Part shown: piece by piece, positions 1-45,827 of the stretch
Layout: each line of letters begins with the position of its first letter
Numbering within the stretch: the stretch's first letter is position 1
Program-made: the position numbers and the translations under genes
Notes under the pieces: model-generated
What the model was told of the DNA's origin: nothing
The model's database searches: none
Seen by the model: only the letters and a program-made list of their open reading frames with translations
Source of the DNA: an uncultured Caryophanales bacterium
GTDB taxonomy: Bacteria; Bacillota_I; Bacilli_A; RF39; UBA660
DNA length: 45,827 nucleotides
Assembly: GCA_947089915.1 (NCBI GenBank)
Contig: CAMUMB010000005.1
Coordinates: 1 to 45,827, forward strand
Direction: 5' to 3'

Positions 1-121
1 TAGTTATAATTCTATTTTTTAGGTGTTAAATCTCCACACTTATTCTACACTAACTTTATTGGAATTATAATTTATTTAAGATAATATACATCTACATAAT
101 GTAAAGAAAATATAGAATTTA

Positions 122-925
122 TTAAATATTTATTTCTAATCCAACTCCAACTTCATTTATATTTAGCTTCTTTCCCATTTCCATTTTAGCTTTTAAAGAA
201 ACACAATGACAAGGATATAATAATTGAATGTCATTTTCTTTTAAATAATTTATCGTTTCTTCCAATCTCTTATTACATTCAAATAAATGAAATCCCCCAA
301 TCACACCATAAATTCTATTATCATTACAAACTTTTTTGGCATATTCTAGTATATTACAAATTCCACTATGAGAACAACCCGTTATTACAAATAAACCTTT
401 ATTACTTTTATAAACGATTGCGGAATCATCATTGATTGTATCATCTTTCTTTTCACCATTTATAATTGTTTTTCCAATTGAATATTTTTGCTCAAATTCG
501 TACAGCGTAGGAATTTCACCTAGATAAATAATATTTTTACTCACTTGAATTGGAACCTTAGATAAGTTCAGTCGACAAACTTTGGACAATTGTCCTTTAT
601 CCAAAGGGCTTCCTATATATAAACCTGTCACATCCTCCTTATAATTAAAACAATCTGGGTGAGCAATTAATTCAACATCTCTTTTTTCTGTAAAGAAATA
701 TTTTAACCCACTGGTATGATCGTCATGCCCATGCGATATCACTAGTTTACTTACTTGTTTCAAATCAATCCCCATTTTTTTGGCGTTCTCAATCATAACA
801 GATGAATATCCCACATCAAATAGTATTTTATCATTCCCATCTTCAGTATAATAGCTAACGCCTGGCTCTCCCAAATAATAAGCATCAATAAAAGTATAAT
901 TATCCTCTAATACTTTTAATCTCAT
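122..925 (-). CDS. MBL-fold metallohydrolase (COG1237-like)
   Basis: This 267-aa protein has the metallo-beta-lactamase fold signature. The metal-binding motif SHGHDDHTSG lies near residues 64-73, followed by further candidate metal ligands in HPDC (about 89), GCSHSG (about 183) and GGFHL (about 210). The spacing and the GCSHSG block resemble the branch often annotated as 7,8-dihydropterin-6-methyl-4-aminobenzene-phosphate synthase-like hydrolases. The substrate cannot be read from sequence and the protein is presumably cytoplasmic. The ATG is preceded by a strong AGGAGG site about 8 nt upstream. It follows the small membrane protein gene by about 40 bases on the same strand and may be the last gene of the VTT-rmuC group. 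The family call is firm; the activity is not. Confidence 0.85.
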   Translation of the reverse strand: MRLKVLEDNYTFIDAYYLGEPGVSYYTEDGNDKILFDVGYSSVMIENAKKMGIDLKQVSKLVISHGHDDHTSGLKYFFTEKRDVELIAHPDCFNYKEDVTGLYIGSPLDKGQLSKVCRLNLSKVPIQVSKNIIYLGEIPTLYEFEQKYSIGKTIINGEKKDDTINDDSAIVYKSNKGLFVITGCSHSGICNILEYAKKVCNDNRIYGVIGGFHLFECNKRLEETINYLKENDIQLLYPCHCVSLKAKMEMGKKLNINEVGVGLEINI

Positions 926-965
926 AATTAAAACCTCCTATTAAGTACATGTGTTATTTCATTTA

Positions 966-1505
966 TTATCGGTATAAAAAGAACGCTAATACAAGAAAAA
1001 TAGATTCAAATAAGAATGTTAAAAACGCTAGCATCAGTATATGCGAACTACCACGATTAAAGTTTGTTGCAGGAAAAACAGGTATGCTTCCATCTCTATA
1101 AACATAGTTAGGGTAATCTCTCAAAGAACTACGCTTATGCGTTTCAAGAATTGGATTATCATAATTTGGTACTTCAATATCTTTCTTTTCAGAATCTTCC
1201 TCTACAGGAATGAAAGCATTCCCAGATTTTTTGACCTTGGTATATCCTGTTTGTCTTCCTTCTTCTATTAAATTATCTTCCACCGGTTTTATTGTATCAA
1301 TATACTGCTTTAGACTTTTAATTATTTCTATAAAAAACCAAATACTTTCTTTTTGAATAGGCAGATCGAAATACGCTTTTAGTTGCGATAACTTCTGCTT
1401 CACTTCTTGATTTTCTGATAAATTAGAATTTTTGGAAATTTCTAAAATTAAATTTTGTGCTATTACACAATAATCTTTATATACTTGTTCCAATGATTGT
1501 TCCAC
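966..1505 (-). CDS. Conserved hypothetical protein with C-terminal membrane segment
   Basis: About 179 residues with no family I recognise. The N-terminal part is helical and charged, the middle is polar, and a hydrophobic segment of about 22 residues (ILMLAFLTFLFESIFLVLAF) closes the protein, so it is probably a tail-anchored membrane protein facing the cytoplasm. Two in-frame GTG starts exist. The one at 1514 abuts its AGAAGG site, so I prefer GTG at 1505, which has usable spacing. It begins within about 15 bases of the rmuC stop and is probably cotranscribed and translated together with rmuC. No function is proposed. Confidence 0.6.
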   Translation of the reverse strand: MEQSLEQVYKDYCVIAQNLILEISKNSNLSENQEVKQKLSQLKAYFDLPIQKESIWFFIEIIKSLKQYIDTIKPVEDNLIEEGRQTGYTKVKKSGNAFIPVEEDSEKKDIEVPNYDNPILETHKRSSLRDYPNYVYRDGSIPVFPATNFNRGSSHILMLAFLTFLFESIFLVLAFFLYR

Positions 1506-1519
1506 TAGAATCACACCTT

Positions 1520-2587
1520 CTACTCTTTATGTTCAATTGTATCGATTTCTACATCATTAATCGATTCAAATCTTTTTGTTATCTTTTCTGTTGTAGTATG
1601 AATATCTTTGACATCTTTCCCAACAGTTTCGATACTTCTAGATAGCTTGTCCCATCTGTCTTTATAACGTTTGAATTCTTCATCCAATAATTTTAACTCG
1701 CGGTGAATGATAGATGCATAGGCATCTCGTTCCATATTTTTCATAATCATCTGAATGGTTGTTAGTGTACTAATTAAAGTTGTAGGACTTGTAATCCATA
1801 CTCTTCTTTTATATGCATATTCAATAATATCCGTATGATAGGCATTTAATTCTGCGAAAATGGCTTCTGCTGGCAAAAAGAGTATTGCCTGATCTGATGT
1901 AACACCTGGTATAATATATTTGGAAGCTATCGCATCAATATGCTTTTTCATATCCATTTTGAATAATTTTTCAGCTTGTTCTCTCATTGCATTCGACTCT
2001 TTTTTATCCACCATCGTACGGTAATTTTCTAATGGAAATTTAGAGTCAATTCCAATCAGTCCCAAAGGAGAAGGTGCGAATAAAGCACAATCAACAATTG
2101 TCCCATTTTCAAGAGGATATTGCAGTTGATATACCTTGGAATTATTTTCTCCAAAAACATTTGAAAGTATATGTTTTAAATTCACTTCTCCAAATATTCC
2201 TCTTGTTTTTTTATCCGTTAAAACACTCTGCAAGGATACAATATCACCTGATAAATGATCAATTTGTTTTTGGGCTTCATCAATTTTAGAAAGACGCTCT
2301 AAAACAGAAGTAAATGTTTTGTTGGTTTTTTCAAAATTTTGATCCAATCTTTCATTGACATGATCATTGATTAATCTAAGACGTGTTTCAATTCTTTCAT
2401 TTAATGCATTAAAATCACTATTTAGATTTTTAGAAATATTATTTTGGAATTCTCCCAATTCCTTTACGGTAGTTGTTTCTAATTTTCCAAGTCTTTCTGT
2501 AATGTTAGATTCGTTGCCATTTTTAAATAATAAAATAAGCACTAGCATTAATATCACGATTAAAATTCCTACGACAATATACTCCAT
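1520..2587 (-). CDS. rmuC: DNA recombination protein RmuC
   Basis: 355 aa with the classical RmuC layout: an N-terminal membrane helix (residues about 4-21), a long coiled coil (about 28-140), then the RmuC domain with GEVNLKHILSNVFG and the D-x-KFPLENY block (IGIDSKFPLENYRTM) near residues 195-215. RmuC proteins carry a PD-(D/E)XK-related fold. The E. coli homologue limits inversions at short inverted repeats, which suggests a nuclease acting on DNA structures near the membrane. Length is usual for Firmicutes. It lies 9 bases downstream of the VTT-domain gene and just upstream of the small membrane protein gene, consistent with an operon driven from the promoter near 3200. Confidence 0.92.
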   Translation of the reverse strand: MEYIVVGILIVILMLVLILLFKNGNESNITERLGKLETTTVKELGEFQNNISKNLNSDFNALNERIETRLRLINDHVNERLDQNFEKTNKTFTSVLERLSKIDEAQKQIDHLSGDIVSLQSVLTDKKTRGIFGEVNLKHILSNVFGENNSKVYQLQYPLENGTIVDCALFAPSPLGLIGIDSKFPLENYRTMVDKKESNAMREQAEKLFKMDMKKHIDAIASKYIIPGVTSDQAILFLPAEAIFAELNAYHTDIIEYAYKRRVWITSPTTLISTLTTIQMIMKNMERDAYASIIHRELKLLDEEFKRYKDRWDKLSRSIETVGKDVKDIHTTTEKITKRFESINDVEIDTIEHKE

Positions 2588-2596
2588 ATAAACCTC

Positions 2597-3166
2597 CTAC
2601 TGAATATTAAACTGATGCATCACCCATTTCGATAACAAGGAAGCAATCACAATCATACTTCCCAATTTGAAAAGTATCCCGATATCTGTAATACTTTCTA
2701 TCAGGGTTGTCCCAATGAATCCCCAAAAGTATATTAAAAATATTTTGGAAAGTAATAGTGCAAATAAGTATTTCGAAAATTTCATATCCGATAACCCTGC
2801 ACCAATATTGACTGAAAAAGCGGGAGTAAATGGGATTGAAAGTAAAATGACTAAACGGTTAAAAGACATACTAGAAACTTTATTCATCCAATTCGCATTT
2901 TTTTTCCTGTTTATTTTTTTCTTAAGATAACGAAAGATAAAAAAGCTAATGGAACATCCAATCACAGTGGCAATCCATGAAATCAAAAACCCCATTGTAT
3001 TACCAAATACCAACATATTAATTGCGATAAATAAAGCAAGTGGTAACATTGGAATCATCGATTCCAAAATAATAATAAACATTCCAGCAAATATACTAAT
3101 CAAGTAATTTCCATTTTGCACAACATTTTGTATTACTTCCACCATATTTTGAATGAGTGATTCCAT
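2597..3166 (-). CDS. VTT/DedA-superfamily (TVP38/TMEM64-like) membrane protein
   Basis: 189 aa, strongly hydrophobic with four to five predicted membrane segments. The central stretch with GCSISFFIFRY and the later SIPFTPAFSVNIGAG followed by SKYLFALLLSKIF match the VTT (SNARE-associated, DedA-like) domain, where a re-entrant loop carries the conserved proline/glycine cluster. Members act as lipid scramblases or flippases for undecaprenyl or other phospholipids; the substrate here is unknown. It is first in a probable operon with rmuC and has a good sigma-A type promoter upstream. Confidence 0.8.
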   Translation of the reverse strand: MESLIQNMVEVIQNVVQNGNYLISIFAGMFIIILESMIPMLPLALFIAINMLVFGNTMGFLISWIATVIGCSISFFIFRYLKKKINRKKNANWMNKVSSMSFNRLVILLSIPFTPAFSVNIGAGLSDMKFSKYLFALLLSKIFLIYFWGFIGTTLIESITDIGILFKLGSMIVIASLLSKWVMHQFNIQ

Positions 3167-3185
3167 ATGTTATCTATCCTATTCT

Positions 3186-3215
3186 ATTATAATACATTAT
3201 GTTCTTCTTTCACAA
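3186..3215 (-). promoter_or_regulatory. Sigma-A-type promoter for the VTT-rmuC operon
   Basis: On the minus strand TTGTGA (3215-3210) is followed after 18 bases by a perfect TATAAT (3191-3186), about 20 bases before the VTT gene start. It is the only convincing promoter upstream of the 3166-966 group. Confidence 0.6.
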
Positions 3216-3232
3216 TAATATTTCAAAAAGAA

Positions 3233-3574
3233 TTAATTATTTTTCATTAATTTCTTTGTTTTTTGTTTTTCTTCCTCTTCTTGTTTTTCTATTTTTTTGA
3301 CACGGTTTTCAATTTGTGTCAGCATATTTGTTACATATTTAAAATGATAAGGAGTATGTGGTATCATTCTTCTATATATAGTATATATCAGATATTGATA
3401 AAAAATGAACATTTGTGGGTCATCTGGATCTGTTAAAATTTCGTATTCTTTTTTTGTAAGCGCATATTTTTTACCGCCTGTTAACATATGAAAGAAAATT
3501 TTACTTTCAGTCATTTTTGGATGCTGTGGACATATTGCAACTGAAATAAATGTTGGTATAATTTCTTTTTCCAT
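3233..3574 (-). CDS. Hypothetical protein with charged C-terminal helix
   Basis: 113 aa, not recognised. The N-terminal 90 residues look globular, with aromatic-rich blocks (FYQYLIYTIYRRM). The last 25 residues are almost entirely Lys, Glu and Gln, predicting a charged helix. No signal peptide or membrane segment is evident, so it should be cytoplasmic. GGAGGAG lies at good spacing before the ATG, and coding bias resembles the neighbours. It is separated from the rhodanese gene upstream by a terminator, so it is likely transcribed alone. Confidence 0.65.
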   Translation of the reverse strand: MEKEIIPTFISVAICPQHPKMTESKIFFHMLTGGKKYALTKKEYEILTDPDDPQMFIFYQYLIYTIYRRMIPHTPYHFKYVTNMLTQIENRVKKIEKQEEEEKQKTKKLMKNN

Positions 3575-3632
3575 ATAGACTCCTCCACTATAACATATGG
3601 AAAGTTTCTATAATATGTAAGGACAAACTACC

Positions 3633-3657
3633 AAAAAAGATAGAGAATTCTCTATCT
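3633..3657 (-). terminator. Intrinsic terminator after the rhodanese gene
   Basis: A perfect 8-bp stem AGATAGAG / CTCTATCT with an AATT loop (3657-3638 on the minus strand) is followed by six T residues. It overlaps the stop codon of the rhodanese gene. Confidence 0.85.
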
Positions 3658-3946
3658 AACTTAGTAATATCCATTCTTCATATCCACCAATGATATTTGT
3701 TACTTTATAGCCCATTCTTGTTAATATCTGACATACATTTCCACTCGTTAACCCTTTTTGACAATAGATATAATAACGTATGTTAGGATTCAAATATTGA
3801 CTAGGATTTGCGATTAGTTTTTCATAAGGTATATTGGTTGCCCCATTCATATGATTGTTATTATAACTCTGTGGATTACGAATATCAATGATATGTATGG
3901 TATCTTTTATATTTAATAAATCTGATATGGAAATACTAGATATCAT
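3656..3946 (-). CDS. Single-domain rhodanese-like protein
   Basis: About 96 aa forming one rhodanese domain: the start strand HIIDIRNPQSYNNNHMNGA, the active-site loop YCQKGLTS with the catalytic cysteine, and the closing NIIGGYEEW. Such proteins carry persulfide sulfur or bind it for sulfur transfer in the cytoplasm. An upstream in-frame ATG at 3976 exists, but the internal ATG at 3946 has the GGGTGG site in front of it and begins exactly where the family begins, so I use it. The gene is bounded downstream by an intrinsic terminator. Confidence 0.85.
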   Translation of the reverse strand: MISSISISDLLNIKDTIHIIDIRNPQSYNNNHMNGATNIPYEKLIANPSQYLNPNIRYYIYCQKGLTSGNVCQILTRMGYKVTNIIGGYEEWILLS

Positions 3947-4011
3947 ATAAACCACCCTAATACAGTATATGCACAAGGTCTTATCCCACAGATGAAATTT
4001 GACTATCTATA

Positions 4012-4863
4012 TTATTTGAATTCTTTTAATTCTGCTTGGGTTACATTCGCAATCCGCATAATTGTTTCTTCTTTTAATCCCTCTTTTCGCATTTGTATAA
4101 TCATTTCTTGTTTATTTTTTTGGATTCCAGCCTCTTCACCCTCCTCATAGCCCTGCTGTTTCGCATAATCTATTCTGTTGTTCATTACTTTGTTGGCCAC
4201 TTTTTCTGCATCATAAAGCCCTATGATGTTTTTGTCTCTACAAATTCTTCTGATTTCATCAATTGCTTCATCCATATACACTTCACCTCTTAGATTATCT
4301 AGTTCTTCTTCATTTGTTGCCTTGAATATCTTTAAGATATTCACTAGTTCACTTCTTTCATCACTAGTATAACATAAATCTTCTATTTTGGATAGATTGA
4401 TATGATAGGATACATAAGTTTCTTCTTCTACAATACGATGTTTCACTTCCATAAATCGGAATTCATATATGAGTTCATCTAATCCATATGCATCAAAATC
4501 ATCTATATTGATTTGTATAACAAACCGATTGTCATATTTTTCTCCTGTTTCAAATGATTCACTTGCGATAACATTCATATATCTTGAATTTTTCACTTTA
4601 TATTCTGGATAATAATCTGCATTCATTTCAATATTGAGTAAATGTTTATCTACTTTTACTACGATATCAGTCCTATATACTTTATCTTTCTTATGTTTGA
4701 CTGGTAATTCTGTACTTTGATATTCTGCATGTAATAATAATTCTTCATCAATTCCTGTTACCAAATGAATCATTCTTGCTTTTAATCGATTGGTGTGTTT
4801 ACTCAACATAAATGCTTTAAATAATGTATCCGATGTCAGTTTTAATATTTCTATTGTTTCCAT
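4012..4863 (-). CDS. Rpn/PDDEXK_2-type nuclease family protein (putative transposase)
   Basis: 283 aa. The N-terminus (TSDTLFKAFMLSKHT) and the core RTDIVVKVDKHLLNIEMN, with Asp66 and Glu79-x-Asn81, match the Rpn/PD-(D/E)XK 'nuclease family transposase' group. The lysine of the canonical E-x-K is replaced by Asn, as is common there. The C-terminal 60 residues are helical, with Gln/Glu/Gly-rich repeats (QGYEEGEEAG), and end in a small helix-turn-helix-like segment (EETIMRIANVTQAELKEF). Rpn proteins are associated with recombination or phage defence. The gene stands alone, preceded by AGAGGTG. A second member lies at 43169-44107 with the same Asp-x12-Glu spacing. Confidence 0.8.
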   Translation of the reverse strand: METIEILKLTSDTLFKAFMLSKHTNRLKARMIHLVTGIDEELLLHAEYQSTELPVKHKKDKVYRTDIVVKVDKHLLNIEMNADYYPEYKVKNSRYMNVIASESFETGEKYDNRFVIQINIDDFDAYGLDELIYEFRFMEVKHRIVEEETYVSYHINLSKIEDLCYTSDERSELVNILKIFKATNEEELDNLRGEVYMDEAIDEIRRICRDKNIIGLYDAEKVANKVMNNRIDYAKQQGYEEGEEAGIQKNKQEMIIQMRKEGLKEETIMRIANVTQAELKEFK

Positions 4864-4920
4864 TTTTTCACCTCTACTATTAACATACGAGGTTTCTTCT
4901 CTATTTCCTTCCTCCTTTAG

Positions 4921-4948
4921 AAAAAAGAAATCCTTGTTATGGGATTCC
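4921..4948 (-). terminator. Intrinsic terminator ending the T4SS-like operon
   Basis: On the minus strand a 7-bp stem GGAATCC / GGATTTC (one G.U pair, 8-base loop) is followed by TTTTTT. It sits directly after the VirD4-type gene and marks the end of the long operon that starts near 18270. Confidence 0.75.
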
Positions 4949-4954
4949 TACTAA

Positions 4955-7072
4955 TTATTCATCATCAGAGAAAAAGTCATCAAAGAATTGATCATCCGTA
5001 ATTTCTCGTGTTTCTATCGTTTTTGGTTTGGAAACTTCTTTTACTTCTTCTTTCATTCCTTCTGGCTTTTCTTTTTTCGCTTGTTCTTCTTTTTCTCGAC
5101 GTTCTTCTTCCTCTAATTCCGCTATTTTGGCATCGATTCTTTTTACCAAATCATCTACATTAAATGGAGACTTATTATTGGCCTGTGCATTGGGCATTGA
5201 TGGCATTCCCGACATGGAAGGCATGCCCATTCCTGGCATTGGTGGCATATTCATACCTGGCATGCTAGGCATCCCGGGCATAGATGGCATACCCATTCCT
5301 GGCATTGGTGGCATATTCATACCACCATTTCCATTTAACATATCATTAATTTTCTTCTGCCTTTTTTCATCTACAACTTTCTTTAAATCAAACATTTTTA
5401 CTTCCTGTTTTTCACGCTCAGGATATTCGGATTTACCATACTCATGTCCCCAAAGACCTTCCTGTACCATCTTATAGTTTGGCGTTAATGTCGTCTTAAA
5501 TGGCATGCATCTTGTACGTAATACAATCATAGATCCAAATTTCATACGTTGTAAATCACTGACTGTAACCAAAGGTGTACTTGCGGTTTTATCATCTTTT
5601 TTCGATTTAACCTCTCCACACATTTTACTAATTTCTTCTAAGGCAGCAAGTTCGCTACTGATTAAATAGATAATATTTCCACAGTTTCCTTTGATTGTTT
5701 CTCCATTTTCTTTCCCATACACTTGATAAAGTTGAGCAAAGTTTTGAATGATAAAAGTGAAACGAATAGAACGACTACGAGCTGCAGTAACCATTGTTGT
5801 AACATCTTTCAGTGGTGGCATATTCGCAAACTCATCCAATATAAAGTTGGTACGATATGGTAATTTTCCACCAGTTTCTTGCGCAACACGAATTAATGTT
5901 TCGTAACACTGCTTTAAGAAAATTGTTACCAATGAATGGTATGTTTTCTTTTCATCTTGAATAACAATAAATACTGCAGTTTTTTTACGTCCAATTTCTT
6001 CCATATCGAAATCACTATGTGATAACATTTCAGATAAATTTTCTCTCGATGAAAACAGTTTAATCTTTTGTTTGAATACAGATAAAATACTACCTTTGGT
6101 ATCAGATGGTGCAAGTAAGGTACTCGCAACGTTCACATAAGCTGGAGAACTTTGATCCTTATCACTAAAGTATTCCTTCATGTATGTAGTTCCACCAATT
6201 TTTTCTTCTCCAACGGTTGTCATTAAGTTAATACTATTTAGATTAATCTTATCTTCTGTTGTATCGTCAAACAAAGCAAGCGCGAGTCCTGCAAAATAAT
6301 CCGCAGAAGTATTTTCCCAGAATGGATCATTATTCTTAGAAGATTCATCATATAGAATGTTTTTCGCTAAGTCGTCTAGTAACTCGTTTGCCTTGTCAGA
6401 ATTACCACTTTTGTATAATGTATATGGTAATGTAAGTGGATTCCAACAATTTCCTTTTTGTGGATCACGGAAGTTCAAAAGAACAATATTATATCCTCTT
6501 TCACGTAATTCATTGGCATTATTTTCATAGATTTCACCTTTAGGATCGGTGATGATCATCGATTCTCCTTTTTTTGCCAAAATTTTTACCATCGGTTGTA
6601 CCAACATTTCAGTCTTACCAGAACCAGTACTACCAATAACTAGATTGTGATATTCTCCATCATCTACCCATAGTTCATGCCCATTGTTCATTAATGGGAT
6701 TCCCGCACTATCACTTTTTTCATCATGTGGATGGACTAATTTCAATTGATTTTGCATTTCTTTATCTTTTGCCCATCTAGAGTATCCTTTTTCTTTTTTC
6801 TCAGTTGTAGTAATTCCGATTCCCTTTTCTCTTTCAAAGAAGTAGGAAGACACTCCTGTAATAATCGCAATCATAAAAGCAATATAGAAAACCATTGTGG
6901 GTGCAAAATACTCTTTTGTAAATGCTGGGAATGGATTCAATCCATGGAATGTAGACTCTTGTGCAAAAGTAGCTACATTCAAAACTGCAATCGCAACAAA
7001 ATAAAGCAACACAATAGAAAATATTACAAATATTAAAATGTCTTTTGGTTCTGCTCTAAATTTTAATTTCAT
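4955..7072 (-). CDS. VirD4/TraG-type type IV secretion coupling ATPase
   Basis: 705 aa. Two N-terminal membrane helices (about 11-33 and 58-77) precede a cytoplasmic ATPase with Walker A GSTGSGKT (147-154), the SMIITDPKGEIYE block and Walker B NFILDEFANMPPLKD, followed by RSIRFTFIIQNFAQL. These are hallmarks of the VirD4/TraG coupling proteins that bring substrates to a type IV secretion channel. A Met/Pro/Gly repeat (22-residue unit, two copies) and an acidic tail rich in Glu and Lys follow the ATPase domain and are unusual. It is the last gene of the operon, 11 bases after the lipoprotein gene. No relaxase is encoded nearby, so what it recruits is open. Confidence 0.93.
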   Translation of the reverse strand: MKLKFRAEPKDILIFVIFSIVLLYFVAIAVLNVATFAQESTFHGLNPFPAFTKEYFAPTMVFYIAFMIAIITGVSSYFFEREKGIGITTTEKKEKGYSRWAKDKEMQNQLKLVHPHDEKSDSAGIPLMNNGHELWVDDGEYHNLVIGSTGSGKTEMLVQPMVKILAKKGESMIITDPKGEIYENNANELRERGYNIVLLNFRDPQKGNCWNPLTLPYTLYKSGNSDKANELLDDLAKNILYDESSKNNDPFWENTSADYFAGLALALFDDTTEDKINLNSINLMTTVGEEKIGGTTYMKEYFSDKDQSSPAYVNVASTLLAPSDTKGSILSVFKQKIKLFSSRENLSEMLSHSDFDMEEIGRKKTAVFIVIQDEKKTYHSLVTIFLKQCYETLIRVAQETGGKLPYRTNFILDEFANMPPLKDVTTMVTAARSRSIRFTFIIQNFAQLYQVYGKENGETIKGNCGNIIYLISSELAALEEISKMCGEVKSKKDDKTASTPLVTVSDLQRMKFGSMIVLRTRCMPFKTTLTPNYKMVQEGLWGHEYGKSEYPEREKQEVKMFDLKKVVDEKRQKKINDMLNGNGGMNMPPMPGMGMPSMPGMPSMPGMNMPPMPGMGMPSMSGMPSMPNAQANNKSPFNVDDLVKRIDAKIAELEEEERREKEEQAKKEKPEGMKEEVKEVSKPKTIETREITDDQFFDDFFSDDE
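5190..5321 (-). repeat. 66-bp tandem repeat, two copies, inside the coupling-protein gene
   Basis: Two adjacent 66-base units code for a 22-residue Met/Pro/Gly/Ser repeat built from MPGM and MPSM motifs. A 38-base core at 5221-5258 and 5287-5324 differs by one base. The units are in frame, so copy-number change would preserve the protein. Confidence 0.85.
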
Positions 7073-7083
7073 ACCTTAACCTC

Positions 7084-7713
7084 CTAAATTTTGTTATTTT
7101 TTTGTTTTTTTACTAATACAACTAACAAAATTATTATAGCTATAATAACAGTTATTCCTAAAATAATCAAGCCCATATTGTTCTCTTTTATCTCTTTTGA
7201 AAAGCGAATTTGAATTGGCTTATTACTTGCATTGTCCACTGTAATATTCCATATGTATATTCCATTTTCTACAGAGTCTGCATTATGAGAAAGCACCTTA
7301 TGGTTAGTTTTAATCTTAATTTTAAGCTCATCAATATACATGTATTCAAAAGGATTACAAGAAAATATTTCACTCGTTGTAAGATCATAATAATCCCCAT
7401 TTTCTATAAAATTGTATGCGGTATAACACTGATTTAATAGTAGAGAATTTTTATAGGTGGATACATTATATTTTTGGGATAATTGTATCTTCTTATTATT
7501 TTGTTTAATTTGATATAATTGATTTTCACTTTCTGGATACATATGTAATTTTAGCATTTCACTTATTTCTTCTTTTGTCATATCACTACCTGTTGCATCA
7601 ATAGAAATATTCTCTAATAAATTATTATTTTGAAAATTTAATGTGTAATCTACAGAACAACCTGTAACTAAAAGCAAAAGAAGGCTCAACACAACTATTT
7701 TGATTTTTCTCAT
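7084..7713 (-). CDS. Lipoprotein with C-terminal membrane helix, T4SS-operon member
   Basis: 209 aa. The start is a lipoprotein signal peptide (MRKIKIVVLSLLLLLVTGC) with lipobox VTGC, Cys19 being the predicted acylated residue. An extracellular domain of about 155 residues follows, then a hydrophobic helix near residues 179-201 and a short Lys-rich cytoplasmic tail. It is therefore anchored twice. The outline resembles LppM-like lipoproteins, but I cannot assign it. It lies 9 bases after the SpoIID-CHAP gene and 11 bases before the VirD4-type gene, so it is probably a surface component of the same machine. Calling it a VirB7 analogue would be speculation from position only. Confidence 0.75.
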   Translation of the reverse strand: MRKIKIVVLSLLLLLVTGCSVDYTLNFQNNNLLENISIDATGSDMTKEEISEMLKLHMYPESENQLYQIKQNNKKIQLSQKYNVSTYKNSLLLNQCYTAYNFIENGDYYDLTTSEIFSCNPFEYMYIDELKIKIKTNHKVLSHNADSVENGIYIWNITVDNASNKPIQIRFSKEIKENNMGLIILGITVIIAIIILLVVLVKKQKNNKI

Positions 7714-7722
7714 ATAAATCTC

Positions 7723-9918
7723 CTATCCTAATAGATATACATATCCATTAAAAGTATACACATCTCCACTATTATTTGTATGTCGTTTTATATAATCTAT
7801 TGACCTAGTAACTGTTTGATAACCAACGGTTGACCATGATGAGCTATTCCAACTACCGCTTTTCCAACCTTCTGATATCGTTACAGTACCATCAGCATTG
7901 ACAGATTCAATAATAGCAACATGCCCACACGCAGGACTACAAGCATTTAATCCACCTGACCATGACACAATAGCACCAGCGCGTGGTTGATTTACATCTT
8001 GTGATTTTGCAAATATAGTACCATCTGGACTGCGATACCATGCCTCTCCATTTCCTAATGTACTCTTGATAGAATTTATTGCTCTTTGTTTTAAATCATC
8101 TGGCATATTAGAATAATATAATATCTCCTGTGCTCTATTTTTTGCATACCATACACATTGTCCTGTTAAATGTCCAATGTTTGGATAAAATCCGCTATTT
8201 ATTAAATCCGTTGCATTCGAATGAAGTGGCGCGGTACTTGTATATCTTGTTCCTTGTATCATGCCACTTGCTGATCCACTTGTCACCGTTAAATTAGAAA
8301 TTGTAACTCCATCGGAATAGAAGAAATCTAAAATTTCACGATAATTTTTTCCAGAAAATGCCATATCTGCAGCAGCAATTTGACTCATTCCATTTCCATG
8401 ACCACCTGCCACACGGCCTAAATATTCATCTGTAATCGTAACTTGATGTTTTTCGCCACTTGGCAATTTTGTATAAGTACAAGTATTTTGTCCTTTGCAG
8501 GCCCACGAATCATATTGTGACGAGAAAACCTTACCAGAACTATCCACTAAAATTTGTCCAGCTGTAGCACTAGCTGCTTCTCTTGCGGTAGCATTAATAT
8601 TTGAAGTGAAGTTTTGTCGATAAGAGCTACTTTCGATGGAACGCTGGCAATAATTGGTACTATTTAATACATAAGTTCTTGCTACAACAGCTAATGCCTT
8701 TTTTGACTCTATTGGGAAATCTTCATACATCTCGGCAGCTATGACACCTGCCACATAATCTTCCAAAGAATAGGTCCCAATAATATTATTATTTTGATCT
8801 ACTACAGTAACACCAGAGCACTCTGTATAAATGATATTGCCACCCGAGTTGATTCCAATATCGTTAGTCTCTTCTATCATTTTCTCATAAATAGTTGCCT
8901 TTTCTTCATAGGATAGACCAATACCTAAATCTTCACGAAATTGATCAATATATCCACCAACTCGAATGATTTCTTCTTTAAAATTATCTAAAGGTATACT
9001 TTTACAAAACGTATCATCTTCCAAGTCATCCTCTGATTCATCATTGCTTGTAAGCATTGATTCTACCAAATAATCCATTTCTTCTAAATAATGATTAAAT
9101 AATTCATTATTCACAACTTCTGAAGACAAAAGTTCATCTGTAGATCTATTATAAAACATTACGCCTATTAAAGCCAAAGTATTTGTCGGCTCTAAGGAAT
9201 TGCATCCACTGGTTTCTTGTAATCTCTTTTCTATTTTATTGCGAAATTGAAAAAAGAAATTATAGGCAATACAATCATCGGTATCATCACACCAACCGCC
9301 ACGTCTCAAATACTTCATTAAATTTTCTTTAGAGCCTTCATTCGTTTCTACCACCCCATAAGAAAGATAGGTTGCCATCTCATTGAGGCCATTCTCATCT
9401 TTTCCATCACCCAAGGGTACAATTATGATCAGAATAAAGAAGATAATGATGACAAATGGGAAAACACCAAAAATAAGCCTAGAAAGAATTGGATTATCTG
9501 TAATATACTTTGGAAAGATTCCTGTAAATTCTAGAATTCTTTGGGATAATGTTTTAGGCATAATCCCATTCATTAAATTTAAAACACCCTCATTTTCCGT
9601 TTCTTTTTGTTCTTCTTCTGCCGTGCCCTCAAATTGACCTTCTTCATTCTCACTTTGATTTAGAATATTTTCATCATGATTTTGATTGAAAGCTTCTCCA
9701 TCTTCTTGCATATTACCTATAGGCAAAATTGCATTTCGATGTTGATTTAGGGTATTTTGCAATCTTGTTTCAGTATCATCATGTTGTGAAAAAGGAGTTT
9801 GGAAAGATTGATGATGATTTCGTACTTGCGCAAGTGGATTATTGCCATCTTCAGAAGACAACTCAAGAGCTACCTTCTGTAGCTCTTTCTCTTTTCTATT
9901 TTGCTCTTCTTGATTCAT
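7723..9918 (-). CDS. Membrane-anchored SpoIID + CHAP bifunctional cell-wall enzyme
   Basis: 731 aa. A Gln/Asn/Glu-rich cytoplasmic region (1-140) is followed by one membrane helix (about 149-169) and an extracellular part. Residues about 375-540 match SpoIID/LytB transglycosylases: YSLEDYVAGVIAAEM with the candidate catalytic Glu396, ALAVVARTYVL, and GGHGNGMSQ with His507. Residues about 575-731 form a CHAP amidase/endopeptidase: GQCVWYA with Cys588 and ACGHVAII with His666. Conjugative systems need a wall hydrolase of the VirB1 or Tn916 Orf14 kind. Here the usual lysozyme plus NlpC/P60 pair is replaced by SpoIID plus CHAP. The region from 171 to 370, with several cysteines, is unassigned. 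The position inside the T4SS-like operon supports local opening of the wall for the channel. Confidence 0.9.
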   Translation of the reverse strand: MNQEEQNRKEKELQKVALELSSEDGNNPLAQVRNHHQSFQTPFSQHDDTETRLQNTLNQHRNAILPIGNMQEDGEAFNQNHDENILNQSENEEGQFEGTAEEEQKETENEGVLNLMNGIMPKTLSQRILEFTGIFPKYITDNPILSRLIFGVFPFVIIIFFILIIIVPLGDGKDENGLNEMATYLSYGVVETNEGSKENLMKYLRRGGWCDDTDDCIAYNFFFQFRNKIEKRLQETSGCNSLEPTNTLALIGVMFYNRSTDELLSSEVVNNELFNHYLEEMDYLVESMLTSNDESEDDLEDDTFCKSIPLDNFKEEIIRVGGYIDQFREDLGIGLSYEEKATIYEKMIEETNDIGINSGGNIIYTECSGVTVVDQNNNIIGTYSLEDYVAGVIAAEMYEDFPIESKKALAVVARTYVLNSTNYCQRSIESSSYRQNFTSNINATAREAASATAGQILVDSSGKVFSSQYDSWACKGQNTCTYTKLPSGEKHQVTITDEYLGRVAGGHGNGMSQIAAADMAFSGKNYREILDFFYSDGVTISNLTVTSGSASGMIQGTRYTSTAPLHSNATDLINSGFYPNIGHLTGQCVWYAKNRAQEILYYSNMPDDLKQRAINSIKSTLGNGEAWYRSPDGTIFAKSQDVNQPRAGAIVSWSGGLNACSPACGHVAIIESVNADGTVTISEGWKSGSWNSSSWSTVGYQTVTRSIDYIKRHTNNSGDVYTFNGYVYLLG

Positions 9919-9944
9919 GGTACCACCACCAAACTATTTATTTC

Positions 9945-11729
9945 TTAAAATCCACCGCCACTACCAAAGGAATCTAATTCTTGTTCTGTTGCGATAATAC
10001 TAATTTGCATTCTTCTACTACCGCAAACAAATAATGCATCTCCCTGATTGTAACGTTTAATATTTTCTTTTTCATTGTCGTTTAAGTCAATCAATTTTGA
10101 CAAATCTTCAACTGCTTGTTTTTTTAGCCCCATTACTAAGTAATAAGAAGCGTTATCAAAGATTGCTTTTCCTTGTGTGATCACACTTGGATCACTAAAG
10201 TCACTTGGTTGTTGTGTAATAATAATTGTTCCCGTATTATATTTTCTAGATCTTCTTTGAATTTGGGCTAAGAAATCAGCTCCTAATGTATTATTCCCAG
10301 AAAGTAAAACATGCGCTTCATCTACCATTAATACGGTATTAACTCTTTTGTCTAAAGTAAGCCCCCAAGCATATTTTAAAATATTGAAAAATAGTGCATT
10401 TCTGATATTAGAGTCTGCATTCATTAATTCACGGATATTGAATACAATAAAATTACTTTGTGGAGCAATTGTTGTATGCCCATCAAAATAATACTTCAAT
10501 TCTTTTACAATTGGACGAATTTTTAACTCTAATTTTTCCATGATATCCTTTTCATGAGTAGGCTCTGTCATAGAAGCTAGGCGACCCTTTATCGTTGCAT
10601 ATACATCTTTGAATGTTGGATAGTCTTCTGAACGGAGATTCGTAAAATCAGATTCAAACCCAATGCTAAAACGTTTATACGTCTCTTGTACGACTTCACT
10701 AAACATATTGAGTACATCTTCTTCAATTTTTGGATCATAATATTTCATAAATGCTTTAATACTTTGTAATGTTCTTGTCAGTACAGTATAGCCAAGTCCA
10801 CTAGCTGCTTCTTCATCATCCGCATCAATAATCACTTCAAGTGGATTTACCATACCATACTCTCCACCTTTTCCAAGGTCGATAAAGTCTCCTCCATAAC
10901 GAGTAGTCATTTCTTCTAACTCTCCTTCTGGATCAATAATCACTAATTGACAATTGTTACGAATATGAGTCCTTAACATCAATTTGGCAGCAGTTGATTT
11001 CCCACTTCCAGAGGTTCCTAGGATAATTAGGTTTGCATTATTTCGATTATGTTCTTTACGAATTTGATATAAGAACTGATTGAATAATATAACTCCTCCT
11101 GAAAAATCGACTCCAAGCAGGGTAGATAAACCAGGGTCTTTGATACTATCAAAGATAAAAGGATACATTGCAGCAATTGTAGGGGCAGGAATTGGTGTTC
11201 CAATGCGAGATTCAATATCTTGTTTAGGAAAAATTGGTAATATCGATTTTAATACTTTTTCCTGTTCAAATCTTAATGGGAAAGCGCGCATTTCCATTGC
11301 CTCTAAATAACTTCTGACCTGTAATTTTTTGCTCGTTAATTCATCTTCGCTATCAGCAGTAATCATAACATGCATTTGAAAGTCGTATATTTTTGCCTGT
11401 GTTGCTGCCAATTGGGAGATAAATTGTTCTAATGATTCATAGTCCTGACGAATTCTTTCTTGTAAGGTACGATCATTGGAATCTTGATATCTCTGCTTTA
11501 AATCGGCAATTTCTTTATTTAGCATTTTACTAATGACACTAAAAGGTAGTGGAATATGTTTAATGACTACTTTAATTCCTGACATACTTGTTAAAGAAGA
11601 AAGATATCCAGGTTGGATGTATTTTGGATAAGATACAACGGTTAATATGGTTGCATATTTATCACTAATAATAAAAGAATTGGATTTAAATTCAAGCCCC
11701 TTTGGAGCAATTTGACTCTTTACATCCAT
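9945..11729 (-). CDS. VirB4-type ATPase, main part with motor domain
   Basis: 594 aa. It begins with DVKSQIAPKGLEF, the boundary that in single-chain Gram-positive VirB4 proteins leads into the linker before the motor. Walker A GTSGSGKST is at 238-246, with Walker B TVLMVDEAHVLL about 466-477 and the GTIIITQQPSDF block after it. VirB4 powers assembly of type IV secretion systems at the inner face of the membrane. The missing N-terminal domain is encoded by the preceding gene, which ends in a TAATG overlap with this start; GGTGGTGG in front can serve as ribosome site. Together the two pieces total 777 residues, near the size of a whole VirB4. Confidence 0.93.
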   Translation of the reverse strand: MDVKSQIAPKGLEFKSNSFIISDKYATILTVVSYPKYIQPGYLSSLTSMSGIKVVIKHIPLPFSVISKMLNKEIADLKQRYQDSNDRTLQERIRQDYESLEQFISQLAATQAKIYDFQMHVMITADSEDELTSKKLQVRSYLEAMEMRAFPLRFEQEKVLKSILPIFPKQDIESRIGTPIPAPTIAAMYPFIFDSIKDPGLSTLLGVDFSGGVILFNQFLYQIRKEHNRNNANLIILGTSGSGKSTAAKLMLRTHIRNNCQLVIIDPEGELEEMTTRYGGDFIDLGKGGEYGMVNPLEVIIDADDEEAASGLGYTVLTRTLQSIKAFMKYYDPKIEEDVLNMFSEVVQETYKRFSIGFESDFTNLRSEDYPTFKDVYATIKGRLASMTEPTHEKDIMEKLELKIRPIVKELKYYFDGHTTIAPQSNFIVFNIRELMNADSNIRNALFFNILKYAWGLTLDKRVNTVLMVDEAHVLLSGNNTLGADFLAQIQRRSRKYNTGTIIITQQPSDFSDPSVITQGKAIFDNASYYLVMGLKKQAVEDLSKLIDLNDNEKENIKRYNQGDALFVCGSRRMQISIIATEQELDSFGSGGGF

Positions 11730-12280
11730 TATGCCACCACCGTTCCAAACGTCGTTGCTTGTCCACCATTTAAGAAATTATCAAGTACAATTCGTAAGTC
11801 ATCATTACTCACCTGATGTGTATTTAACCCAGCACTAGCGAATGCATTAATCAAACTACGAATTCTTTTGGAGATAACCTCATTATTTGATTCCTTAAAT
11901 AATAGAAAGTATTCTGTATCTACAATATTGTTATTCATAAATAAATTGGCTTTATTGATATCTTCCATAATCAATTTTCTTTTTACTTGATCATTTACTG
12001 AATTAAATAACAACTGTAATTGTGATAAATATACATTGATATCTACTGGACGATCCGCAGCAATAATCCAAAATTCATAATCAATTAAATTGTATACATT
12101 TTTTAAATTATTAATGATTGCTGTTTGTGTTTCATAATCTGCGATGAAAATATTTCTTGGCATGATTTTAATTCCACTTACTTTTTCATTGTTATCTAAA
12201 ATAATCATACCATTTGTAATACTTTTCACTGGAACAAATTGTTCTGTATATTTATTTCTTATCTTCTTGTTTTTCTTCAT
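11729..12280 (-). CDS. VirB4 N-terminal domain as a separate protein
   Basis: 183 aa that correspond to the N-terminal domain of VirB4/TraE ATPases (start NKYTEQFVPVKSITNG, then GIKIMPRNIFIADYETQ). No P-loop is present. Its stop overlaps the start of the motor-domain gene as TAATG, which suggests translational coupling and a two-polypeptide VirB4. A single missing base could equally have split one gene; see the finding. Its first 29 bases overlap the end of the PrgI gene, a compact arrangement common in conjugation operons. Confidence 0.8.
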   Translation of the reverse strand: MKKNKKIRNKYTEQFVPVKSITNGMIILDNNEKVSGIKIMPRNIFIADYETQTAIINNLKNVYNLIDYEFWIIAADRPVDINVYLSQLQLLFNSVNDQVKRKLIMEDINKANLFMNNNIVDTEYFLLFKESNNEVISKRIRSLINAFASAGLNTHQVSNDDLRIVLDNFLNGGQATTFGTVVA

Positions 12281-12572
12281 CTAGTATGCACCAACCCTTC
12301 CATACAAATTTTTGTCTTGTTGTAAAGAAATTCCAAACCCCTATTATAACTGTTAGCACATTGTGATAATTGGGAACTGGAAAAACCAAAAACCCTGTTA
12401 TCACTGCTGGCGCAATAGCAATAAAAGCCATTGCCGTATTTGCAATTGGAAGTATCATCATGAGAAGTAATGTAACTCCTACTCCACTTCCAAATAATAT
12501 GAGATCAAATGGGTAAAATAACCCAAATATCATCATTGATTTTTTTGAATTTGCTGGTATCAAAAAATTCAT
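12252..12572 (-). CDS. PrgI family (VirB3-like) membrane protein
   Basis: 106 aa with two to three hydrophobic segments (about 15-35, 36-52 and 54-68) and a short Lys/Glu-rich tail. The start NFLIPANSKKSMMIFGLFYPFDLI and the position directly before VirB4 fit the PrgI family, the Gram-positive counterpart of VirB3, an inner-membrane channel component that works with VirB4. It overlaps the VirB4 N-terminal gene by 29 bases. Confidence 0.8.
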   Translation of the reverse strand: MNFLIPANSKKSMMIFGLFYPFDLILFGSGVGVTLLLMMILPIANTAMAFIAIAPAVITGFLVFPVPNYHNVLTVIIGVWNFFTTRQKFVWKGWCILDEEKQEDKK

Positions 12573-12589
12573 TTATCCATCCCCTTTTA

Positions 12590-14515
12590 TTAGCTATTAG
12601 ATTTTTTCGAATCTTCTTTTTTATACAATGCTTGCCTTTTTTGATAATCAGAAATGCTCTTGCTAATTTTATTGTTTTCTGCTTGTAGCCTAATGTATTG
12701 TAGTGCGTCATCATGAGCCAATGGATCAATATCTCCAAAAGGCTTTGTACTTTCATCAGCAAACATTTTTCTAAGATCAGTTTCTGTAAAGGCTGTTTTT
12801 GTTATGTTAGTAGAAGAATCCGTCCAAGAAATTTTATTGTTATTTTCATCTTTAAATACATAGTTTCCATGTTCATCTACACTTGCAGATGCAAATTTAG
12901 ATAAATTCGTAGCATCTAGTTTAGATGTATATGCTCGCATTTCATAAGCACGATTGGACAAGGCTGTTTGCAAACCTGAAATTGTATTACTAATCGATAT
13001 ATCTCTGTTTTTTGCTTCAGTTTTAATTCCAGCATATCCCTTTAATGAATCTTGAATTCTTGTTCCTAAATTATAATCTGCATCCTGCCTTTTATCCCTT
13101 GTATCACGATTATCTACTGACTTTTTCAGTCCAGGCATAACACCTTTTTTTAATGAATCGTTTTTATAAGCACCTTGTGCACTGTGGATTGCTGCACTAA
13201 TTCCTCCTGCACCTATACCTAATACAGTTCCTACAGCTCTGACAGTTCCTCTTTTGCCACTGCTTTCACCCATAAGAGCTTTTTTCCATCCATCTTTTTT
13301 TGCATTCGATAGTAGCGCTGCAGTATTAGCGGCAATTCCCATTCCGGCTCCTGTAGCTAAAGCTACACCACCTTTCATAACGCCTGTTACTGCTTTTCCG
13401 CCTAAAGCTTGATCTCTAATTTTTTTCATTGGATTTAATGTTAAGTCCCCACTCATCTTAATTCCTAATATATTCTCAATTAATTTTGGAAGTTGTTTTG
13501 CAAATATCAATGCCCCAATGATAAGGAGTAAATCTACCCAAAATTTGTATTTTATTGGTTCTCCATCAATAGTTGCAAGACTTTCTTGACTTACCAGTAC
13601 ACCAATTACATATACCGCAAAAAATAAAGCTAATAAACGAACAAATAAATCTGCCCAAGTTTTTCCAACTTCTTTTACCCATTTCTTGAACATCCCATCT
13701 TTTCCTGATTTTGGATCTACATAGGAAATAATGGGTACTGGAGCTATTATTTGTAAAAAGGCCAGTTTTAATGCCCGTACTGCAACATCAAAACAGAATG
13801 AAACCAGAATTAATAAAACAACAATTCCTACCAATGAAGATATAAAAAATTTATAATCAATTACATAAGTATCCTTCATACCATTCGGGGCACTATTATA
13901 AATACCACCAACCAAATACTTTGATACACCTCCAAGATTTCCTATATCTGTACCAATAGAACAGTATTTATTAAGTTCGGCATCATCTCGCCCTGCTTCT
14001 GGTTGAAAAAATGGTCGAAATATCAATATAGAAATAAAGTCCCCATCGCTCGCTGCCATTGCCATATTATTAGCTGAACATTTATCTGATATTAGGTAAT
14101 AATTTTCTACTCCTAAATCTCCTTCTGTTCCTAAAACAAACTTAGGAATTAGGTCTTCTCTTAAGATAGCACTCTGTGCCTTATATAGCTTGTCAAATGC
14201 AGTTGGAGTTATAATAATCATTACAAGTACCAAAAGAACGTTTAACACTATTTTATGTGCACCTTTTGCCTTATCAGTTATCTGATCTGGATTTACAATA
14301 TAAGTAATAAAGGAGAAGGCTACTTTAAACAACATAATAAGCCCCAATAATGTATATATTTTACTAGAAAACTCTCGAATAGAGTCGGTGCTAAAAACAG
14401 ACACTCTAGATATTTGTTGCAGTATTTCGTAAACCGTAGAAATCAGCGAAAAAACTGTACGATCGATTGCAGCACACAAACCACGCACAGCATCATTAAA
14501 CCATGATTCTGTCAT
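12590..14515 (-). CDS. VirB6/TrbL-type polytopic channel protein
   Basis: 641 aa. The N-terminal 410 residues hold about six to seven membrane segments, including the VLNVLLVLVMIIITPTAF and LVGIVVLLILVSFCF blocks and the ALKLAFLQIIAPVPIISYVDP motif typical of TrbL/VirB6-like proteins of Gram-positive conjugation systems. A Gly/Ala-rich segment (GGVALATGAGMGIAANTAAL) precedes a hydrophilic C-terminal tail of about 220 residues that is probably cytoplasmic. VirB6 proteins line the membrane channel. A GGGAGGTG site precedes the ATG, and the gene follows the secreted VirB2-related protein by about 15 bases. Confidence 0.87.
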   Translation of the reverse strand: MTESWFNDAVRGLCAAIDRTVFSLISTVYEILQQISRVSVFSTDSIREFSSKIYTLLGLIMLFKVAFSFITYIVNPDQITDKAKGAHKIVLNVLLVLVMIIITPTAFDKLYKAQSAILREDLIPKFVLGTEGDLGVENYYLISDKCSANNMAMAASDGDFISILIFRPFFQPEAGRDDAELNKYCSIGTDIGNLGGVSKYLVGGIYNSAPNGMKDTYVIDYKFFISSLVGIVVLLILVSFCFDVAVRALKLAFLQIIAPVPIISYVDPKSGKDGMFKKWVKEVGKTWADLFVRLLALFFAVYVIGVLVSQESLATIDGEPIKYKFWVDLLLIIGALIFAKQLPKLIENILGIKMSGDLTLNPMKKIRDQALGGKAVTGVMKGGVALATGAGMGIAANTAALLSNAKKDGWKKALMGESSGKRGTVRAVGTVLGIGAGGISAAIHSAQGAYKNDSLKKGVMPGLKKSVDNRDTRDKRQDADYNLGTRIQDSLKGYAGIKTEAKNRDISISNTISGLQTALSNRAYEMRAYTSKLDATNLSKFASASVDEHGNYVFKDENNNKISWTDSSTNITKTAFTETDLRKMFADESTKPFGDIDPLAHDDALQYIRLQAENNKISKSISDYQKRQALYKKEDSKKSNS

Positions 14516-14530
14516 TTATTTGCACCTCCC

Positions 14531-15589
14531 TTAGAATAATGAGCAAAATAAGTCATTTCGTTCAATTCCGTATGGAACCAACACCCCACTCATATCAATA
14601 ATAAATGTTAGTAGCATTGGCAAGAATATAATAGTAGCCCCAATTAAGAGTCTTTTTACAAATTTTGACCCTGCTGCTTTAAAATTTTTGTCTTCACCAG
14701 ATAATACAATCCCAGTAAAATCAATAATAGTTAGTATAACAATAATAATTGGAATGGCAAGCTGAATCAAATCTATTGCTGCTTTGATCATATCACCCAA
14801 TTCCTCTCCTAGAATTGCACATTTTTTTGCATTTTCTATATTATCATTACCTGAGATATCAATTGGATCCGTTGATGTTCCTAACTCACTTGCTGATGTA
14901 ATTGAGCCTAATAAGTTTAATTGTGTCAATCCTCCATTATTATTGTTCAAATAAAAGTTCCATATATTACTTCTTGTTTGATCTGTCACATATAACTGTG
15001 CAGGACATGCATTGTTTAAATCTTGAACCGTAAAATTGGAATTGGCTGTTATATTATCTTCATCCTTGTTTAAATTTGTATTAACTGTATACGAATATTT
15101 TGTTTGAATTTTTATCTCAGTATTATTAAAATACATAAATACATCCCCATAATTGCATTTATGCGTATATTTATCATTAAAATCATCACGCGTATAAGTT
15201 GCGGATTTACTACTTACAAGTGAAAATTTTTCTGAATCTCCACTAGATATAGTAGCATAATATGAATAATAAGGAAAACTATTATTTATTGTTCTTGTTC
15301 TATAGATATTTTGAAGACAAGATAATTTATTGTCAGTAGTCAAAAAATTATAATAAGATAAATAAAACTCATGTTTTCCTACAGAACTACGAGATCTGCC
15401 TGTCCCTGTACTGTTTCCAGAAATTTCCTCAAGTTCTAATTCATAATTACTATTAAGTTTTACATGTACTTCACTATTACCTGCCTTATACACGCATACT
15501 GCAGAGGTATCAAGTGCCCTTATTTCCCCCACATTACAAATAAATAATAAAATGGATAAAAGAAATATATTTCTTAATGTTTTTTGCAT
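14531..15589 (-). CDS. Secreted-domain protein with VirB2-like C-terminal helices
   Basis: 352 aa. A signal peptide (about 1-25) is followed by an extracellular region of about 240 residues, rich in Ser, Thr, Asn and Tyr with scattered Cys, and then two membrane helices at about 270-345. The helical module (IPIIIVILTIIDFTGIV, then SGEDKNFKAAGSKFVKRLL) aligns by eye with the downstream 113-aa VirB2-like protein. This looks like a VirB2-type module carrying a large surface domain. It could be a minor pilin, a channel cap or an adhesin. It is the gene immediately before VirB6 in transcription order. Confidence 0.75.
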   Translation of the reverse strand: MQKTLRNIFLLSILLFICNVGEIRALDTSAVCVYKAGNSEVHVKLNSNYELELEEISGNSTGTGRSRSSVGKHEFYLSYYNFLTTDNKLSCLQNIYRTRTINNSFPYYSYYATISSGDSEKFSLVSSKSATYTRDDFNDKYTHKCNYGDVFMYFNNTEIKIQTKYSYTVNTNLNKDEDNITANSNFTVQDLNNACPAQLYVTDQTRSNIWNFYLNNNNGGLTQLNLLGSITSASELGTSTDPIDISGNDNIENAKKCAILGEELGDMIKAAIDLIQLAIPIIIVILTIIDFTGIVLSGEDKNFKAAGSKFVKRLLIGATIIFLPMLLTFIIDMSGVLVPYGIERNDLFCSLF

Positions 15590-15696
15590 ATAATCACCTA
15601 AACTTAAATTTTCACAAATACATTATAACATAAAAAAAAATAATAAGAAATATAATCTTATTACTTTTGGCTTTTTTATTAATATTATTTACTGGT

Positions 15697-16038
15697 TTAT
15701 TTACATGCACTATAGTCATTAATAAAACAGTTTAAACAACTTGCCTCACCAGAGTTGTTTTTATCTAATACACCAAATATCCATTGTACGATTGCAAAGA
15801 TAAAGAAAATCAATACTGCATATAATACTCTTTTAATTAATTTCGTTTGAGCACCTTTCATTTCTTTTTCATCATTAGACATAACAGCTTTTCCTAAATC
15901 AATCATACCAAAAACGACTAATAAAATTGGAACTCCAATTTTAATAATATTTACTACCGTATTAACAGTTTGAGGAATAATTTCATCAATTGATCCTGAT
16001 AATCCATTACATTTAATCAAATCTAATACTTCTAACAT
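15697..16038 (-). CDS. VirB2/TrbC-like two-helix protein (putative T4SS pilin)
   Basis: 113 aa from the ATG at 16038, which has a textbook AGGAGG site 7 bases upstream; an upstream ATG at 16071 lacks this. Two membrane helices (about 36-54 and 76-98) flank a charged loop (SNDEKEMKGAQTKLIKR), the plan of VirB2/TrbC pilins and of small channel proteins in Gram-positive conjugation loci. Cysteines near both ends might form disulfides. It is separated from the next gene by about 100 bases of A/T-rich DNA without a clear terminator. Confidence 0.75.
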   Translation of the reverse strand: MLEVLDLIKCNGLSGSIDEIIPQTVNTVVNIIKIGVPILLVVFGMIDLGKAVMSNDEKEMKGAQTKLIKRVLYAVLIFFIFAIVQWIFGVLDKNNSGEASCLNCFINDYSACK

Positions 16039-16126
16039 TTTAAAACCTCCTATAATTCTTATTTGAAACAAGGAAACTTGCTTCTTTCTTATTCACTATA
16101 CCCTTTTTTCCTTTTTTTGTCAATGT

Positions 16127-17134
16127 TTACTTACTAAATAATCCTAAAATACTATTTTTCTTCTCTTGCTCATCGGTTTTTTGACGTGTAAAGCCTAATC
16201 TTACCAACAACAGATTGAGTGCATGTATACTTTTTTCTCTTTCGTCTAACGGTGGCATATTATAATAGATTTTAGATCCTGACTCATATTCAAAATCAAG
16301 CACATCTTTTGCATTTAATAAACTTTGATTTAAAATAATCTTCTTATTTTTTAGTTCTTTAAATGCATTGCTATTGATTAACATTAACTTATTCAACTTA
16401 ATAATGGATGGTTCTACTAAGTAAAGAACCTCATCACAAAAGCCTTCCGCTTCTTTGCTATCGTTGATATCAATTAATATGGCATTGTAATCTCTATATT
16501 TTGCGATTGCATTCCCAATATCTGTATTTGGAATAGAGATTAACTTCTTATCATTGAAATAGCGAAAATCACTTTTGTTTACTTCTAATGCAATGACAGA
16601 ATAATTTTTCTCTAATTGTTTTACCATCATATAAATTAATGTGGTTGCTCCTGATTGTTTGGTAACATTTTTCACACCAATAATCTTATGTGTCACAACA
16701 GGCTCTGTTACCTCTACATATTTTTCTACTACAACATCTTGCACTTTATTTGCGTCCAATTGATGAATGTGAGCAACATCACGGTAAGTATTAGGATTAT
16801 TGTATAGATACATAATTCCTTCTATGTTTTTCGTAAAATTATAAATTCCCATAGAAATCAATTTTGATAAGTAATCATTTGAACCACTTTCTTCGGAGTC
16901 ATCTAGCAATAGTATTACTTTATCCATATCTAGGGAGATAGATAACCTTTGTAATGTTTTAATATCTTTATAATTTTTAAGAGCTGTAATATCCAAAATC
17001 ATTCTCTGAAAAAAGAAATTTTGAAACTGCGCAATGATATCATCGACAGAAAATTCGCCTTCTAAAGTTTTAATTACATCAATTTCTAATCCTTGTAACA
17101 TTGCTTTTTGTTTATTTGCTATAATTACGTTCAT
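16127..17134 (-). CDS. TadZ/CpaE-like ParA-family protein with eroded P-loop
   Basis: 335 aa. Residues 1-120 resemble an atypical receiver-like domain, as in TadZ/CpaE. Residues 150-320 follow the ParA/MinD fold: IIGVKNVTKQSGATTL is where the deviant Walker A should lie (about 156-165), followed by VIALEV, a later YNAILIDIND strand (Walker B-like) and LVEPSIIKLNKL. The catalytic lysines and glycines of KGGVGKTT are mostly lost, leaving K-x-SGATT, so ATP binding may be weak or absent. TadZ proteins place Tad pili at cell sites. Here the gene lies with the pilin-like genes inside the T4SS-like operon rather than beside tadA, which links the two operons. Confidence 0.72.
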   Translation of the reverse strand: MNVIIANKQKAMLQGLEIDVIKTLEGEFSVDDIIAQFQNFFFQRMILDITALKNYKDIKTLQRLSISLDMDKVILLLDDSEESGSNDYLSKLISMGIYNFTKNIEGIMYLYNNPNTYRDVAHIHQLDANKVQDVVVEKYVEVTEPVVTHKIIGVKNVTKQSGATTLIYMMVKQLEKNYSVIALEVNKSDFRYFNDKKLISIPNTDIGNAIAKYRDYNAILIDINDSKEAEGFCDEVLYLVEPSIIKLNKLMLINSNAFKELKNKKIILNQSLLNAKDVLDFEYESGSKIYYNMPPLDEREKSIHALNLLLVRLGFTRQKTDEQEKKNSILGLFSK

Positions 17135-17152
17135 TAGATTTGTTCCTCCCTT

Positions 17153-17575
17153 TTATCCTATTATCCCCATTATTTTGGTTTCCCCATACACAGGAAATTC
17201 TAAATGATTTCCTATAATTGGAAAATCAAAATACATATAAGCTGCTACACCATAGTATTTTCCTTTATTTGTATCATACTCATAAACACAATAACGGTAG
17301 CCGTTATTTGTAGCGACAATTGACTCTTGTCCATTACGTGTTGGGCACCCTTTGTTCGTTGTATCTACACGATATCCCATTTCACTTAATGTTGAAGCAA
17401 TCTCACTTTTTGCTGCATCATTATATGCTTCGTATTTTTCAATAATATCTACTATTCTATTCTTTACTTTAAACGCCTTTGAATAGGTCAAAGAACCAGC
17501 AAAAAAGAATATAAATATAACTACAAAAACAATAACAATTTGAAGTATATATGCATTTGCAATTGATTCTTTCAT
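17153..17575 (-). CDS. Pseudopilin-like protein with N-terminal hydrophobic helix
   Basis: 140 aa. After MKESIANAYI comes a hydrophobic helix (about 8-29), then a soluble domain with two cysteines (GCPTRNG and YRYCVYEYD) and a C-terminal strand-rich part (FDFPIIGNHLEFPVYGET). It is a paralogue of the upstream 149-aa protein: the cysteines, the CVYEY motif, the DIPIVGG/DFPIIGN block and the final PVYGET/PIYSET block all correspond. The architecture is that of minor pilins or TadE-like pseudopilins. A canonical Gly-(-1)/Glu-(+5) processing site is not evident. Confidence 0.68.
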   Translation of the reverse strand: MKESIANAYILQIVIVFVVIFIFFFAGSLTYSKAFKVKNRIVDIIEKYEAYNDAAKSEIASTLSEMGYRVDTTNKGCPTRNGQESIVATNNGYRYCVYEYDTNKGKYYGVAAYMYFDFPIIGNHLEFPVYGETKIMGIIG

Positions 17576-17586
17576 CTTATCACCAA

Positions 17587-18036
17587 CTATCTTTGACTAA
17601 ATTCATAAATACGTTCTGTTTCGGAATAAATAGGTAAGGAAAATGTTCCACCAACGATAGGGATATCCATATAAACATAGGTTAATATTCCATAAATAAA
17701 ATATCGACTATTTTTTTCCGGATATTCATAAACACAGTATTTATAGTTTGTCCCTATCCTTGTAATAGGTTGATATTCTATTCCATTATGTCTATGAGAT
17801 GGACAATTTAAATTACCATTGCTACTTGAACGATACCCTAAGTTGGCTAAAGATGTTTCAATTTCTGCCGCCGATAATTCATTATACCCTTCAAATTTTT
17901 CTAATGAGTTAGCAATTTTCCCATTCACTTTAAAGGATTTCATATAACTTAAGGTTGCCGCCAAGAAACCGAAAGTAATCACAATAAACACAATCATAAT
18001 ATTATATAGAAATGTACTTCCGATTGCTTGTCTCAT
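17587..18036 (-). CDS. Pseudopilin-like protein, paralogue of the 140-aa neighbour
   Basis: 149 aa with a short polar start (MRQAIGSTF), an N-terminal hydrophobic helix (about 10-31), the pair of cysteines (LNCPSH and YKYCVYEYP) and a conserved end (MDIPIVGGTFSLPIYSET). Side-by-side reading with the next gene shows the same order of motifs, so the two arose by duplication. I infer minor pilin or TadE-like roles in the filament or its base. It lies 21 bases after the 60-aa pilin candidate and 11 bases before its paralogue. Confidence 0.68.
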   Translation of the reverse strand: MRQAIGSTFLYNIMIVFIVITFGFLAATLSYMKSFKVNGKIANSLEKFEGYNELSAAEIETSLANLGYRSSSNGNLNCPSHRHNGIEYQPITRIGTNYKYCVYEYPEKNSRYFIYGILTYVYMDIPIVGGTFSLPIYSETERIYEFSQR

Positions 18037-18056
18037 ATCTTACACCACCCTAAAAA

Positions 18057-18239
18057 TTATGCACCTGTCGCTCCAGAGCAAGTACCATTTGTCCATACTC
18101 CACCGTTATTATGGCATTCACTTCTCGCACTTGTATTATTCATCATATTTGTAATGATTGGTGTAGCGATTGCGACAATAACACCAATTAATATGATTGT
18201 TACAACTGTCATATTTGCTTCTCCAGTTACTTCTTTCAT
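18057..18239 (-). CDS. Flp-like small pilin candidate
   Basis: 60 aa. A short charged leader (MKEVTGEAN) is followed by one hydrophobic helix (about 11-32) and a small polar tail with a Cys pair (CHNNGGVWTNGTC). The size, single helix and first-gene position below a strong promoter fit a Flp-type major pilin. The Glu usually found five residues after the cleavage Gly is not in place, so the processing site (possibly Gly6/Glu7) is uncertain. Its GGTGGTGATAG ribosome site is strong. A small membrane peptide with another role cannot be excluded. Confidence 0.65.
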   Translation of the reverse strand: MKEVTGEANMTVVTIILIGVIVAIATPIITNMMNNTSARSECHNNGGVWTNGTCSGATGA

Positions 18240-18270
18240 TCTATCACCACCTTACACTTTCTATGTTTAT

Positions 18271-18299
18271 AGTATAACACGTTTTACTTGAATTATCAA
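18271..18299 (-). promoter_or_regulatory. Strong sigma-A-type promoter of the pilin/T4SS operon
   Basis: On the minus strand TTGATA (18299-18294), a spacer of exactly 17 bases and TATACT (18276-18271) lie about 31 bases before the 60-aa pilin start. No terminator is seen between here and 4948, so this promoter may drive the whole 13-kb operon. Confidence 0.75.
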
Positions 18300-18315
18300 A
18301 CAATTCCATAATACT

Positions 18316-20730
18316 TTACTTTTTTTTACATATGATAAAATAAAAACTAGATAAAAATATACTGCATATAGAAATAATGCATCCTATAGGTAATCCTACT
18401 GGAATGTAATTTAAAACGATTTGATGTTTTCCTTTTTCCAATTCTATTCCTAAAAAGGTATCTACAATTTTAGTAGATAAGGTAGGAATTCCATCCACTT
18501 TTATATGCCATCCTTTATCATAAGGAATAGAAATAAATAGTATAGAATTATTTTCTAATGTAATTTCTCCATACAATTCATTTTGGTTTATTTGAATATT
18601 TTGCAATGTATTTTTTTGTAACACTTTTATTTGTTGCTGAAATAATTCTTCATTCAATTGGTAAATCGAAATTCCTTCTACCTGATTTTTTCCTTTTGGA
18701 TGAATGGTTAATTCTATTAAATCTTCTACCTGAGTTGCTTGAAAGACGCCATGTGCCTCCCACTCTTTCAATTCTTTTCCATTTAAAGTAACTTGTGCAA
18801 TATCCTGTTGGAAGGTATTGCCTTCTTTATAATGAATTTGTATGTAATAATCTCCAGATGAAACAGGCACTCTATATTCTGTTTGAGTATCTTTGCTTTC
18901 ATAAATCATTTTGAATACATCCTCATTACTACCAGTGAATGCTTTTAATAGATCATTTTGAAAGGTAAAAGCATTCGATTCATTTAAGTTTATTCTATTA
19001 TGATGCATGAAATAACCAATTGGTAGGCTATATGGATTTTGATATAAAATGTTATCTTCTGTAATCCAATCAATCGGTTCTAAAATCTCATATCCAGTAC
19101 TTTTTTCTCTCGATGTTATATAAGTTTGAATTCCAAGTAAAGAATCTATTACGATGGTATTTGTATTCACATCAATGTTTGCTACTCCAGTTGTTGGATA
19201 ACCTGCCTTCTTCATAAAATGATAAATTTCTTTGGAATTGGTTGATAAAAAACTTGTAAGTTCTTTTGTATTACAAATCATAGAATCTAATCCGCTATAA
19301 GAATCGGCATGCCCTGTTCTATAGATGGAGTTAGGTTTTTGGCAATTAGAAATCATACTTTCTAGTTTGATGTTGTCACTTGCGCCTTGAAAGGTAAGCT
19401 CAAAATTGAGTAATATTTCACCAAATGCAATGATAAGAAATAAAACTGAAAAAATATTTTTTTGATTTCTTCCTCTCTGATATAATAAAATGCTATATAA
19501 AAGTAAAAATATACCTGTAAGCACAATTTCCTCAAAACCTAAATATTCATAATTTGAATAAATGAGAATGATACTCATTAATATATATATAATTATAAGT
19601 GAAATTATTTGTTTGATAGAAACTTTTATCTTAGAATAAGTAAAAGTTGCAACAACAATAAGAAAAAAGGTAAATAAATAAGAGTTTCGATTCATGAAAT
19701 AATTAGGCATTGAAAATCCATGCCATAAATAAATGAAAAATGGAACAATACAACTTAGTAATATTAGAAAAAGAAGAAAAAATGTTCTTTTTTTATTTTT
19801 GATATCACTACTTACAAAATAAAAGTAAACTAACACAAGAGAAAATATACCACAATATAGATTGGTTCCATGCGCATTGAGTACGTTCTTACAATTATGG
19901 GCACCTATATAGAGTTTTGCAAGCAATTCTTTCAAATTGTTAATAACAGAATGAATATCCCACATGTTATTTACTGAATAGCGAAATACACTCTTTAGTT
20001 CAATTATGGTAGGAAGTAATAGACACATCGTAACACCTACACCCAAAATGGAACATAAAATAAAATGAAAAGTTGTTTTTGATATTATTTTTTGACCTTT
20101 TACATACATTTGAATCAAAAAATAGAAGAATACAAAAATACAAGTCATATAGCCTGTATAAAAATTACTGAAAATTGTTAACAATAAGAAGCTAAAATAC
20201 ATTCCTCTTTTGCTATATGCAATCAATCGATCAATTCCCAATAAAACAAGTGGTAATAGATATACAGCATCTAGCCACATCACATGAAAATAATATTGTA
20301 CTGTATACCCCATAAGTGCATAGGCTGCCGAAAATAGATAATTCATCTTGTGATTTTGTGGATAATGTTTTTGTAAATATAAATGCATAGTTCCACCAGA
20401 TAATCCAATTTTGAAAACAATTAAAATAAATAAGGCAATTGGAATACTCGTTTTTGAAAAGAAAATTAAAATAATATTGAATGGGCTTGCTAAGTAATAG
20501 GCAAATGTTGATAACATGCTTCCACCCATGCCCTTAGAAAAAGAGTATAGTATGTTTTCTTTTCCCATAAATACATCTCGTAAATAGGAAAACAAAGAAA
20601 CATATTGTGCCTTCATATCCGATATTATAAAATTTTCACCTTTTATTGTATACCCTAGTAAGTAATACCCTATTATAAATATAATAATTGGGATACAAAA
20701 GGCAATTACAAATTTTTTCATCTGTTTCAT
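18316..20730 (-). CDS. YfhO-family multi-pass membrane protein
   Basis: 804 aa with roughly 12 membrane helices in residues 1-440 and an extracellular C-terminal domain of about 330 residues closed by a last helix. The N-terminal motifs (GENFIISDMKAQYVSLF, SFSKGMGGSML, YYLASPFN) and the ending WHIKVDGIPTLSTKIVDTFLGI are typical of YfhO, a GT-C-like family. YfhO members add sugars to lipoteichoic acid or related polymers from lipid carriers at the outer membrane face. The gene lies between the two secretion/pilus operons but ends just before the pilin promoter, so it is probably its own unit. A link to pilus glycosylation is conjecture. A TATAAT lies upstream near 20750 without a good -35. Confidence 0.88.
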   Translation of the reverse strand: MKQMKKFVIAFCIPIIIFIIGYYLLGYTIKGENFIISDMKAQYVSLFSYLRDVFMGKENILYSFSKGMGGSMLSTFAYYLASPFNIILIFFSKTSIPIALFILIVFKIGLSGGTMHLYLQKHYPQNHKMNYLFSAAYALMGYTVQYYFHVMWLDAVYLLPLVLLGIDRLIAYSKRGMYFSFLLLTIFSNFYTGYMTCIFVFFYFLIQMYVKGQKIISKTTFHFILCSILGVGVTMCLLLPTIIELKSVFRYSVNNMWDIHSVINNLKELLAKLYIGAHNCKNVLNAHGTNLYCGIFSLVLVYFYFVSSDIKNKKRTFFLLFLILLSCIVPFFIYLWHGFSMPNYFMNRNSYLFTFFLIVVATFTYSKIKVSIKQIISLIIIYILMSIILIYSNYEYLGFEEIVLTGIFLLLYSILLYQRGRNQKNIFSVLFLIIAFGEILLNFELTFQGASDNIKLESMISNCQKPNSIYRTGHADSYSGLDSMICNTKELTSFLSTNSKEIYHFMKKAGYPTTGVANIDVNTNTIVIDSLLGIQTYITSREKSTGYEILEPIDWITEDNILYQNPYSLPIGYFMHHNRINLNESNAFTFQNDLLKAFTGSNEDVFKMIYESKDTQTEYRVPVSSGDYYIQIHYKEGNTFQQDIAQVTLNGKELKEWEAHGVFQATQVEDLIELTIHPKGKNQVEGISIYQLNEELFQQQIKVLQKNTLQNIQINQNELYGEITLENNSILFISIPYDKGWHIKVDGIPTLSTKIVDTFLGIELEKGKHQIVLNYIPVGLPIGCIISICSIFLSSFYFIICKKK

Positions 20731-20811
20731 CGCATCACCATATAATTTTATTATAAAGCAAATATATATATTTTAAAACATCTTTTAACCAATTTTTAAA
20801 TCAAAATAAAA

Positions 20812-20835
20812 ATCCAACCTATACTAGCGTTGAAT
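20812..20835 (-). terminator. Terminator after the MazF-like pseudogene
   Basis: On the minus strand ATTCAAC (20835-20829) pairs with GTTGGAT (20818-20812) across a 10-base loop, with one G.T pair, and a T-rich tail (TTTTTATTTT) follows. Confidence 0.6.
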
Positions 20836-20840
20836 TAGAT

Positions 20841-21280
20841 TTACATACTATCTTGTTCTGATATTTTTCTTAAAGCATCAATATTTAATAAAGCGTATAA
20901 TTCTTTATACATATCTACTAGTTCTTCTGTTTCCAATTGCGTTATTTTTTTCACAAATTGTTGTTCTTCTATTTTGAGTGGTAATTCAATTCTTACATAG
21001 AATTTTCGTAATAAACCCTTTTGTCGCCAGTTTTTAATCTCTTTCCTACGATAGTTATTGTTTCTAAACTGTGTTGTTAGTTTAAATCCATGATAATCTG
21101 TTGAATTTTCAACAACTAATCCTCGACCATCATCTAAAATTAAAAACGGCTTGTTTGAATTCTAACACTTAATACTTGGTTTTCATCATAATACATTTCT
21201 GGGTATGTCACTAACCAAATTTCTCCTATTGACGGAGTCACTTCTTGTACAGCAGATTGCACTTCAGCTGGTTGTTGCAT
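20841..21280 (-). pseudogene. MazF/PemK-like toxin, frameshifted
   Basis: The reading frame opens at ATG 21280 and gives IGEIWLVTYPEMYYDENQ, the start of a MazF/PemK-type protein, but stops after 46 codons. From about 21165 the next frame continues without interruption (NKPFLILDDGRGLVVENS, then YHGFKLTTQFRNNNY) to a stop at 20841. The total of 440 bases is one short of a multiple of three, consistent with a single-base deletion near 21160-21168. MazF-like toxins cleave mRNA. The start overlaps the stop of the upstream 66-aa gene as TAATG. As written the toxin would be non-functional, unless this is a sequence error. Confidence 0.7.
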
Positions 21281-21480
21281 TAAACCACCTTTCTACTTTT
21301 CAAATCAGAACTCTTTAATCCTAATTTTTCTAATATAGAATTATCAAAATTCCTCTTTGTTTGTTTTGTCTTAGTAGGGACTTTAATCTTTTCTATATTT
21401 TTTTGATATTCTTTTAAACTCATACCTAGCATATCAGCACATTCCTTTTGTGAATCTATAAATTCCTTTTTATTCATCAT
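21280..21480 (-). CDS. Small antitoxin-like protein upstream of the MazF-like gene
   Basis: 66 aa, hydrophilic and Lys-rich, with KECADMLGMSLKEYQKNIEKI (start of the protein) and a C-terminal ILEKLGLKSSDLKSR block. I know no named family. Its size, the TAATG overlap with the toxin-like gene and the palindromic operator at the promoter fit an antitoxin or a toxin-module regulator. A GGAGGG site precedes tandem ATG codons. Confidence 0.6.
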   Translation of the reverse strand: MMNKKEFIDSQKECADMLGMSLKEYQKNIEKIKVPTKTKQTKRNFDNSILEKLGLKSSDLKSRKVV

Positions 21481-21516
21481 AAAAATCCCTCCATTCTGAC
21501 AACTAAAATATATAAT

Positions 21517-21537
21517 AATTTACAAAATTTGTAAATT
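21517..21537. promoter_or_regulatory. Perfect palindrome, probable operator of the small toxin module
   Basis: AATTTACAAA and its exact inverted copy TTTGTAAATT are separated by one base. The site lies just downstream of the -10 of the module promoter, about where transcription would begin, a usual place for autoregulation by an antitoxin. Confidence 0.6.
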
Positions 21538-21547
21538 ACTTATGTGT

Positions 21548-21576
21548 ATTCTATAGATATTTTAACACATTATCAA
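21548..21576 (-). promoter_or_regulatory. Promoter of the antitoxin-like/MazF-like module
   Basis: TTGATA (21576-21571), 17 bases, then TAGAAT (21553-21548) on the minus strand, followed by the palindrome at 21537-21517 and the 66-aa gene. Confidence 0.6.
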
Positions 21577-21680
21577 GATATTTTAGAATTATGTTATTCT
21601 ACTAATAATATACTATTATTTTTTACTTATTCCTTTTTTCTAAACAATTTTTTATGATAATTTTTTGAATTTATTATTCA

Positions 21681-21702
21681 AAAAAGAAATCTTTCGATTT
21701 CT
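21681..21702 (-). terminator. Terminator at the end of the tad operon
   Basis: On the minus strand AGAAATC and GATTTCT form a 7-bp stem around a GAAA loop, followed by TTTTT. It overlaps the region just past the tadC stop. Confidence 0.85.
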
Positions 21703-21703
21703 C

Positions 21704-22489
21704 TTAAAAATTCATCATCTGCATCATTGCAAATAATAACAATAACAAGATCCCACCACCAGTTGTAACTAACATTGTCATTGTCTTATTTTCCATTGTA
21801 TCCAAACGATTTTTGTATTTCTGTTCACGTGCCTTATTTTGTAATGTAGATACGGTTCTTGCAAATAAAACGAGTTGTTCTTGTTTGTTTTCTTGTGATC
21901 CTAATCCAAGACGATATAACAAACGCATCATTCGCATGGAATCCCTAACAGGATATTCTTTCGCAAAATCCATATAAGGATTTACGCTAGAATCACCTGC
22001 CTCGATTTTTGTAATCAATTTTTCAAGTCCTGGTTTAAAAATCTCAGGTGCGGTATCAATGGATCTACGGATTGCAACTGGTACTGTATAGTGTTGTACT
22101 AAGATTTCCAAACTTTTTAGATAATATGGTAACATTTGATTAATTTTATTTAAATTTGCTTTATAATACTTTTGTAAACTTGTATATGGTAATTTAAATA
22201 CCAAAAATCCTAGAATGACTGCAAACAATATATTTACAAAGGAAGGATTAGAAAGCATGAAAATGAATATGATAAATACAATTACAACTAAACCGTTGCG
22301 CAAACGTTTTGAAAATTCACGGTTGACATCTACTTCATTTCCATGACGTACCGTTAGTAAAAATTTATAGTCATCTTCCATTAGGAATCTGAAATATGGT
22401 TCTGCATCTGTTAAAAACTTTTGTGTATCAATTTTCTTGTTATACTCTAATACAAATAAAATGATTAGTGCGATTAAAATAAATTCCAT
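21704..22489 (-). CDS. tadC: TadC-like pilus platform protein (T2SSF family)
   Basis: 261 aa with membrane helices near 1-15, two around 70-105 and one at the extreme C-terminus, separated by a cytoplasmic helical domain (LPYYLKSLEILVQHYTVPVAI and the SMRMMRLLYRLGLGSQENKQ region). This is the plan of TadC, which with TadB forms the inner-membrane platform on which the TadA ATPase acts. Its ATG overlaps the tadB stop as TAATG, indicating coupled translation in a fixed ratio. It is last in the operon, before the terminator. Confidence 0.78.
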   Translation of the reverse strand: MEFILIALIILFVLEYNKKIDTQKFLTDAEPYFRFLMEDDYKFLLTVRHGNEVDVNREFSKRLRNGLVVIVFIIFIFMLSNPSFVNILFAVILGFLVFKLPYTSLQKYYKANLNKINQMLPYYLKSLEILVQHYTVPVAIRRSIDTAPEIFKPGLEKLITKIEAGDSSVNPYMDFAKEYPVRDSMRMMRLLYRLGLGSQENKQEQLVLFARTVSTLQNKAREQKYKNRLDTMENKTMTMLVTTGGGILLLLLFAMMQMMNF

Positions 22490-23391
22490 TACTCAGCCCC
22501 CACATTCTCATTGTAATATTTCTCACCTGATAATAAGAAATAAGTATTGATAATAATAATTGCGTGCAATAACAGTTGAACCAAACCATTGTCTAATAAT
22601 TTAATATAAGATTCTACCCCTAATAAAAACTGAACCAACATAACCATTAAATATAAAATAACACCAAATTGTAAAAACTTTTTATGGAATTGTGCTCTGT
22701 CCAAACGGTCTCTATAAACATTTTCCACCAACATATCAATATCTAGTGACATGTTTTCTAATGCATCACTTGAGTTTTTTGAACCCTCATTTGTAATTTG
22801 TAAGAATAATTGATGCATATTTTTTACGATAAAATAATCATATTTTTGATTCATAAATTGAATAGATTGTTCAATAGTACCATTTTCATAAGCAAGATCA
22901 ATCATTGTTTTGACATCTGATCTTACAGGATCTTCTAATACACCTGATTCATAAACACCTTCTAGTGCTTTGATAAAGGATTGTGTTGTCGCAAATTCCA
23001 TAATGGTATTGGTAGTATATACTTGAATTTGTTCAAAGATAAATTCACTGTAAATTCTTTTACATCTTAGATAAGTAAGGTAAGGAATCGTAATAACAGC
23101 AACTACCGCATACACAACTGATAATAATAAATTATAGAAATATAAATATGAAATTACAGCTGCCACAACGGCAAATATGATTACTTGTAATGTATATTGT
23201 TTTTTGGTATATTCCTGTCCAAGCTCTTTTACTTTTTCTCTTACTTCTTTAAAAGAATAAGGAGCATACTTATCATAAACATTTCCTACTTGTTTTGATA
23301 CATATTTATAGACATTTGTTCCTGCACTATTTCGGTAAGCAAGAATAAATATAATGACAAAAGCAATTAGGATAAATACGAATATTTCCAT
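22489..23391 (-). CDS. tadB: TadB-like pilus platform protein (T2SSF family)
   Basis: 300 aa with one N-terminal helix, a helix pair around 70-108, a cytoplasmic helical domain (IMEFATTQSFIKALEGVYESG, then DVKTMIDLAYENGTIEQS) and a C-terminal helix pair about 240-290. This matches TadB of the Tad/type II secretion F family. It sits between tadA (13 bases upstream) and tadC (1-base overlap), the standard A-B-C order. Confidence 0.78.
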   Translation of the reverse strand: MEIFVFILIAFVIIFILAYRNSAGTNVYKYVSKQVGNVYDKYAPYSFKEVREKVKELGQEYTKKQYTLQVIIFAVVAAVISYLYFYNLLLSVVYAVVAVITIPYLTYLRCKRIYSEFIFEQIQVYTTNTIMEFATTQSFIKALEGVYESGVLEDPVRSDVKTMIDLAYENGTIEQSIQFMNQKYDYFIVKNMHQLFLQITNEGSKNSSDALENMSLDIDMLVENVYRDRLDRAQFHKKFLQFGVILYLMVMLVQFLLGVESYIKLLDNGLVQLLLHAIIIINTYFLLSGEKYYNENVGAE

Positions 23392-23404
23392 CTAAATACC
23401 TCCT

Positions 23405-24523
23405 TTATTCATATGAAATATTTTGATTTGTGGTTACTTGTTGTTGATTGTTCACATTATTTTGTGAAGTTGCTTGTATTACATTAGGTGATAAAATAAC
23501 ACCTTGTGAATCTAGGTAATCAAGTAAATATTTAGAAGGTTGATTTCTAATAACTTTACCTGATGTTGATTTTTGATAAATTGTATTATATTTCGCTTCA
23601 TTGTTCTCTGTTACATAGAATTCTGTTACTTCGGCAATTTCACGGACAAAACGTTTGGTTTCTTTATCTTGATATCCACGAATATAAACGCCTATTTGGA
23701 TATAACGGTAAATTGTTTTTAAGAATTGGTCAATATCTTGGCTTGTCTCTAACAAGCTATACATACGATGTGGAATAGAAGATGCTTTATCTGCATGAAT
23801 TGTAGATAAAATGTAGTGTCCAGATGAAATAGAGTTACGAACTGCCATTACTGCTTCTGCACTACGTACTTCGGATAATAATATCCACTTTGGATTTTGT
23901 CTCATACAAGTTACCAATACATCTGTATATGAAGCTATATTATTGGTTTTCATCGCAACGATATCACGATGTGGAAAAATTCGGTCTAAATGAAGTTCTA
24001 GTGTATCTTCCACTGTAATGATCTTCTCATTTTCTCTCGTATGAGAAGCTAAGTATTTAATAAATTCGGTCTTACCTGAACCAGTTTCCCCACATACAAT
24101 AATATTGCAATGTCCTAAAACACACTGTATTAGAAAATCATGGATATCTAAATCAACGTATTTGTCTTGTAACAATTTGTCTTTCTCAAGTCTTATTTTG
24201 GCTGGAGTTTTACGAATTACACAAGCAATTCCATTACGAGCAATGGACTCATGAATAAAATTGAGACGTAATTCAGCACCCTCTGCATCCAAGAAGGGAT
24301 GTGCCATATTGAATGACTTTCCCATTACATTGGAACATTGAAATGCTAATTTTTCCATTAATGCATCATTAATATCTGGATTTTCAACACGAAAATTTCC
24401 TTTGGATAATGTTTTTAAATGAATTTGTCCACCATTACTGTAGGAAATATCAGTAATGTCATCATCCTCTAAATAAGGTTTGATAGGCCCAAAATCAATT
24501 TGGGAGAACATATTATCATTCAT
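23405..24523 (-). CDS. tadA: TadA/CpaF-type secretion ATPase
   Basis: 372 aa. Walker A GETGSGKT lies at 145-152, with the Asp box ITVEDTLEL, a Walker B region (PKWILLSEVRSAEA) and the His box GHYILSTIHADKA. These define the VirB11/GspE/TadA hexameric ATPases, and the context with CpaB, TadB and TadC places it in the TadA/CpaF branch. It powers pilin polymerisation at the inner membrane. The C-terminus is an Asn/Gln-rich tail. Note that the T4SS-like operon has no VirB11 of its own, which fits Gram-positive systems but also allows sharing. Confidence 0.9.
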   Translation of the reverse strand: MNDNMFSQIDFGPIKPYLEDDDITDISYSNGGQIHLKTLSKGNFRVENPDINDALMEKLAFQCSNVMGKSFNMAHPFLDAEGAELRLNFIHESIARNGIACVIRKTPAKIRLEKDKLLQDKYVDLDIHDFLIQCVLGHCNIIVCGETGSGKTEFIKYLASHTRENEKIITVEDTLELHLDRIFPHRDIVAMKTNNIASYTDVLVTCMRQNPKWILLSEVRSAEAVMAVRNSISSGHYILSTIHADKASSIPHRMYSLLETSQDIDQFLKTIYRYIQIGVYIRGYQDKETKRFVREIAEVTEFYVTENNEAKYNTIYQKSTSGKVIRNQPSKYLLDYLDSQGVILSPNVIQATSQNNVNNQQQVTTNQNISYE

Positions 24524-24526
24524 ATA

Positions 24527-25336
24527 TTAACCTTCTACTTGCCCCATTGCTGCAGTTAATTCATCATTTGGAACAGTATTGGCATTGATAAAGTCTCTTA
24601 AAGTTTGTGAACTTACCATAGTGCTTCCCTCTGGTACTACCGCAGTTCCACCATGTGGTACTGGGAATAATTCAGCTGAGAAAGCAGTCATGTATTTTCC
24701 TTTTAATAATAATACGTTAATTTCTGGTTGTACTCCAAAGATTAAACTACTTGGTGTACGAGCTTCATCGCTATTTTCAAATACATTTCTTCCTGCAGAA
24801 TCTTTTACAGCTAATACTTTTACGTTTTCTACTAATTTACCAACCATAAGCTGTCCATTTTCATTTACAGCTTTCATGTAAATATCAATGTAATTTCCAG
24901 GAAAAATTGAATTTCCATAAGTTTTATCCATTGTAACAGCCATATTGTAAGGAACTTCTCCATCGGCTACTTCCACAAATGCGGAATCTGGTAAATCAGC
25001 TTCATTTACTACAACTCCACTATAGAACATACTTCCTTTTGGAATTACAGTATTGTAGTTGCTATATTTACCAATCACAAATGCGGATGAACGAATTACG
25101 TTACTCTGTAACACAACTGGTGCTACATCGACATATTCGATCATGTCAGATGTAATTCTTGTTCTTGGTTGAATGGTCTGTGCTGCTACTGGTATTCTTC
25201 TCACTGGATTTACCATTCTGTTAATTTGGATACGATATCCAAAAAATAGGACTAAGATAATCGCGATTACTCCAATAATCGTAACTGTGTTTTTGTTTCT
25301 AAAAAATCTTTTTAATGCAATCATAAAATTATTCAT
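24527..25336 (-). CDS. cpaB: CpaB/RcpC-like SAF-domain pilus assembly protein
   Basis: 269 aa. One membrane helix (about 17-34) is followed by a SAF domain (PVAAQTIQPRTRITSDMIE, then the FVIGKYSNYNTVIPKGSMF block) and a C-terminal beta-rich domain (AVTMDKTYGNSIFPGNYIDIYM). CpaB/RcpC proteins sit outside the membrane and help assemble or stabilise Tad pili, perhaps by binding the cell wall. It lies 3 bases before tadA. Confidence 0.82.
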   Translation of the reverse strand: MNNFMIALKRFFRNKNTVTIIGVIAIILVLFFGYRIQINRMVNPVRRIPVAAQTIQPRTRITSDMIEYVDVAPVVLQSNVIRSSAFVIGKYSNYNTVIPKGSMFYSGVVVNEADLPDSAFVEVADGEVPYNMAVTMDKTYGNSIFPGNYIDIYMKAVNENGQLMVGKLVENVKVLAVKDSAGRNVFENSDEARTPSSLIFGVQPEINVLLLKGKYMTAFSAELFPVPHGGTAVVPEGSTMVSSQTLRDFINANTVPNDELTAAMGQVEG

Positions 25337-25352
25337 ATTTTTCTTCCTTTCT

Positions 25353-25754
25353 TTAATATGGTGTTTCTAAAATCGCATCCAATCGATTGGAAATATCAAA
25401 ATCGATAATTTCTTCTGTGACATTGGACTGTAATTTAGTGGAAACCCTCAAACTTACTTTTGGAGGTGTTTCATTTACATCATATATTTCAACTTTATAA
25501 GTATTTCCTATGGTTACACTTTCTGCAAACCTCCTTATAAAGTTTTCAACAAATTTTTCACGATCGATACGAACAGTACCGGTTCTACGATAAGAGGCTA
25601 AGTCAACAGCGTCATACATAGCCGCTTCTGTAATTTCTTTTAATAAGATATAGTTTTGTTCATCTGTATTGGTGACATTTTGGAAAAAGAAGATAAAAGC
25701 AACTGATGTAACACCAAGTAAGATGACAAATATACCCCAAAACGATTCTTTCAC
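25353..25754 (-). CDS. Pseudopilin/TadE-like single-helix protein
   Basis: 133 aa. Starts MKESFWGIF and has an N-terminal membrane helix (about 6-25) and a soluble domain with two helices (EITEAAMYDAVDLASYRR; DREKFVENFIRRFAESV) and strands. The shape fits TadE-like pseudopilins, and the position before cpaB supports it. Its MKES start and helix recall the 140-aa protein of the other operon, although the soluble domains differ and cysteines are absent. Confidence 0.62.
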   Translation of the reverse strand: MKESFWGIFVILLGVTSVAFIFFFQNVTNTDEQNYILLKEITEAAMYDAVDLASYRRTGTVRIDREKFVENFIRRFAESVTIGNTYKVEIYDVNETPPKVSLRVSTKLQSNVTEEIIDFDISNRLDAILETPY

Positions 25755-25766
25755 TTCTTTTCACCT

Positions 25767-28700
25767 CTAACTTTCTGAACATGCATAGAAATCACTATGC
25801 TGACTTGAGCCACATACACTTTCATTTTTTTGAATTCCATATATTTCGTTTCTTACAAATTCTTTACTAATACATGCAACCCCATTGGTATCACAATCTA
25901 AGGTGAAGTCTGCATAACCCTCATTATTTTCACGAGAATCATTATATTTACGTATTTCTTTAATGGTATTGGTATCTAATATAAAGGTATAAAGTGGATC
26001 TTTCTGATAAACGGCGTTACCCTCTACACCACGGTTTTTTAATATTTGGGTTTCTACTAATTTTACACTATTCCAGTTTGATCCTGGATATCTTCCTATA
26101 TGTGGATCTAGACTAAACTTATTGGTAGTATTACCTACTCCTGAGCCAGCTGTTTTCCCTGGGAATGGATTTCTAAGTGAAATAGTTCTATAAATGATGT
26201 TAATTCCACCATAAGGACAAACAGTATCCTGACAAATTTTAACTGCCTCATCTTTCGAATATCCTGAACTCATATAACTAAATACACAAGGTTTAATATT
26301 CATTCCATCATTATATGTTCCATGTGGACAATGGAAATCCTCATTTATATTACATAAGGTACTCACACAATAATCGTAGCTTTTTCCATTATTTAAACAA
26401 GAAGTAATTTTAATCGTTCTATCATTTGGACAAAACTTGTCATCCTCACATACTTCGTCAAATGTCTCGTCACTATCACAATATAAAATTTGAGCATCAG
26501 CACACGTAATCGTTGTAGAACTACTATTAGATCCATATATCTTACAATATAAATCTTTTCCTGCATGTTTTGTTCCCTCTGGGCAAACACACTCATCAGT
26601 AGGTGCATTTGTTACAGAATAATTACATACATATGGATTTTGATTCGCAAGTTCTGTAAATTTTCCGTTTTCTCCTAAACTATTTACTGTAATATTTAAG
26701 TCATATGGATTCTTTACACTTGCTGTAGAAGATATTGGTAAATTACTATATCCAATTTTAATATAGTCAACAGTTGGGATACTCATTGATGGTTTATTTG
26801 TTCTTTTCTCTACATAATGATATAAATTGTCTGGTAAAGAATAGGTTGCGGTTGCTGTAATTGTAATTGGTCTATCTTCAATTAATCGCACGATCTGTTG
26901 AAATTGAGCCCCTAAGCCTATGCGAGATGGCAAATCAGAAATTGTATAAGTTTTTAAAACATCTGAATGTTGACGTACATACTCTGTTGCGTCACATCCC
27001 TCACATCCAAAACTCTGACCTGACAACTTTAGTTGATGGGTTGTTCCATATTCTGGATCATTATATGACATAGATGTATCACTTTCAAAAGAATATAAGT
27101 CAGATGGATCCCATTTTGTTTTTCCTGCATATACAATATTGTTTAAAAATTCGGTTGCCCCATTATATGCATTAATATAGTTTTTACAAACATTAATTTT
27201 AGCATTAATAGCATTTAATTCGTTCTGCTTTTTATTCACTAATGCTTCACGTTGACTTTTTTCATTATTAGTACATGTAGATGTTGTTGTTGTAACATTA
27301 TTAGTTGGATATGCGCCATCGCAATAATTTATACAATCAGTGTATGTTTCTGGAGTATGAGGAGTGTTAGCACATGCAACTTTACAATTATTTCTACCTT
27401 CAGAATTTTGATCTACTGTATTGGTTACTGTTGTACATTTATCTAACTCAGCTCTTGCTTCTTCTAATTCTCTCTGGCTTTTTAATTGTTGATCTCCATA
27501 TGCACGATCTCCAATAAATGCGCAAGCATCTTCGGTTGCAAGTCCTTTGCTATCTATTTTTCCTCTTGCCGCAAGTGTTGTTCTTATATTTTCAAGTTCC
27601 CATACATAATCAATACCCCTAACTGTTTGGTTTATGTTATTTATATGTGCTTGGAACGTTTCTTCCATATTTTCATCAGACTTTGTATTTGGTGAAAACT
27701 TAATTTTACAAGTTTTGATTCCTTCATAACTTAAAGAATATAAATTACCCCATATTGTATTTAATGTTGCTGTAGATGTTGGCCACACAATGTGTGTTCC
27801 AACAGGTACTGGGTTAGCAATGCCCCCAGGATAATATTGATATGCTTCCTCTTTGCAGTATAACCATGCAACACTTCCGTCTCCAATCATTCTTGTGGGT
27901 TCTCCGTCCTCACTCGCGTTGCCACACTCGCTTCCATCTAATTCTTGCCAATAATGTCCAACGTGTGTTTGATTATCATTTGCACAAACTGCAGGTGTTC
28001 CTATAGTTTTTAATACACCACCTCTACAAACAGGAGCTGGTGGCTCAGAGCAAAAATGTTCTTTACATGCTTCTTCATCCATATTGCCACAATCTGATAA
28101 GTAGTGCGCATTTCCATTATTATCTGTACAAACATAATCATTGGCATCATCAGGACAATATTGAGTTGCACACTCAACACGACATTCCGTCATTTTACTT
28201 GGGTTCCCATTCATACAACTAGTGACACAACTTGTAATATCGACATCCTGCATGGTTGGATCTGTGCATGTTATATTTTGCGGACAATACAAACTTTTAC
28301 AATAATTTTCTTCCTTGCCACTATTCACACAAGAAGTAATATCATGCGATACATTATTTACATCTGTACAAGTCTTTTTTTCTGTACAAGGATCACCAGT
28401 AATAATTGTTAAAAAGCGTTGATAGTATCCTCCATTTTTATGATGATAAAAATAAAGATTTCCCATATACATTGTTCCTATATTTAATATTTTTTCAAAG
28501 TCATCTATAGCTTCTTTTGTTAAATTTTGACTTTTATCATTACTATAATGTCTAACTTCAACATAATAACTCATCAATGCATTTGACACATTTCCTTTAA
28601 ATAAAGTTTTATCAAAACCTGACATTCCATCTGCTCTTAGCCAAAAATATACTTGAGTGACTAGATATTTTACCTGTCCTATTTCACTACCTAAATTCGC

Positions 28701-29000
28701 ATTTAATATATATTGAACGGCTCTTCTATCTCTATCATTTATTATTAACGGTAATTGATTATTATTTCTATAATATGCATTTTTCGTTGGGTCGACACTA
28801 TATCCTGGGTTTAAACATAATGCTACAGCAGAACTCTTACTATCTGATATTTTTTCAATATACAGAGTTTTTTTACTATTTTTATAACTAAACTCTATTT
28901 GCGTCTTTCTGGGCTCTAGTGTCGCACAAAAATCTTCCGCCCCTACATTCACTGTAAACACTGCTAAAAAGATAGTAAATGCTATTAATATTTTTTTCAT
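25767..29000 (-). CDS. Giant cysteine-rich secreted protein with probable thioester domain
   Basis: 1077 aa with a signal peptide (about 1-21). Residues 22-190 look like a Cys-Gln thioester (TQXA) domain: AVALCLNPG with Cys62 and YLVTQVYFW with Gln116 match the two halves of that signature. Such domains bind host or matrix amines covalently. The rest carries many cysteines in loose repeats; a DITSCVNSG or KITSCLNNG-type motif occurs at least three times. Stretches rich in CTD, YCP and CPNG follow, with a helical region near 470-600. There is no LPXTG motif or C-terminal membrane helix, so it is either released, held by the pilus or bound to the 214-aa partner encoded upstream. It is probably the tip adhesin or a large pilus component. 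Confidence 0.7.
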   Translation of the reverse strand: MKKILIAFTIFLAVFTVNVGAEDFCATLEPRKTQIEFSYKNSKKTLYIEKISDSKSSAVALCLNPGYSVDPTKNAYYRNNNQLPLIINDRDRRAVQYILNANLGSEIGQVKYLVTQVYFWLRADGMSGFDKTLFKGNVSNALMSYYVEVRHYSNDKSQNLTKEAIDDFEKILNIGTMYMGNLYFYHHKNGGYYQRFLTIITGDPCTEKKTCTDVNNVSHDITSCVNSGKEENYCKSLYCPQNITCTDPTMQDVDITSCVTSCMNGNPSKMTECRVECATQYCPDDANDYVCTDNNGNAHYLSDCGNMDEEACKEHFCSEPPAPVCRGGVLKTIGTPAVCANDNQTHVGHYWQELDGSECGNASEDGEPTRMIGDGSVAWLYCKEEAYQYYPGGIANPVPVGTHIVWPTSTATLNTIWGNLYSLSYEGIKTCKIKFSPNTKSDENMEETFQAHINNINQTVRGIDYVWELENIRTTLAARGKIDSKGLATEDACAFIGDRAYGDQQLKSQRELEEARAELDKCTTVTNTVDQNSEGRNNCKVACANTPHTPETYTDCINYCDGAYPTNNVTTTTSTCTNNEKSQREALVNKKQNELNAINAKINVCKNYINAYNGATEFLNNIVYAGKTKWDPSDLYSFESDTSMSYNDPEYGTTHQLKLSGQSFGCEGCDATEYVRQHSDVLKTYTISDLPSRIGLGAQFQQIVRLIEDRPITITATATYSLPDNLYHYVEKRTNKPSMSIPTVDYIKIGYSNLPISSTASVKNPYDLNITVNSLGENGKFTELANQNPYVCNYSVTNAPTDECVCPEGTKHAGKDLYCKIYGSNSSSTTITCADAQILYCDSDETFDEVCEDDKFCPNDRTIKITSCLNNGKSYDYCVSTLCNINEDFHCPHGTYNDGMNIKPCVFSYMSSGYSKDEAVKICQDTVCPYGGINIIYRTISLRNPFPGKTAGSGVGNTTNKFSLDPHIGRYPGSNWNSVKLVETQILKNRGVEGNAVYQKDPLYTFILDTNTIKEIRKYNDSRENNEGYADFTLDCDTNGVACISKEFVRNEIYGIQKNESVCGSSQHSDFYACSES

Positions 29001-29012
29001 TTGTACACCCCC

Positions 29013-29657
29013 CTAAAATAGGCTACTTTTTTTATTATATCGATAAATTATAATAATTCCACCTACAATAAATATTGGTAAAACAATATAATAATAATTT
29101 AAATAGAATTCCAATATATAATCATATATTCCTTCAATATTCTCTTCTTCTTTTTTTTCAATTGGCTTTTCTTCTACTAATTTTAAACTATTTACTTTTT
29201 CTTTAAATTGTTCATAATTAAGATTAATTCTTGTAAATTTTTGACACAATTCGTTTTCTTCCATTCCAATACATACCTCATCTTGATAAAATGGATTGTA
29301 TGGTGGAGTTGTTACATAATGAGAATATAACAAATCATTTCTACAATATATATCATTTGTGTAAACATCAAATCGATAACTTGTATTTGATCTTAAATTA
29401 TAAATTGTAATCTCATTACCTTGATAATTATAGGTTTTATCGTTTTTTGTATCTTTTATGATAAAACCCTCTGGAATATTGGATAGCGTAATTTGAAATG
29501 AAATACGTCCATTTTCTTCGGTATAAGTATAACTAGATGTAATATTGCTCGCTAATGTTTGATATTTTACTTTATCCTCATTGGAACAAATAATTGCCTT
29601 CGTTTGAAACGGCAATAGTAAAATAAATAACCCTAAAAGAATTGGCAGTCGTTTCAT
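29013..29657 (-). CDS. Signal-peptide surface protein with C-terminal membrane anchor
   Basis: 214 aa. A signal peptide (about 1-21) leads to an extracellular domain with a FN3-like strand pattern (GRISFQITLSNIPEGF, then NLRSNTSYRFDVYTN) and several cysteines, a Glu/Lys-rich linker, and a membrane helix (about 187-206) with a short Lys-rich tail. It is first in the operon and 12 bases before the cysteine-rich giant, so the two probably work together at the surface. The family is not recognised. Confidence 0.68.
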   Translation of the reverse strand: MKRLPILLGLFILLLPFQTKAIICSNEDKVKYQTLASNITSSYTYTEENGRISFQITLSNIPEGFIIKDTKNDKTYNYQGNEITIYNLRSNTSYRFDVYTNDIYCRNDLLYSHYVTTPPYNPFYQDEVCIGMEENELCQKFTRINLNYEQFKEKVNSLKLVEEKPIEKKEEENIEGIYDYILEFYLNYYYIVLPIFIVGGIIIIYRYNKKSSLF

Positions 29658-29678
29658 CCTATCTATCCTCTCTTTCTT

Positions 29679-29706
29679 ATTATAACATGAATTCCTTAAT
29701 CTACAA
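29679..29706 (-). promoter_or_regulatory. Extended -10 promoter of the tad operon
   Basis: TTGTAG (29706-29701), 16 bases, then a perfect TATAAT (29684-29679) preceded by TG one base away (extended -10). It lies about 22 bases before the 214-aa gene and separates this operon from the 527-aa gene upstream. Confidence 0.7.
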
Positions 29707-29729
29707 GTGATTATTCAATATTTTTGACA

Positions 29730-31313
29730 TTATTTTACAACAATTTGGTAGATATACTCACGAAATGTGAAAGAAATTGTAATATGTTCTGCATATTCTA
29801 GTTCTTTTGGCACTTCAATGTAATATACATTTCCCTCTGTCTGTCTATTTGGTTTTACCTGTTTCAAATTATGTATCGTTTTTTCTTCCCCATTTATTTC
29901 ATACGTAATCATTCCAAAATCTTTGATTACACTATATAAATCAGATAACTTATGAATATAAGAATTTTCATCTAATGTAAAATTTCCAACCAATTTCATT
30001 AATGTTTTATCATAATTATCACTCATACTTGGTTTAATGTACTCTACTCCTGTAAGACAATTATTATCTGTAATACAATAAATGTAATTATTGATAAAAG
30101 TATCCCCTATTTCATAAGAATCTATCTTGACTTTACTCTTTTTTAAAATACTTTGTGTAAGTGATATCTCTCCACCTAATAAATAAGAAGCAGTGGTTTT
30201 TGTTGAATCATCAATTGGTGTAATCAATGTTTCAATTACTTTATCATTTTTATCTTGATATTTTAAAATTATTTTTTCTGTATTCAATTCTTTTGGTAAT
30301 TCATAGACTAGTATATATGGTTCAAATGTAGTTGTCATATATTCATTATGATAAATATTTCCAAGATCATACATTACTTCTTTGTAATTATCACTTGCAT
30401 GAAAAGAAGTATTTCCAATCATTAAAGTAAAACGAGATGGATTAAATACTTTCTTATTTACCTGATAATTCGAACGAATTTGATATTGAATCACCAAAAA
30501 CTTTTTATCCTTTTTAATTTCTTCATTATGATAACTTCTTGTTGTAAGATAACTATTTTCTATATTTATCATAAATTCGGTTGTCGTAAATGCTTCATTC
30601 TGTTTATATATTTTATGATATACTCCTACATTTAAATAAACAACTGCACAAATAACAGCAATAACAAGTAAGGCAATCATATGGATCATAAACTTATTTT
30701 CTATATATACATATTTCGCATGTCTTATTTTTTTACGTATATTTCTTTTTAATTGATCCGTATCTAATTCTACGTCTATTTCAAATTCTTCATTATCTTC
30801 AGATGCGATTTTTAAATCTTCTAAATCCTGATCAAAATCAAATTTTTTAATATTAAATCCTGTTGCACGCATTGCAACTACAATTAAACTTAGTGATTGT
30901 ACAATTAATGCGAATAAGCAAAGATCTTGCATTATTTTTAGGGTTCTTATACTCAGTAAGCCAGATTCTAATATTTTGATATTGGTATAACAGTATATAA
31001 ATACAAATGTCATAAAACTATATACAAATATATTGAATACATAAAAGCGAATTGGCTTTTTTTTGAAACTCATTAGTCCTAAAATAACAAATGTTAAAAT
31101 AAGTACACCAATAATAACAATTATCATAATAGGTGAAAATAAATTAGATGTAATGTTGGTTCCAATGGTAGATAAATTTGAACTCATATATTCGCTAATG
31201 AATCTGAAAATCGTATTGGTTTTGAGCAATAAATATACAATCATAATTGTTAAGGTAAAATGAATTACTTTGAAATACTTAATTAAAAATGCAAATGGTT
31301 TTCTAAATAACAT
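29730..31313 (-). CDS. Polytopic membrane protein with large extracellular domain
   Basis: 527 aa when started at ATG 31313, which has an AGGAAGGTGG site; an open frame extends 45 codons further upstream but lacks a ribosome site. Five membrane helices lie in the first 150 residues, then a charged cytoplasmic stretch (DQDLEDLKIASEDNEEFE), another helix (HMIALLVIAVICAVVYLNV) and about 290 extracellular residues with beta character and a Cys pair (ITDNNC). I do not recognise a family. It points the same way as the tad operon and ends 72 bases before its first gene, so a supporting role is possible but not shown. TATACT lies just upstream near 31340 as a possible -10. Confidence 0.65.
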   Translation of the reverse strand: MLFRKPFAFLIKYFKVIHFTLTIMIVYLLLKTNTIFRFISEYMSSNLSTIGTNITSNLFSPIMIIVIIGVLILTFVILGLMSFKKKPIRFYVFNIFVYSFMTFVFIYCYTNIKILESGLLSIRTLKIMQDLCLFALIVQSLSLIVVAMRATGFNIKKFDFDQDLEDLKIASEDNEEFEIDVELDTDQLKRNIRKKIRHAKYVYIENKFMIHMIALLVIAVICAVVYLNVGVYHKIYKQNEAFTTTEFMINIENSYLTTRSYHNEEIKKDKKFLVIQYQIRSNYQVNKKVFNPSRFTLMIGNTSFHASDNYKEVMYDLGNIYHNEYMTTTFEPYILVYELPKELNTEKIILKYQDKNDKVIETLITPIDDSTKTTASYLLGGEISLTQSILKKSKVKIDSYEIGDTFINNYIYCITDNNCLTGVEYIKPSMSDNYDKTLMKLVGNFTLDENSYIHKLSDLYSVIKDFGMITYEINGEEKTIHNLKQVKPNRQTEGNVYYIEVPKELEYAEHITISFTFREYIYQIVVK

Positions 31314-31745
31314 AATCCACCTTCCTATTCTAATATATAGTATATCGTAAAATAGATTAAAAAAAAAGTATTTTTTAAAAGTACAATTTATTTTATTATA
31401 GACAATCATAAACATTTTTCTTACCCATTTTATGTAAATAAATGCCAATTTTTGAATTAAGGGATGAAAATATTAATGCTTTTATACTTTCAATGAACAA
31501 AAATGCCGAAAAACATAATTTTGTTTAGTACATAAAACAAAATTGCCAGCAAATGAAAAAATAGCATAGATTATTCTGATAGTATGTGAAGGATATTTAT
31601 CTAAAATTAGATTATTCTATGATTGAGACATAATGAGAGTTATAAGGATTAGAAAAATATACAATAAATCTGATTGTAGGCATAGTACACAATATGTTAT
31701 ACTTAATATGTAAAAGTATACATTTAGAAAAAGGTGGCATAAAAT
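31314..31745. other. Intergenic region between divergent genes
   Basis: About 430 bases of A/T-rich DNA between a minus-strand and a plus-strand gene. I see the ribosome sites and candidate promoter elements of both neighbours and no convincing coding sequence, RNA gene or repeat. On the plus strand TTGTAG (31674-31679), 18 bases, TATACT (31698-31703) may serve the 31746 gene. The inverted pair TATACTT (31698-31704) / AAGTATA (31714-31720) covers its -10 and could be an operator. Confidence 0.5.
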
Positions 31746-32723
31746 ATGGAATTTAATTTGCAAGAGGCAAAGGAAAAGACAATTGAATTTTTATCAAAAA
31801 AATCATATTCTTTGGTACGTCCTGATTTTTCTAAATATTCCCAAGTTTATTTATTTACAACTGAAAATCTATCATATATAGATAAATTAGATATCCAAAA
31901 TAAAGATATTTTAACTGTTACAGGTAGTTTTGATCAATGTTTAAATCTTGCCTACAAAGGTTGTAAATCTGTATGCAATTTTGATGTAAATGTTTTAACA
32001 GTTGCATATGCAGCATTTAAGTACGCGGCGCTTAAAGCATTTACATATAAAGAATATTTAGAATTTTTATCTGGCAATAATCGTTTAGATTACCATATGT
32101 ATTTGAGAATAAAACCTTATATGAATTTTATATTTCAAGAATACTGGGATTTTATATATCAAACATTTGATTATTCTGGAACTTCTATTTTTGCCTCCAG
32201 ATTGTTTGATACTCCTAAAGCAATAGAACAAATAATTTCCTTGAATCCCTATTTAAGAAATGAAAATAATTATAATACTACTAAACAGAGGATAGATTCT
32301 GTTGCAATTAAATTTGAAGAAAAAAATGTATTGGAAATTGGGCAATCAGATGAATTGTATGATATAATGCTATTTTCTAATCTTGAAACTTATTTGTTAG
32401 ATGAACTTTCAGGTGGAATGACATCCGAAGAATACATAAATTTTATTCATAATAATGCTAGTAATCAATTAAAAGAAAATGGTATAATTCAAATTGCATA
32501 TCAATATCAATATAGAACAAAGGTAAACTTGACAGGAAATTTTTTAAAAAATTTATTTCATAAAAAATATAAGGTTAAAGGAATTGATTATTTAGAGAAA
32601 AAATATCGAAAAATAATTATTACAGGAAGCCCCTTATGGAGTAACACAGAAATAACAAGTGACGTTCAAGATTGTATTTATTTATATAAAAATGAACTGG
32701 AGAAACGAAGAAATGTTTTATAA
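31746..32723 (+). CDS. DUF3419-like (BtaA-related) protein
   Basis: 325 aa, soluble. The early block QVYLFTTENL, then ILTVTGSFDQCLNLAYKG and VCNFDVN, corresponds to the SAM-binding Rossmann motifs of DUF3419 proteins, related to BtaA, the SAM:diacylglycerol 3-amino-3-carboxypropyl transferase. A later MLFSNLETYLLDELSGG segment fits the same fold. Whether it makes a betaine lipid cannot be said; many Firmicutes members are uncharacterised. GGTGG lies before the ATG. It is likely transcribed alone. Confidence 0.7.
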   Translation: MEFNLQEAKEKTIEFLSKKSYSLVRPDFSKYSQVYLFTTENLSYIDKLDIQNKDILTVTGSFDQCLNLAYKGCKSVCNFDVNVLTVAYAAFKYAALKAFTYKEYLEFLSGNNRLDYHMYLRIKPYMNFIFQEYWDFIYQTFDYSGTSIFASRLFDTPKAIEQIISLNPYLRNENNYNTTKQRIDSVAIKFEEKNVLEIGQSDELYDIMLFSNLETYLLDELSGGMTSEEYINFIHNNASNQLKENGIIQIAYQYQYRTKVNLTGNFLKNLFHKKYKVKGIDYLEKKYRKIIITGSPLWSNTEITSDVQDCIYLYKNELEKRRNVL

Positions 32724-32852
32724 AATGGAAAAGCTTTTTAGACAAATATTTTTATACGGAATTATGGAACAAAACACTTTGTAATTTGTGATTAAGTATA
32801 TTTTTAATTTTCTGAAAAAAATTGATAACTATATTAGATGGGAGTGAATCAA

Positions 32853-33605
32853 ATGAAAAATATTAGTCATTATGTTTTTGGAATTATAGGAGGTTTAATT
32901 GGTGGAATAATTGCTTCAATTCCATGGATATTACTCTATATCTATGGAAATATGATGTTTTCTTTACTTGCTGTTTTTATTGCGATGGGTGCACTCATTG
33001 GATATAAATTATTTAAAGGAAAAGTAGATAAAAAGTTACCACTGATTATTACAATATTATCTCTTATTTCTGTTTCAATTGTTACACTTGTTATTATTCC
33101 GTTATTACTTCTTTCTAAAAATGATTTAGTTGTAAGTTTCGAAAATCTAGAGTGGTTATACCAAAATTCTGAATTTGCAAGTGCGATAATGCGGGATTAT
33201 ATCATATCCTTAGTTTTTACACTTCTTGGAATTAGCGGTGTTACCTCACAACTGAAAAGAGGAGAAGATCCAAAGCTTTTTCCTCAAAATAATGCAGTAC
33301 GACAAGAAGCTTCAGAACAGACTTCTAATATAAAAGAAGCATTCCAAAAATTAAATGCAATGTCAAAAGAAAATGCAGTACCAAAAGAGAGTATTCTAGG
33401 TGCATTATCAGGAGAAGAAAATTCATCTGCTACATTTCGTACTCTATGTACACAAAAAATAATCCGTAAATATAAAAAGAACTACTACTTTGACGAAAAA
33501 TCAGAGCGTAGTGTCCTTCGCAGATTTATACTCATTTATTTTGGTATTATGAAATGGATTATCCTTATATTTATTATTCTACTAATTCCAATTCTATTTT
33601 TATAG
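32853..33605 (+). CDS. Multi-pass membrane protein of unknown function
   Basis: About 250 aa from ATG 32853, preceded by GGGAGTG at good spacing; the ATG 15 bases earlier overlaps that site. Four to five hydrophobic helices lie in the first 140 residues (GIIGGLIGGIIASIPWILL, then LPLIITILSLISVSIVTLVI), followed by a cytoplasmic region of about 90 residues and a last helix. No family recognised. Its end overlaps the end of the opposing RluA gene by 6 bases. Confidence 0.65.
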   Translation: MKNISHYVFGIIGGLIGGIIASIPWILLYIYGNMMFSLLAVFIAMGALIGYKLFKGKVDKKLPLIITILSLISVSIVTLVIIPLLLLSKNDLVVSFENLEWLYQNSEFASAIMRDYIISLVFTLLGISGVTSQLKRGEDPKLFPQNNAVRQEASEQTSNIKEAFQKLNAMSKENAVPKESILGALSGEENSSATFRTLCTQKIIRKYKKNYYFDEKSERSVLRRFILIYFGIMKWIILIFIILLIPILFL

Positions 33606-34430
33606 GTATGAAAGAAAGCATTCAGGCATCTCTGAGACAATAGAAATGTTTTTCTTTGTAATTGGATGAACAAATTCTAAATGATATGCATGTAATGCAA
33701 GTCTTGAAAATGTCTTTTTATTTCCGTATTTTATATCTCCCAAAATTGGATGTCCAAGTTCCTTCATATGCACACGAATTTGATTTTTTCTTCCCGTATC
33801 TAGATGTATATTTAAAAAAGTTACATCCTTTTTTTCAGATAATACTTGATAATGCGTAATAGCCTCTTTTCCGATTCTACTTTTACTCGAATAAACAATA
33901 TGTGTTTTCGTTTCTTGTAACCATGTATGGATTGTTCCTTTTTTCGGTAATCCAGTTCCCTCTACCAATGCATAATAACCCCTTACTCTTACAATAGAAT
34001 TCCAATTATCTTGCAATAAGTTTTTGATTCTCTCATTTTTTGCAAACATTAAAACACCTGAAGTTTCTTGATCTAGGCGGTGTATAATAAATACTTTTTT
34101 GTGTTCTTTTTGATTTACATACTGACTTACCATATGATAAGCCGTCAATTCTTTTTCTTTGTTGGTTGCAATCGTAAGTAAACCTGCTGGTTTTTCTATC
34201 GCAATCAATTCTTGGTCTTCATATAAAATTGGAATTTCATAATTTTGATATACAATTGGTTTTGGTTTGATTGTAACCAAATCTTTCATTGAAACAGGAT
34301 AGTTTGCTTTTGTAACTGTTTTCCCATCTACTAAGATAGATCCATTCTGTATCATTGTTTTTATCACATTTTTGGATTTATTTTGTGTTTCTATTAAGTA
34401 TTCTAATAAAGTTTTTGATTCATTCCGCAT
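33600..34430 (-). CDS. RluA-family RNA pseudouridine synthase
   Basis: 276 aa. A short S4-like N-terminal region (KNVIKTMIQNGSILVDGKTV) precedes the catalytic domain with IHRLDQETSGVLMFAK, whose Asp is the catalytic residue, and the closing GRKNQIRVHMKELGHPILGD. RluA-family enzymes isomerise uridines in 23S rRNA or tRNA; the target cannot be assigned by eye. AAGGAG lies before the ATG. The gene is convergent with the membrane protein gene to its left. Confidence 0.93.
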   Translation of the reverse strand: MRNESKTLLEYLIETQNKSKNVIKTMIQNGSILVDGKTVTKANYPVSMKDLVTIKPKPIVYQNYEIPILYEDQELIAIEKPAGLLTIATNKEKELTAYHMVSQYVNQKEHKKVFIIHRLDQETSGVLMFAKNERIKNLLQDNWNSIVRVRGYYALVEGTGLPKKGTIHTWLQETKTHIVYSSKSRIGKEAITHYQVLSEKKDVTFLNIHLDTGRKNQIRVHMKELGHPILGDIKYGNKKTFSRLALHAYHLEFVHPITKKNISIVSEMPECFLSYL

Positions 34431-34604
34431 ATATTTATAACTCCTTAAATATTAATAATTGAAGTCTATTATCACTCATATTCTCATTATAACTAACTGA
34501 ATTTATATATTCATTTATAACTGACTATGTCATAATGTACAAACAAAATAAGTACAACGTTTATTATGAATATTTCATTTTATCCATTATTTCCTCATCA
34601 TACT

Positions 34605-35454
34605 TTAAACTATAACTGGTGTAACAATTTCACCAATTACTTTAATCGCTTTTATTGTATCTTCAAATGATATTTCTTTTACGTATTCGTAGTTGCTCCG
34701 ATAATTATTCCATAATAATTTTAATCTTGAATCATTATTAATTAGTTCTATATATTCACTAGAATTATCTATATAATCTATCGTTTCACGATTCTTAGCA
34801 GTATTTAAAATGCTCTTTTTAAAATATCTTTATTAATGTCACTCCATTTAAAATTAACAAACATATATAAATCATAATAGTCTTTCATTCTAGTATTATC
34901 AATATTTCTACTAATTATAGACTCAAACTTTTCTGCAATAATTGTTTCGTAGTTATAAGTCATAATATTAATTTTTTCATTATCAAATAATGTACTATAT
35001 TTAAATTCTACTTCTTTATAAGTAATAACATCTCCAGTAGTTATATCAATCATTAAGTTAGTTTTCAAACCATCAAATTCGGCTTTTAAATTAACATTAA
35101 AACCAGAATATAATTCTTCTTCTCTAATATCTTTAATATTTTCTATTTCAAGTTTGATATTATCTTCTATATCTATACTAATTATCTCATTAAGAACTTT
35201 AATAATAGTTTCTCTGTCTAATGGTAATCCTTTTATAGTAGTATCTAGATCCATAGTACTTCTTAAATTTACTCCAAAGATAGACGATAATAAAAGTCCA
35301 CCTTTAGTTATAAATTTATCCTTATATTTAGATTTCGAAATTCTTTTTAATAATGATTCAAACATAAAGTTTTGAATAAAATATTTATTAGGTATATTAG
35401 TTTTATTAGATAAATTAGATATTTTTGCTTTTAAACTGTCTCTATTTTAATCAT
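34605..35454 (-). pseudogene. abiEii: AbiEii-type nucleotidyltransferase toxin, frameshifted at both ends
   Basis: The central open frame (35365-34805) encodes the AbiEii core: ITKGGLLLSSIFG, RSTMDLDTTIKGLPL with the nucleotidyltransferase Asp residues, and YDLYMFVNFKW. The expected start is ATG 35454, which overlaps the antitoxin stop as ATGA, but the frame breaks within six codons. The missing N-terminus (NRDSLKAKISNLSNKTN) is in the next frame. The C-terminus also breaks near 34806, and its remainder (NTAKNRETIDYIDNSS to GEIVTPVIV) continues in another frame to the stop at 34605. Each break fits one lost base, the first in an A run. AbiEii toxins transfer nucleotides to tRNA; as written this one is probably inactive. 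Confidence 0.78.
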
Positions 35455-36038
35455 TTAAGAACCTCAAAAGTATCCCTTACTTTATTATAAATATTCATTT
35501 TTTTTGCATATTCATATAATTTTAATGTGTTTTTCTTTTTACTATAAAAATATTCTCTAATGGCTTTATTAAAAATTTCGAGGTCTATTTTCTTTTTATT
35601 TTTAATAATATCGCAAATAGTTTTATCTAAATCATATATTTTTATAATATTACCAGAATCTAATTTATAGTTAATTACTCCTAAATTTAACAATTCATTC
35701 TTTGTATAAAACAGATTAACATTTTCTTCTTTTTGAAGCGAACCTTTATAGCCACTTTTAATGGAAATATCATATTTGATAGGAATTCTATTAGAAAATC
35801 CATGTAAGTAAAGGGCTGTTGTATTAGAATAGATTGCATATTTACTTTTACTTTGTAGAATCACAAATTCATCAATCAAAACATTCTTTTTAATATAAAC
35901 TCCACGACATACTCTTTCTATTTTATTCTTCTTAATAAGTTTAGTAAGGTAAGTTCTAGGAATATTATGTTCAGTAACATCTTTAGTAATCAAATAACCA
36001 TTTTTAAATAAATTTAAGATTTTATTTTCATACTTCAT
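35451..36038 (-). CDS. abiEi: AbiEi-type antitoxin/transcriptional regulator
   Basis: 195 aa. The N-terminal winged-helix region (LFKNGYLITKDVTEHNIPR, then KIERVCRGVYIKK) and the following core (SNTTALYLHGFSNRIP, and IKIYDLDKTICDII) match the AbiEi antitoxin family, which represses its own promoter and counters AbiEii. The frame is intact. It overlaps the AbiEii start as ATGA. Its promoter carries a perfect inverted repeat over the -10. Confidence 0.85.
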   Translation of the reverse strand: MKYENKILNLFKNGYLITKDVTEHNIPRTYLTKLIKKNKIERVCRGVYIKKNVLIDEFVILQSKSKYAIYSNTTALYLHGFSNRIPIKYDISIKSGYKGSLQKEENVNLFYTKNELLNLGVINYKLDSGNIIKIYDLDKTICDIIKNKKKIDLEIFNKAIREYFYSKKKNTLKLYEYAKKMNIYNKVRDTFEVLK

Positions 36039-36053
36039 ATCTATTTTCCTTTC

Positions 36054-36090
36054 ACACTTAAATCATAACATATTTAAGTGTATTTGAAAA
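36054..36090 (-). promoter_or_regulatory. abiE promoter with inverted-repeat operator
   Basis: ACACTTAAA (36054-36062) and TTTAAGTGT (36073-36081) are exact inverted copies with a 10-base spacer. On the minus strand the repeat covers the -10 TATGAT (36067-36062, with an upstream TG), and a weak -35 TTTTCA lies at 36090-36085, 17 bases away. AbiEi proteins bind such repeats for autoregulation. Confidence 0.65.
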
Positions 36091-36122
36091 CATAATTTAT
36101 AAATTTAAATATATTTTAATAA

Positions 36123-36243
36123 TTAATCGTTAATAAGAGCAACATCCCCTTTTTCTCTTATTAACTTATTTTTAAATTCTACTAATCCATTTATTATTAT
36201 TCCAAATTCTGCTTGGTCTAATTTTAACTTTATTTTCTTGCAT
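36123..36243 (-). pseudogene. Small-gene remnant, possible mobile-element accessory protein
   Basis: From ATG 36243 the frame shifts after five codons. The next frame gives LKLDQAEFGIIINGLVEF followed by KNKLIREKGD and then an early stop at 36123. The EFG-x3-NGL-x2-x-x-KL pattern recalls short proteins often carried on Firmicutes integrative elements, which usually run about 20 residues longer. The 121-base length is one over a multiple of three, fitting a single inserted base. Recognition is from memory of the pattern and is weak. The rest of the 36091-36423 gap shows nothing convincing. Confidence 0.35.
36130..36164. repeat. Perfect 10-bp inverted repeat
   Basis: TTAATAAGAG (36130-36139) and CTCTTATTAA (36155-36164) with a 15-base spacer. 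It overlaps the small remnant and has no proper T-run for a terminator on either strand. Confidence 0.5.
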
Positions 36244-36423
36244 TTACCTGCTCTTACTACACAAATTCAACTAGTCAACACATACCAGTTAGGGTGGTAT
36301 AACGAAACATATTCTCCACAAACAACCTCCACAATACTTTTTTCAAAAATTAGTAAAAATATCAATAATTTAATCGTTTTTTACCATTTTTGACTCCTGC
36401 TGAATAGTGTATTTTTTCTTTAT

Positions 36424-37653
36424 TTATAAGAGTTTTCGCCTATTTAACACACATACACATTCAACATGATAAGTTTGCGGAAACATATCAACCGGTGTTA
36501 ATTCATCTATATGATATATTTCTTTTAACTCTTTTAAATCACGTGCTAGTGTAACTGGATCACATGATACATATACAATTCGTTTTGCATTACAGTTTTT
36601 CAAATAGAAAAGCGTTTTATCGTCTAAACCGCTACGTGGTGGATCTACAATAATAACACTATAATCCTCTTTTATTTTATCTACTATGGTTGCCACATCA
36701 CTGCAAATAAATTCTGCATTATCAATATGATTTCGTTTCTGATTTTCCCTTGCATCTATAATCGCTTGTCTGTTGATTTCAATTCCTAAAACTTGCTTAC
36801 AAAATTTACTTAGGTATAAGCCAATCGTTCCTGTTCCACAATATAAATCTAGTACACAATCATCCCTAGTCAATGATGCATATTTTAATACCAATTGATA
36901 TAAAGTTTCTGCTTGCTTTGTATTAACTTGGAAAAAAGAATTTGGAGATATTTTAAAAATGAAATCACCTATTGTTTCTTCAATATAAGATTTTCCATAA
37001 AGCAACTTCCATTCTTTTCCTTTTTGATAGATAGAAGTAGTATATGGTTTTAAACTATCTATTATGTTTTTACCTAAAAAAGCTTTGGTATCTAAAATAA
37101 TCATAGTTTGATTTGTATTTTTACTAGCCCTAAATATAATTTGTGAACTATCACTTACATCTAACTCTGCAATTATAGAAAATAAATGATTGATTTTTAA
37201 ATCTACAATATCACAATGCTCAATTGGAACAATTAAATTACTTTTATATTCAAAATAACCTATTTCTTTTCTTACCTGAAAAGTAGCTTTATTCCGGTAA
37301 CTCCATTCTTCAGATGCCACTATTTCTTGTATTGGAACATTAGAACTTACAAATTTCATCATAATCTCTTTTACTTTTTCTCTCTTCCATTCTAGTTGTT
37401 TCTTGTATGGCATGTGCATCACATGACATCCGCCACATTCTTTATAGTAAGGACACCGTGGAGTAATGCGATCACAACTTTGTTTATGGTAATTCAAAAC
37501 TTTTGCTTCTTTTAAATTCTTTTTTTCTTTTGTAATTTGAATTTCAACCTTTTCTTTTGGCAAAGCATTTTCGACAAAAATAACAATTCCATTTTCTCTT
37601 ATAATTCCTCTTCCTTGATGATCTAATTTTTCAATTGTATAAATTTGCTCCAT
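36424..37653 (-). CDS. rlmD: 23S rRNA (uracil-5-)-methyltransferase, RlmD/RlmCD (RumA) type
   Basis: 409 aa. A TRAM domain (about 1-52) is followed by the iron-sulfur cysteines Cys60, Cys67, Cys73 and Cys76 (CPYYKECGGC), the SAM-binding VLDLYCGTGTIGLYL motif, the IIVDPPRSGLD motif and the catalytic-cysteine block IVYVSCDPVTLARDL. This is the full plan of RumA/RlmD enzymes that make 5-methyluridine in 23S rRNA. In Bacillus one such enzyme modifies two sites (RlmCD), so the exact target is uncertain; some relatives are named TrmA-like. Promoter elements are at 37701-37672. Confidence 0.92.
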   Translation of the reverse strand: MEQIYTIEKLDHQGRGIIRENGIVIFVENALPKEKVEIQITKEKKNLKEAKVLNYHKQSCDRITPRCPYYKECGGCHVMHMPYKKQLEWKREKVKEIMMKFVSSNVPIQEIVASEEWSYRNKATFQVRKEIGYFEYKSNLIVPIEHCDIVDLKINHLFSIIAELDVSDSSQIIFRASKNTNQTMIILDTKAFLGKNIIDSLKPYTTSIYQKGKEWKLLYGKSYIEETIGDFIFKISPNSFFQVNTKQAETLYQLVLKYASLTRDDCVLDLYCGTGTIGLYLSKFCKQVLGIEINRQAIIDARENQKRNHIDNAEFICSDVATIVDKIKEDYSVIIVDPPRSGLDDKTLFYLKNCNAKRIVYVSCDPVTLARDLKELKEIYHIDELTPVDMFPQTYHVECVCVLNRRKLL

Positions 37654-37671
37654 TATAAATCACCTAGAAAT

Positions 37672-37701
37672 ATTATATCATAGAATTTTTTCCATTTTGA
37701 A
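37672..37701 (-). promoter_or_regulatory. Promoter of the rRNA methyltransferase gene
   Basis: TTCAAA (37701-37696), 18 bases, then a perfect TATAAT (37677-37672) on the minus strand, with GGTGAT as the ribosome site downstream. Confidence 0.5.
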
Positions 37702-37714
37702 TGAAAAACATTTG

Positions 37715-37744
37715 TTGATACTTTTTTTAAAATTGTACATACTA
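37715..37744 (+). promoter_or_regulatory. SigG-like (forespore) promoter of the ger operon
   Basis: TTGATA (37715-37720) is followed after 17 bases by CATACTA (37738-37744), the Bacillus SigG -10 consensus, about 22 bases before the gerA start. No sigma-A -10 is evident here. Forespore expression by SigG is the rule for germinant receptors. Confidence 0.65.
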
Positions 37745-37766
37745 TCATTAGAAATATGGTGATCGT

Positions 37767-39218
37767 ATGTTAGAAAATATAGAACAAATTGTAAATCGTC
37801 TTAAGAATGAGACCAATGATTTAACCGATATTATTTATCGAAAAAAAACAATTCAAAAGAAAAATATTTATATTATTTATAATGAACCACTTACCTCTAG
37901 TGATAAAATTAGCGATTTTATTGTTCGAAGTTTAAATCATATTGAGCAGGAAAAAATAAAAACAGCTCATATACTTGAACGAATTGAAAATAATATTAGT
38001 AACTTCAAAGTCAAAAGAATACAGAATTATAACCAAATTTGTTTTTACTTACATCGTGGTTTTACCATTATACTAATTGAAGATGAAAAAGAAGCACTCG
38101 CTTTAGAAACAAAAGCCAATATTGCTAGAGGAATCAGTCAACCGCAAACAGAAAACACTGTAAGAGGTGCGAAAGATGCATTTGTAGAAGACTATCAAGT
38201 TAATCTAGGATTAATCAAAAAAAGAATTAAAACCAACGATTTATGGATTGAGGGATTAACAATTGGTAAATATACAGCAACTCAGGTAGGTGTTTTGTCT
38301 ATTCATGGTATTGTTAAGGAAGATTTAGTAAATCAAGTAATAACACAATTAAAACAAATTGATATTGATGGTATTATTGATAGTGGGGTGATTAAAAATC
38401 TTATCGAAAAGGAAACAAAATCAATTTTCCCAACCATTATTACAACGGAACGACCAGACATCGTTTCCAAAGCTTTATTAAATGGAAAGGTTGCGATTGT
38501 AGTAGATAACAGTCCCTATATTTTAATTGTACCTGGTTTATTAAATGACTACTTTAAAACAATGGAAGATGTTTATGGTAAAGGCATGAACATTACCTTT
38601 ACTAGAATCATCAAATTTCTAGCTTTTATTATTGCTTTATTTACGCCTGCAGTTTATATTGCTCTCATCACCTACAATCAAGAAATGATTCCCACAGATT
38701 TGTTGGCTGATTTTGCAACGCAAAGAGATGGCGTTCCTTTTCCTGCTTTCTTTGAAGGTGTCATTATGATTATCTCGTTTGAAATCCTAAGAGAAAGCGA
38801 TCTACGTGTTCCTAGTTTTAGTGGAAGTGCTTTGTCCATTGTTGGAGCTTTAATTTTAGGAGATGCTGCAGTAAGCGCTGGAATTGTCTCCCCTATTATG
38901 ATTATTGTAATTGCGATTACCGCTATTAGTTCTTTACCGTTTACTGAATATGAGCTTGAAAATGCTCTCAGATGGTATCGATTATTATTTATGCTTGGTG
39001 GTGCTTTTTTAGGTATTGTAGGTGTTCTTGCGATGACTATTTTCTTTATTATTCGTTTAAGTCACCTAGAATCATTTGGAAAACCATATTTGATGCCATT
39101 TACTCCCACAGATATTGATTCTTTAAAAAATAGTATCGTTAAATTTCCACTCAAATCCCTCAATAAACGTCCAAATTATTTATCCAATAATCGAACAATG
39201 CAAAGGAGGAAAAAATGA
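37767..39218 (+). CDS. gerA: GerA-family spore germination receptor subunit A
   Basis: 483 aa. The N-terminal 240 residues are soluble (LTSSDKISDFIVRSL; GLIKKRIKTNDLWIEGLTIG), and the C-terminal half has four to five membrane helices with VAIVVDNSPYILIVPGLL, RDGVPFPAFFEGVIMII and ESDLRVP motifs of the GerAA/GerKA family. The protein sits in the inner membrane of the spore and forms a germinant-gated complex with the B and C subunits. The operon order A-C-B is like gerK of Bacillus. Its stop overlaps the gerC start. Confidence 0.93.
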   Translation: MLENIEQIVNRLKNETNDLTDIIYRKKTIQKKNIYIIYNEPLTSSDKISDFIVRSLNHIEQEKIKTAHILERIENNISNFKVKRIQNYNQICFYLHRGFTIILIEDEKEALALETKANIARGISQPQTENTVRGAKDAFVEDYQVNLGLIKKRIKTNDLWIEGLTIGKYTATQVGVLSIHGIVKEDLVNQVITQLKQIDIDGIIDSGVIKNLIEKETKSIFPTIITTERPDIVSKALLNGKVAIVVDNSPYILIVPGLLNDYFKTMEDVYGKGMNITFTRIIKFLAFIIALFTPAVYIALITYNQEMIPTDLLADFATQRDGVPFPAFFEGVIMIISFEILRESDLRVPSFSGSALSIVGALILGDAAVSAGIVSPIMIIVIAITAISSLPFTEYELENALRWYRLLFMLGGAFLGIVGVLAMTIFFIIRLSHLESFGKPYLMPFTPTDIDSLKNSIVKFPLKSLNKRPNYLSNNRTMQRRKK

Positions 39219-40405
39219 TGAAAAAAGTCAAATGGGTATTGCCATGGTTATTCCTACTTTTATGTACAGGATGTTATAACTATAGAGAACTTAATCAAAT
39301 TGCCTTAACAAGTGCGATTGGAATTGATAAAGCAGACGATGGTGAAGGATACACTGTAACAGTTCAAGTTTTGAATACACAGAAACAAGGTAGTGACTCG
39401 AATTATAGCGGAAGTCAACCTAAGTTTATTCTATACGAACAAACAGGTCCAACACTTCAACATGCTTTGCGTACGATTATTTTAGAATCACCACGTCGAC
39501 TCTATGTCAACCATATCAATCTTTTAGTAATTAGTGAAACAGTCGCAAAAGATGGTATCAAAGAAATCTTAGATTTCTTTGCTAGAAATACCGAGTTTCG
39601 AAAGGATTTCCTTGTAGTAATAAGCAGAGAAGCCTCTACGGAGGATGTCATGCAGATACTTACTCCTTTAGAAACACTAAATTCTAAAAATATTCATGAT
39701 AGTATTATGGCAGATGCAAAATTTTATGGAATGGCAACTAAAGTAACCTTTGAAGATTTATTAAATACTTATTTAAATCAGCGTACTAACATTGTTCTTC
39801 CATCAGTAGAAGTAGTTGGAAATACAAAAAAAGGCGAAGGGGAAGATAACATCAAACAATCGGTTCCAGATGCAACAGTGAAATTAACACCACTTGCAAT
39901 TTTCAGTGGAGAGAAAATGATGGACTATCTGACAGAAGAAGAAAGTCGTATTTACAATTATGTTCAAAATAATATACAAAACACGATTGTTACAACAGAC
40001 TGTTCAGAAAATGGTAAATTTACAGCTGAATTAATCTCTACGAAAACGAAATTGAAGCCCGATATTGAAAACAAAAAAATTAGTATTCAAGTAAAAGCTA
40101 CTGCAAGTATCAAGGAAATTAATTGTAATATGAATTTATTAAGTCCAGATTCCATTCAACTATTAGAAAATAAAATTAATACAGAGATAGAAGAGACGAT
40201 TGAAAAAGATATTATAAAAATAATTCAAACTTATAAAACAGATATTTTTGGTTTTGAAGAATTACTTTATAAAAGTAATCCAAATACTTATAAACAATTA
40301 AAGGAAAAGTACGGTGAAGAACTGATTGAAAATTTTAAATTTGAAGTTTCTTCAAAAGTGAAATTACAAACCAAAGGAAATATTGTAAAGGAGATTACAA
40401 GATGA
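39215..40405 (+). CDS. gerC: Ger(x)C-family germination lipoprotein, subunit C
   Basis: 396 aa. A lipoprotein signal with LLLCTGC places the acylated residue at Cys20, followed by NYRELNQIALTSAIGIDK, the signature start of Ger(x)C proteins. Three beta/alpha domains follow, including ESPRRLYVNHINLLVISE. It anchors on the outer face of the spore inner membrane with subunits A and B. AAGGAGG precedes tandem ATG codons that overlap the gerA stop, and its own stop overlaps gerB as ATGA. Confidence 0.93.
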   Translation: MMKKVKWVLPWLFLLLCTGCYNYRELNQIALTSAIGIDKADDGEGYTVTVQVLNTQKQGSDSNYSGSQPKFILYEQTGPTLQHALRTIILESPRRLYVNHINLLVISETVAKDGIKEILDFFARNTEFRKDFLVVISREASTEDVMQILTPLETLNSKNIHDSIMADAKFYGMATKVTFEDLLNTYLNQRTNIVLPSVEVVGNTKKGEGEDNIKQSVPDATVKLTPLAIFSGEKMMDYLTEEESRIYNYVQNNIQNTIVTTDCSENGKFTAELISTKTKLKPDIENKKISIQVKATASIKEINCNMNLLSPDSIQLLENKINTEIEETIEKDIIKIIQTYKTDIFGFEELLYKSNPNTYKQLKEKYGEELIENFKFEVSSKVKLQTKGNIVKEITR

Positions 40406-41490
40406 AAAACAAAATCAATTGCCTACAATATAATACAATGCTAATTTTAATTATGGTGTCTGCTTTTATGGGAATTGGTGTATATTCTCTTGTACAAGCA
40501 GCTGGAATTGACGCTTATATCACTGTATTATTAGGTATTATTGTAGGAATTCCTATTTTACTTTTATTTCTCTATATTGCAAACTATGAGCCCGACTTAG
40601 CATTTCCAAAGAAATTAGAGAAATTATATGGTAAGAAGATTGGAAAAGTAGTCACGATTCTATGTGCCATTTTTATCTTTATTTTTGCCAATAATTATAT
40701 GTTTAATTTGATTAATTTTATTGTGTCTCAATTTTTGCCAGAAACACCTCTTATGGTAATTGGAATTGTATTTTCTGTTCTTACGATTTATGCCAATACA
40801 AAGGGTATTGAAACCATATCTCGAGTGAGTTTATTACTACTGGTTATCAATATAATTCTATTTGCGATTGGTTTCATTGGTTTAATTCCTAGTATGGACA
40901 CATCTAATTTAAAACCTGTTTTGGAATTTGGGGTTACAAGACCATTGCAAGCAACATTCTACTTTGTCACATTGATGATTATGCCTATATTTGCATTACT
41001 GATTGTACCTAAAAATAAGGTAGTAAATCCGAAAAAATTCAATCAATCAGTTGTAATATCTTATTTTATTGCTTTACTCTTTGTTTTTGGTTTTTGTATT
41101 ATTACTTTAGGAATTTTAGGAATTCATTTGGCAAGTATTTACCAATATCCTGAATATATTATATTAAAGCATGTTAATCTTTTTGGATTTTTAGATCGCA
41201 TTGAGAATATTATTACAGCACAATGGATTTTTGGTTTATTTTTCTGTGTTACTTTTGCAGTTTATTATATTAGTAATAGTATTAAACTAGAGCATAATAG
41301 TAAGTTACTTCCTACAAGTATTGTAACGCTTATGTTACTTGCAAGTTTGTATTTAATACCGGATAATACTTTCTTTAATTGGTATATCTATTATATCGCT
41401 CCGCTTTTAAGACTTGCTTCTCTAGGTGTTTTTATTGTCATTGCAATTTCTATATTTATTCAAAAAAGAAAAAAGAATTCTTCCGACTGA
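40402..41490 (+). CDS. gerB: GerAB-family germination permease subunit B
   Basis: 362 aa, ten membrane helices of the amino-acid permease-like GerAB/ArcD family (SAFMGIGVYSL, then AAGIDAYITVLLGIIVGI and TKGIETISRVSLLLL). The B subunit binds the germinant. It closes the operon and its stop lies within a convergent terminator hairpin. Confidence 0.93.
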   Translation: MKNKINCLQYNTMLILIMVSAFMGIGVYSLVQAAGIDAYITVLLGIIVGIPILLLFLYIANYEPDLAFPKKLEKLYGKKIGKVVTILCAIFIFIFANNYMFNLINFIVSQFLPETPLMVIGIVFSVLTIYANTKGIETISRVSLLLLVINIILFAIGFIGLIPSMDTSNLKPVLEFGVTRPLQATFYFVTLMIMPIFALLIVPKNKVVNPKKFNQSVVISYFIALLFVFGFCIITLGILGIHLASIYQYPEYIILKHVNLFGFLDRIENIITAQWIFGLFFCVTFAVYYISNSIKLEHNSKLLPTSIVTLMLLASLYLIPDNTFFNWYIYYIAPLLRLASLGVFIVIAISIFIQKRKKNSSD

Positions 41491-41498
41491 ATTCTTTT
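41471..41498. terminator. Shared convergent terminator of gerB and the opposing gene
   Basis: Perfect 10-bp stem AAAAGAATTC / GAATTCTTTT with an 8-base loop. On the minus strand it is followed by TTTTTTCTTTTTT, a strong exit for the 42285-41497 gene. On the plus strand the stem ends in TTTT. Confidence 0.75.
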
Positions 41499-42285
41499 AC
41501 TTTAATAAACTATAAATAAGGAAAATAATTCCAGCAATTACAATTCCAATAATAATGGATAAGCCTGTTTTTACTACATTTGGTTTCAATTTTAATTTCG
41601 TTGTTTCTTTCAATTGTTCAAAATCATCATCGCCAAAATTTAAACTAGAGGTATAAAATGATTTATCCATTTCCCCTCTCTCTTCATTTTTAGCTAATTC
41701 TTCCTGTTTTGCCTCCTCTAATAAGGCCCTAATAGAATCTTTATTTTCAACTAAAGTATTATCTTCTGATTTTAAATCATCAAACATATCAAGGCTTAAT
41801 TCTCTCGTAGCTAGTTGATTTAACTCACTATTATTTGTAATGGTATCAATCAATTCCCTTAGTTCATTTTGTTCATAATCTTTTGTTTTGCTTTTTTCTT
41901 TTAGGTTCTTTAATATATTGTATCCAGTATTATCTAGCCTATGGTATTTTTCTTCCACTTTTTTACTGTTTTTTGCTTTATCTAAGATATCACGGATATC
42001 GTAATTTTTTTCTGTCTCTAGAGTAGGAATATCTTCTGGTTGTGTTACTATAGGTTCTTTTATCATTTGTCTAAATTGTCTTTGTTTTTGATATTGCTCT
42101 CTATTTTTTAACATATTTTTTATTTTGGTGATGTCTACTTCATTGGATTTTTCGATGGTAGCAATTCCTTCAATATTACTATATTCTCCATCCTCATAAA
42201 TTTCGCGATATAAATCTTGATTACGTTCGCTTCTTTTTGAGGTACGGTTAGTAGGTTTATAATAACGTTCCATTCTACTTGTCAA
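41497..42285 (-). CDS. Tail-anchored coiled-coil protein of unknown function
   Basis: About 262 aa from a TTG start at 42285, which has AGAGGTG 6 bases upstream; the ATG at 42309 lies ahead of that site, and an ATG four codons downstream is an alternative. The protein is highly charged and helical (RSERNQDLYREIYEDGEY; LKNREQYQKQRQFRQM), with a single C-terminal membrane helix (GLSIIIGIVIAGIIFLIYSL). It therefore projects into the cytoplasm from the membrane. The start pattern recalls conserved Firmicutes proteins of unknown role, perhaps in division or envelope organisation; this is not supported further. Confidence 0.62.
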   Translation of the reverse strand: MTSRMERYYKPTNRTSKRSERNQDLYREIYEDGEYSNIEGIATIEKSNEVDITKIKNMLKNREQYQKQRQFRQMIKEPIVTQPEDIPTLETEKNYDIRDILDKAKNSKKVEEKYHRLDNTGYNILKNLKEKSKTKDYEQNELRELIDTITNNSELNQLATRELSLDMFDDLKSEDNTLVENKDSIRALLEEAKQEELAKNEERGEMDKSFYTSSLNFGDDDFEQLKETTKLKLKPNVVKTGLSIIIGIVIAGIIFLIYSLLK

Positions 42286-42340
42286 GCATATCACCTCTAG
42301 TATTATCATAACATAAATTTTACGTTTTTAAAACATTTAC

Positions 42341-42370
42341 TTGCATATCTACTTGTTTTTCTTATATAAT
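42341..42370 (+). promoter_or_regulatory. Promoter of the ferredoxin gene
   Basis: TTGCAT (42341-42346), 18 bases, then a perfect TATAAT (42365-42370), 15 bases before the ferredoxin ATG. Confidence 0.6.
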
Positions 42371-42385
42371 GAATATGGTGATGTT

Positions 42386-42610
42386 ATGAAAAAGGTAAAA
42401 GTTAATCAAGATTTATGTATTGGATGTGGTGCGTGTCAAGCAATTGCAGATTCTGTATTTCAGTTAAATGATGAAGGATTTGCAGAAACAAAGGAAGAAA
42501 CTAATACTGTAGATACTATGAATGAAGAGTTAAAAAATGATGTAATGGATGCTTTAGAAGGTTGTCCAACATCTGCAATTTTTATAGAAGAAGAAAAAGA
42601 AGCTGCGTAA
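42386..42610 (+). CDS. fer: Single-cluster [4Fe-4S] ferredoxin
   Basis: 74 aa from ATG 42386 (GGTGAT site); 15 upstream codons lie over the promoter and are not coding. Cys11, Cys14 and Cys17 (CIGCGAC) with Cys60 (GCPTSAI) bind one [4Fe-4S] cluster, as in Bacillus Fer. The acidic surface (EETNTVDTMNEEL) suits an electron carrier. It is transcribed alone and ends in its own terminator. Confidence 0.92.
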   Translation: MKKVKVNQDLCIGCGACQAIADSVFQLNDEGFAETKEETNTVDTMNEELKNDVMDALEGCPTSAIFIEEEKEAA

Positions 42611-42624
42611 ACAGTTTCTTTTTT
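42598..42624 (+). terminator. Terminator of the ferredoxin gene
   Basis: AGAAGCTG pairs with CAGTTTCT (one G.T pair) around a 6-base loop that contains the stop codon, followed by TTTTT. Confidence 0.7.
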
Positions 42625-43086
42625 AATGACGATAATGCTTAATATCATCCATCTGTCTATGAAATTCAAAACCAGCACCTAAAGCCGTATGGATACTCCA
42701 TATATTATTTTTTTGAATTGCTAAATCGATTGCTTTCACATTCTCCATATTTTTAATCAGAAATTCTCTTGTTTCTTTTAGTATTCTAATTCCTAACTTA
42801 TTTCCCCTATAATCCTCGTGCACGGCATAATCTAGTGACAACACTCCATTGAAATCACACCTTCCTAAATATATGTATCCAATTATGTTAGAGCTTGTGC
42901 TATCAAGTAAGCTGTTTCTACTTCTATGCTATGTGGATGATCTGATCTTGTTAAATATTGTTCTATCGTATTCCTAAAATACATAAAAATCTTTGGGTCA
43001 ACTGTTAGTTCCCGTTTTAACCTTCTATGCAAATGGTCCATACTATCATAACCAACAATTGCCAATGTGTCCATGTTCCATTGCAT
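42623..43086 (-). pseudogene. GNAT-family acetyltransferase, frameshifted
   Basis: From ATG 43086 (GAGGTGG site) one frame gives a plausible N-terminus through HPHSIEVETAYLI, then ends near 42890. Another frame takes over at about 42900 with STSSNIIGYIYLGRC, then LDYAVHEDYRGNKLGIRIL, the acetyl-CoA-binding motif of GNAT enzymes, and runs to 42623. A single lost base near 42900 explains the break. The substrate is unknown. If the break is real, the C-terminal fragment could only start at a GTG inside the fold. Confidence 0.68.
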
Positions 43087-43108
43087 AGGCACCACCTCTT
43101 GGATTTAT

Positions 43109-43136
43109 ACTATATCACAATTTATAAAATTTGCAA
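43109..43136 (-). promoter_or_regulatory. Promoter of the broken acetyltransferase gene
   Basis: TTGCAA (43136-43131), 16 bases, TATAGT (43114-43109) on the minus strand, about 22 bases before ATG 43086. Confidence 0.5.
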
Positions 43137-43168
43137 ATTAACCATCCTTTATAGAAATCAAAAAACTT

Positions 43169-44107
43169 TTAATTTTTATATAATTTTTGAATTTCCATCT
43201 CGGTTAGCCCTGTTATTTTGGAAATTTCAGTTATATCATATTTCCCGAGTAAATTTCTAGCAATTTCTCTATTTCTCTCTGCAGCACCCTGCTCGATACC
43301 CTGTTGTATTCCTTCTTTTTTTCCTTGCTTTAACCCTTCTTCTATTCCTCGTTTTAATCCTTCCTCTTTCGCATCTTCCATAAATGTATTATATTCTAAC
43401 TCTTGCCTTGTGTATGCTGAATATAATGCCACTACTTCTTCATCTGTACTATACTTATCTACCTCTTCTATTAACTTTTTCCTTGCCTTTTCTTCCATCT
43501 CTATCTCCCCTACCACTTTTTGAAATGCTTCTTTTTTCTTAGTTGTAAATGCATAACACCATTTTGTTAAGTTGTTTTCACCATCAGTATAACATAATTT
43601 GCTTCCAATTACCATATCTACAAAGTCAATTCTAAATTTTTCACTTAATATTTTTCCTTCTTCATTTCTGAAATAGTAGGTTTCTTTTAGTTTGTTACTA
43701 GTTGGACAATTGTTTAAGTTAATTTGGATTGTTCTTCCTATCTTATTATAACTGTTATCCCCATACTTTAGGTTCCCAGAATGAATATTACATGCATATA
43801 TAATATTTCTGTCAATCGTTCCTTTGTTTACTTTATTTGATAATTCGATATTGATTTTTTCATCTTCCAATTCTAAGATCAAATCTACTTGTTTGTTCGC
43901 TTCTTGTTTTCCTTCTAGTTGTAAATCTCTTGAACATAGTTTTACTTTCCCTTTTATTTTTTCAATTGGTATTTCTAGATAACAAGATAGAAAATTTTCT
44001 ACGATATCTATATTTTCGGGGTTATTGAATATTGCTGTAAATACATAATCATATGTTAAGGGGATAATTTTTCCTTCTTCTAGTTTTTCTTTGCGCACAT
44101 CTTTCAT
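43169..44107 (-). CDS. Rpn/PDDEXK_2-type nuclease family protein (putative transposase)
   Basis: 312 aa. The start KIIPLTYDYVFTAIFNNPEN is typical of the PDDEXK_2 transposase-like family. The core KQVDLILELEDEKINIELSN carries Asp75 and Glu88, the same Asp-x12-Glu spacing as the 4012-4863 protein. A helix repeat with Gly every fourth residue (EEGLKRGIEEGLKQGKKEG) leads to a terminal helical segment (ITEISKITGLTEMEIQKLY). Similar repeats are known in this family to expand and contract. The gene stands alone, with GGAGG and a promoter upstream. Confidence 0.83.
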   Translation of the reverse strand: MKDVRKEKLEEGKIIPLTYDYVFTAIFNNPENIDIVENFLSCYLEIPIEKIKGKVKLCSRDLQLEGKQEANKQVDLILELEDEKINIELSNKVNKGTIDRNIIYACNIHSGNLKYGDNSYNKIGRTIQINLNNCPTSNKLKETYYFRNEEGKILSEKFRIDFVDMVIGSKLCYTDGENNLTKWCYAFTTKKKEAFQKVVGEIEMEEKARKKLIEEVDKYSTDEEVVALYSAYTRQELEYNTFMEDAKEEGLKRGIEEGLKQGKKEGIQQGIEQGAAERNREIARNLLGKYDITEISKITGLTEMEIQKLYKN

Positions 44108-44131
44108 GTGTATTCCTCCAGTTCTTTTCGG

Positions 44132-44160
44132 AGAATACCATACTTATTTTTTTCTTACAA
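44132..44160 (-). promoter_or_regulatory. Promoter of the second PDDEXK_2 gene
   Basis: TTGTAA (44160-44155), 17 bases, TATTCT (44137-44132) on the minus strand, about 25 bases before the ATG. Confidence 0.5.
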
Positions 44161-44292
44161 ATGGCTCTTTTTTGTTTTTTGATTTCTACTTTTTTCATAA
44201 TTTTATATTTTTGTTATACTATTTTACAATTCAAGTCAAAAAAACATACAAATATCTAAATTTGTACATTTTTTAAAATTATTTACCCATCT

Positions 44293-45009
44293 TTATTTTA
44301 TTTCAAAATATAGCTTTTTAATTTCTTTCGGAGATAACATACGATATTCCCCTGATTTTAACCCTGTTAAATCTAAAAACGATATTTTTTCTCTTTTTAA
44401 TTTTACAACAGAATATCCAATTGCCTCAAACATTTTTTTTACTTGATGGTTTTTTCCTTCATGAATAGTTAATTCTACAATAGAAGTATTTGTTTTTTTA
44501 TCATATTTTTTAATACGCGCTTTGGCTTTACTTGTTTTTTGGCCATCTATAATAACACCATTTTGTAGCTGATTGATTTGTTCTTTCCCAACTAATCCCT
44601 TTATTTTTGCAATATAAACCTTGTCAATATTATTTTTAGGATGCATAAGTGCATTTGCTAGTACACCATCGTTTGTAAGTAATAAAATACCAGTTGTATC
44701 ATAGTCTAATCTTCCTACTGGATAAATACGCATTTGTGTATCAATTAAATCTACTACTGTTTTTCTATTTTTATCATCATTGGTAGTCGTTACAACACCA
44801 CGAGGTTTATACAATAAAAAGTAGACTTTTTGTTCCTCTTTTTGCAAAATATTCCCATCGATTTCAATTAGATCTGTAGTATTTACTTTTGTGCCAAGCT
44901 CATATATTGTAACTCCATTCACTTTTACTTTTCCACTTTGAATCAATTCTTCTGCTTTTCTTCTAGAAGTATAGCCACTGTTTGCTATTACCTTTTGCAA
45001 TCTCTCCAT
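44293..45009 (-). CDS. RsuA/RluB-family pseudouridine synthase
   Basis: 238 aa. An S4 RNA-binding domain (LQKVIANSGYTSRRKAEELI, residues about 3-60) precedes the catalytic domain with VGRLDYDTTGILLLTNDG, its Asp being catalytic, and the late EGKNHQVKKMFEAIGY block. This is the RsuA/RluB/RluE/RluF family that modifies rRNA, most likely 23S (RluB-like) in Firmicutes. Length is usual. A clear promoter precedes it. Confidence 0.93.
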   Translation of the reverse strand: MERLQKVIANSGYTSRRKAEELIQSGKVKVNGVTIYELGTKVNTTDLIEIDGNILQKEEQKVYFLLYKPRGVVTTTNDDKNRKTVVDLIDTQMRIYPVGRLDYDTTGILLLTNDGVLANALMHPKNNIDKVYIAKIKGLVGKEQINQLQNGVIIDGQKTSKAKARIKKYDKKTNTSIVELTIHEGKNHQVKKMFEAIGYSVVKLKREKISFLDLTGLKSGEYRMLSPKEIKKLYFEIK

Positions 45010-45028
45010 ATCGTTTCACCTATGGCTT

Positions 45029-45057
45029 ATTATACCTAAGTTTACCTTAAATTGCAA
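45029..45057 (-). promoter_or_regulatory. Promoter of the RsuA-family gene
   Basis: TTGCAA (45057-45052), 17 bases, then a perfect TATAAT (45034-45029) on the minus strand. Confidence 0.68.
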
Positions 45058-45102
45058 CGTAGCAATAATTTCATTTTACGAATCTCTTTATTATTTTCAA
45101 TT

Positions 45103-45126
45103 CAAAAAGATGGGATTGCCCATCTT
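45103..45126 (-). terminator. Terminator of the 45655-45125 gene
   Basis: Perfect 8-bp stem AAGATGGG / CCCATCTT with a 4-base loop, followed on the minus strand by a short T run. It overlaps the stop codon. Confidence 0.85.
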
Positions 45127-45655
45127 ATGATAATTTTTTTGTATTATAAAATTCTAATTTCATATTTTTTACAAAGGCAATTCCAATGATAACTCCTTGT
45201 TCAATTTGATAAACGTTTGGTGCAACTAGCTGTATTCCTGCTTTATCCCAGCAATAATCACTATCCCCATAGTTGTCTTTTGACATTATACTTTTCATAA
45301 AGAAGCGCATTCCTTCTTCTTGATCATAACGACAAATTGGTTTTAGATATCCTCTACTTGGAAGGAATCCAATATAGTTTATATTAGAAGATATATCTTC
45401 TGGATAACCCGTCATCGTAGTTTGAACCTCTACCAGTTTTCCAGTTTCAATCATGCAATCTTCCTGTACAACAATCTGATAGCAATCTGGAATAGACGTC
45501 ATTAATACTTGAGCATAATTTCTTATTTTTTCCATTTTACATTTTAAAGTACGTAGGTCCAGATATCTATGATTCCTTTCTCGCTTATTTTCATATGAGT
45601 ACATTAGTATATCCAACATATATTGTAATATGAGAAGTCTTTCTTTTTTTGACAC
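45125..45655 (-). CDS. Hypothetical protein
   Basis: About 176 aa from GTG 45655, preceded by AAAGGGTG. The open frame extends upstream to 45745, but a strong promoter lies inside that extension, so the longer form is unlikely. The N-terminal 60 residues are helical and basic (ERLLILQYMLDILMYSYENKR) and the rest is mixed alpha/beta (GYPEDISSNINYIGFLPSR; IEQGVIIGIAFVKN). No signal peptide, membrane helix or recognised motif. Confidence 0.6.
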   Translation of the reverse strand: MSKKERLLILQYMLDILMYSYENKRERNHRYLDLRTLKCKMEKIRNYAQVLMTSIPDCYQIVVQEDCMIETGKLVEVQTTMTGYPEDISSNINYIGFLPSRGYLKPICRYDQEEGMRFFMKSIMSKDNYGDSDYCWDKAGIQLVAPNVYQIEQGVIIGIAFVKNMKLEFYNTKKLS

Positions 45656-45679
45656 AAAAATCACCCTTTTGCATTCACT

Positions 45680-45708
45680 ATTGTATAACAATTTCAATAA
45701 GAAGTCAA
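45680..45708 (-). promoter_or_regulatory. Promoter inside the apparent ORF extension
   Basis: TTGACT (45708-45703), 17 bases, TACAAT (45685-45680) on the minus strand, placing the transcript start near 45673, ahead of GTG 45655. Confidence 0.65.
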
Positions 45709-45781
45709 TTTGATTTATTCTTTGAGTTTCGGTATTTTTTATCAAAATCTCTATTTTATGCCATAAAATATCAAATGAATC

Positions 45782-45805
45782 ACCCCGCTGCAGAGCAGAC
45801 GGGGT
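45782..45805. repeat. GC-rich hairpin at the window edge
   Basis: ACCCCG (45782-45787) pairs with CGGGGT (45800-45805), and CTG/CAG pairs inside it with one bulged base. It is far more G+C-rich than its surroundings. It could be a terminator, a REP-like unit or part of an insertion-sequence end that continues beyond the window. Confidence 0.5.
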
Positions 45806-45827
45806 ATCACAAGGTGTTACAACATCA

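Follow-up and report, generated by a model that had tools for sequence, protein, structure and literature searches.

The DNA analysed here (the window) is a stretch of 45,827 nucleotides forming a single contig in a draft genome of 1.27 Mb, whose host belongs to a family of uncultured Bacilli with small genomes, many of which come from animal guts. It carries a T4SS operon beside a Tad-like operon, and we propose, with a probability of about 0.6, that this relaxase-free locus is related to the pLS20-type conjugation operon, has become fixed in the chromosome and is passed on vertically, and that it is built of one module for contact and one for transfer.

The T4SS operon contains VirB2-like, VirB6, PrgI-like and split VirB4 genes followed by a wall hydrolase, an LppM-fold lipoprotein and VirD4, while Flp-like, pseudopilin and TadZ genes form its head. 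The upstream block has the order surface protein–DUF5411–CpaB–TadA–TadB–TadC. The first-pass annotation, made from the letters of the DNA, described the Tad and T4SS genes as interleaved; they are instead two adjacent blocks, in which flp, the two pseudopilin genes and TadZ come first and the T4SS genes after. Between TadC and flp lie yfhO and a small open reading frame. Whereas yfhO splits the modules in the window, linked relatives mostly have one super-operon; yfhO occupied the inter-module site in none of 9 linked genomes in one set and is present in the relatives L102, L104, L105 and L151. The predicted genes of both operons were judged real from profile searches and family comparison, and because the identical gene order is seen again across many genera, their grouping is more than chance. 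From the highest coordinate downwards they are:

29730–31448, minus strand: membrane protein bearing a large ectodomain, encoded at the start of the Tad operon; no Pfam match; relatives adjoin Tad genes in two other loci (L075, L088)
29013–29657, minus strand: secreted protein with a C-terminal TM segment; no Pfam match; family recurs upstream of Tad genes
25767–29000, minus strand: large secreted surface protein; position and an LCLNP motif that includes Cys62 make it a candidate thioester (TIE-like) adhesin
25353–25754, minus strand: DUF5411 pilin-like protein (PF17424, E 5e-54)
24527–25336, minus strand: CpaB, SAF domain (PF16976, 29.2 bits, cut-off 28.8)
23405–24523, minus strand: TadA/VirB11-type ATPase (PF00437, E 3e-27; tree position)
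22489–23391, minus strand: TadB-like platform protein (family profile)
21704–22489, minus strand: TadC-like platform protein (position; family profile)
18316–20730, minus strand: yfhO, between the modules and not part of the machine (PF09586, E 7e-154)
18057–18239, minus strand: Flp-like pilin, 60 aa, leader MKEVTG (PF07790, E 0.0099, below cut-off)
17587–18036, minus strand: pseudopilin-like protein, leader MRQAIG (leader/TM pattern; family profile)
17153–17575, minus strand: pseudopilin-like protein (short leader, then N-terminal TM segment; position)
16127–17134, minus strand: TadZ-like protein, assigned to the Tad module; no Pfam match; accompanies tadABC where the modules are apart
15697–16071, minus strand: VirB2-like pilin, 124 aa (PF18895, E 0.016; NF045849, E 0.023; both below cut-off)
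14531–15589, minus strand: VirB2-like pilin domain after a secreted ectodomain, 352 aa (same family as the preceding pilin)
12590–14515, minus strand: VirB6-like polytopic membrane protein (PF19597, 1e-5; NF045890, 1e-10; NF045889, 6e-10; each below cut-off)
12252–12572, minus strand: PrgI/VirB3-like membrane protein (family profile against DUF5592 proteins; no Pfam or NCBIfam match)
11729–12280, minus strand: VirB4 N-terminal part as a gene of its own, 183 aa (NF045975 positions 92–276, E 1.6e-15)
9945–11729, minus strand: VirB4 ATPase part, the C-terminal gene of the split virB4, 594 aa (NF045975, E 3e-105, 353 bits, cut-off 590, partial length)
7723–9918, minus strand: membrane-anchored wall hydrolase slot, here SpoIID plus CHAP (PF08486, PF05257)
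7084–7713, minus strand: LppM-like lipoprotein, 209 aa, TM segment at the C-terminus (57-row alignment with invariant G18-C19; structure model)
4955–7072, minus strand: VirD4-type coupling protein (CD1115 family), 705 aa, C-terminal part Pro/Met-rich (PF02534, E 7e-57; NF045973, 297 bits, cut-off 250)

Profile searches confirmed VirD4, VirB4, VirB6, SpoIID plus CHAP, TadA and CpaB as first named, the scores of VirB4 and VirB6 staying under the curated thresholds of NCBIfam. No relevant profile scored above cut-off for PrgI, TadB, TadC, TadZ or the Flp-like and pseudopilin-like proteins, whose names derive from position, from family profiles built in this analysis and from the matches of those profiles in conjugation operons. 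The monoderm T4SS core (VirD4, VirB4, VirB6, VirB3-like, VirB1-like) is present, with weak matches for VirB6 and VirB3-like, as is the Tad (Flp) pilus set of TadA, TadB, TadC, CpaB, TadZ-like and Flp-like genes, TadA and CpaB being identified by Pfam and the others by position and family profiles only.

The two virB4 genes overlap, and the C-terminal one has open frames of 593–621 aa in full-length resident orthologues. The PrgI-like family profile matches the DUF5592 proteins of pZB18 (E 2e-6) and a Virgibacillus plasmid (3e-5), and that of VirB6 finds the pLS20 protein spanning 19284–22208 (1e-7; annotated as pLS20_p028 family). VirB2-like matches are weak singly, but across the family PF18895 reaches E ≤ 0.01 in 17 of the 35 members scanned; the genes form arrays of 1–6 copies at 62 loci. 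The wall hydrolase slot holds an open reading frame of more than 300 aa in 91 of 92 loci, with a domain make-up that varies between genomes. A profile search for VirB8 was without match, in agreement with the first-pass annotation, and the one protein of this operon modelled, the lipoprotein at 7084–7713 (pLDDT 91), best resembles LppM (top PDB match; Z 10.8, 142 residues, rmsd 3.5).

Class III prepilins are cut after a Gly and carry Glu at +5. By eye, the window Flp-like pilin and the Flp-like alignment rows inspected keep the Gly and lack the Glu, and the relatives inspected have a MKEATGELNMTVI-type start. The family profile of the pseudopilin at 17587–18036 weakly matches small proteins after the TadC-position gene in six plasmids (E 2e-3 to 0.09). 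The TadC family profile matches TadC-position genes of Priestia (1e-17), G121 (2e-12), Paraclostridium (2e-7), Virgibacillus (4e-7), B. velezensis (8e-6), pLS20 (7e-5) and pZB18 (0.025) and finds none in pBS72, and that of TadB matches Priestia (7.5e-15, a gene annotated as type II secretion system F family), pBS72 (6e-6), G121 (6e-5), Virgibacillus (4e-4), pLS20 (7e-3) and Paraclostridium (0.12), with no match in pZB18 or B. velezensis. These plasmid matches differ in strength from one replicon to the next, and the TadB and TadC assignments lean on gene position. In pLS20 (8e-5) and Virgibacillus (5e-5) the DUF5411 family profile picks out a small gene that precedes tadA; on the Priestia plasmid its match is the DUF5411 gene (9e-7). 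The window lacks a prepilin peptidase, as first noted; the genome encodes a PF01478 match elsewhere (E 5e-17, G000:C38:5973-6302). A second, canonical-looking Tad locus lies on contig C6 of the same genome (L094, 2163–7525, read from sequence; TadA by search).

The large surface protein had no Pfam match, TED included, and its structure model (pLDDT 43) gave no usable fold. A TIE-type motif ([YFL]C-hydrophobic-hydrophilic) occurs in the first 260 aa of 17 of 27 large surface proteins, plausibly placed in 14, a count made without a chance control, and hhalign against TIE N-termini gave a probability of 64.6, compared with 34.6, 18.7 and 0.9 for unrelated sets. In pLS20, the operon's thioester adhesin is reported to be required for efficient mating (PMC8092201).

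The organisation closest to the window locus is that of pLS20 (Bacillus subtilis natto, NC_015148), pZB18 and Paraclostridium and Virgibacillus plasmids. They share with it a surface adhesin or fimbrial protein, small pilin-like proteins, TadA, TadB/TadC-position genes, VirD4, VirB6, DUF5592 and a VirB4 ATPase gene preceded by a distinct gene of ∼190–210 aa. The window family profiles match pLS20 genes in corresponding order (TadB weakly, 7e-3), and the pLS20 record annotates its ATPase as tadA. PrgI and VirB4N family profiles have no match in pLS20, where the correspondence is positional; the split VirB4 of 183 + 594 aa corresponds to 192 + 633 aa in pLS20 by profile for the C part (1e-53) and by position for the N part. 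Unlike the chromosomal, relaxase-free window locus, pLS20 and its kin are plasmid-borne, each with a typed MOBP relaxase; they have no CpaB, TadZ or Flp match, their VirD4 precedes VirB6 instead of ending the operon, and their wall enzyme, where annotated, is a bifunctional lytic transglycosylase/C40 hydrolase rather than SpoIID plus CHAP. The ATPase tree has a 100/100 branch with the canonical Tad ATPases, and with them that of the zrk4 plasmid, on one side; on the other stand the resident TadA and seven ATPases (CpaF/VirB11 proteins) from Gram-positive plasmids or conjugation-type elements. Canonical Tad loci (that on C6 and Sodalis pHS1) have Flp, TadE-like, TadA and membrane-platform genes as in the window, but the window TadA falls outside their clade and the pilin-like starts in the window lack Glu +5. 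The mycoplasma Mbov_0397-type ICE shows VirB4 and VirB6 profile kinship, although it is mobile, its VirB4 model is in one piece and the window scores under the curated cut-offs.

Of 117 genomes of the family, the window genome counted, 99 have resident VirB4 (one copy in two pieces) at identities of at least 66% and 98 have resident-type TadA, counts affected by MAG incompleteness (RpoB itself was detected in 108). Among 296 genomes sampled from the class (E ≤ 1e-60), the resident VirB4 form occurred in 35 of about 40 family members, and 8 genomes outside the family had VirB4 matches, of at most 34% identity. VirB4 distances track those of RpoB (r 0.80, 34 genomes, 0 of 2,000 permutations as high; 20 of 31 splits shared), as do TadA distances (r 0.75, 34 genomes; 21 of 31 splits), whereas Mob_Pre (MOBV) relaxases do so poorly (r 0.22, 14 genomes); over an identical 11 genomes the values were 0.76 for VirB4 and 0.18 for the relaxase. 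For virB4C, tadA and tadB compared with a congener, dN is far under dS, which is near or above 1 and so saturated. Other VirB4 copies in these genomes are distinct (22–36% identity, frames mostly about 770–860 aa). The view that the machine is resident is therefore well supported.

Both genes occur in 89 of the 117 genomes, VirB4 only in 10, TadA only in 9 and neither in 9 (Fisher p 2e-4); by genus the numbers are 50, 6, 5 and 6 (p 0.003). Some genomes have both modules far apart. Among 31 fetched T4SS regions in which no full Tad set was in view, 30 lack Flp, pseudopilins and TadZ (the lone exception adjoins its Tad genes), whereas 21 of 30 Tad regions with no T4SS in view have them, which assigns these genes to the Tad module. 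Co-occurrence and super-operon order in many relatives fit the proposal of a hybrid machine, but the modules also occur separately, which the first-pass annotation had itself named as contrary evidence; with six genera having only the T4SS, five only the Tad module and others both unlinked, an obligate single machine is unlikely family-wide. What stands is that a TadABC-like set and a T4SS are paired in plasmid conjugation operons, which makes cooperation plausible.

We propose that the Tad-like module (surface protein, pilin-like proteins, CpaB, TadA motor, TadB/TadC platform and TadZ) would build a short filament or pseudopilus presenting the surface protein for cell contact, and that the T4SS module (VirD4, split VirB4, PrgI-like, VirB6, VirB2-like array and wall hydrolase) would form a channel across the wall. 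The channel may move a VirD4-selected substrate, either protein or DNA by way of a relaxase encoded elsewhere, to or from an adjacent cell. It is possible, if somewhat doubtful, that a Tad-type adhesion pilus and a T4SS instead stand side by side by history with no working link, as the genera with either module alone, the unlinked modules, the separate pilins and TadZ, and the small VirB4–TadA covariation beyond RpoB (partial r 0.25, 43 of 2,000 permutations) would suggest. Such independence fits poorly with the same TadABC-like order in conjugation operons including the experimentally conjugative pLS20, and with TadA lying 6.8–13.2 kb upstream of VirB4 in the same orientation in 38 of the 44 genomes with both on one contig.

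Mobility was considered in two forms. No relaxase was found in the window, as first noted, and PF03432, MobL (PF18555) and Rep_trans (PF02486) had no match anywhere in the genome, but three Mob_Pre (PF01076) matches lie on other contigs (C2, C31 and C17), beside integrase or recombinase genes. Mob_Pre relaxases occur in 64 of 117 family genomes, six genomes (G019, G008, G013, G056, G096 and G052) combine a strong PF03432 relaxase with the resident VirB4 as the sole VirB4 found, and VirD4 belongs to the conjugative CD1115 family, all in keeping with a host-encoded helper, a 'public' channel mobilizing relaxase-carrying elements. Relaxases are nevertheless no commoner where resident VirB4 is present than where it is absent (Mob_Pre 55/99 and 9/18; PF03432 27/99 and 5/18; MobL 11/99 and 3/18), which weakens this role, and none was recognised inside any fetched T4SS operon; we consider it quite improbable. 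An ordinary integrated conjugative element or its remnant, the alternative first raised against residence, shares homologous T4SS parts with mobile systems, but it is very hard to reconcile with a window in which no relaxase was matched and no integrase recognised among the open reading frames read, with family-wide orthology and RpoB-like rather than patchy, non-vertical descent, and with the distinctness of the other VirB4 copies.

Patescibacteria have resident T4SSs that, as described in PMC12102498 and PMC12857230, are likewise chromosomal and mostly relaxase-free, with VirB2-like arrays, in monoderm cells with T4P and reduced genomes, and T4SS and T4P are reported as essential in the saccharibacterium Southlakia epibionticum (PMC12857230). 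The locus could likewise be a contact apparatus that takes molecules from, or delivers effectors to, other cells, as proposed there; its chromosomal, relaxase-free setting, VirB2-like arrays and nearby pilus-type system agree with this, as do the reduced genomes and auxotrophies of RF39 (PMC6784871, PMC13155120), to which the family probably belongs. We regard it as unlikely, since no host or effector is known and resident VirB4 is missing from 18 of 117 genomes. The window further differs in phylum, in its Tad-type neighbour and in its kept wall hydrolase. IncI plasmids also use a T4SS and a T4P-family machine for mating, but are Gram-negative, with a Dot/Icm-like T4SS and a pilus type unrelated to that of the window (PMC12857230).

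The comparisons show that conjugation operons of Gram-positive bacteria repeatedly include a Tad-like motor and platform set, a recurrence of which no discussion was found in the literature searched, and that across a large uncultured family an apparatus of this type has become core-like and is inherited vertically. This raises the question of whether TadABC powers mating in Gram-positive bacteria, which can be addressed experimentally with pLS20 in laboratory B. subtilis, and that of what use a conjugation-type machine with no adjacent relaxase is to genome-reduced bacteria. More speculatively, these Bacilli may have domesticated the apparatus as a standing cell-contact organ, in which the Tad/adhesin part would grip, the swapped hydrolase would open the partner's wall and the T4SS with its VirB2-like array would move molecules from cell to cell. 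Were that so, it would be a second, independent dependence on a T4SS plus pilus after that of Saccharibacteria, now in Bacillota.

The window corresponds to contig C5 of a draft genome (1.27 Mb in 79 contigs, 91% complete). All its machine genes lie on the minus strand and are listed from high to low coordinates, from 31448 down to 4955:

29730-31448, minus strand: membrane protein, the first gene listed
29013-29657, minus strand: secreted protein
25767-29000, minus strand: surface protein of 1077 amino acids
after the surface protein, ending at 21704, minus strand: DUF5411, CpaB, TadA, TadB-like and TadC-like genes, in that order
between the TadC-like and Flp-like genes, minus strand: small ORF and yfhO (yfhO 18316-20730)
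after yfhO, minus strand: Flp-like, two pseudopilin-like, TadZ-like, two VirB2-like, VirB6 and PrgI-like genes, in that order
thereafter, VirD4 ending at 4955, minus strand: VirB4 as two overlapping genes, SpoIID-CHAP protein, lipoprotein with a C-terminal transmembrane segment, and VirD4

The first-pass annotation named these parts well. It treated the two VirB4 genes as one, and the interleaving of Tad and T4SS genes that it described was mistaken, the Tad-type genes forming a block that precedes the T4SS genes. Elsewhere in the window are a gerA/gerC/spore-permease set (37767-41490; PF03323, PF25198/PF05504, PF03845), representing germination genes in a small genome, a toxin-antitoxin pair of AbiEi/AbiEii type (34805-36038; PF13338, PF08843) and a transposase of the PD-(D/E)XK nuclease family (43169-44107; PF12784), of which 4012-4863 reads as a relative without a Pfam match. 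A second, canonical-looking Tad locus of the same genome (contig C6, L094, 2163-7525) encodes a Flp with RGQALVEY, two TadE/F-like proteins, a MinD-like protein, TadA and further membrane proteins, all but TadA recognized by eye. ComEC was found in 110 of 117 genomes and not in that of the window, which carries no weight either way for a competence link.

In many relatives the genes form one super-operon, with the order (surface protein)-DUF5411-CpaB-TadA-TadB-TadC-Flp-pseudopilins-TadZ-VirB2-like array-VirB6-PrgI-VirB4N-VirB4C-hydrolase-lipoprotein-VirD4. In 38 of 44 genomes where a single contig holds both genes, TadA lies 6.8-13.2 kb upstream of VirB4 and on its strand; four others of the 44 keep this order at 21-48 kb, the order is reversed at 38 kb in genome G106, and the genes are 625 kb apart in the single-contig genome G111. 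The gene yfhO separates the modules in the window, as it does in the named relatives L102, L104, L105 and L151, and it adjoins the Tad modules of loci L084 and L232. In other genera the T4SS and Tad modules lie apart. Counted by region, several of which run out close to the end of a contig (L063, L064, L070, L085 and L088 among them), Flp, pseudopilin and TadZ are absent from 30 of 31 T4SS regions showing no full Tad set, the exception (L074) adjoining its own Tad genes (L075), and present in 21 of 30 Tad regions showing no T4SS; both modules occur in 8 regions and one region (L231) is cut. The pilin and TadZ genes therefore belong to the Tad module. TadABC occurs with no recognizable Flp or TadZ behind it in eight genomes (G002, G058, G024, G090, G101, G106, G111 and G051), and three that keep the T4SS (G023, G089 and G091) gave no TadA match at E ≤ 1e-3. 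The T4SS and Tad modules are able to exist separately.

The best plasmid matches of TadA are CpaF/VirB11-type proteins of Gram-positive plasmids (∼29-33% identity in the top 16), and their neighbourhoods echo that of the window. Plasmid pZB18 has, in order, a SpaA-type surface protein, small transmembrane proteins, CpaF/VirB11, two membrane proteins and a small pseudopilin-like protein, then VirB2, VirD4, a gene annotated as pLS20_p028 family, DUF5592 and VirB4-type genes. A 'thioester domain-containing protein' is encoded on a Paraclostridium plasmid, and DUF4320 and VirB2 genes lie on a Virgibacillus plasmid; pBS72 has a similar gene set in varied order. In a Priestia plasmid the series surface protein-DUF5411-SAF/CpaB-274 aa-CpaF/VirB11-T2SSF-membrane protein follows, at some distance, a VirD4-family gene and a gene for replication-relaxation. 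A B. velezensis plasmid has thioester protein-small protein-CpaF/VirB11-two membrane proteins, and no gene of the stretch covered is named as T4SS. The closest described system, pLS20, carries tie, a gene resembling DUF5411, tadA by its annotation, genes at the TadB and TadC positions and a pseudopilin-like gene; further on come VirD4, VirB6 and DUF5592, together with genes of 192 and 633 aa where VirB4 would stand, and there is a MobP2 relaxase. Profiles of the window families, built from up to 110 members, matched pLS20 for DUF5411 (E 8e-5), TadA (3e-53), TadB (7e-3), TadC (7e-5), pseudopilin (1e-2), VirD4 (4e-83), VirB6 (1e-7) and VirB4C (1e-53), and gave no pLS20 match for PrgI and VirB4N.

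In a tree of 20 ATPases, a 100/100 branch places six resident TadAs together with seven ATPases of plasmids or elements on one side, the Priestia and B. velezensis plasmids being counted as conjugation-type with no VirB4 annotated in the stretches covered, and the canonical Tad ATPases on the other, including that of the window genome's second Tad locus and a Thermoanaerobacterium plasmid ATPase assigned to this class. The Mycoplasmatota plasmid zrk4 (CP074574) has an ATPase that groups with the canonical ones, on a long branch. Two outgroup elements, one on this plasmid and one in G121, also combine Tad-type with split-VirB4 genes. Split VirB4 was rejected as a marker of Tad-linked T4SS, as stretches of G247, G306 and G353 have it without a TadA match; the two relaxases scanned there (L215, L217) are MobL. 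In the G121 element (L213, G121:C17:2000-21000), at least five proteins at ∼12240-18491, downstream of TadABC and split VirB4, share by eye a similar tail, FC[DNG]VT...ER, a candidate T4SS export signal; one of them is ArdC-like (PF08401). Rather than a unique hybrid, the locus is a resident and modular form of a known conjugation machine that has no relaxase next to it. The Tad-like content of such machines seems to have been little discussed.

The surface protein of the window is a candidate thioester adhesin. Its N-terminus carries LCLNP, and [YFL]C-hydrophobic-hydrophilic, given as the thioester motif in the part of PMC8092201 consulted, occurs within 260 residues in 17 of 27 such proteins (a count without a chance control), in our own judgement at a plausible place in 14 of the 17. 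Five N-termini of TIE or fimbrial type served for a profile comparison, which gave a probability of 64.6, with the cysteine aligned to that of pLS20; three unrelated sets gave 34.6, 18.7 and 0.9. A Pfam scan of the 27 proteins found no adhesin domain. The structure model is too poor to show a fold (pLDDT 43), and comes from a 13-row alignment in which Cys62 is invariant by choice, because the rows were picked after the motif had been seen.

The slot between virB4C and virD4 holds an ORF of >300 amino acids in 91 of 92 loci (7723-9918 in the window). In 55 proteins scanned (54 of the 91, plus the window's own), several domains per protein being possible, matches were to Peptidase_M23 (24), SpoIID (23), CHAP (10), C39_2 (9), Phage_lysozyme2 (6), Glucosaminidase (3), NlpC/P60 (3) and Amidase_5 (3). 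Such varied hydrolase domains at one conserved position mark a slot of VirB1 type whose domains are swapped rapidly. VirB2-like arrays of 1, 2, 3, 4, 5 and 6 copies occur in 4, 28, 13, 13, 2 and 2 of 62 loci, and 17 of 35 proteins tested from the 173 array genes, the window's two included, matched T4SS_pilin at E ≤ 0.01. The modelled lipoprotein (7084-7713) has a fold like mycobacterial LppM (Z 10.8), and many relatives have an LppM-fold lipoprotein between the wall hydrolase and VirD4; its identity as VirB8 is unsupported, no VirB8-like chain appearing among the structure matches listed. To our knowledge, LppM-like proteins are not a described T4SS part.

Conservation was assessed in 117 genomes of the order, all of one family and including the window's own, the same set serving every query. 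Counting as resident only matches of ≥66% identity, with weaker rows excluded and partial sequences (VirB4 of G086, TadA of G066) included, VirB4 is present in 99 of 117 and window-type TadA in 98. Of the set, 89 genomes have the two together, 10 have VirB4 alone, 9 have TadA alone and another 9 have neither. Since RpoB was found in only 108, part of the absences reflects genome incompleteness. Co-occurrence is significant by genome (Fisher p 2.4e-4) and by genus (p 0.0027). In a class-wide sample (296 genomes, ∼40 of the family; E ≤ 1e-60) the resident VirB4 was found in 35 family members, and 8 genomes outside gave matches of ≤34% identity. The 80 named loci are nearest relatives only and in part duplicate the query set (L142 is G030 and L103 is G096, for example); they are MAGs titled uncultured Bacilli, Bacillales, Tenericutes, Mollicutes, Erysipelotrichaceae and the like, many with animal-gut titles, and include Candidatus Coprosoma intestinipullorum, placed by NCBI in Bacillota incertae sedis. 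The order is probably RF39, and the family UBA660. A literature search for RF39 with T4SS or Tad gave nothing relevant among the items listed. In the 34 genomes for which VirB4, TadA and RpoB were all fetched, distances correlate with those of RpoB for VirB4 (r 0.80) and TadA (r 0.75), each with 0/2000 permutations as high, and 20/31 and 21/31 tree splits, respectively, are common with the RpoB tree. VirB4 is conserved nearly as well as RpoB (mean distance 0.345 versus 0.327); in a dN/dS comparison of virB4C, tadA and tadB with a congener, the dS values were saturated. VirB4-TadA covariation beyond RpoB is small (0.25, 43/2000 permutations), which together with the separate occurrence of the modules lends something to a reading as two independent machines merely co-located; set against the TadABC-like sets of plasmid conjugation operons and the common gene order, that reading is possible but somewhat doubtful, its odds having risen slightly on a recheck.

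No relaxase was recognized within the fetched T4SS operons, the closest to a resident VirB4 among the matches listed being a Mob_Pre 12 kb away by coordinates (G111:C1:711950-712501); G106, a congener of G111, is absent from the Mob_Pre list. Searches for Relaxase, MobL and Rep_trans had given none in the window genome, and the idea that it is relaxase-free was abandoned when Mob_Pre, which we take to be MOBV, matched on contigs C2 (L294, 7164-8447), C31 (L295, 6467-7747) and C17 (L296, 5852-6982). These genes adjoin a serine recombinase or tyrosine integrases, as read from the sequences, and are likely mobilizable elements. The resident T4SS might be kept as a helper for mobilizing relaxase-bearing elements. 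Among the 117 genomes, Mob_Pre matches 64, Relaxase 32, MobL 14 and Rep_trans 2. However, relaxases are not commoner with resident VirB4 than without it (Mob_Pre 55/99 versus 9/18, Relaxase 27/99 versus 5/18, MobL 11/99 versus 3/18); no association with the T4SS was found. This counts against a helper role as what keeps the T4SS in place, and the already low odds of that role were roughly halved, making it improbable. Mob_Pre follows RpoB weakly (0.22, 223/5000; Mantel test, 14 genomes), and in the 11 of these for which VirB4 was available the correlations with RpoB are 0.76 for VirB4 and 0.18 for the relaxase. Hence, the T4SS is resident and the relaxases are mobile. An ordinary ICE was considered and rejected, given family-wide orthology, RpoB-like descent and a window without a match to the relaxase families searched.

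For the resident conjugation-type machine we infer, by analogy with pLS20, that it most likely acts by contact, filament and transfer: contact would fall to the Tad-like module and opening of the wall to the hydrolase, and a VirD4-selected substrate would travel through the T4SS. That substrate may be protein, or DNA processed by a relaxase whose gene lies outside the locus. In pLS20, mating in liquid falls ∼1,000-fold when the thioester adhesin is lost, according to the part of PMC8092201 consulted. The T4SS of Patescibacteria is described in the portion of PMC12102498 available as chromosomal, mostly relaxase-less and provided with VirB2 arrays, and in Southlakia epibionticum the T4SS is essential, along with T4P (PMC12857230, in part). 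It is this parallel with the resident T4SS of Patescibacteria that makes the present case worth following.

Follow-up and report, generated by a model that had tools for sequence, protein, structure and literature searches.

The window, that is the whole stretch of 45,827 nucleotides that was analysed, is one entire contig of a 1.27-Mb draft genome that is 91% complete, and all of its features described here lie on the minus strand. An open reading frame with an ATG start at 25767-29000 encodes a secreted, cysteine-rich protein of 1077 amino acids with a predicted N-terminal thioester domain (TED), hereafter the giant. The nearest named relative of the genome, an uncultured 'Bacillales' metagenome assembly with 92% identity over the giant, was the sole very near relative returned by a contig search. 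Cys62 (VALCLNPG) and Gln116 (LVTQVYFW), which an earlier note on this DNA had singled out, are found in this frame at the positions given there. The protein begins with a Sec-type signal peptide recognised by hydropathy (about aa 1-21, MKKILIAFTIFLAVFTVNVGA, 28938-29000; cleavage site estimated), which is its sole hydrophobic segment (aa 4-22), and there is no second membrane segment. The giant has no LPXTG-like motif, and in 47 relatives the C-terminal end is likewise free of such a motif and of a membrane segment, in agreement with the earlier claim that a sortase motif and a membrane anchor are lacking. Lack of a sortase does not explain the missing LPXTG, since two sortases are encoded elsewhere in the genome.

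The giant contains 51 cysteines, none of them in the signal peptide. The earlier description of dozens of cysteines in loose TSC-V/L-N-x-G repeats is borne out by four modules of the strict form C-x(10-14)-C-x(7-17)-C-x4-C, whereas 2000 shuffled sequences contain 0.12 on average and never more than 2. These lie at aa 211-239 (28284-28370), aa 291-317 (28050-28130), aa 857-883 (26352-26432), and aa 891-928 (26217-26330), while the core '[IV]TSC[VML]N-G' occurs in three copies at aa 221, 259, and 865. Pfam and NCBIfam scans of the whole giant gave no match at E<=1; CnaB and SpaA, the isopeptide- or ester-type stalk domains, had no Pfam match, and the cysteine modules stand in their place. A search of the genome for VKOR found none.

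The giant sits among the genes of a Tad-type cluster, as had been claimed earlier. The first gene (29730-31448) encodes a 572-aa multi-pass membrane protein and is followed by a gene (29013-29657) for a 214-aa protein with a signal peptide, an extracellular part, and a C-terminal membrane helix, a candidate anchor or partner of the giant. The latter gene is 12 bases upstream of the giant and holds the same position in most loci; in one locus (L040), it and the giant are duplicated together. Downstream on the same strand are genes encoding a DUF5411 protein with one N-terminal hydrophobic helix and a minor-pilin-like shape (25353-25754; PF17424, E=5e-54), a CpaB/RcpC-like protein (24527-25336; PF16976, E=9.4e-7; TIGR03177, E=2.4e-8), and a TadA-type ATPase (23405-24523; PF00437, E=3.1e-27). 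TadB- and TadC-like membrane proteins (22489-23391 and 21704-22489) match no Pfam family of their own above cut-off and are assigned by position, size, and synteny in the bacterial family. A Flp-like 60-aa pilin (18057-18239) and two minor-pilin-like proteins (17587-18036 and 17153-17575) are putative assignments from one N-terminal hydrophobic helix each and from the conserved order. The same order puts a 335-aa protein without a Pfam match (16127-17134) in the probable TadZ position. The prepilin peptidase is encoded elsewhere in the genome. TadA and CpaB are thus recognised by profile, TadB, TadC, and Flp by position and shape, and the pilus is a prediction from these genes.

The cluster continues with a type IV secretion set (4955-16071), in which some members are recognised by Pfam and the order is conserved. 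It comprises genes for a putative VirB2-like protein (15697-16071), a 352-aa relative (14531-15589), a VirB6/TrbL-like protein (12590-14515; Pfam TrbL_4), a putative VirB3-like protein (12252-12572), a 183-aa protein (11729-12280), a VirB4-like protein (9945-11729; Pfam AAA_10), a CHAP/SpoIID hydrolase (7723-9918; Pfam CHAP and SpoIID), and a VirD4-like coupling protein (4955-7072; Pfam TraG/VirD4, 7e-57), which ends the cluster in the window. Most loci with intact flanks keep the order of the 572-aa, 214-aa, giant, DUF5411, CpaB, TadA, TadB, and TadC genes, followed by the Flp-like pilin, the two minor-pilin-like proteins, the TadZ-position protein, and the VirB2-like protein; where the locus DNA extends far enough, the VirB6-, VirB3-, and VirB4-like genes and the CHAP gene come next. 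Three features go beyond the earlier note, namely this secretion gene set, a conserved Gln194, and a family-wide C-terminal domain.

The place of the giant, between the 214-aa gene and DUF5411/CpaB, is retained throughout the bacterial family by nearly every locus whose flanks are intact, and we refer to its occupants as slot proteins. Homologs of the giant were found in 5 of 5 genomes of the genus and, by a single-sequence search, in 41 of 145 genomes of the bacterial family. A C-terminal domain (25770-26339 in the giant) with the motifs IYRxIxL-PFPG-GRxPGxNW-NNRGV-PLY-IRxYN-DF-C-CxSxF is common to the 47 slot proteins analysed, without exception, and is a candidate docking part; it has no relative in the PDB, and in a 245-genome sample of the phylum it occurs in this bacterial family (f1) only. 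The N-termini are different. A TED is present in 10 of the 47 slot proteins, spread over five genera, and about a dozen others have another type of N-terminus ('G-R-T-VD--G'). In a TadA-TadB-TadC-CpaB tree (FastTree, no support values), the TED bearers occupy two distinct positions, interspersed with relatives that lack a TED, and identity within the genus is about 28% for the N-terminus as compared to 41-66% for the rest of the giant. A variable N-terminus on a constant remainder is what one would expect if an adhesive head changes fast while its base stays the same, and it suggests that the heads carried by these Tad-type pilus clusters are exchangeable adhesive parts.

The N-terminal region of the giant (aa 22-205, 28386-28937) is, on profile, profile-profile, AlphaFold, and Foldseek evidence, a real, divergent, class-I-like TED. 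The Pfam TED profile (PF08341) gave no match at E<=1 for the giant or any scanned pilus-linked homolog, and a scan of the domain members alone returned chance matches but no TED at E<=10. The profile match in homologs that the earlier note had looked to is therefore lacking in each homolog scanned, while profile-profile and reverse searches are positive, and it is by these two alone that kinship to TEDs becomes visible. In the reverse search, a profile of six pilus-linked N-termini was run over 386 genomes of the bacterial family and gave, besides slot proteins, many short matches in other proteins with E from 5e-9 to 1e-3. Many of these coincide with places found independently by PF08341, and 9 of 10 fetched proteins exceed the Pfam TED cut-off, most of them with SpaA repeats. 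An hhalign comparison of eight slot N-termini with 30 TEDs picked by PF08341 alone reached a probability of 93.7 and a score of 53, whereas none of 50 column-shuffled controls scored above 17; it paired Cys with Cys and TQxxW with TQxxW, its coverage being the Cys-to-Trp half of the domain only. Judged from these profiles, the domain is a divergent relative below the PF08341 cut-off rather than a member that Pfam recognises, so surveys of TEDs based on PF08341 miss a group.

Structure prediction, proposed earlier as a check that could refute the domain, supports the TED fold in a second AlphaFold model and its Foldseek matches. The first model, from eight pilus-linked sequences, had a pLDDT of 75 and a pTM of 0.77, and Foldseek found no TED match for it in the PDB. 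The second, from 30 sequences, had a pLDDT of 91 and a pTM of 0.89, with the Cys on a strand, TQVYFW on helix 2, and Gln194 in the final hairpin. Among 350,542 PDB chains, ranks 1-3 of its Foldseek matches were all TEDs, led by the TED of the S. pyogenes pilus-tip adhesin Cpa (4c0z, E 7.5e-4, prob 1.00), with that of S. aureus TIE third (6fx6, E 0.04). The second alignment includes canonical TEDs of the bacterial family over the first half of the domain, which may have biased the model towards the TED fold, and the AlphaFold/Foldseek line is for this reason not independent of the reverse-profile line. A PDB sequence search with the domain profile listed SaTIE-TED (E 0.069) and 5a0g (E 0.4) among unrelated chains and is not significant alone.

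Across ten pilus-linked N-termini, the invariant positions are Cys62, Gln116, Trp120, and Gln194. Cys62 (codon 28815-28817), invariant in both alignments (A4 and A5), is the predicted thioester cysteine; its motif LCLN fits [YFL]C-Phi-zeta (PMC4450167) and lies at the end of the predicted strand E36-41 of the domain. Gln116 (codon 28653-28655) belongs to the conserved helix motif TQxxPhiW (TQVYFW), on domain helix 85-102, the central helix 2 of the AlphaFold model. When Gln or Trp of this motif is mutated in known TEDs, the thioester bond still forms (PMC4450167, PMC6194298), which argues against Gln116 as the bond-forming residue. The thioester Gln is most likely Gln194 (codon 28419-28421; YYQRFL), as judged by motif, conservation, and predicted strand: it is invariant in the ten homologs, and YQRFL fits Phi-Q-zeta-Phi-Phi in the last, closing beta hairpin of the predicted structure. 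The spacing of Cys62 and Gln194 is 132 residues, close to the 129 reported for CpTIE, while SfbI and PnTIE have 152-153 (PMC4450167). In the predicted structure, domain helix 133-153 runs directly into the hairpin, the slipknot insert of class II being absent. The Cys-Gln domain first claimed thus stands as regards the TED and Cys62, but its Gln116 partner gives way to Gln194; a Gln116-bonded thioester was dropped as the literature motif and the conserved Gln194 point elsewhere. Cys62 and Gln194 make a short list of residues for testing. Cys25 and Cys205 flank the TED fold, and a disulfide between them may clamp the domain.

An odd number of cysteines in the mature protein is expected of a TED bearer, provided that every other cysteine is paired while Cys62 stays free. 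Counting mature slot proteins, with signal peptides removed at estimated cleavage sites, we first obtained odd numbers in 7 of 8 TED-bearing and 8 of 32 other proteins (Fisher p 0.002). One odd-count protein scored as non-TED (L047) was then found to have a TED by a profile built without it (E 2.7e-9), after which odd counts stood at 8 of 9 versus 7 of 31 (Fisher p=0.0006; 24 of the 31 others are even), and at 5 of 6 versus 7 of 31 when about one per genus was kept (p 0.009). The exception is L136, a TED bearer with an even count; a homolog split over two contigs (G138) has an odd count (35 Cys) and was left out of the statistics. The parity points to one cysteine outside disulfides in TED-bearing proteins, as supporting rather than decisive evidence since related sequences are not independent and signal cleavage is estimated. 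Such counting offers an inexpensive way to look for a reactive cysteine in proteins rich in disulfides.

We infer that the giant is a secreted adhesin, with a probability of roughly 0.7 for the reading as a whole: a TED with a Cys62-Gln194 thioester for covalent binding, a disulfide stalk, and a C-terminal domain docking on the machine of the cluster. The thioester would form on folding of the domain, possibly clamped by Cys25-Cys205; on meeting a nucleophile of a target surface, such as a lysine, Gln194 would become joined to it through a stable amide, giving covalent adhesion. The remaining 48 cysteines would pair into disulfides and make the stalk protease-resistant. Docking of the giant would be the task of the conserved C-terminal domain, with the Tad-type pilus, the minor pilins of that pilus, or the 214-aa membrane neighbor as possible partners. 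Display is plausible both on the Tad pilus and by way of this neighbor, the evidence bearing on it being conserved gene order and co-duplication only. The candidates for the docking machine, among which the sequence does not discriminate, are the Tad pilus, the 214-aa protein, and the secretion channel, and there is precedent for each. It is tentatively conceivable that an exchangeable covalent TED tip is borne by a Tad-type pilus able to retract, or by a machine that combines Tad and type IV secretion parts, in which case the cell could pull on an attachment that holds fast.

The TED may be real and the giant nevertheless serve type IV secretion, fastening a donor to a recipient for mating-pair formation or effector delivery rather than a pilus to a host. 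We regard this as possible but doubtful. VirD4-, VirB4-, and VirB6-like and CHAP/SpoIID genes follow in conserved order, and in pLS20 the TED adhesin is needed for conjugation, with Cys68 essential (PMC8092201). Like the giant, this adhesin (TIEpLS20, p34) is encoded beside a type IV secretion system and its anchoring is not settled (PMC8092201), but it has a class II TED and a CnaB stalk and lies on a conjugative plasmid without Tad genes. The present cluster, with no match in a plasmid collection, looks like a conserved chromosomal feature of the bacterial family; no relaxase was recognised among the window proteins searched, and the giant is nearest to the Tad genes. It is likewise a minority prospect that the giant is held by the single-pass 214-aa neighbor, or released, and has no link to pilus or secretion machine, co-location reflecting co-expression only. 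The signal peptide and C-terminal membrane helix of that neighbor, its gene directly upstream in most loci, and the duplication in L040 favor such anchoring, whereas the slot next to DUF5411/CpaB, kept in nearly all intact-flank loci across the bacterial family, suggests a tie with the machine as well.

A TED-like fold that has lost the thioester, with a structural role for Cys62 and Gln194 and a non-covalent mode of binding, would suit a sequence so far from characterised TEDs, in which the thioester is a prediction from sequence; we consider it improbable, since both residues are invariant in a domain whose identity within the genus is as low as about 28%, and the odd parity points to one cysteine outside disulfides. 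That the giant lacks a TED and is a secreted, disulfide-rich protein whose Cys and Gln motifs arose by chance would fit the negative Pfam scans and the first structure model, but is very improbable in view of the reverse profile search, the hhalign scores with their controls, the second model, and its Foldseek ranking.

Streptococci use the TED as a 'chemical glue' domain to attach themselves covalently to proteins of the host. Adhesins with a thioester have been described among sortase-anchored proteins, in sortase pili, and in a single conjugation operon; Cpa, the best structural match of the giant's TED, carries its TED at the tip of a sortase pilus. The giant resembles class I TED proteins (Cpa, SfbI, CpTIE; PF08341) in fold order, Cys motif, TQxxPhiW on helix 2, Phi-Q-zeta-Phi-Phi in the closing hairpin, Cys-Gln spacing, and N-terminal position after the signal peptide. 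In contrast to them, its TED is below Pfam recognition, its stalk is disulfide-rich instead of built of isopeptide or ester domains, it has no LPXTG, and its gene is in a Tad cluster, not a sortase-pilus operon. The domain itself is thus known, and what is new is its genetic and architectural setting, a Tad cluster and a disulfide-rich protein without a known anchor; TED chemistry is predicted below Pfam detection in Tad-type clusters of uncultured small-genome Bacilli. We found no paper joining Tad pili, Firmicutes, and thioester, in a literature search with most subscription journals outside its coverage that gives weak evidence of novelty, and, by titles only, none pointing to a Tad and type IV secretion cluster of this kind among four papers in which Tad and VirB genes are named.

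Tad-pilus tips (TadE/F/G; KilL/M/N of Myxococcus) place a variable tip on a constant base (PMC12075869). The giant is like these complexes in being large and, by prediction, disulfide-containing, with a variable exposed domain, and in being encoded in a Tad locus beside small minor pilins. TadG and KilN, however, are themselves minor pilins that begin with an alpha1 helix and vary at the C-terminus, whereas the giant has a Sec signal followed by the TED, no pilin helix with a prepilin peptidase site, a variable N-terminus, and a constant C-terminus. The same bacterial family also has LPXTG TED-SpaA proteins (for example L137, L138, and one in the genome studied here, G000:C13, cut by a contig end). 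These have an N-terminal TED and show distant kinship with the TED of the giant in both search directions, but differ in having, where complete, both SpaA repeats and LPxTG, in their class-II-like spacing, and in being encoded outside the Tad cluster.

In the window, the Tad-type pilus genes share a single syntenic cluster (4955-31448) with a set of genes for type IV secretion, namely VirD4, VirB4, VirB6 and CHAP/SpoIID, and this synteny is retained in many genomes of the UBA660 family. We found no description of such a combined cluster in the literature searched. The window also encodes a YfhO/PgfM-like membrane glycosyltransferase (18316-20730; PF09586, E=7e-154), which is flanked by TadC and a Flp-like pilin both here and in the related locus L044, and is absent from this place in most relatives; a pilin or adhesin might be its glycosylation target.

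In the family locus L040 (2566-14646), three giant cysteine-rich proteins are encoded in tandem with genes of the 214-aa membrane-protein type interspersed, and this co-duplication suggests that the giant and the 214-aa-type protein function as a pair. Two giants each are present in L057 and L062. The genome of the window, G000, encodes proteins with ~25 possible disulfides, despite the lack of a VKOR match in the whole genome.

The thioester domain (TED) is outnumbered as the head of slot proteins, the giant and its same-position relatives, by a second, non-TED type in the first 300 aa, with a "G-R-T-VD--G" start (L059, L064, L065, L069, L058 and others). The slot protein of L071 (9537-12500), which has AYCVDPG near its N-terminus and an odd cysteine count, gave no match to the TED profile, and is possibly a more distant TED.

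Outside the slot, G000 encodes a Pfam-recognised TED protein on contig C13 (L052:16324-17475), in which AYCLQPF and ITQLMIW motifs are followed by SpaA-like repeats before the contig end truncates the ORF. In the relative L146 (1879-4806), a single 975-aa ORF combines a TED, SpaA repeats and a C-terminal sortase domain, which is an unusual fusion. Another ORF, in L060 (7051-8577), matches DUF5411 and is perhaps also a fusion, with 508 aa as compared to the usual ~133 aa.
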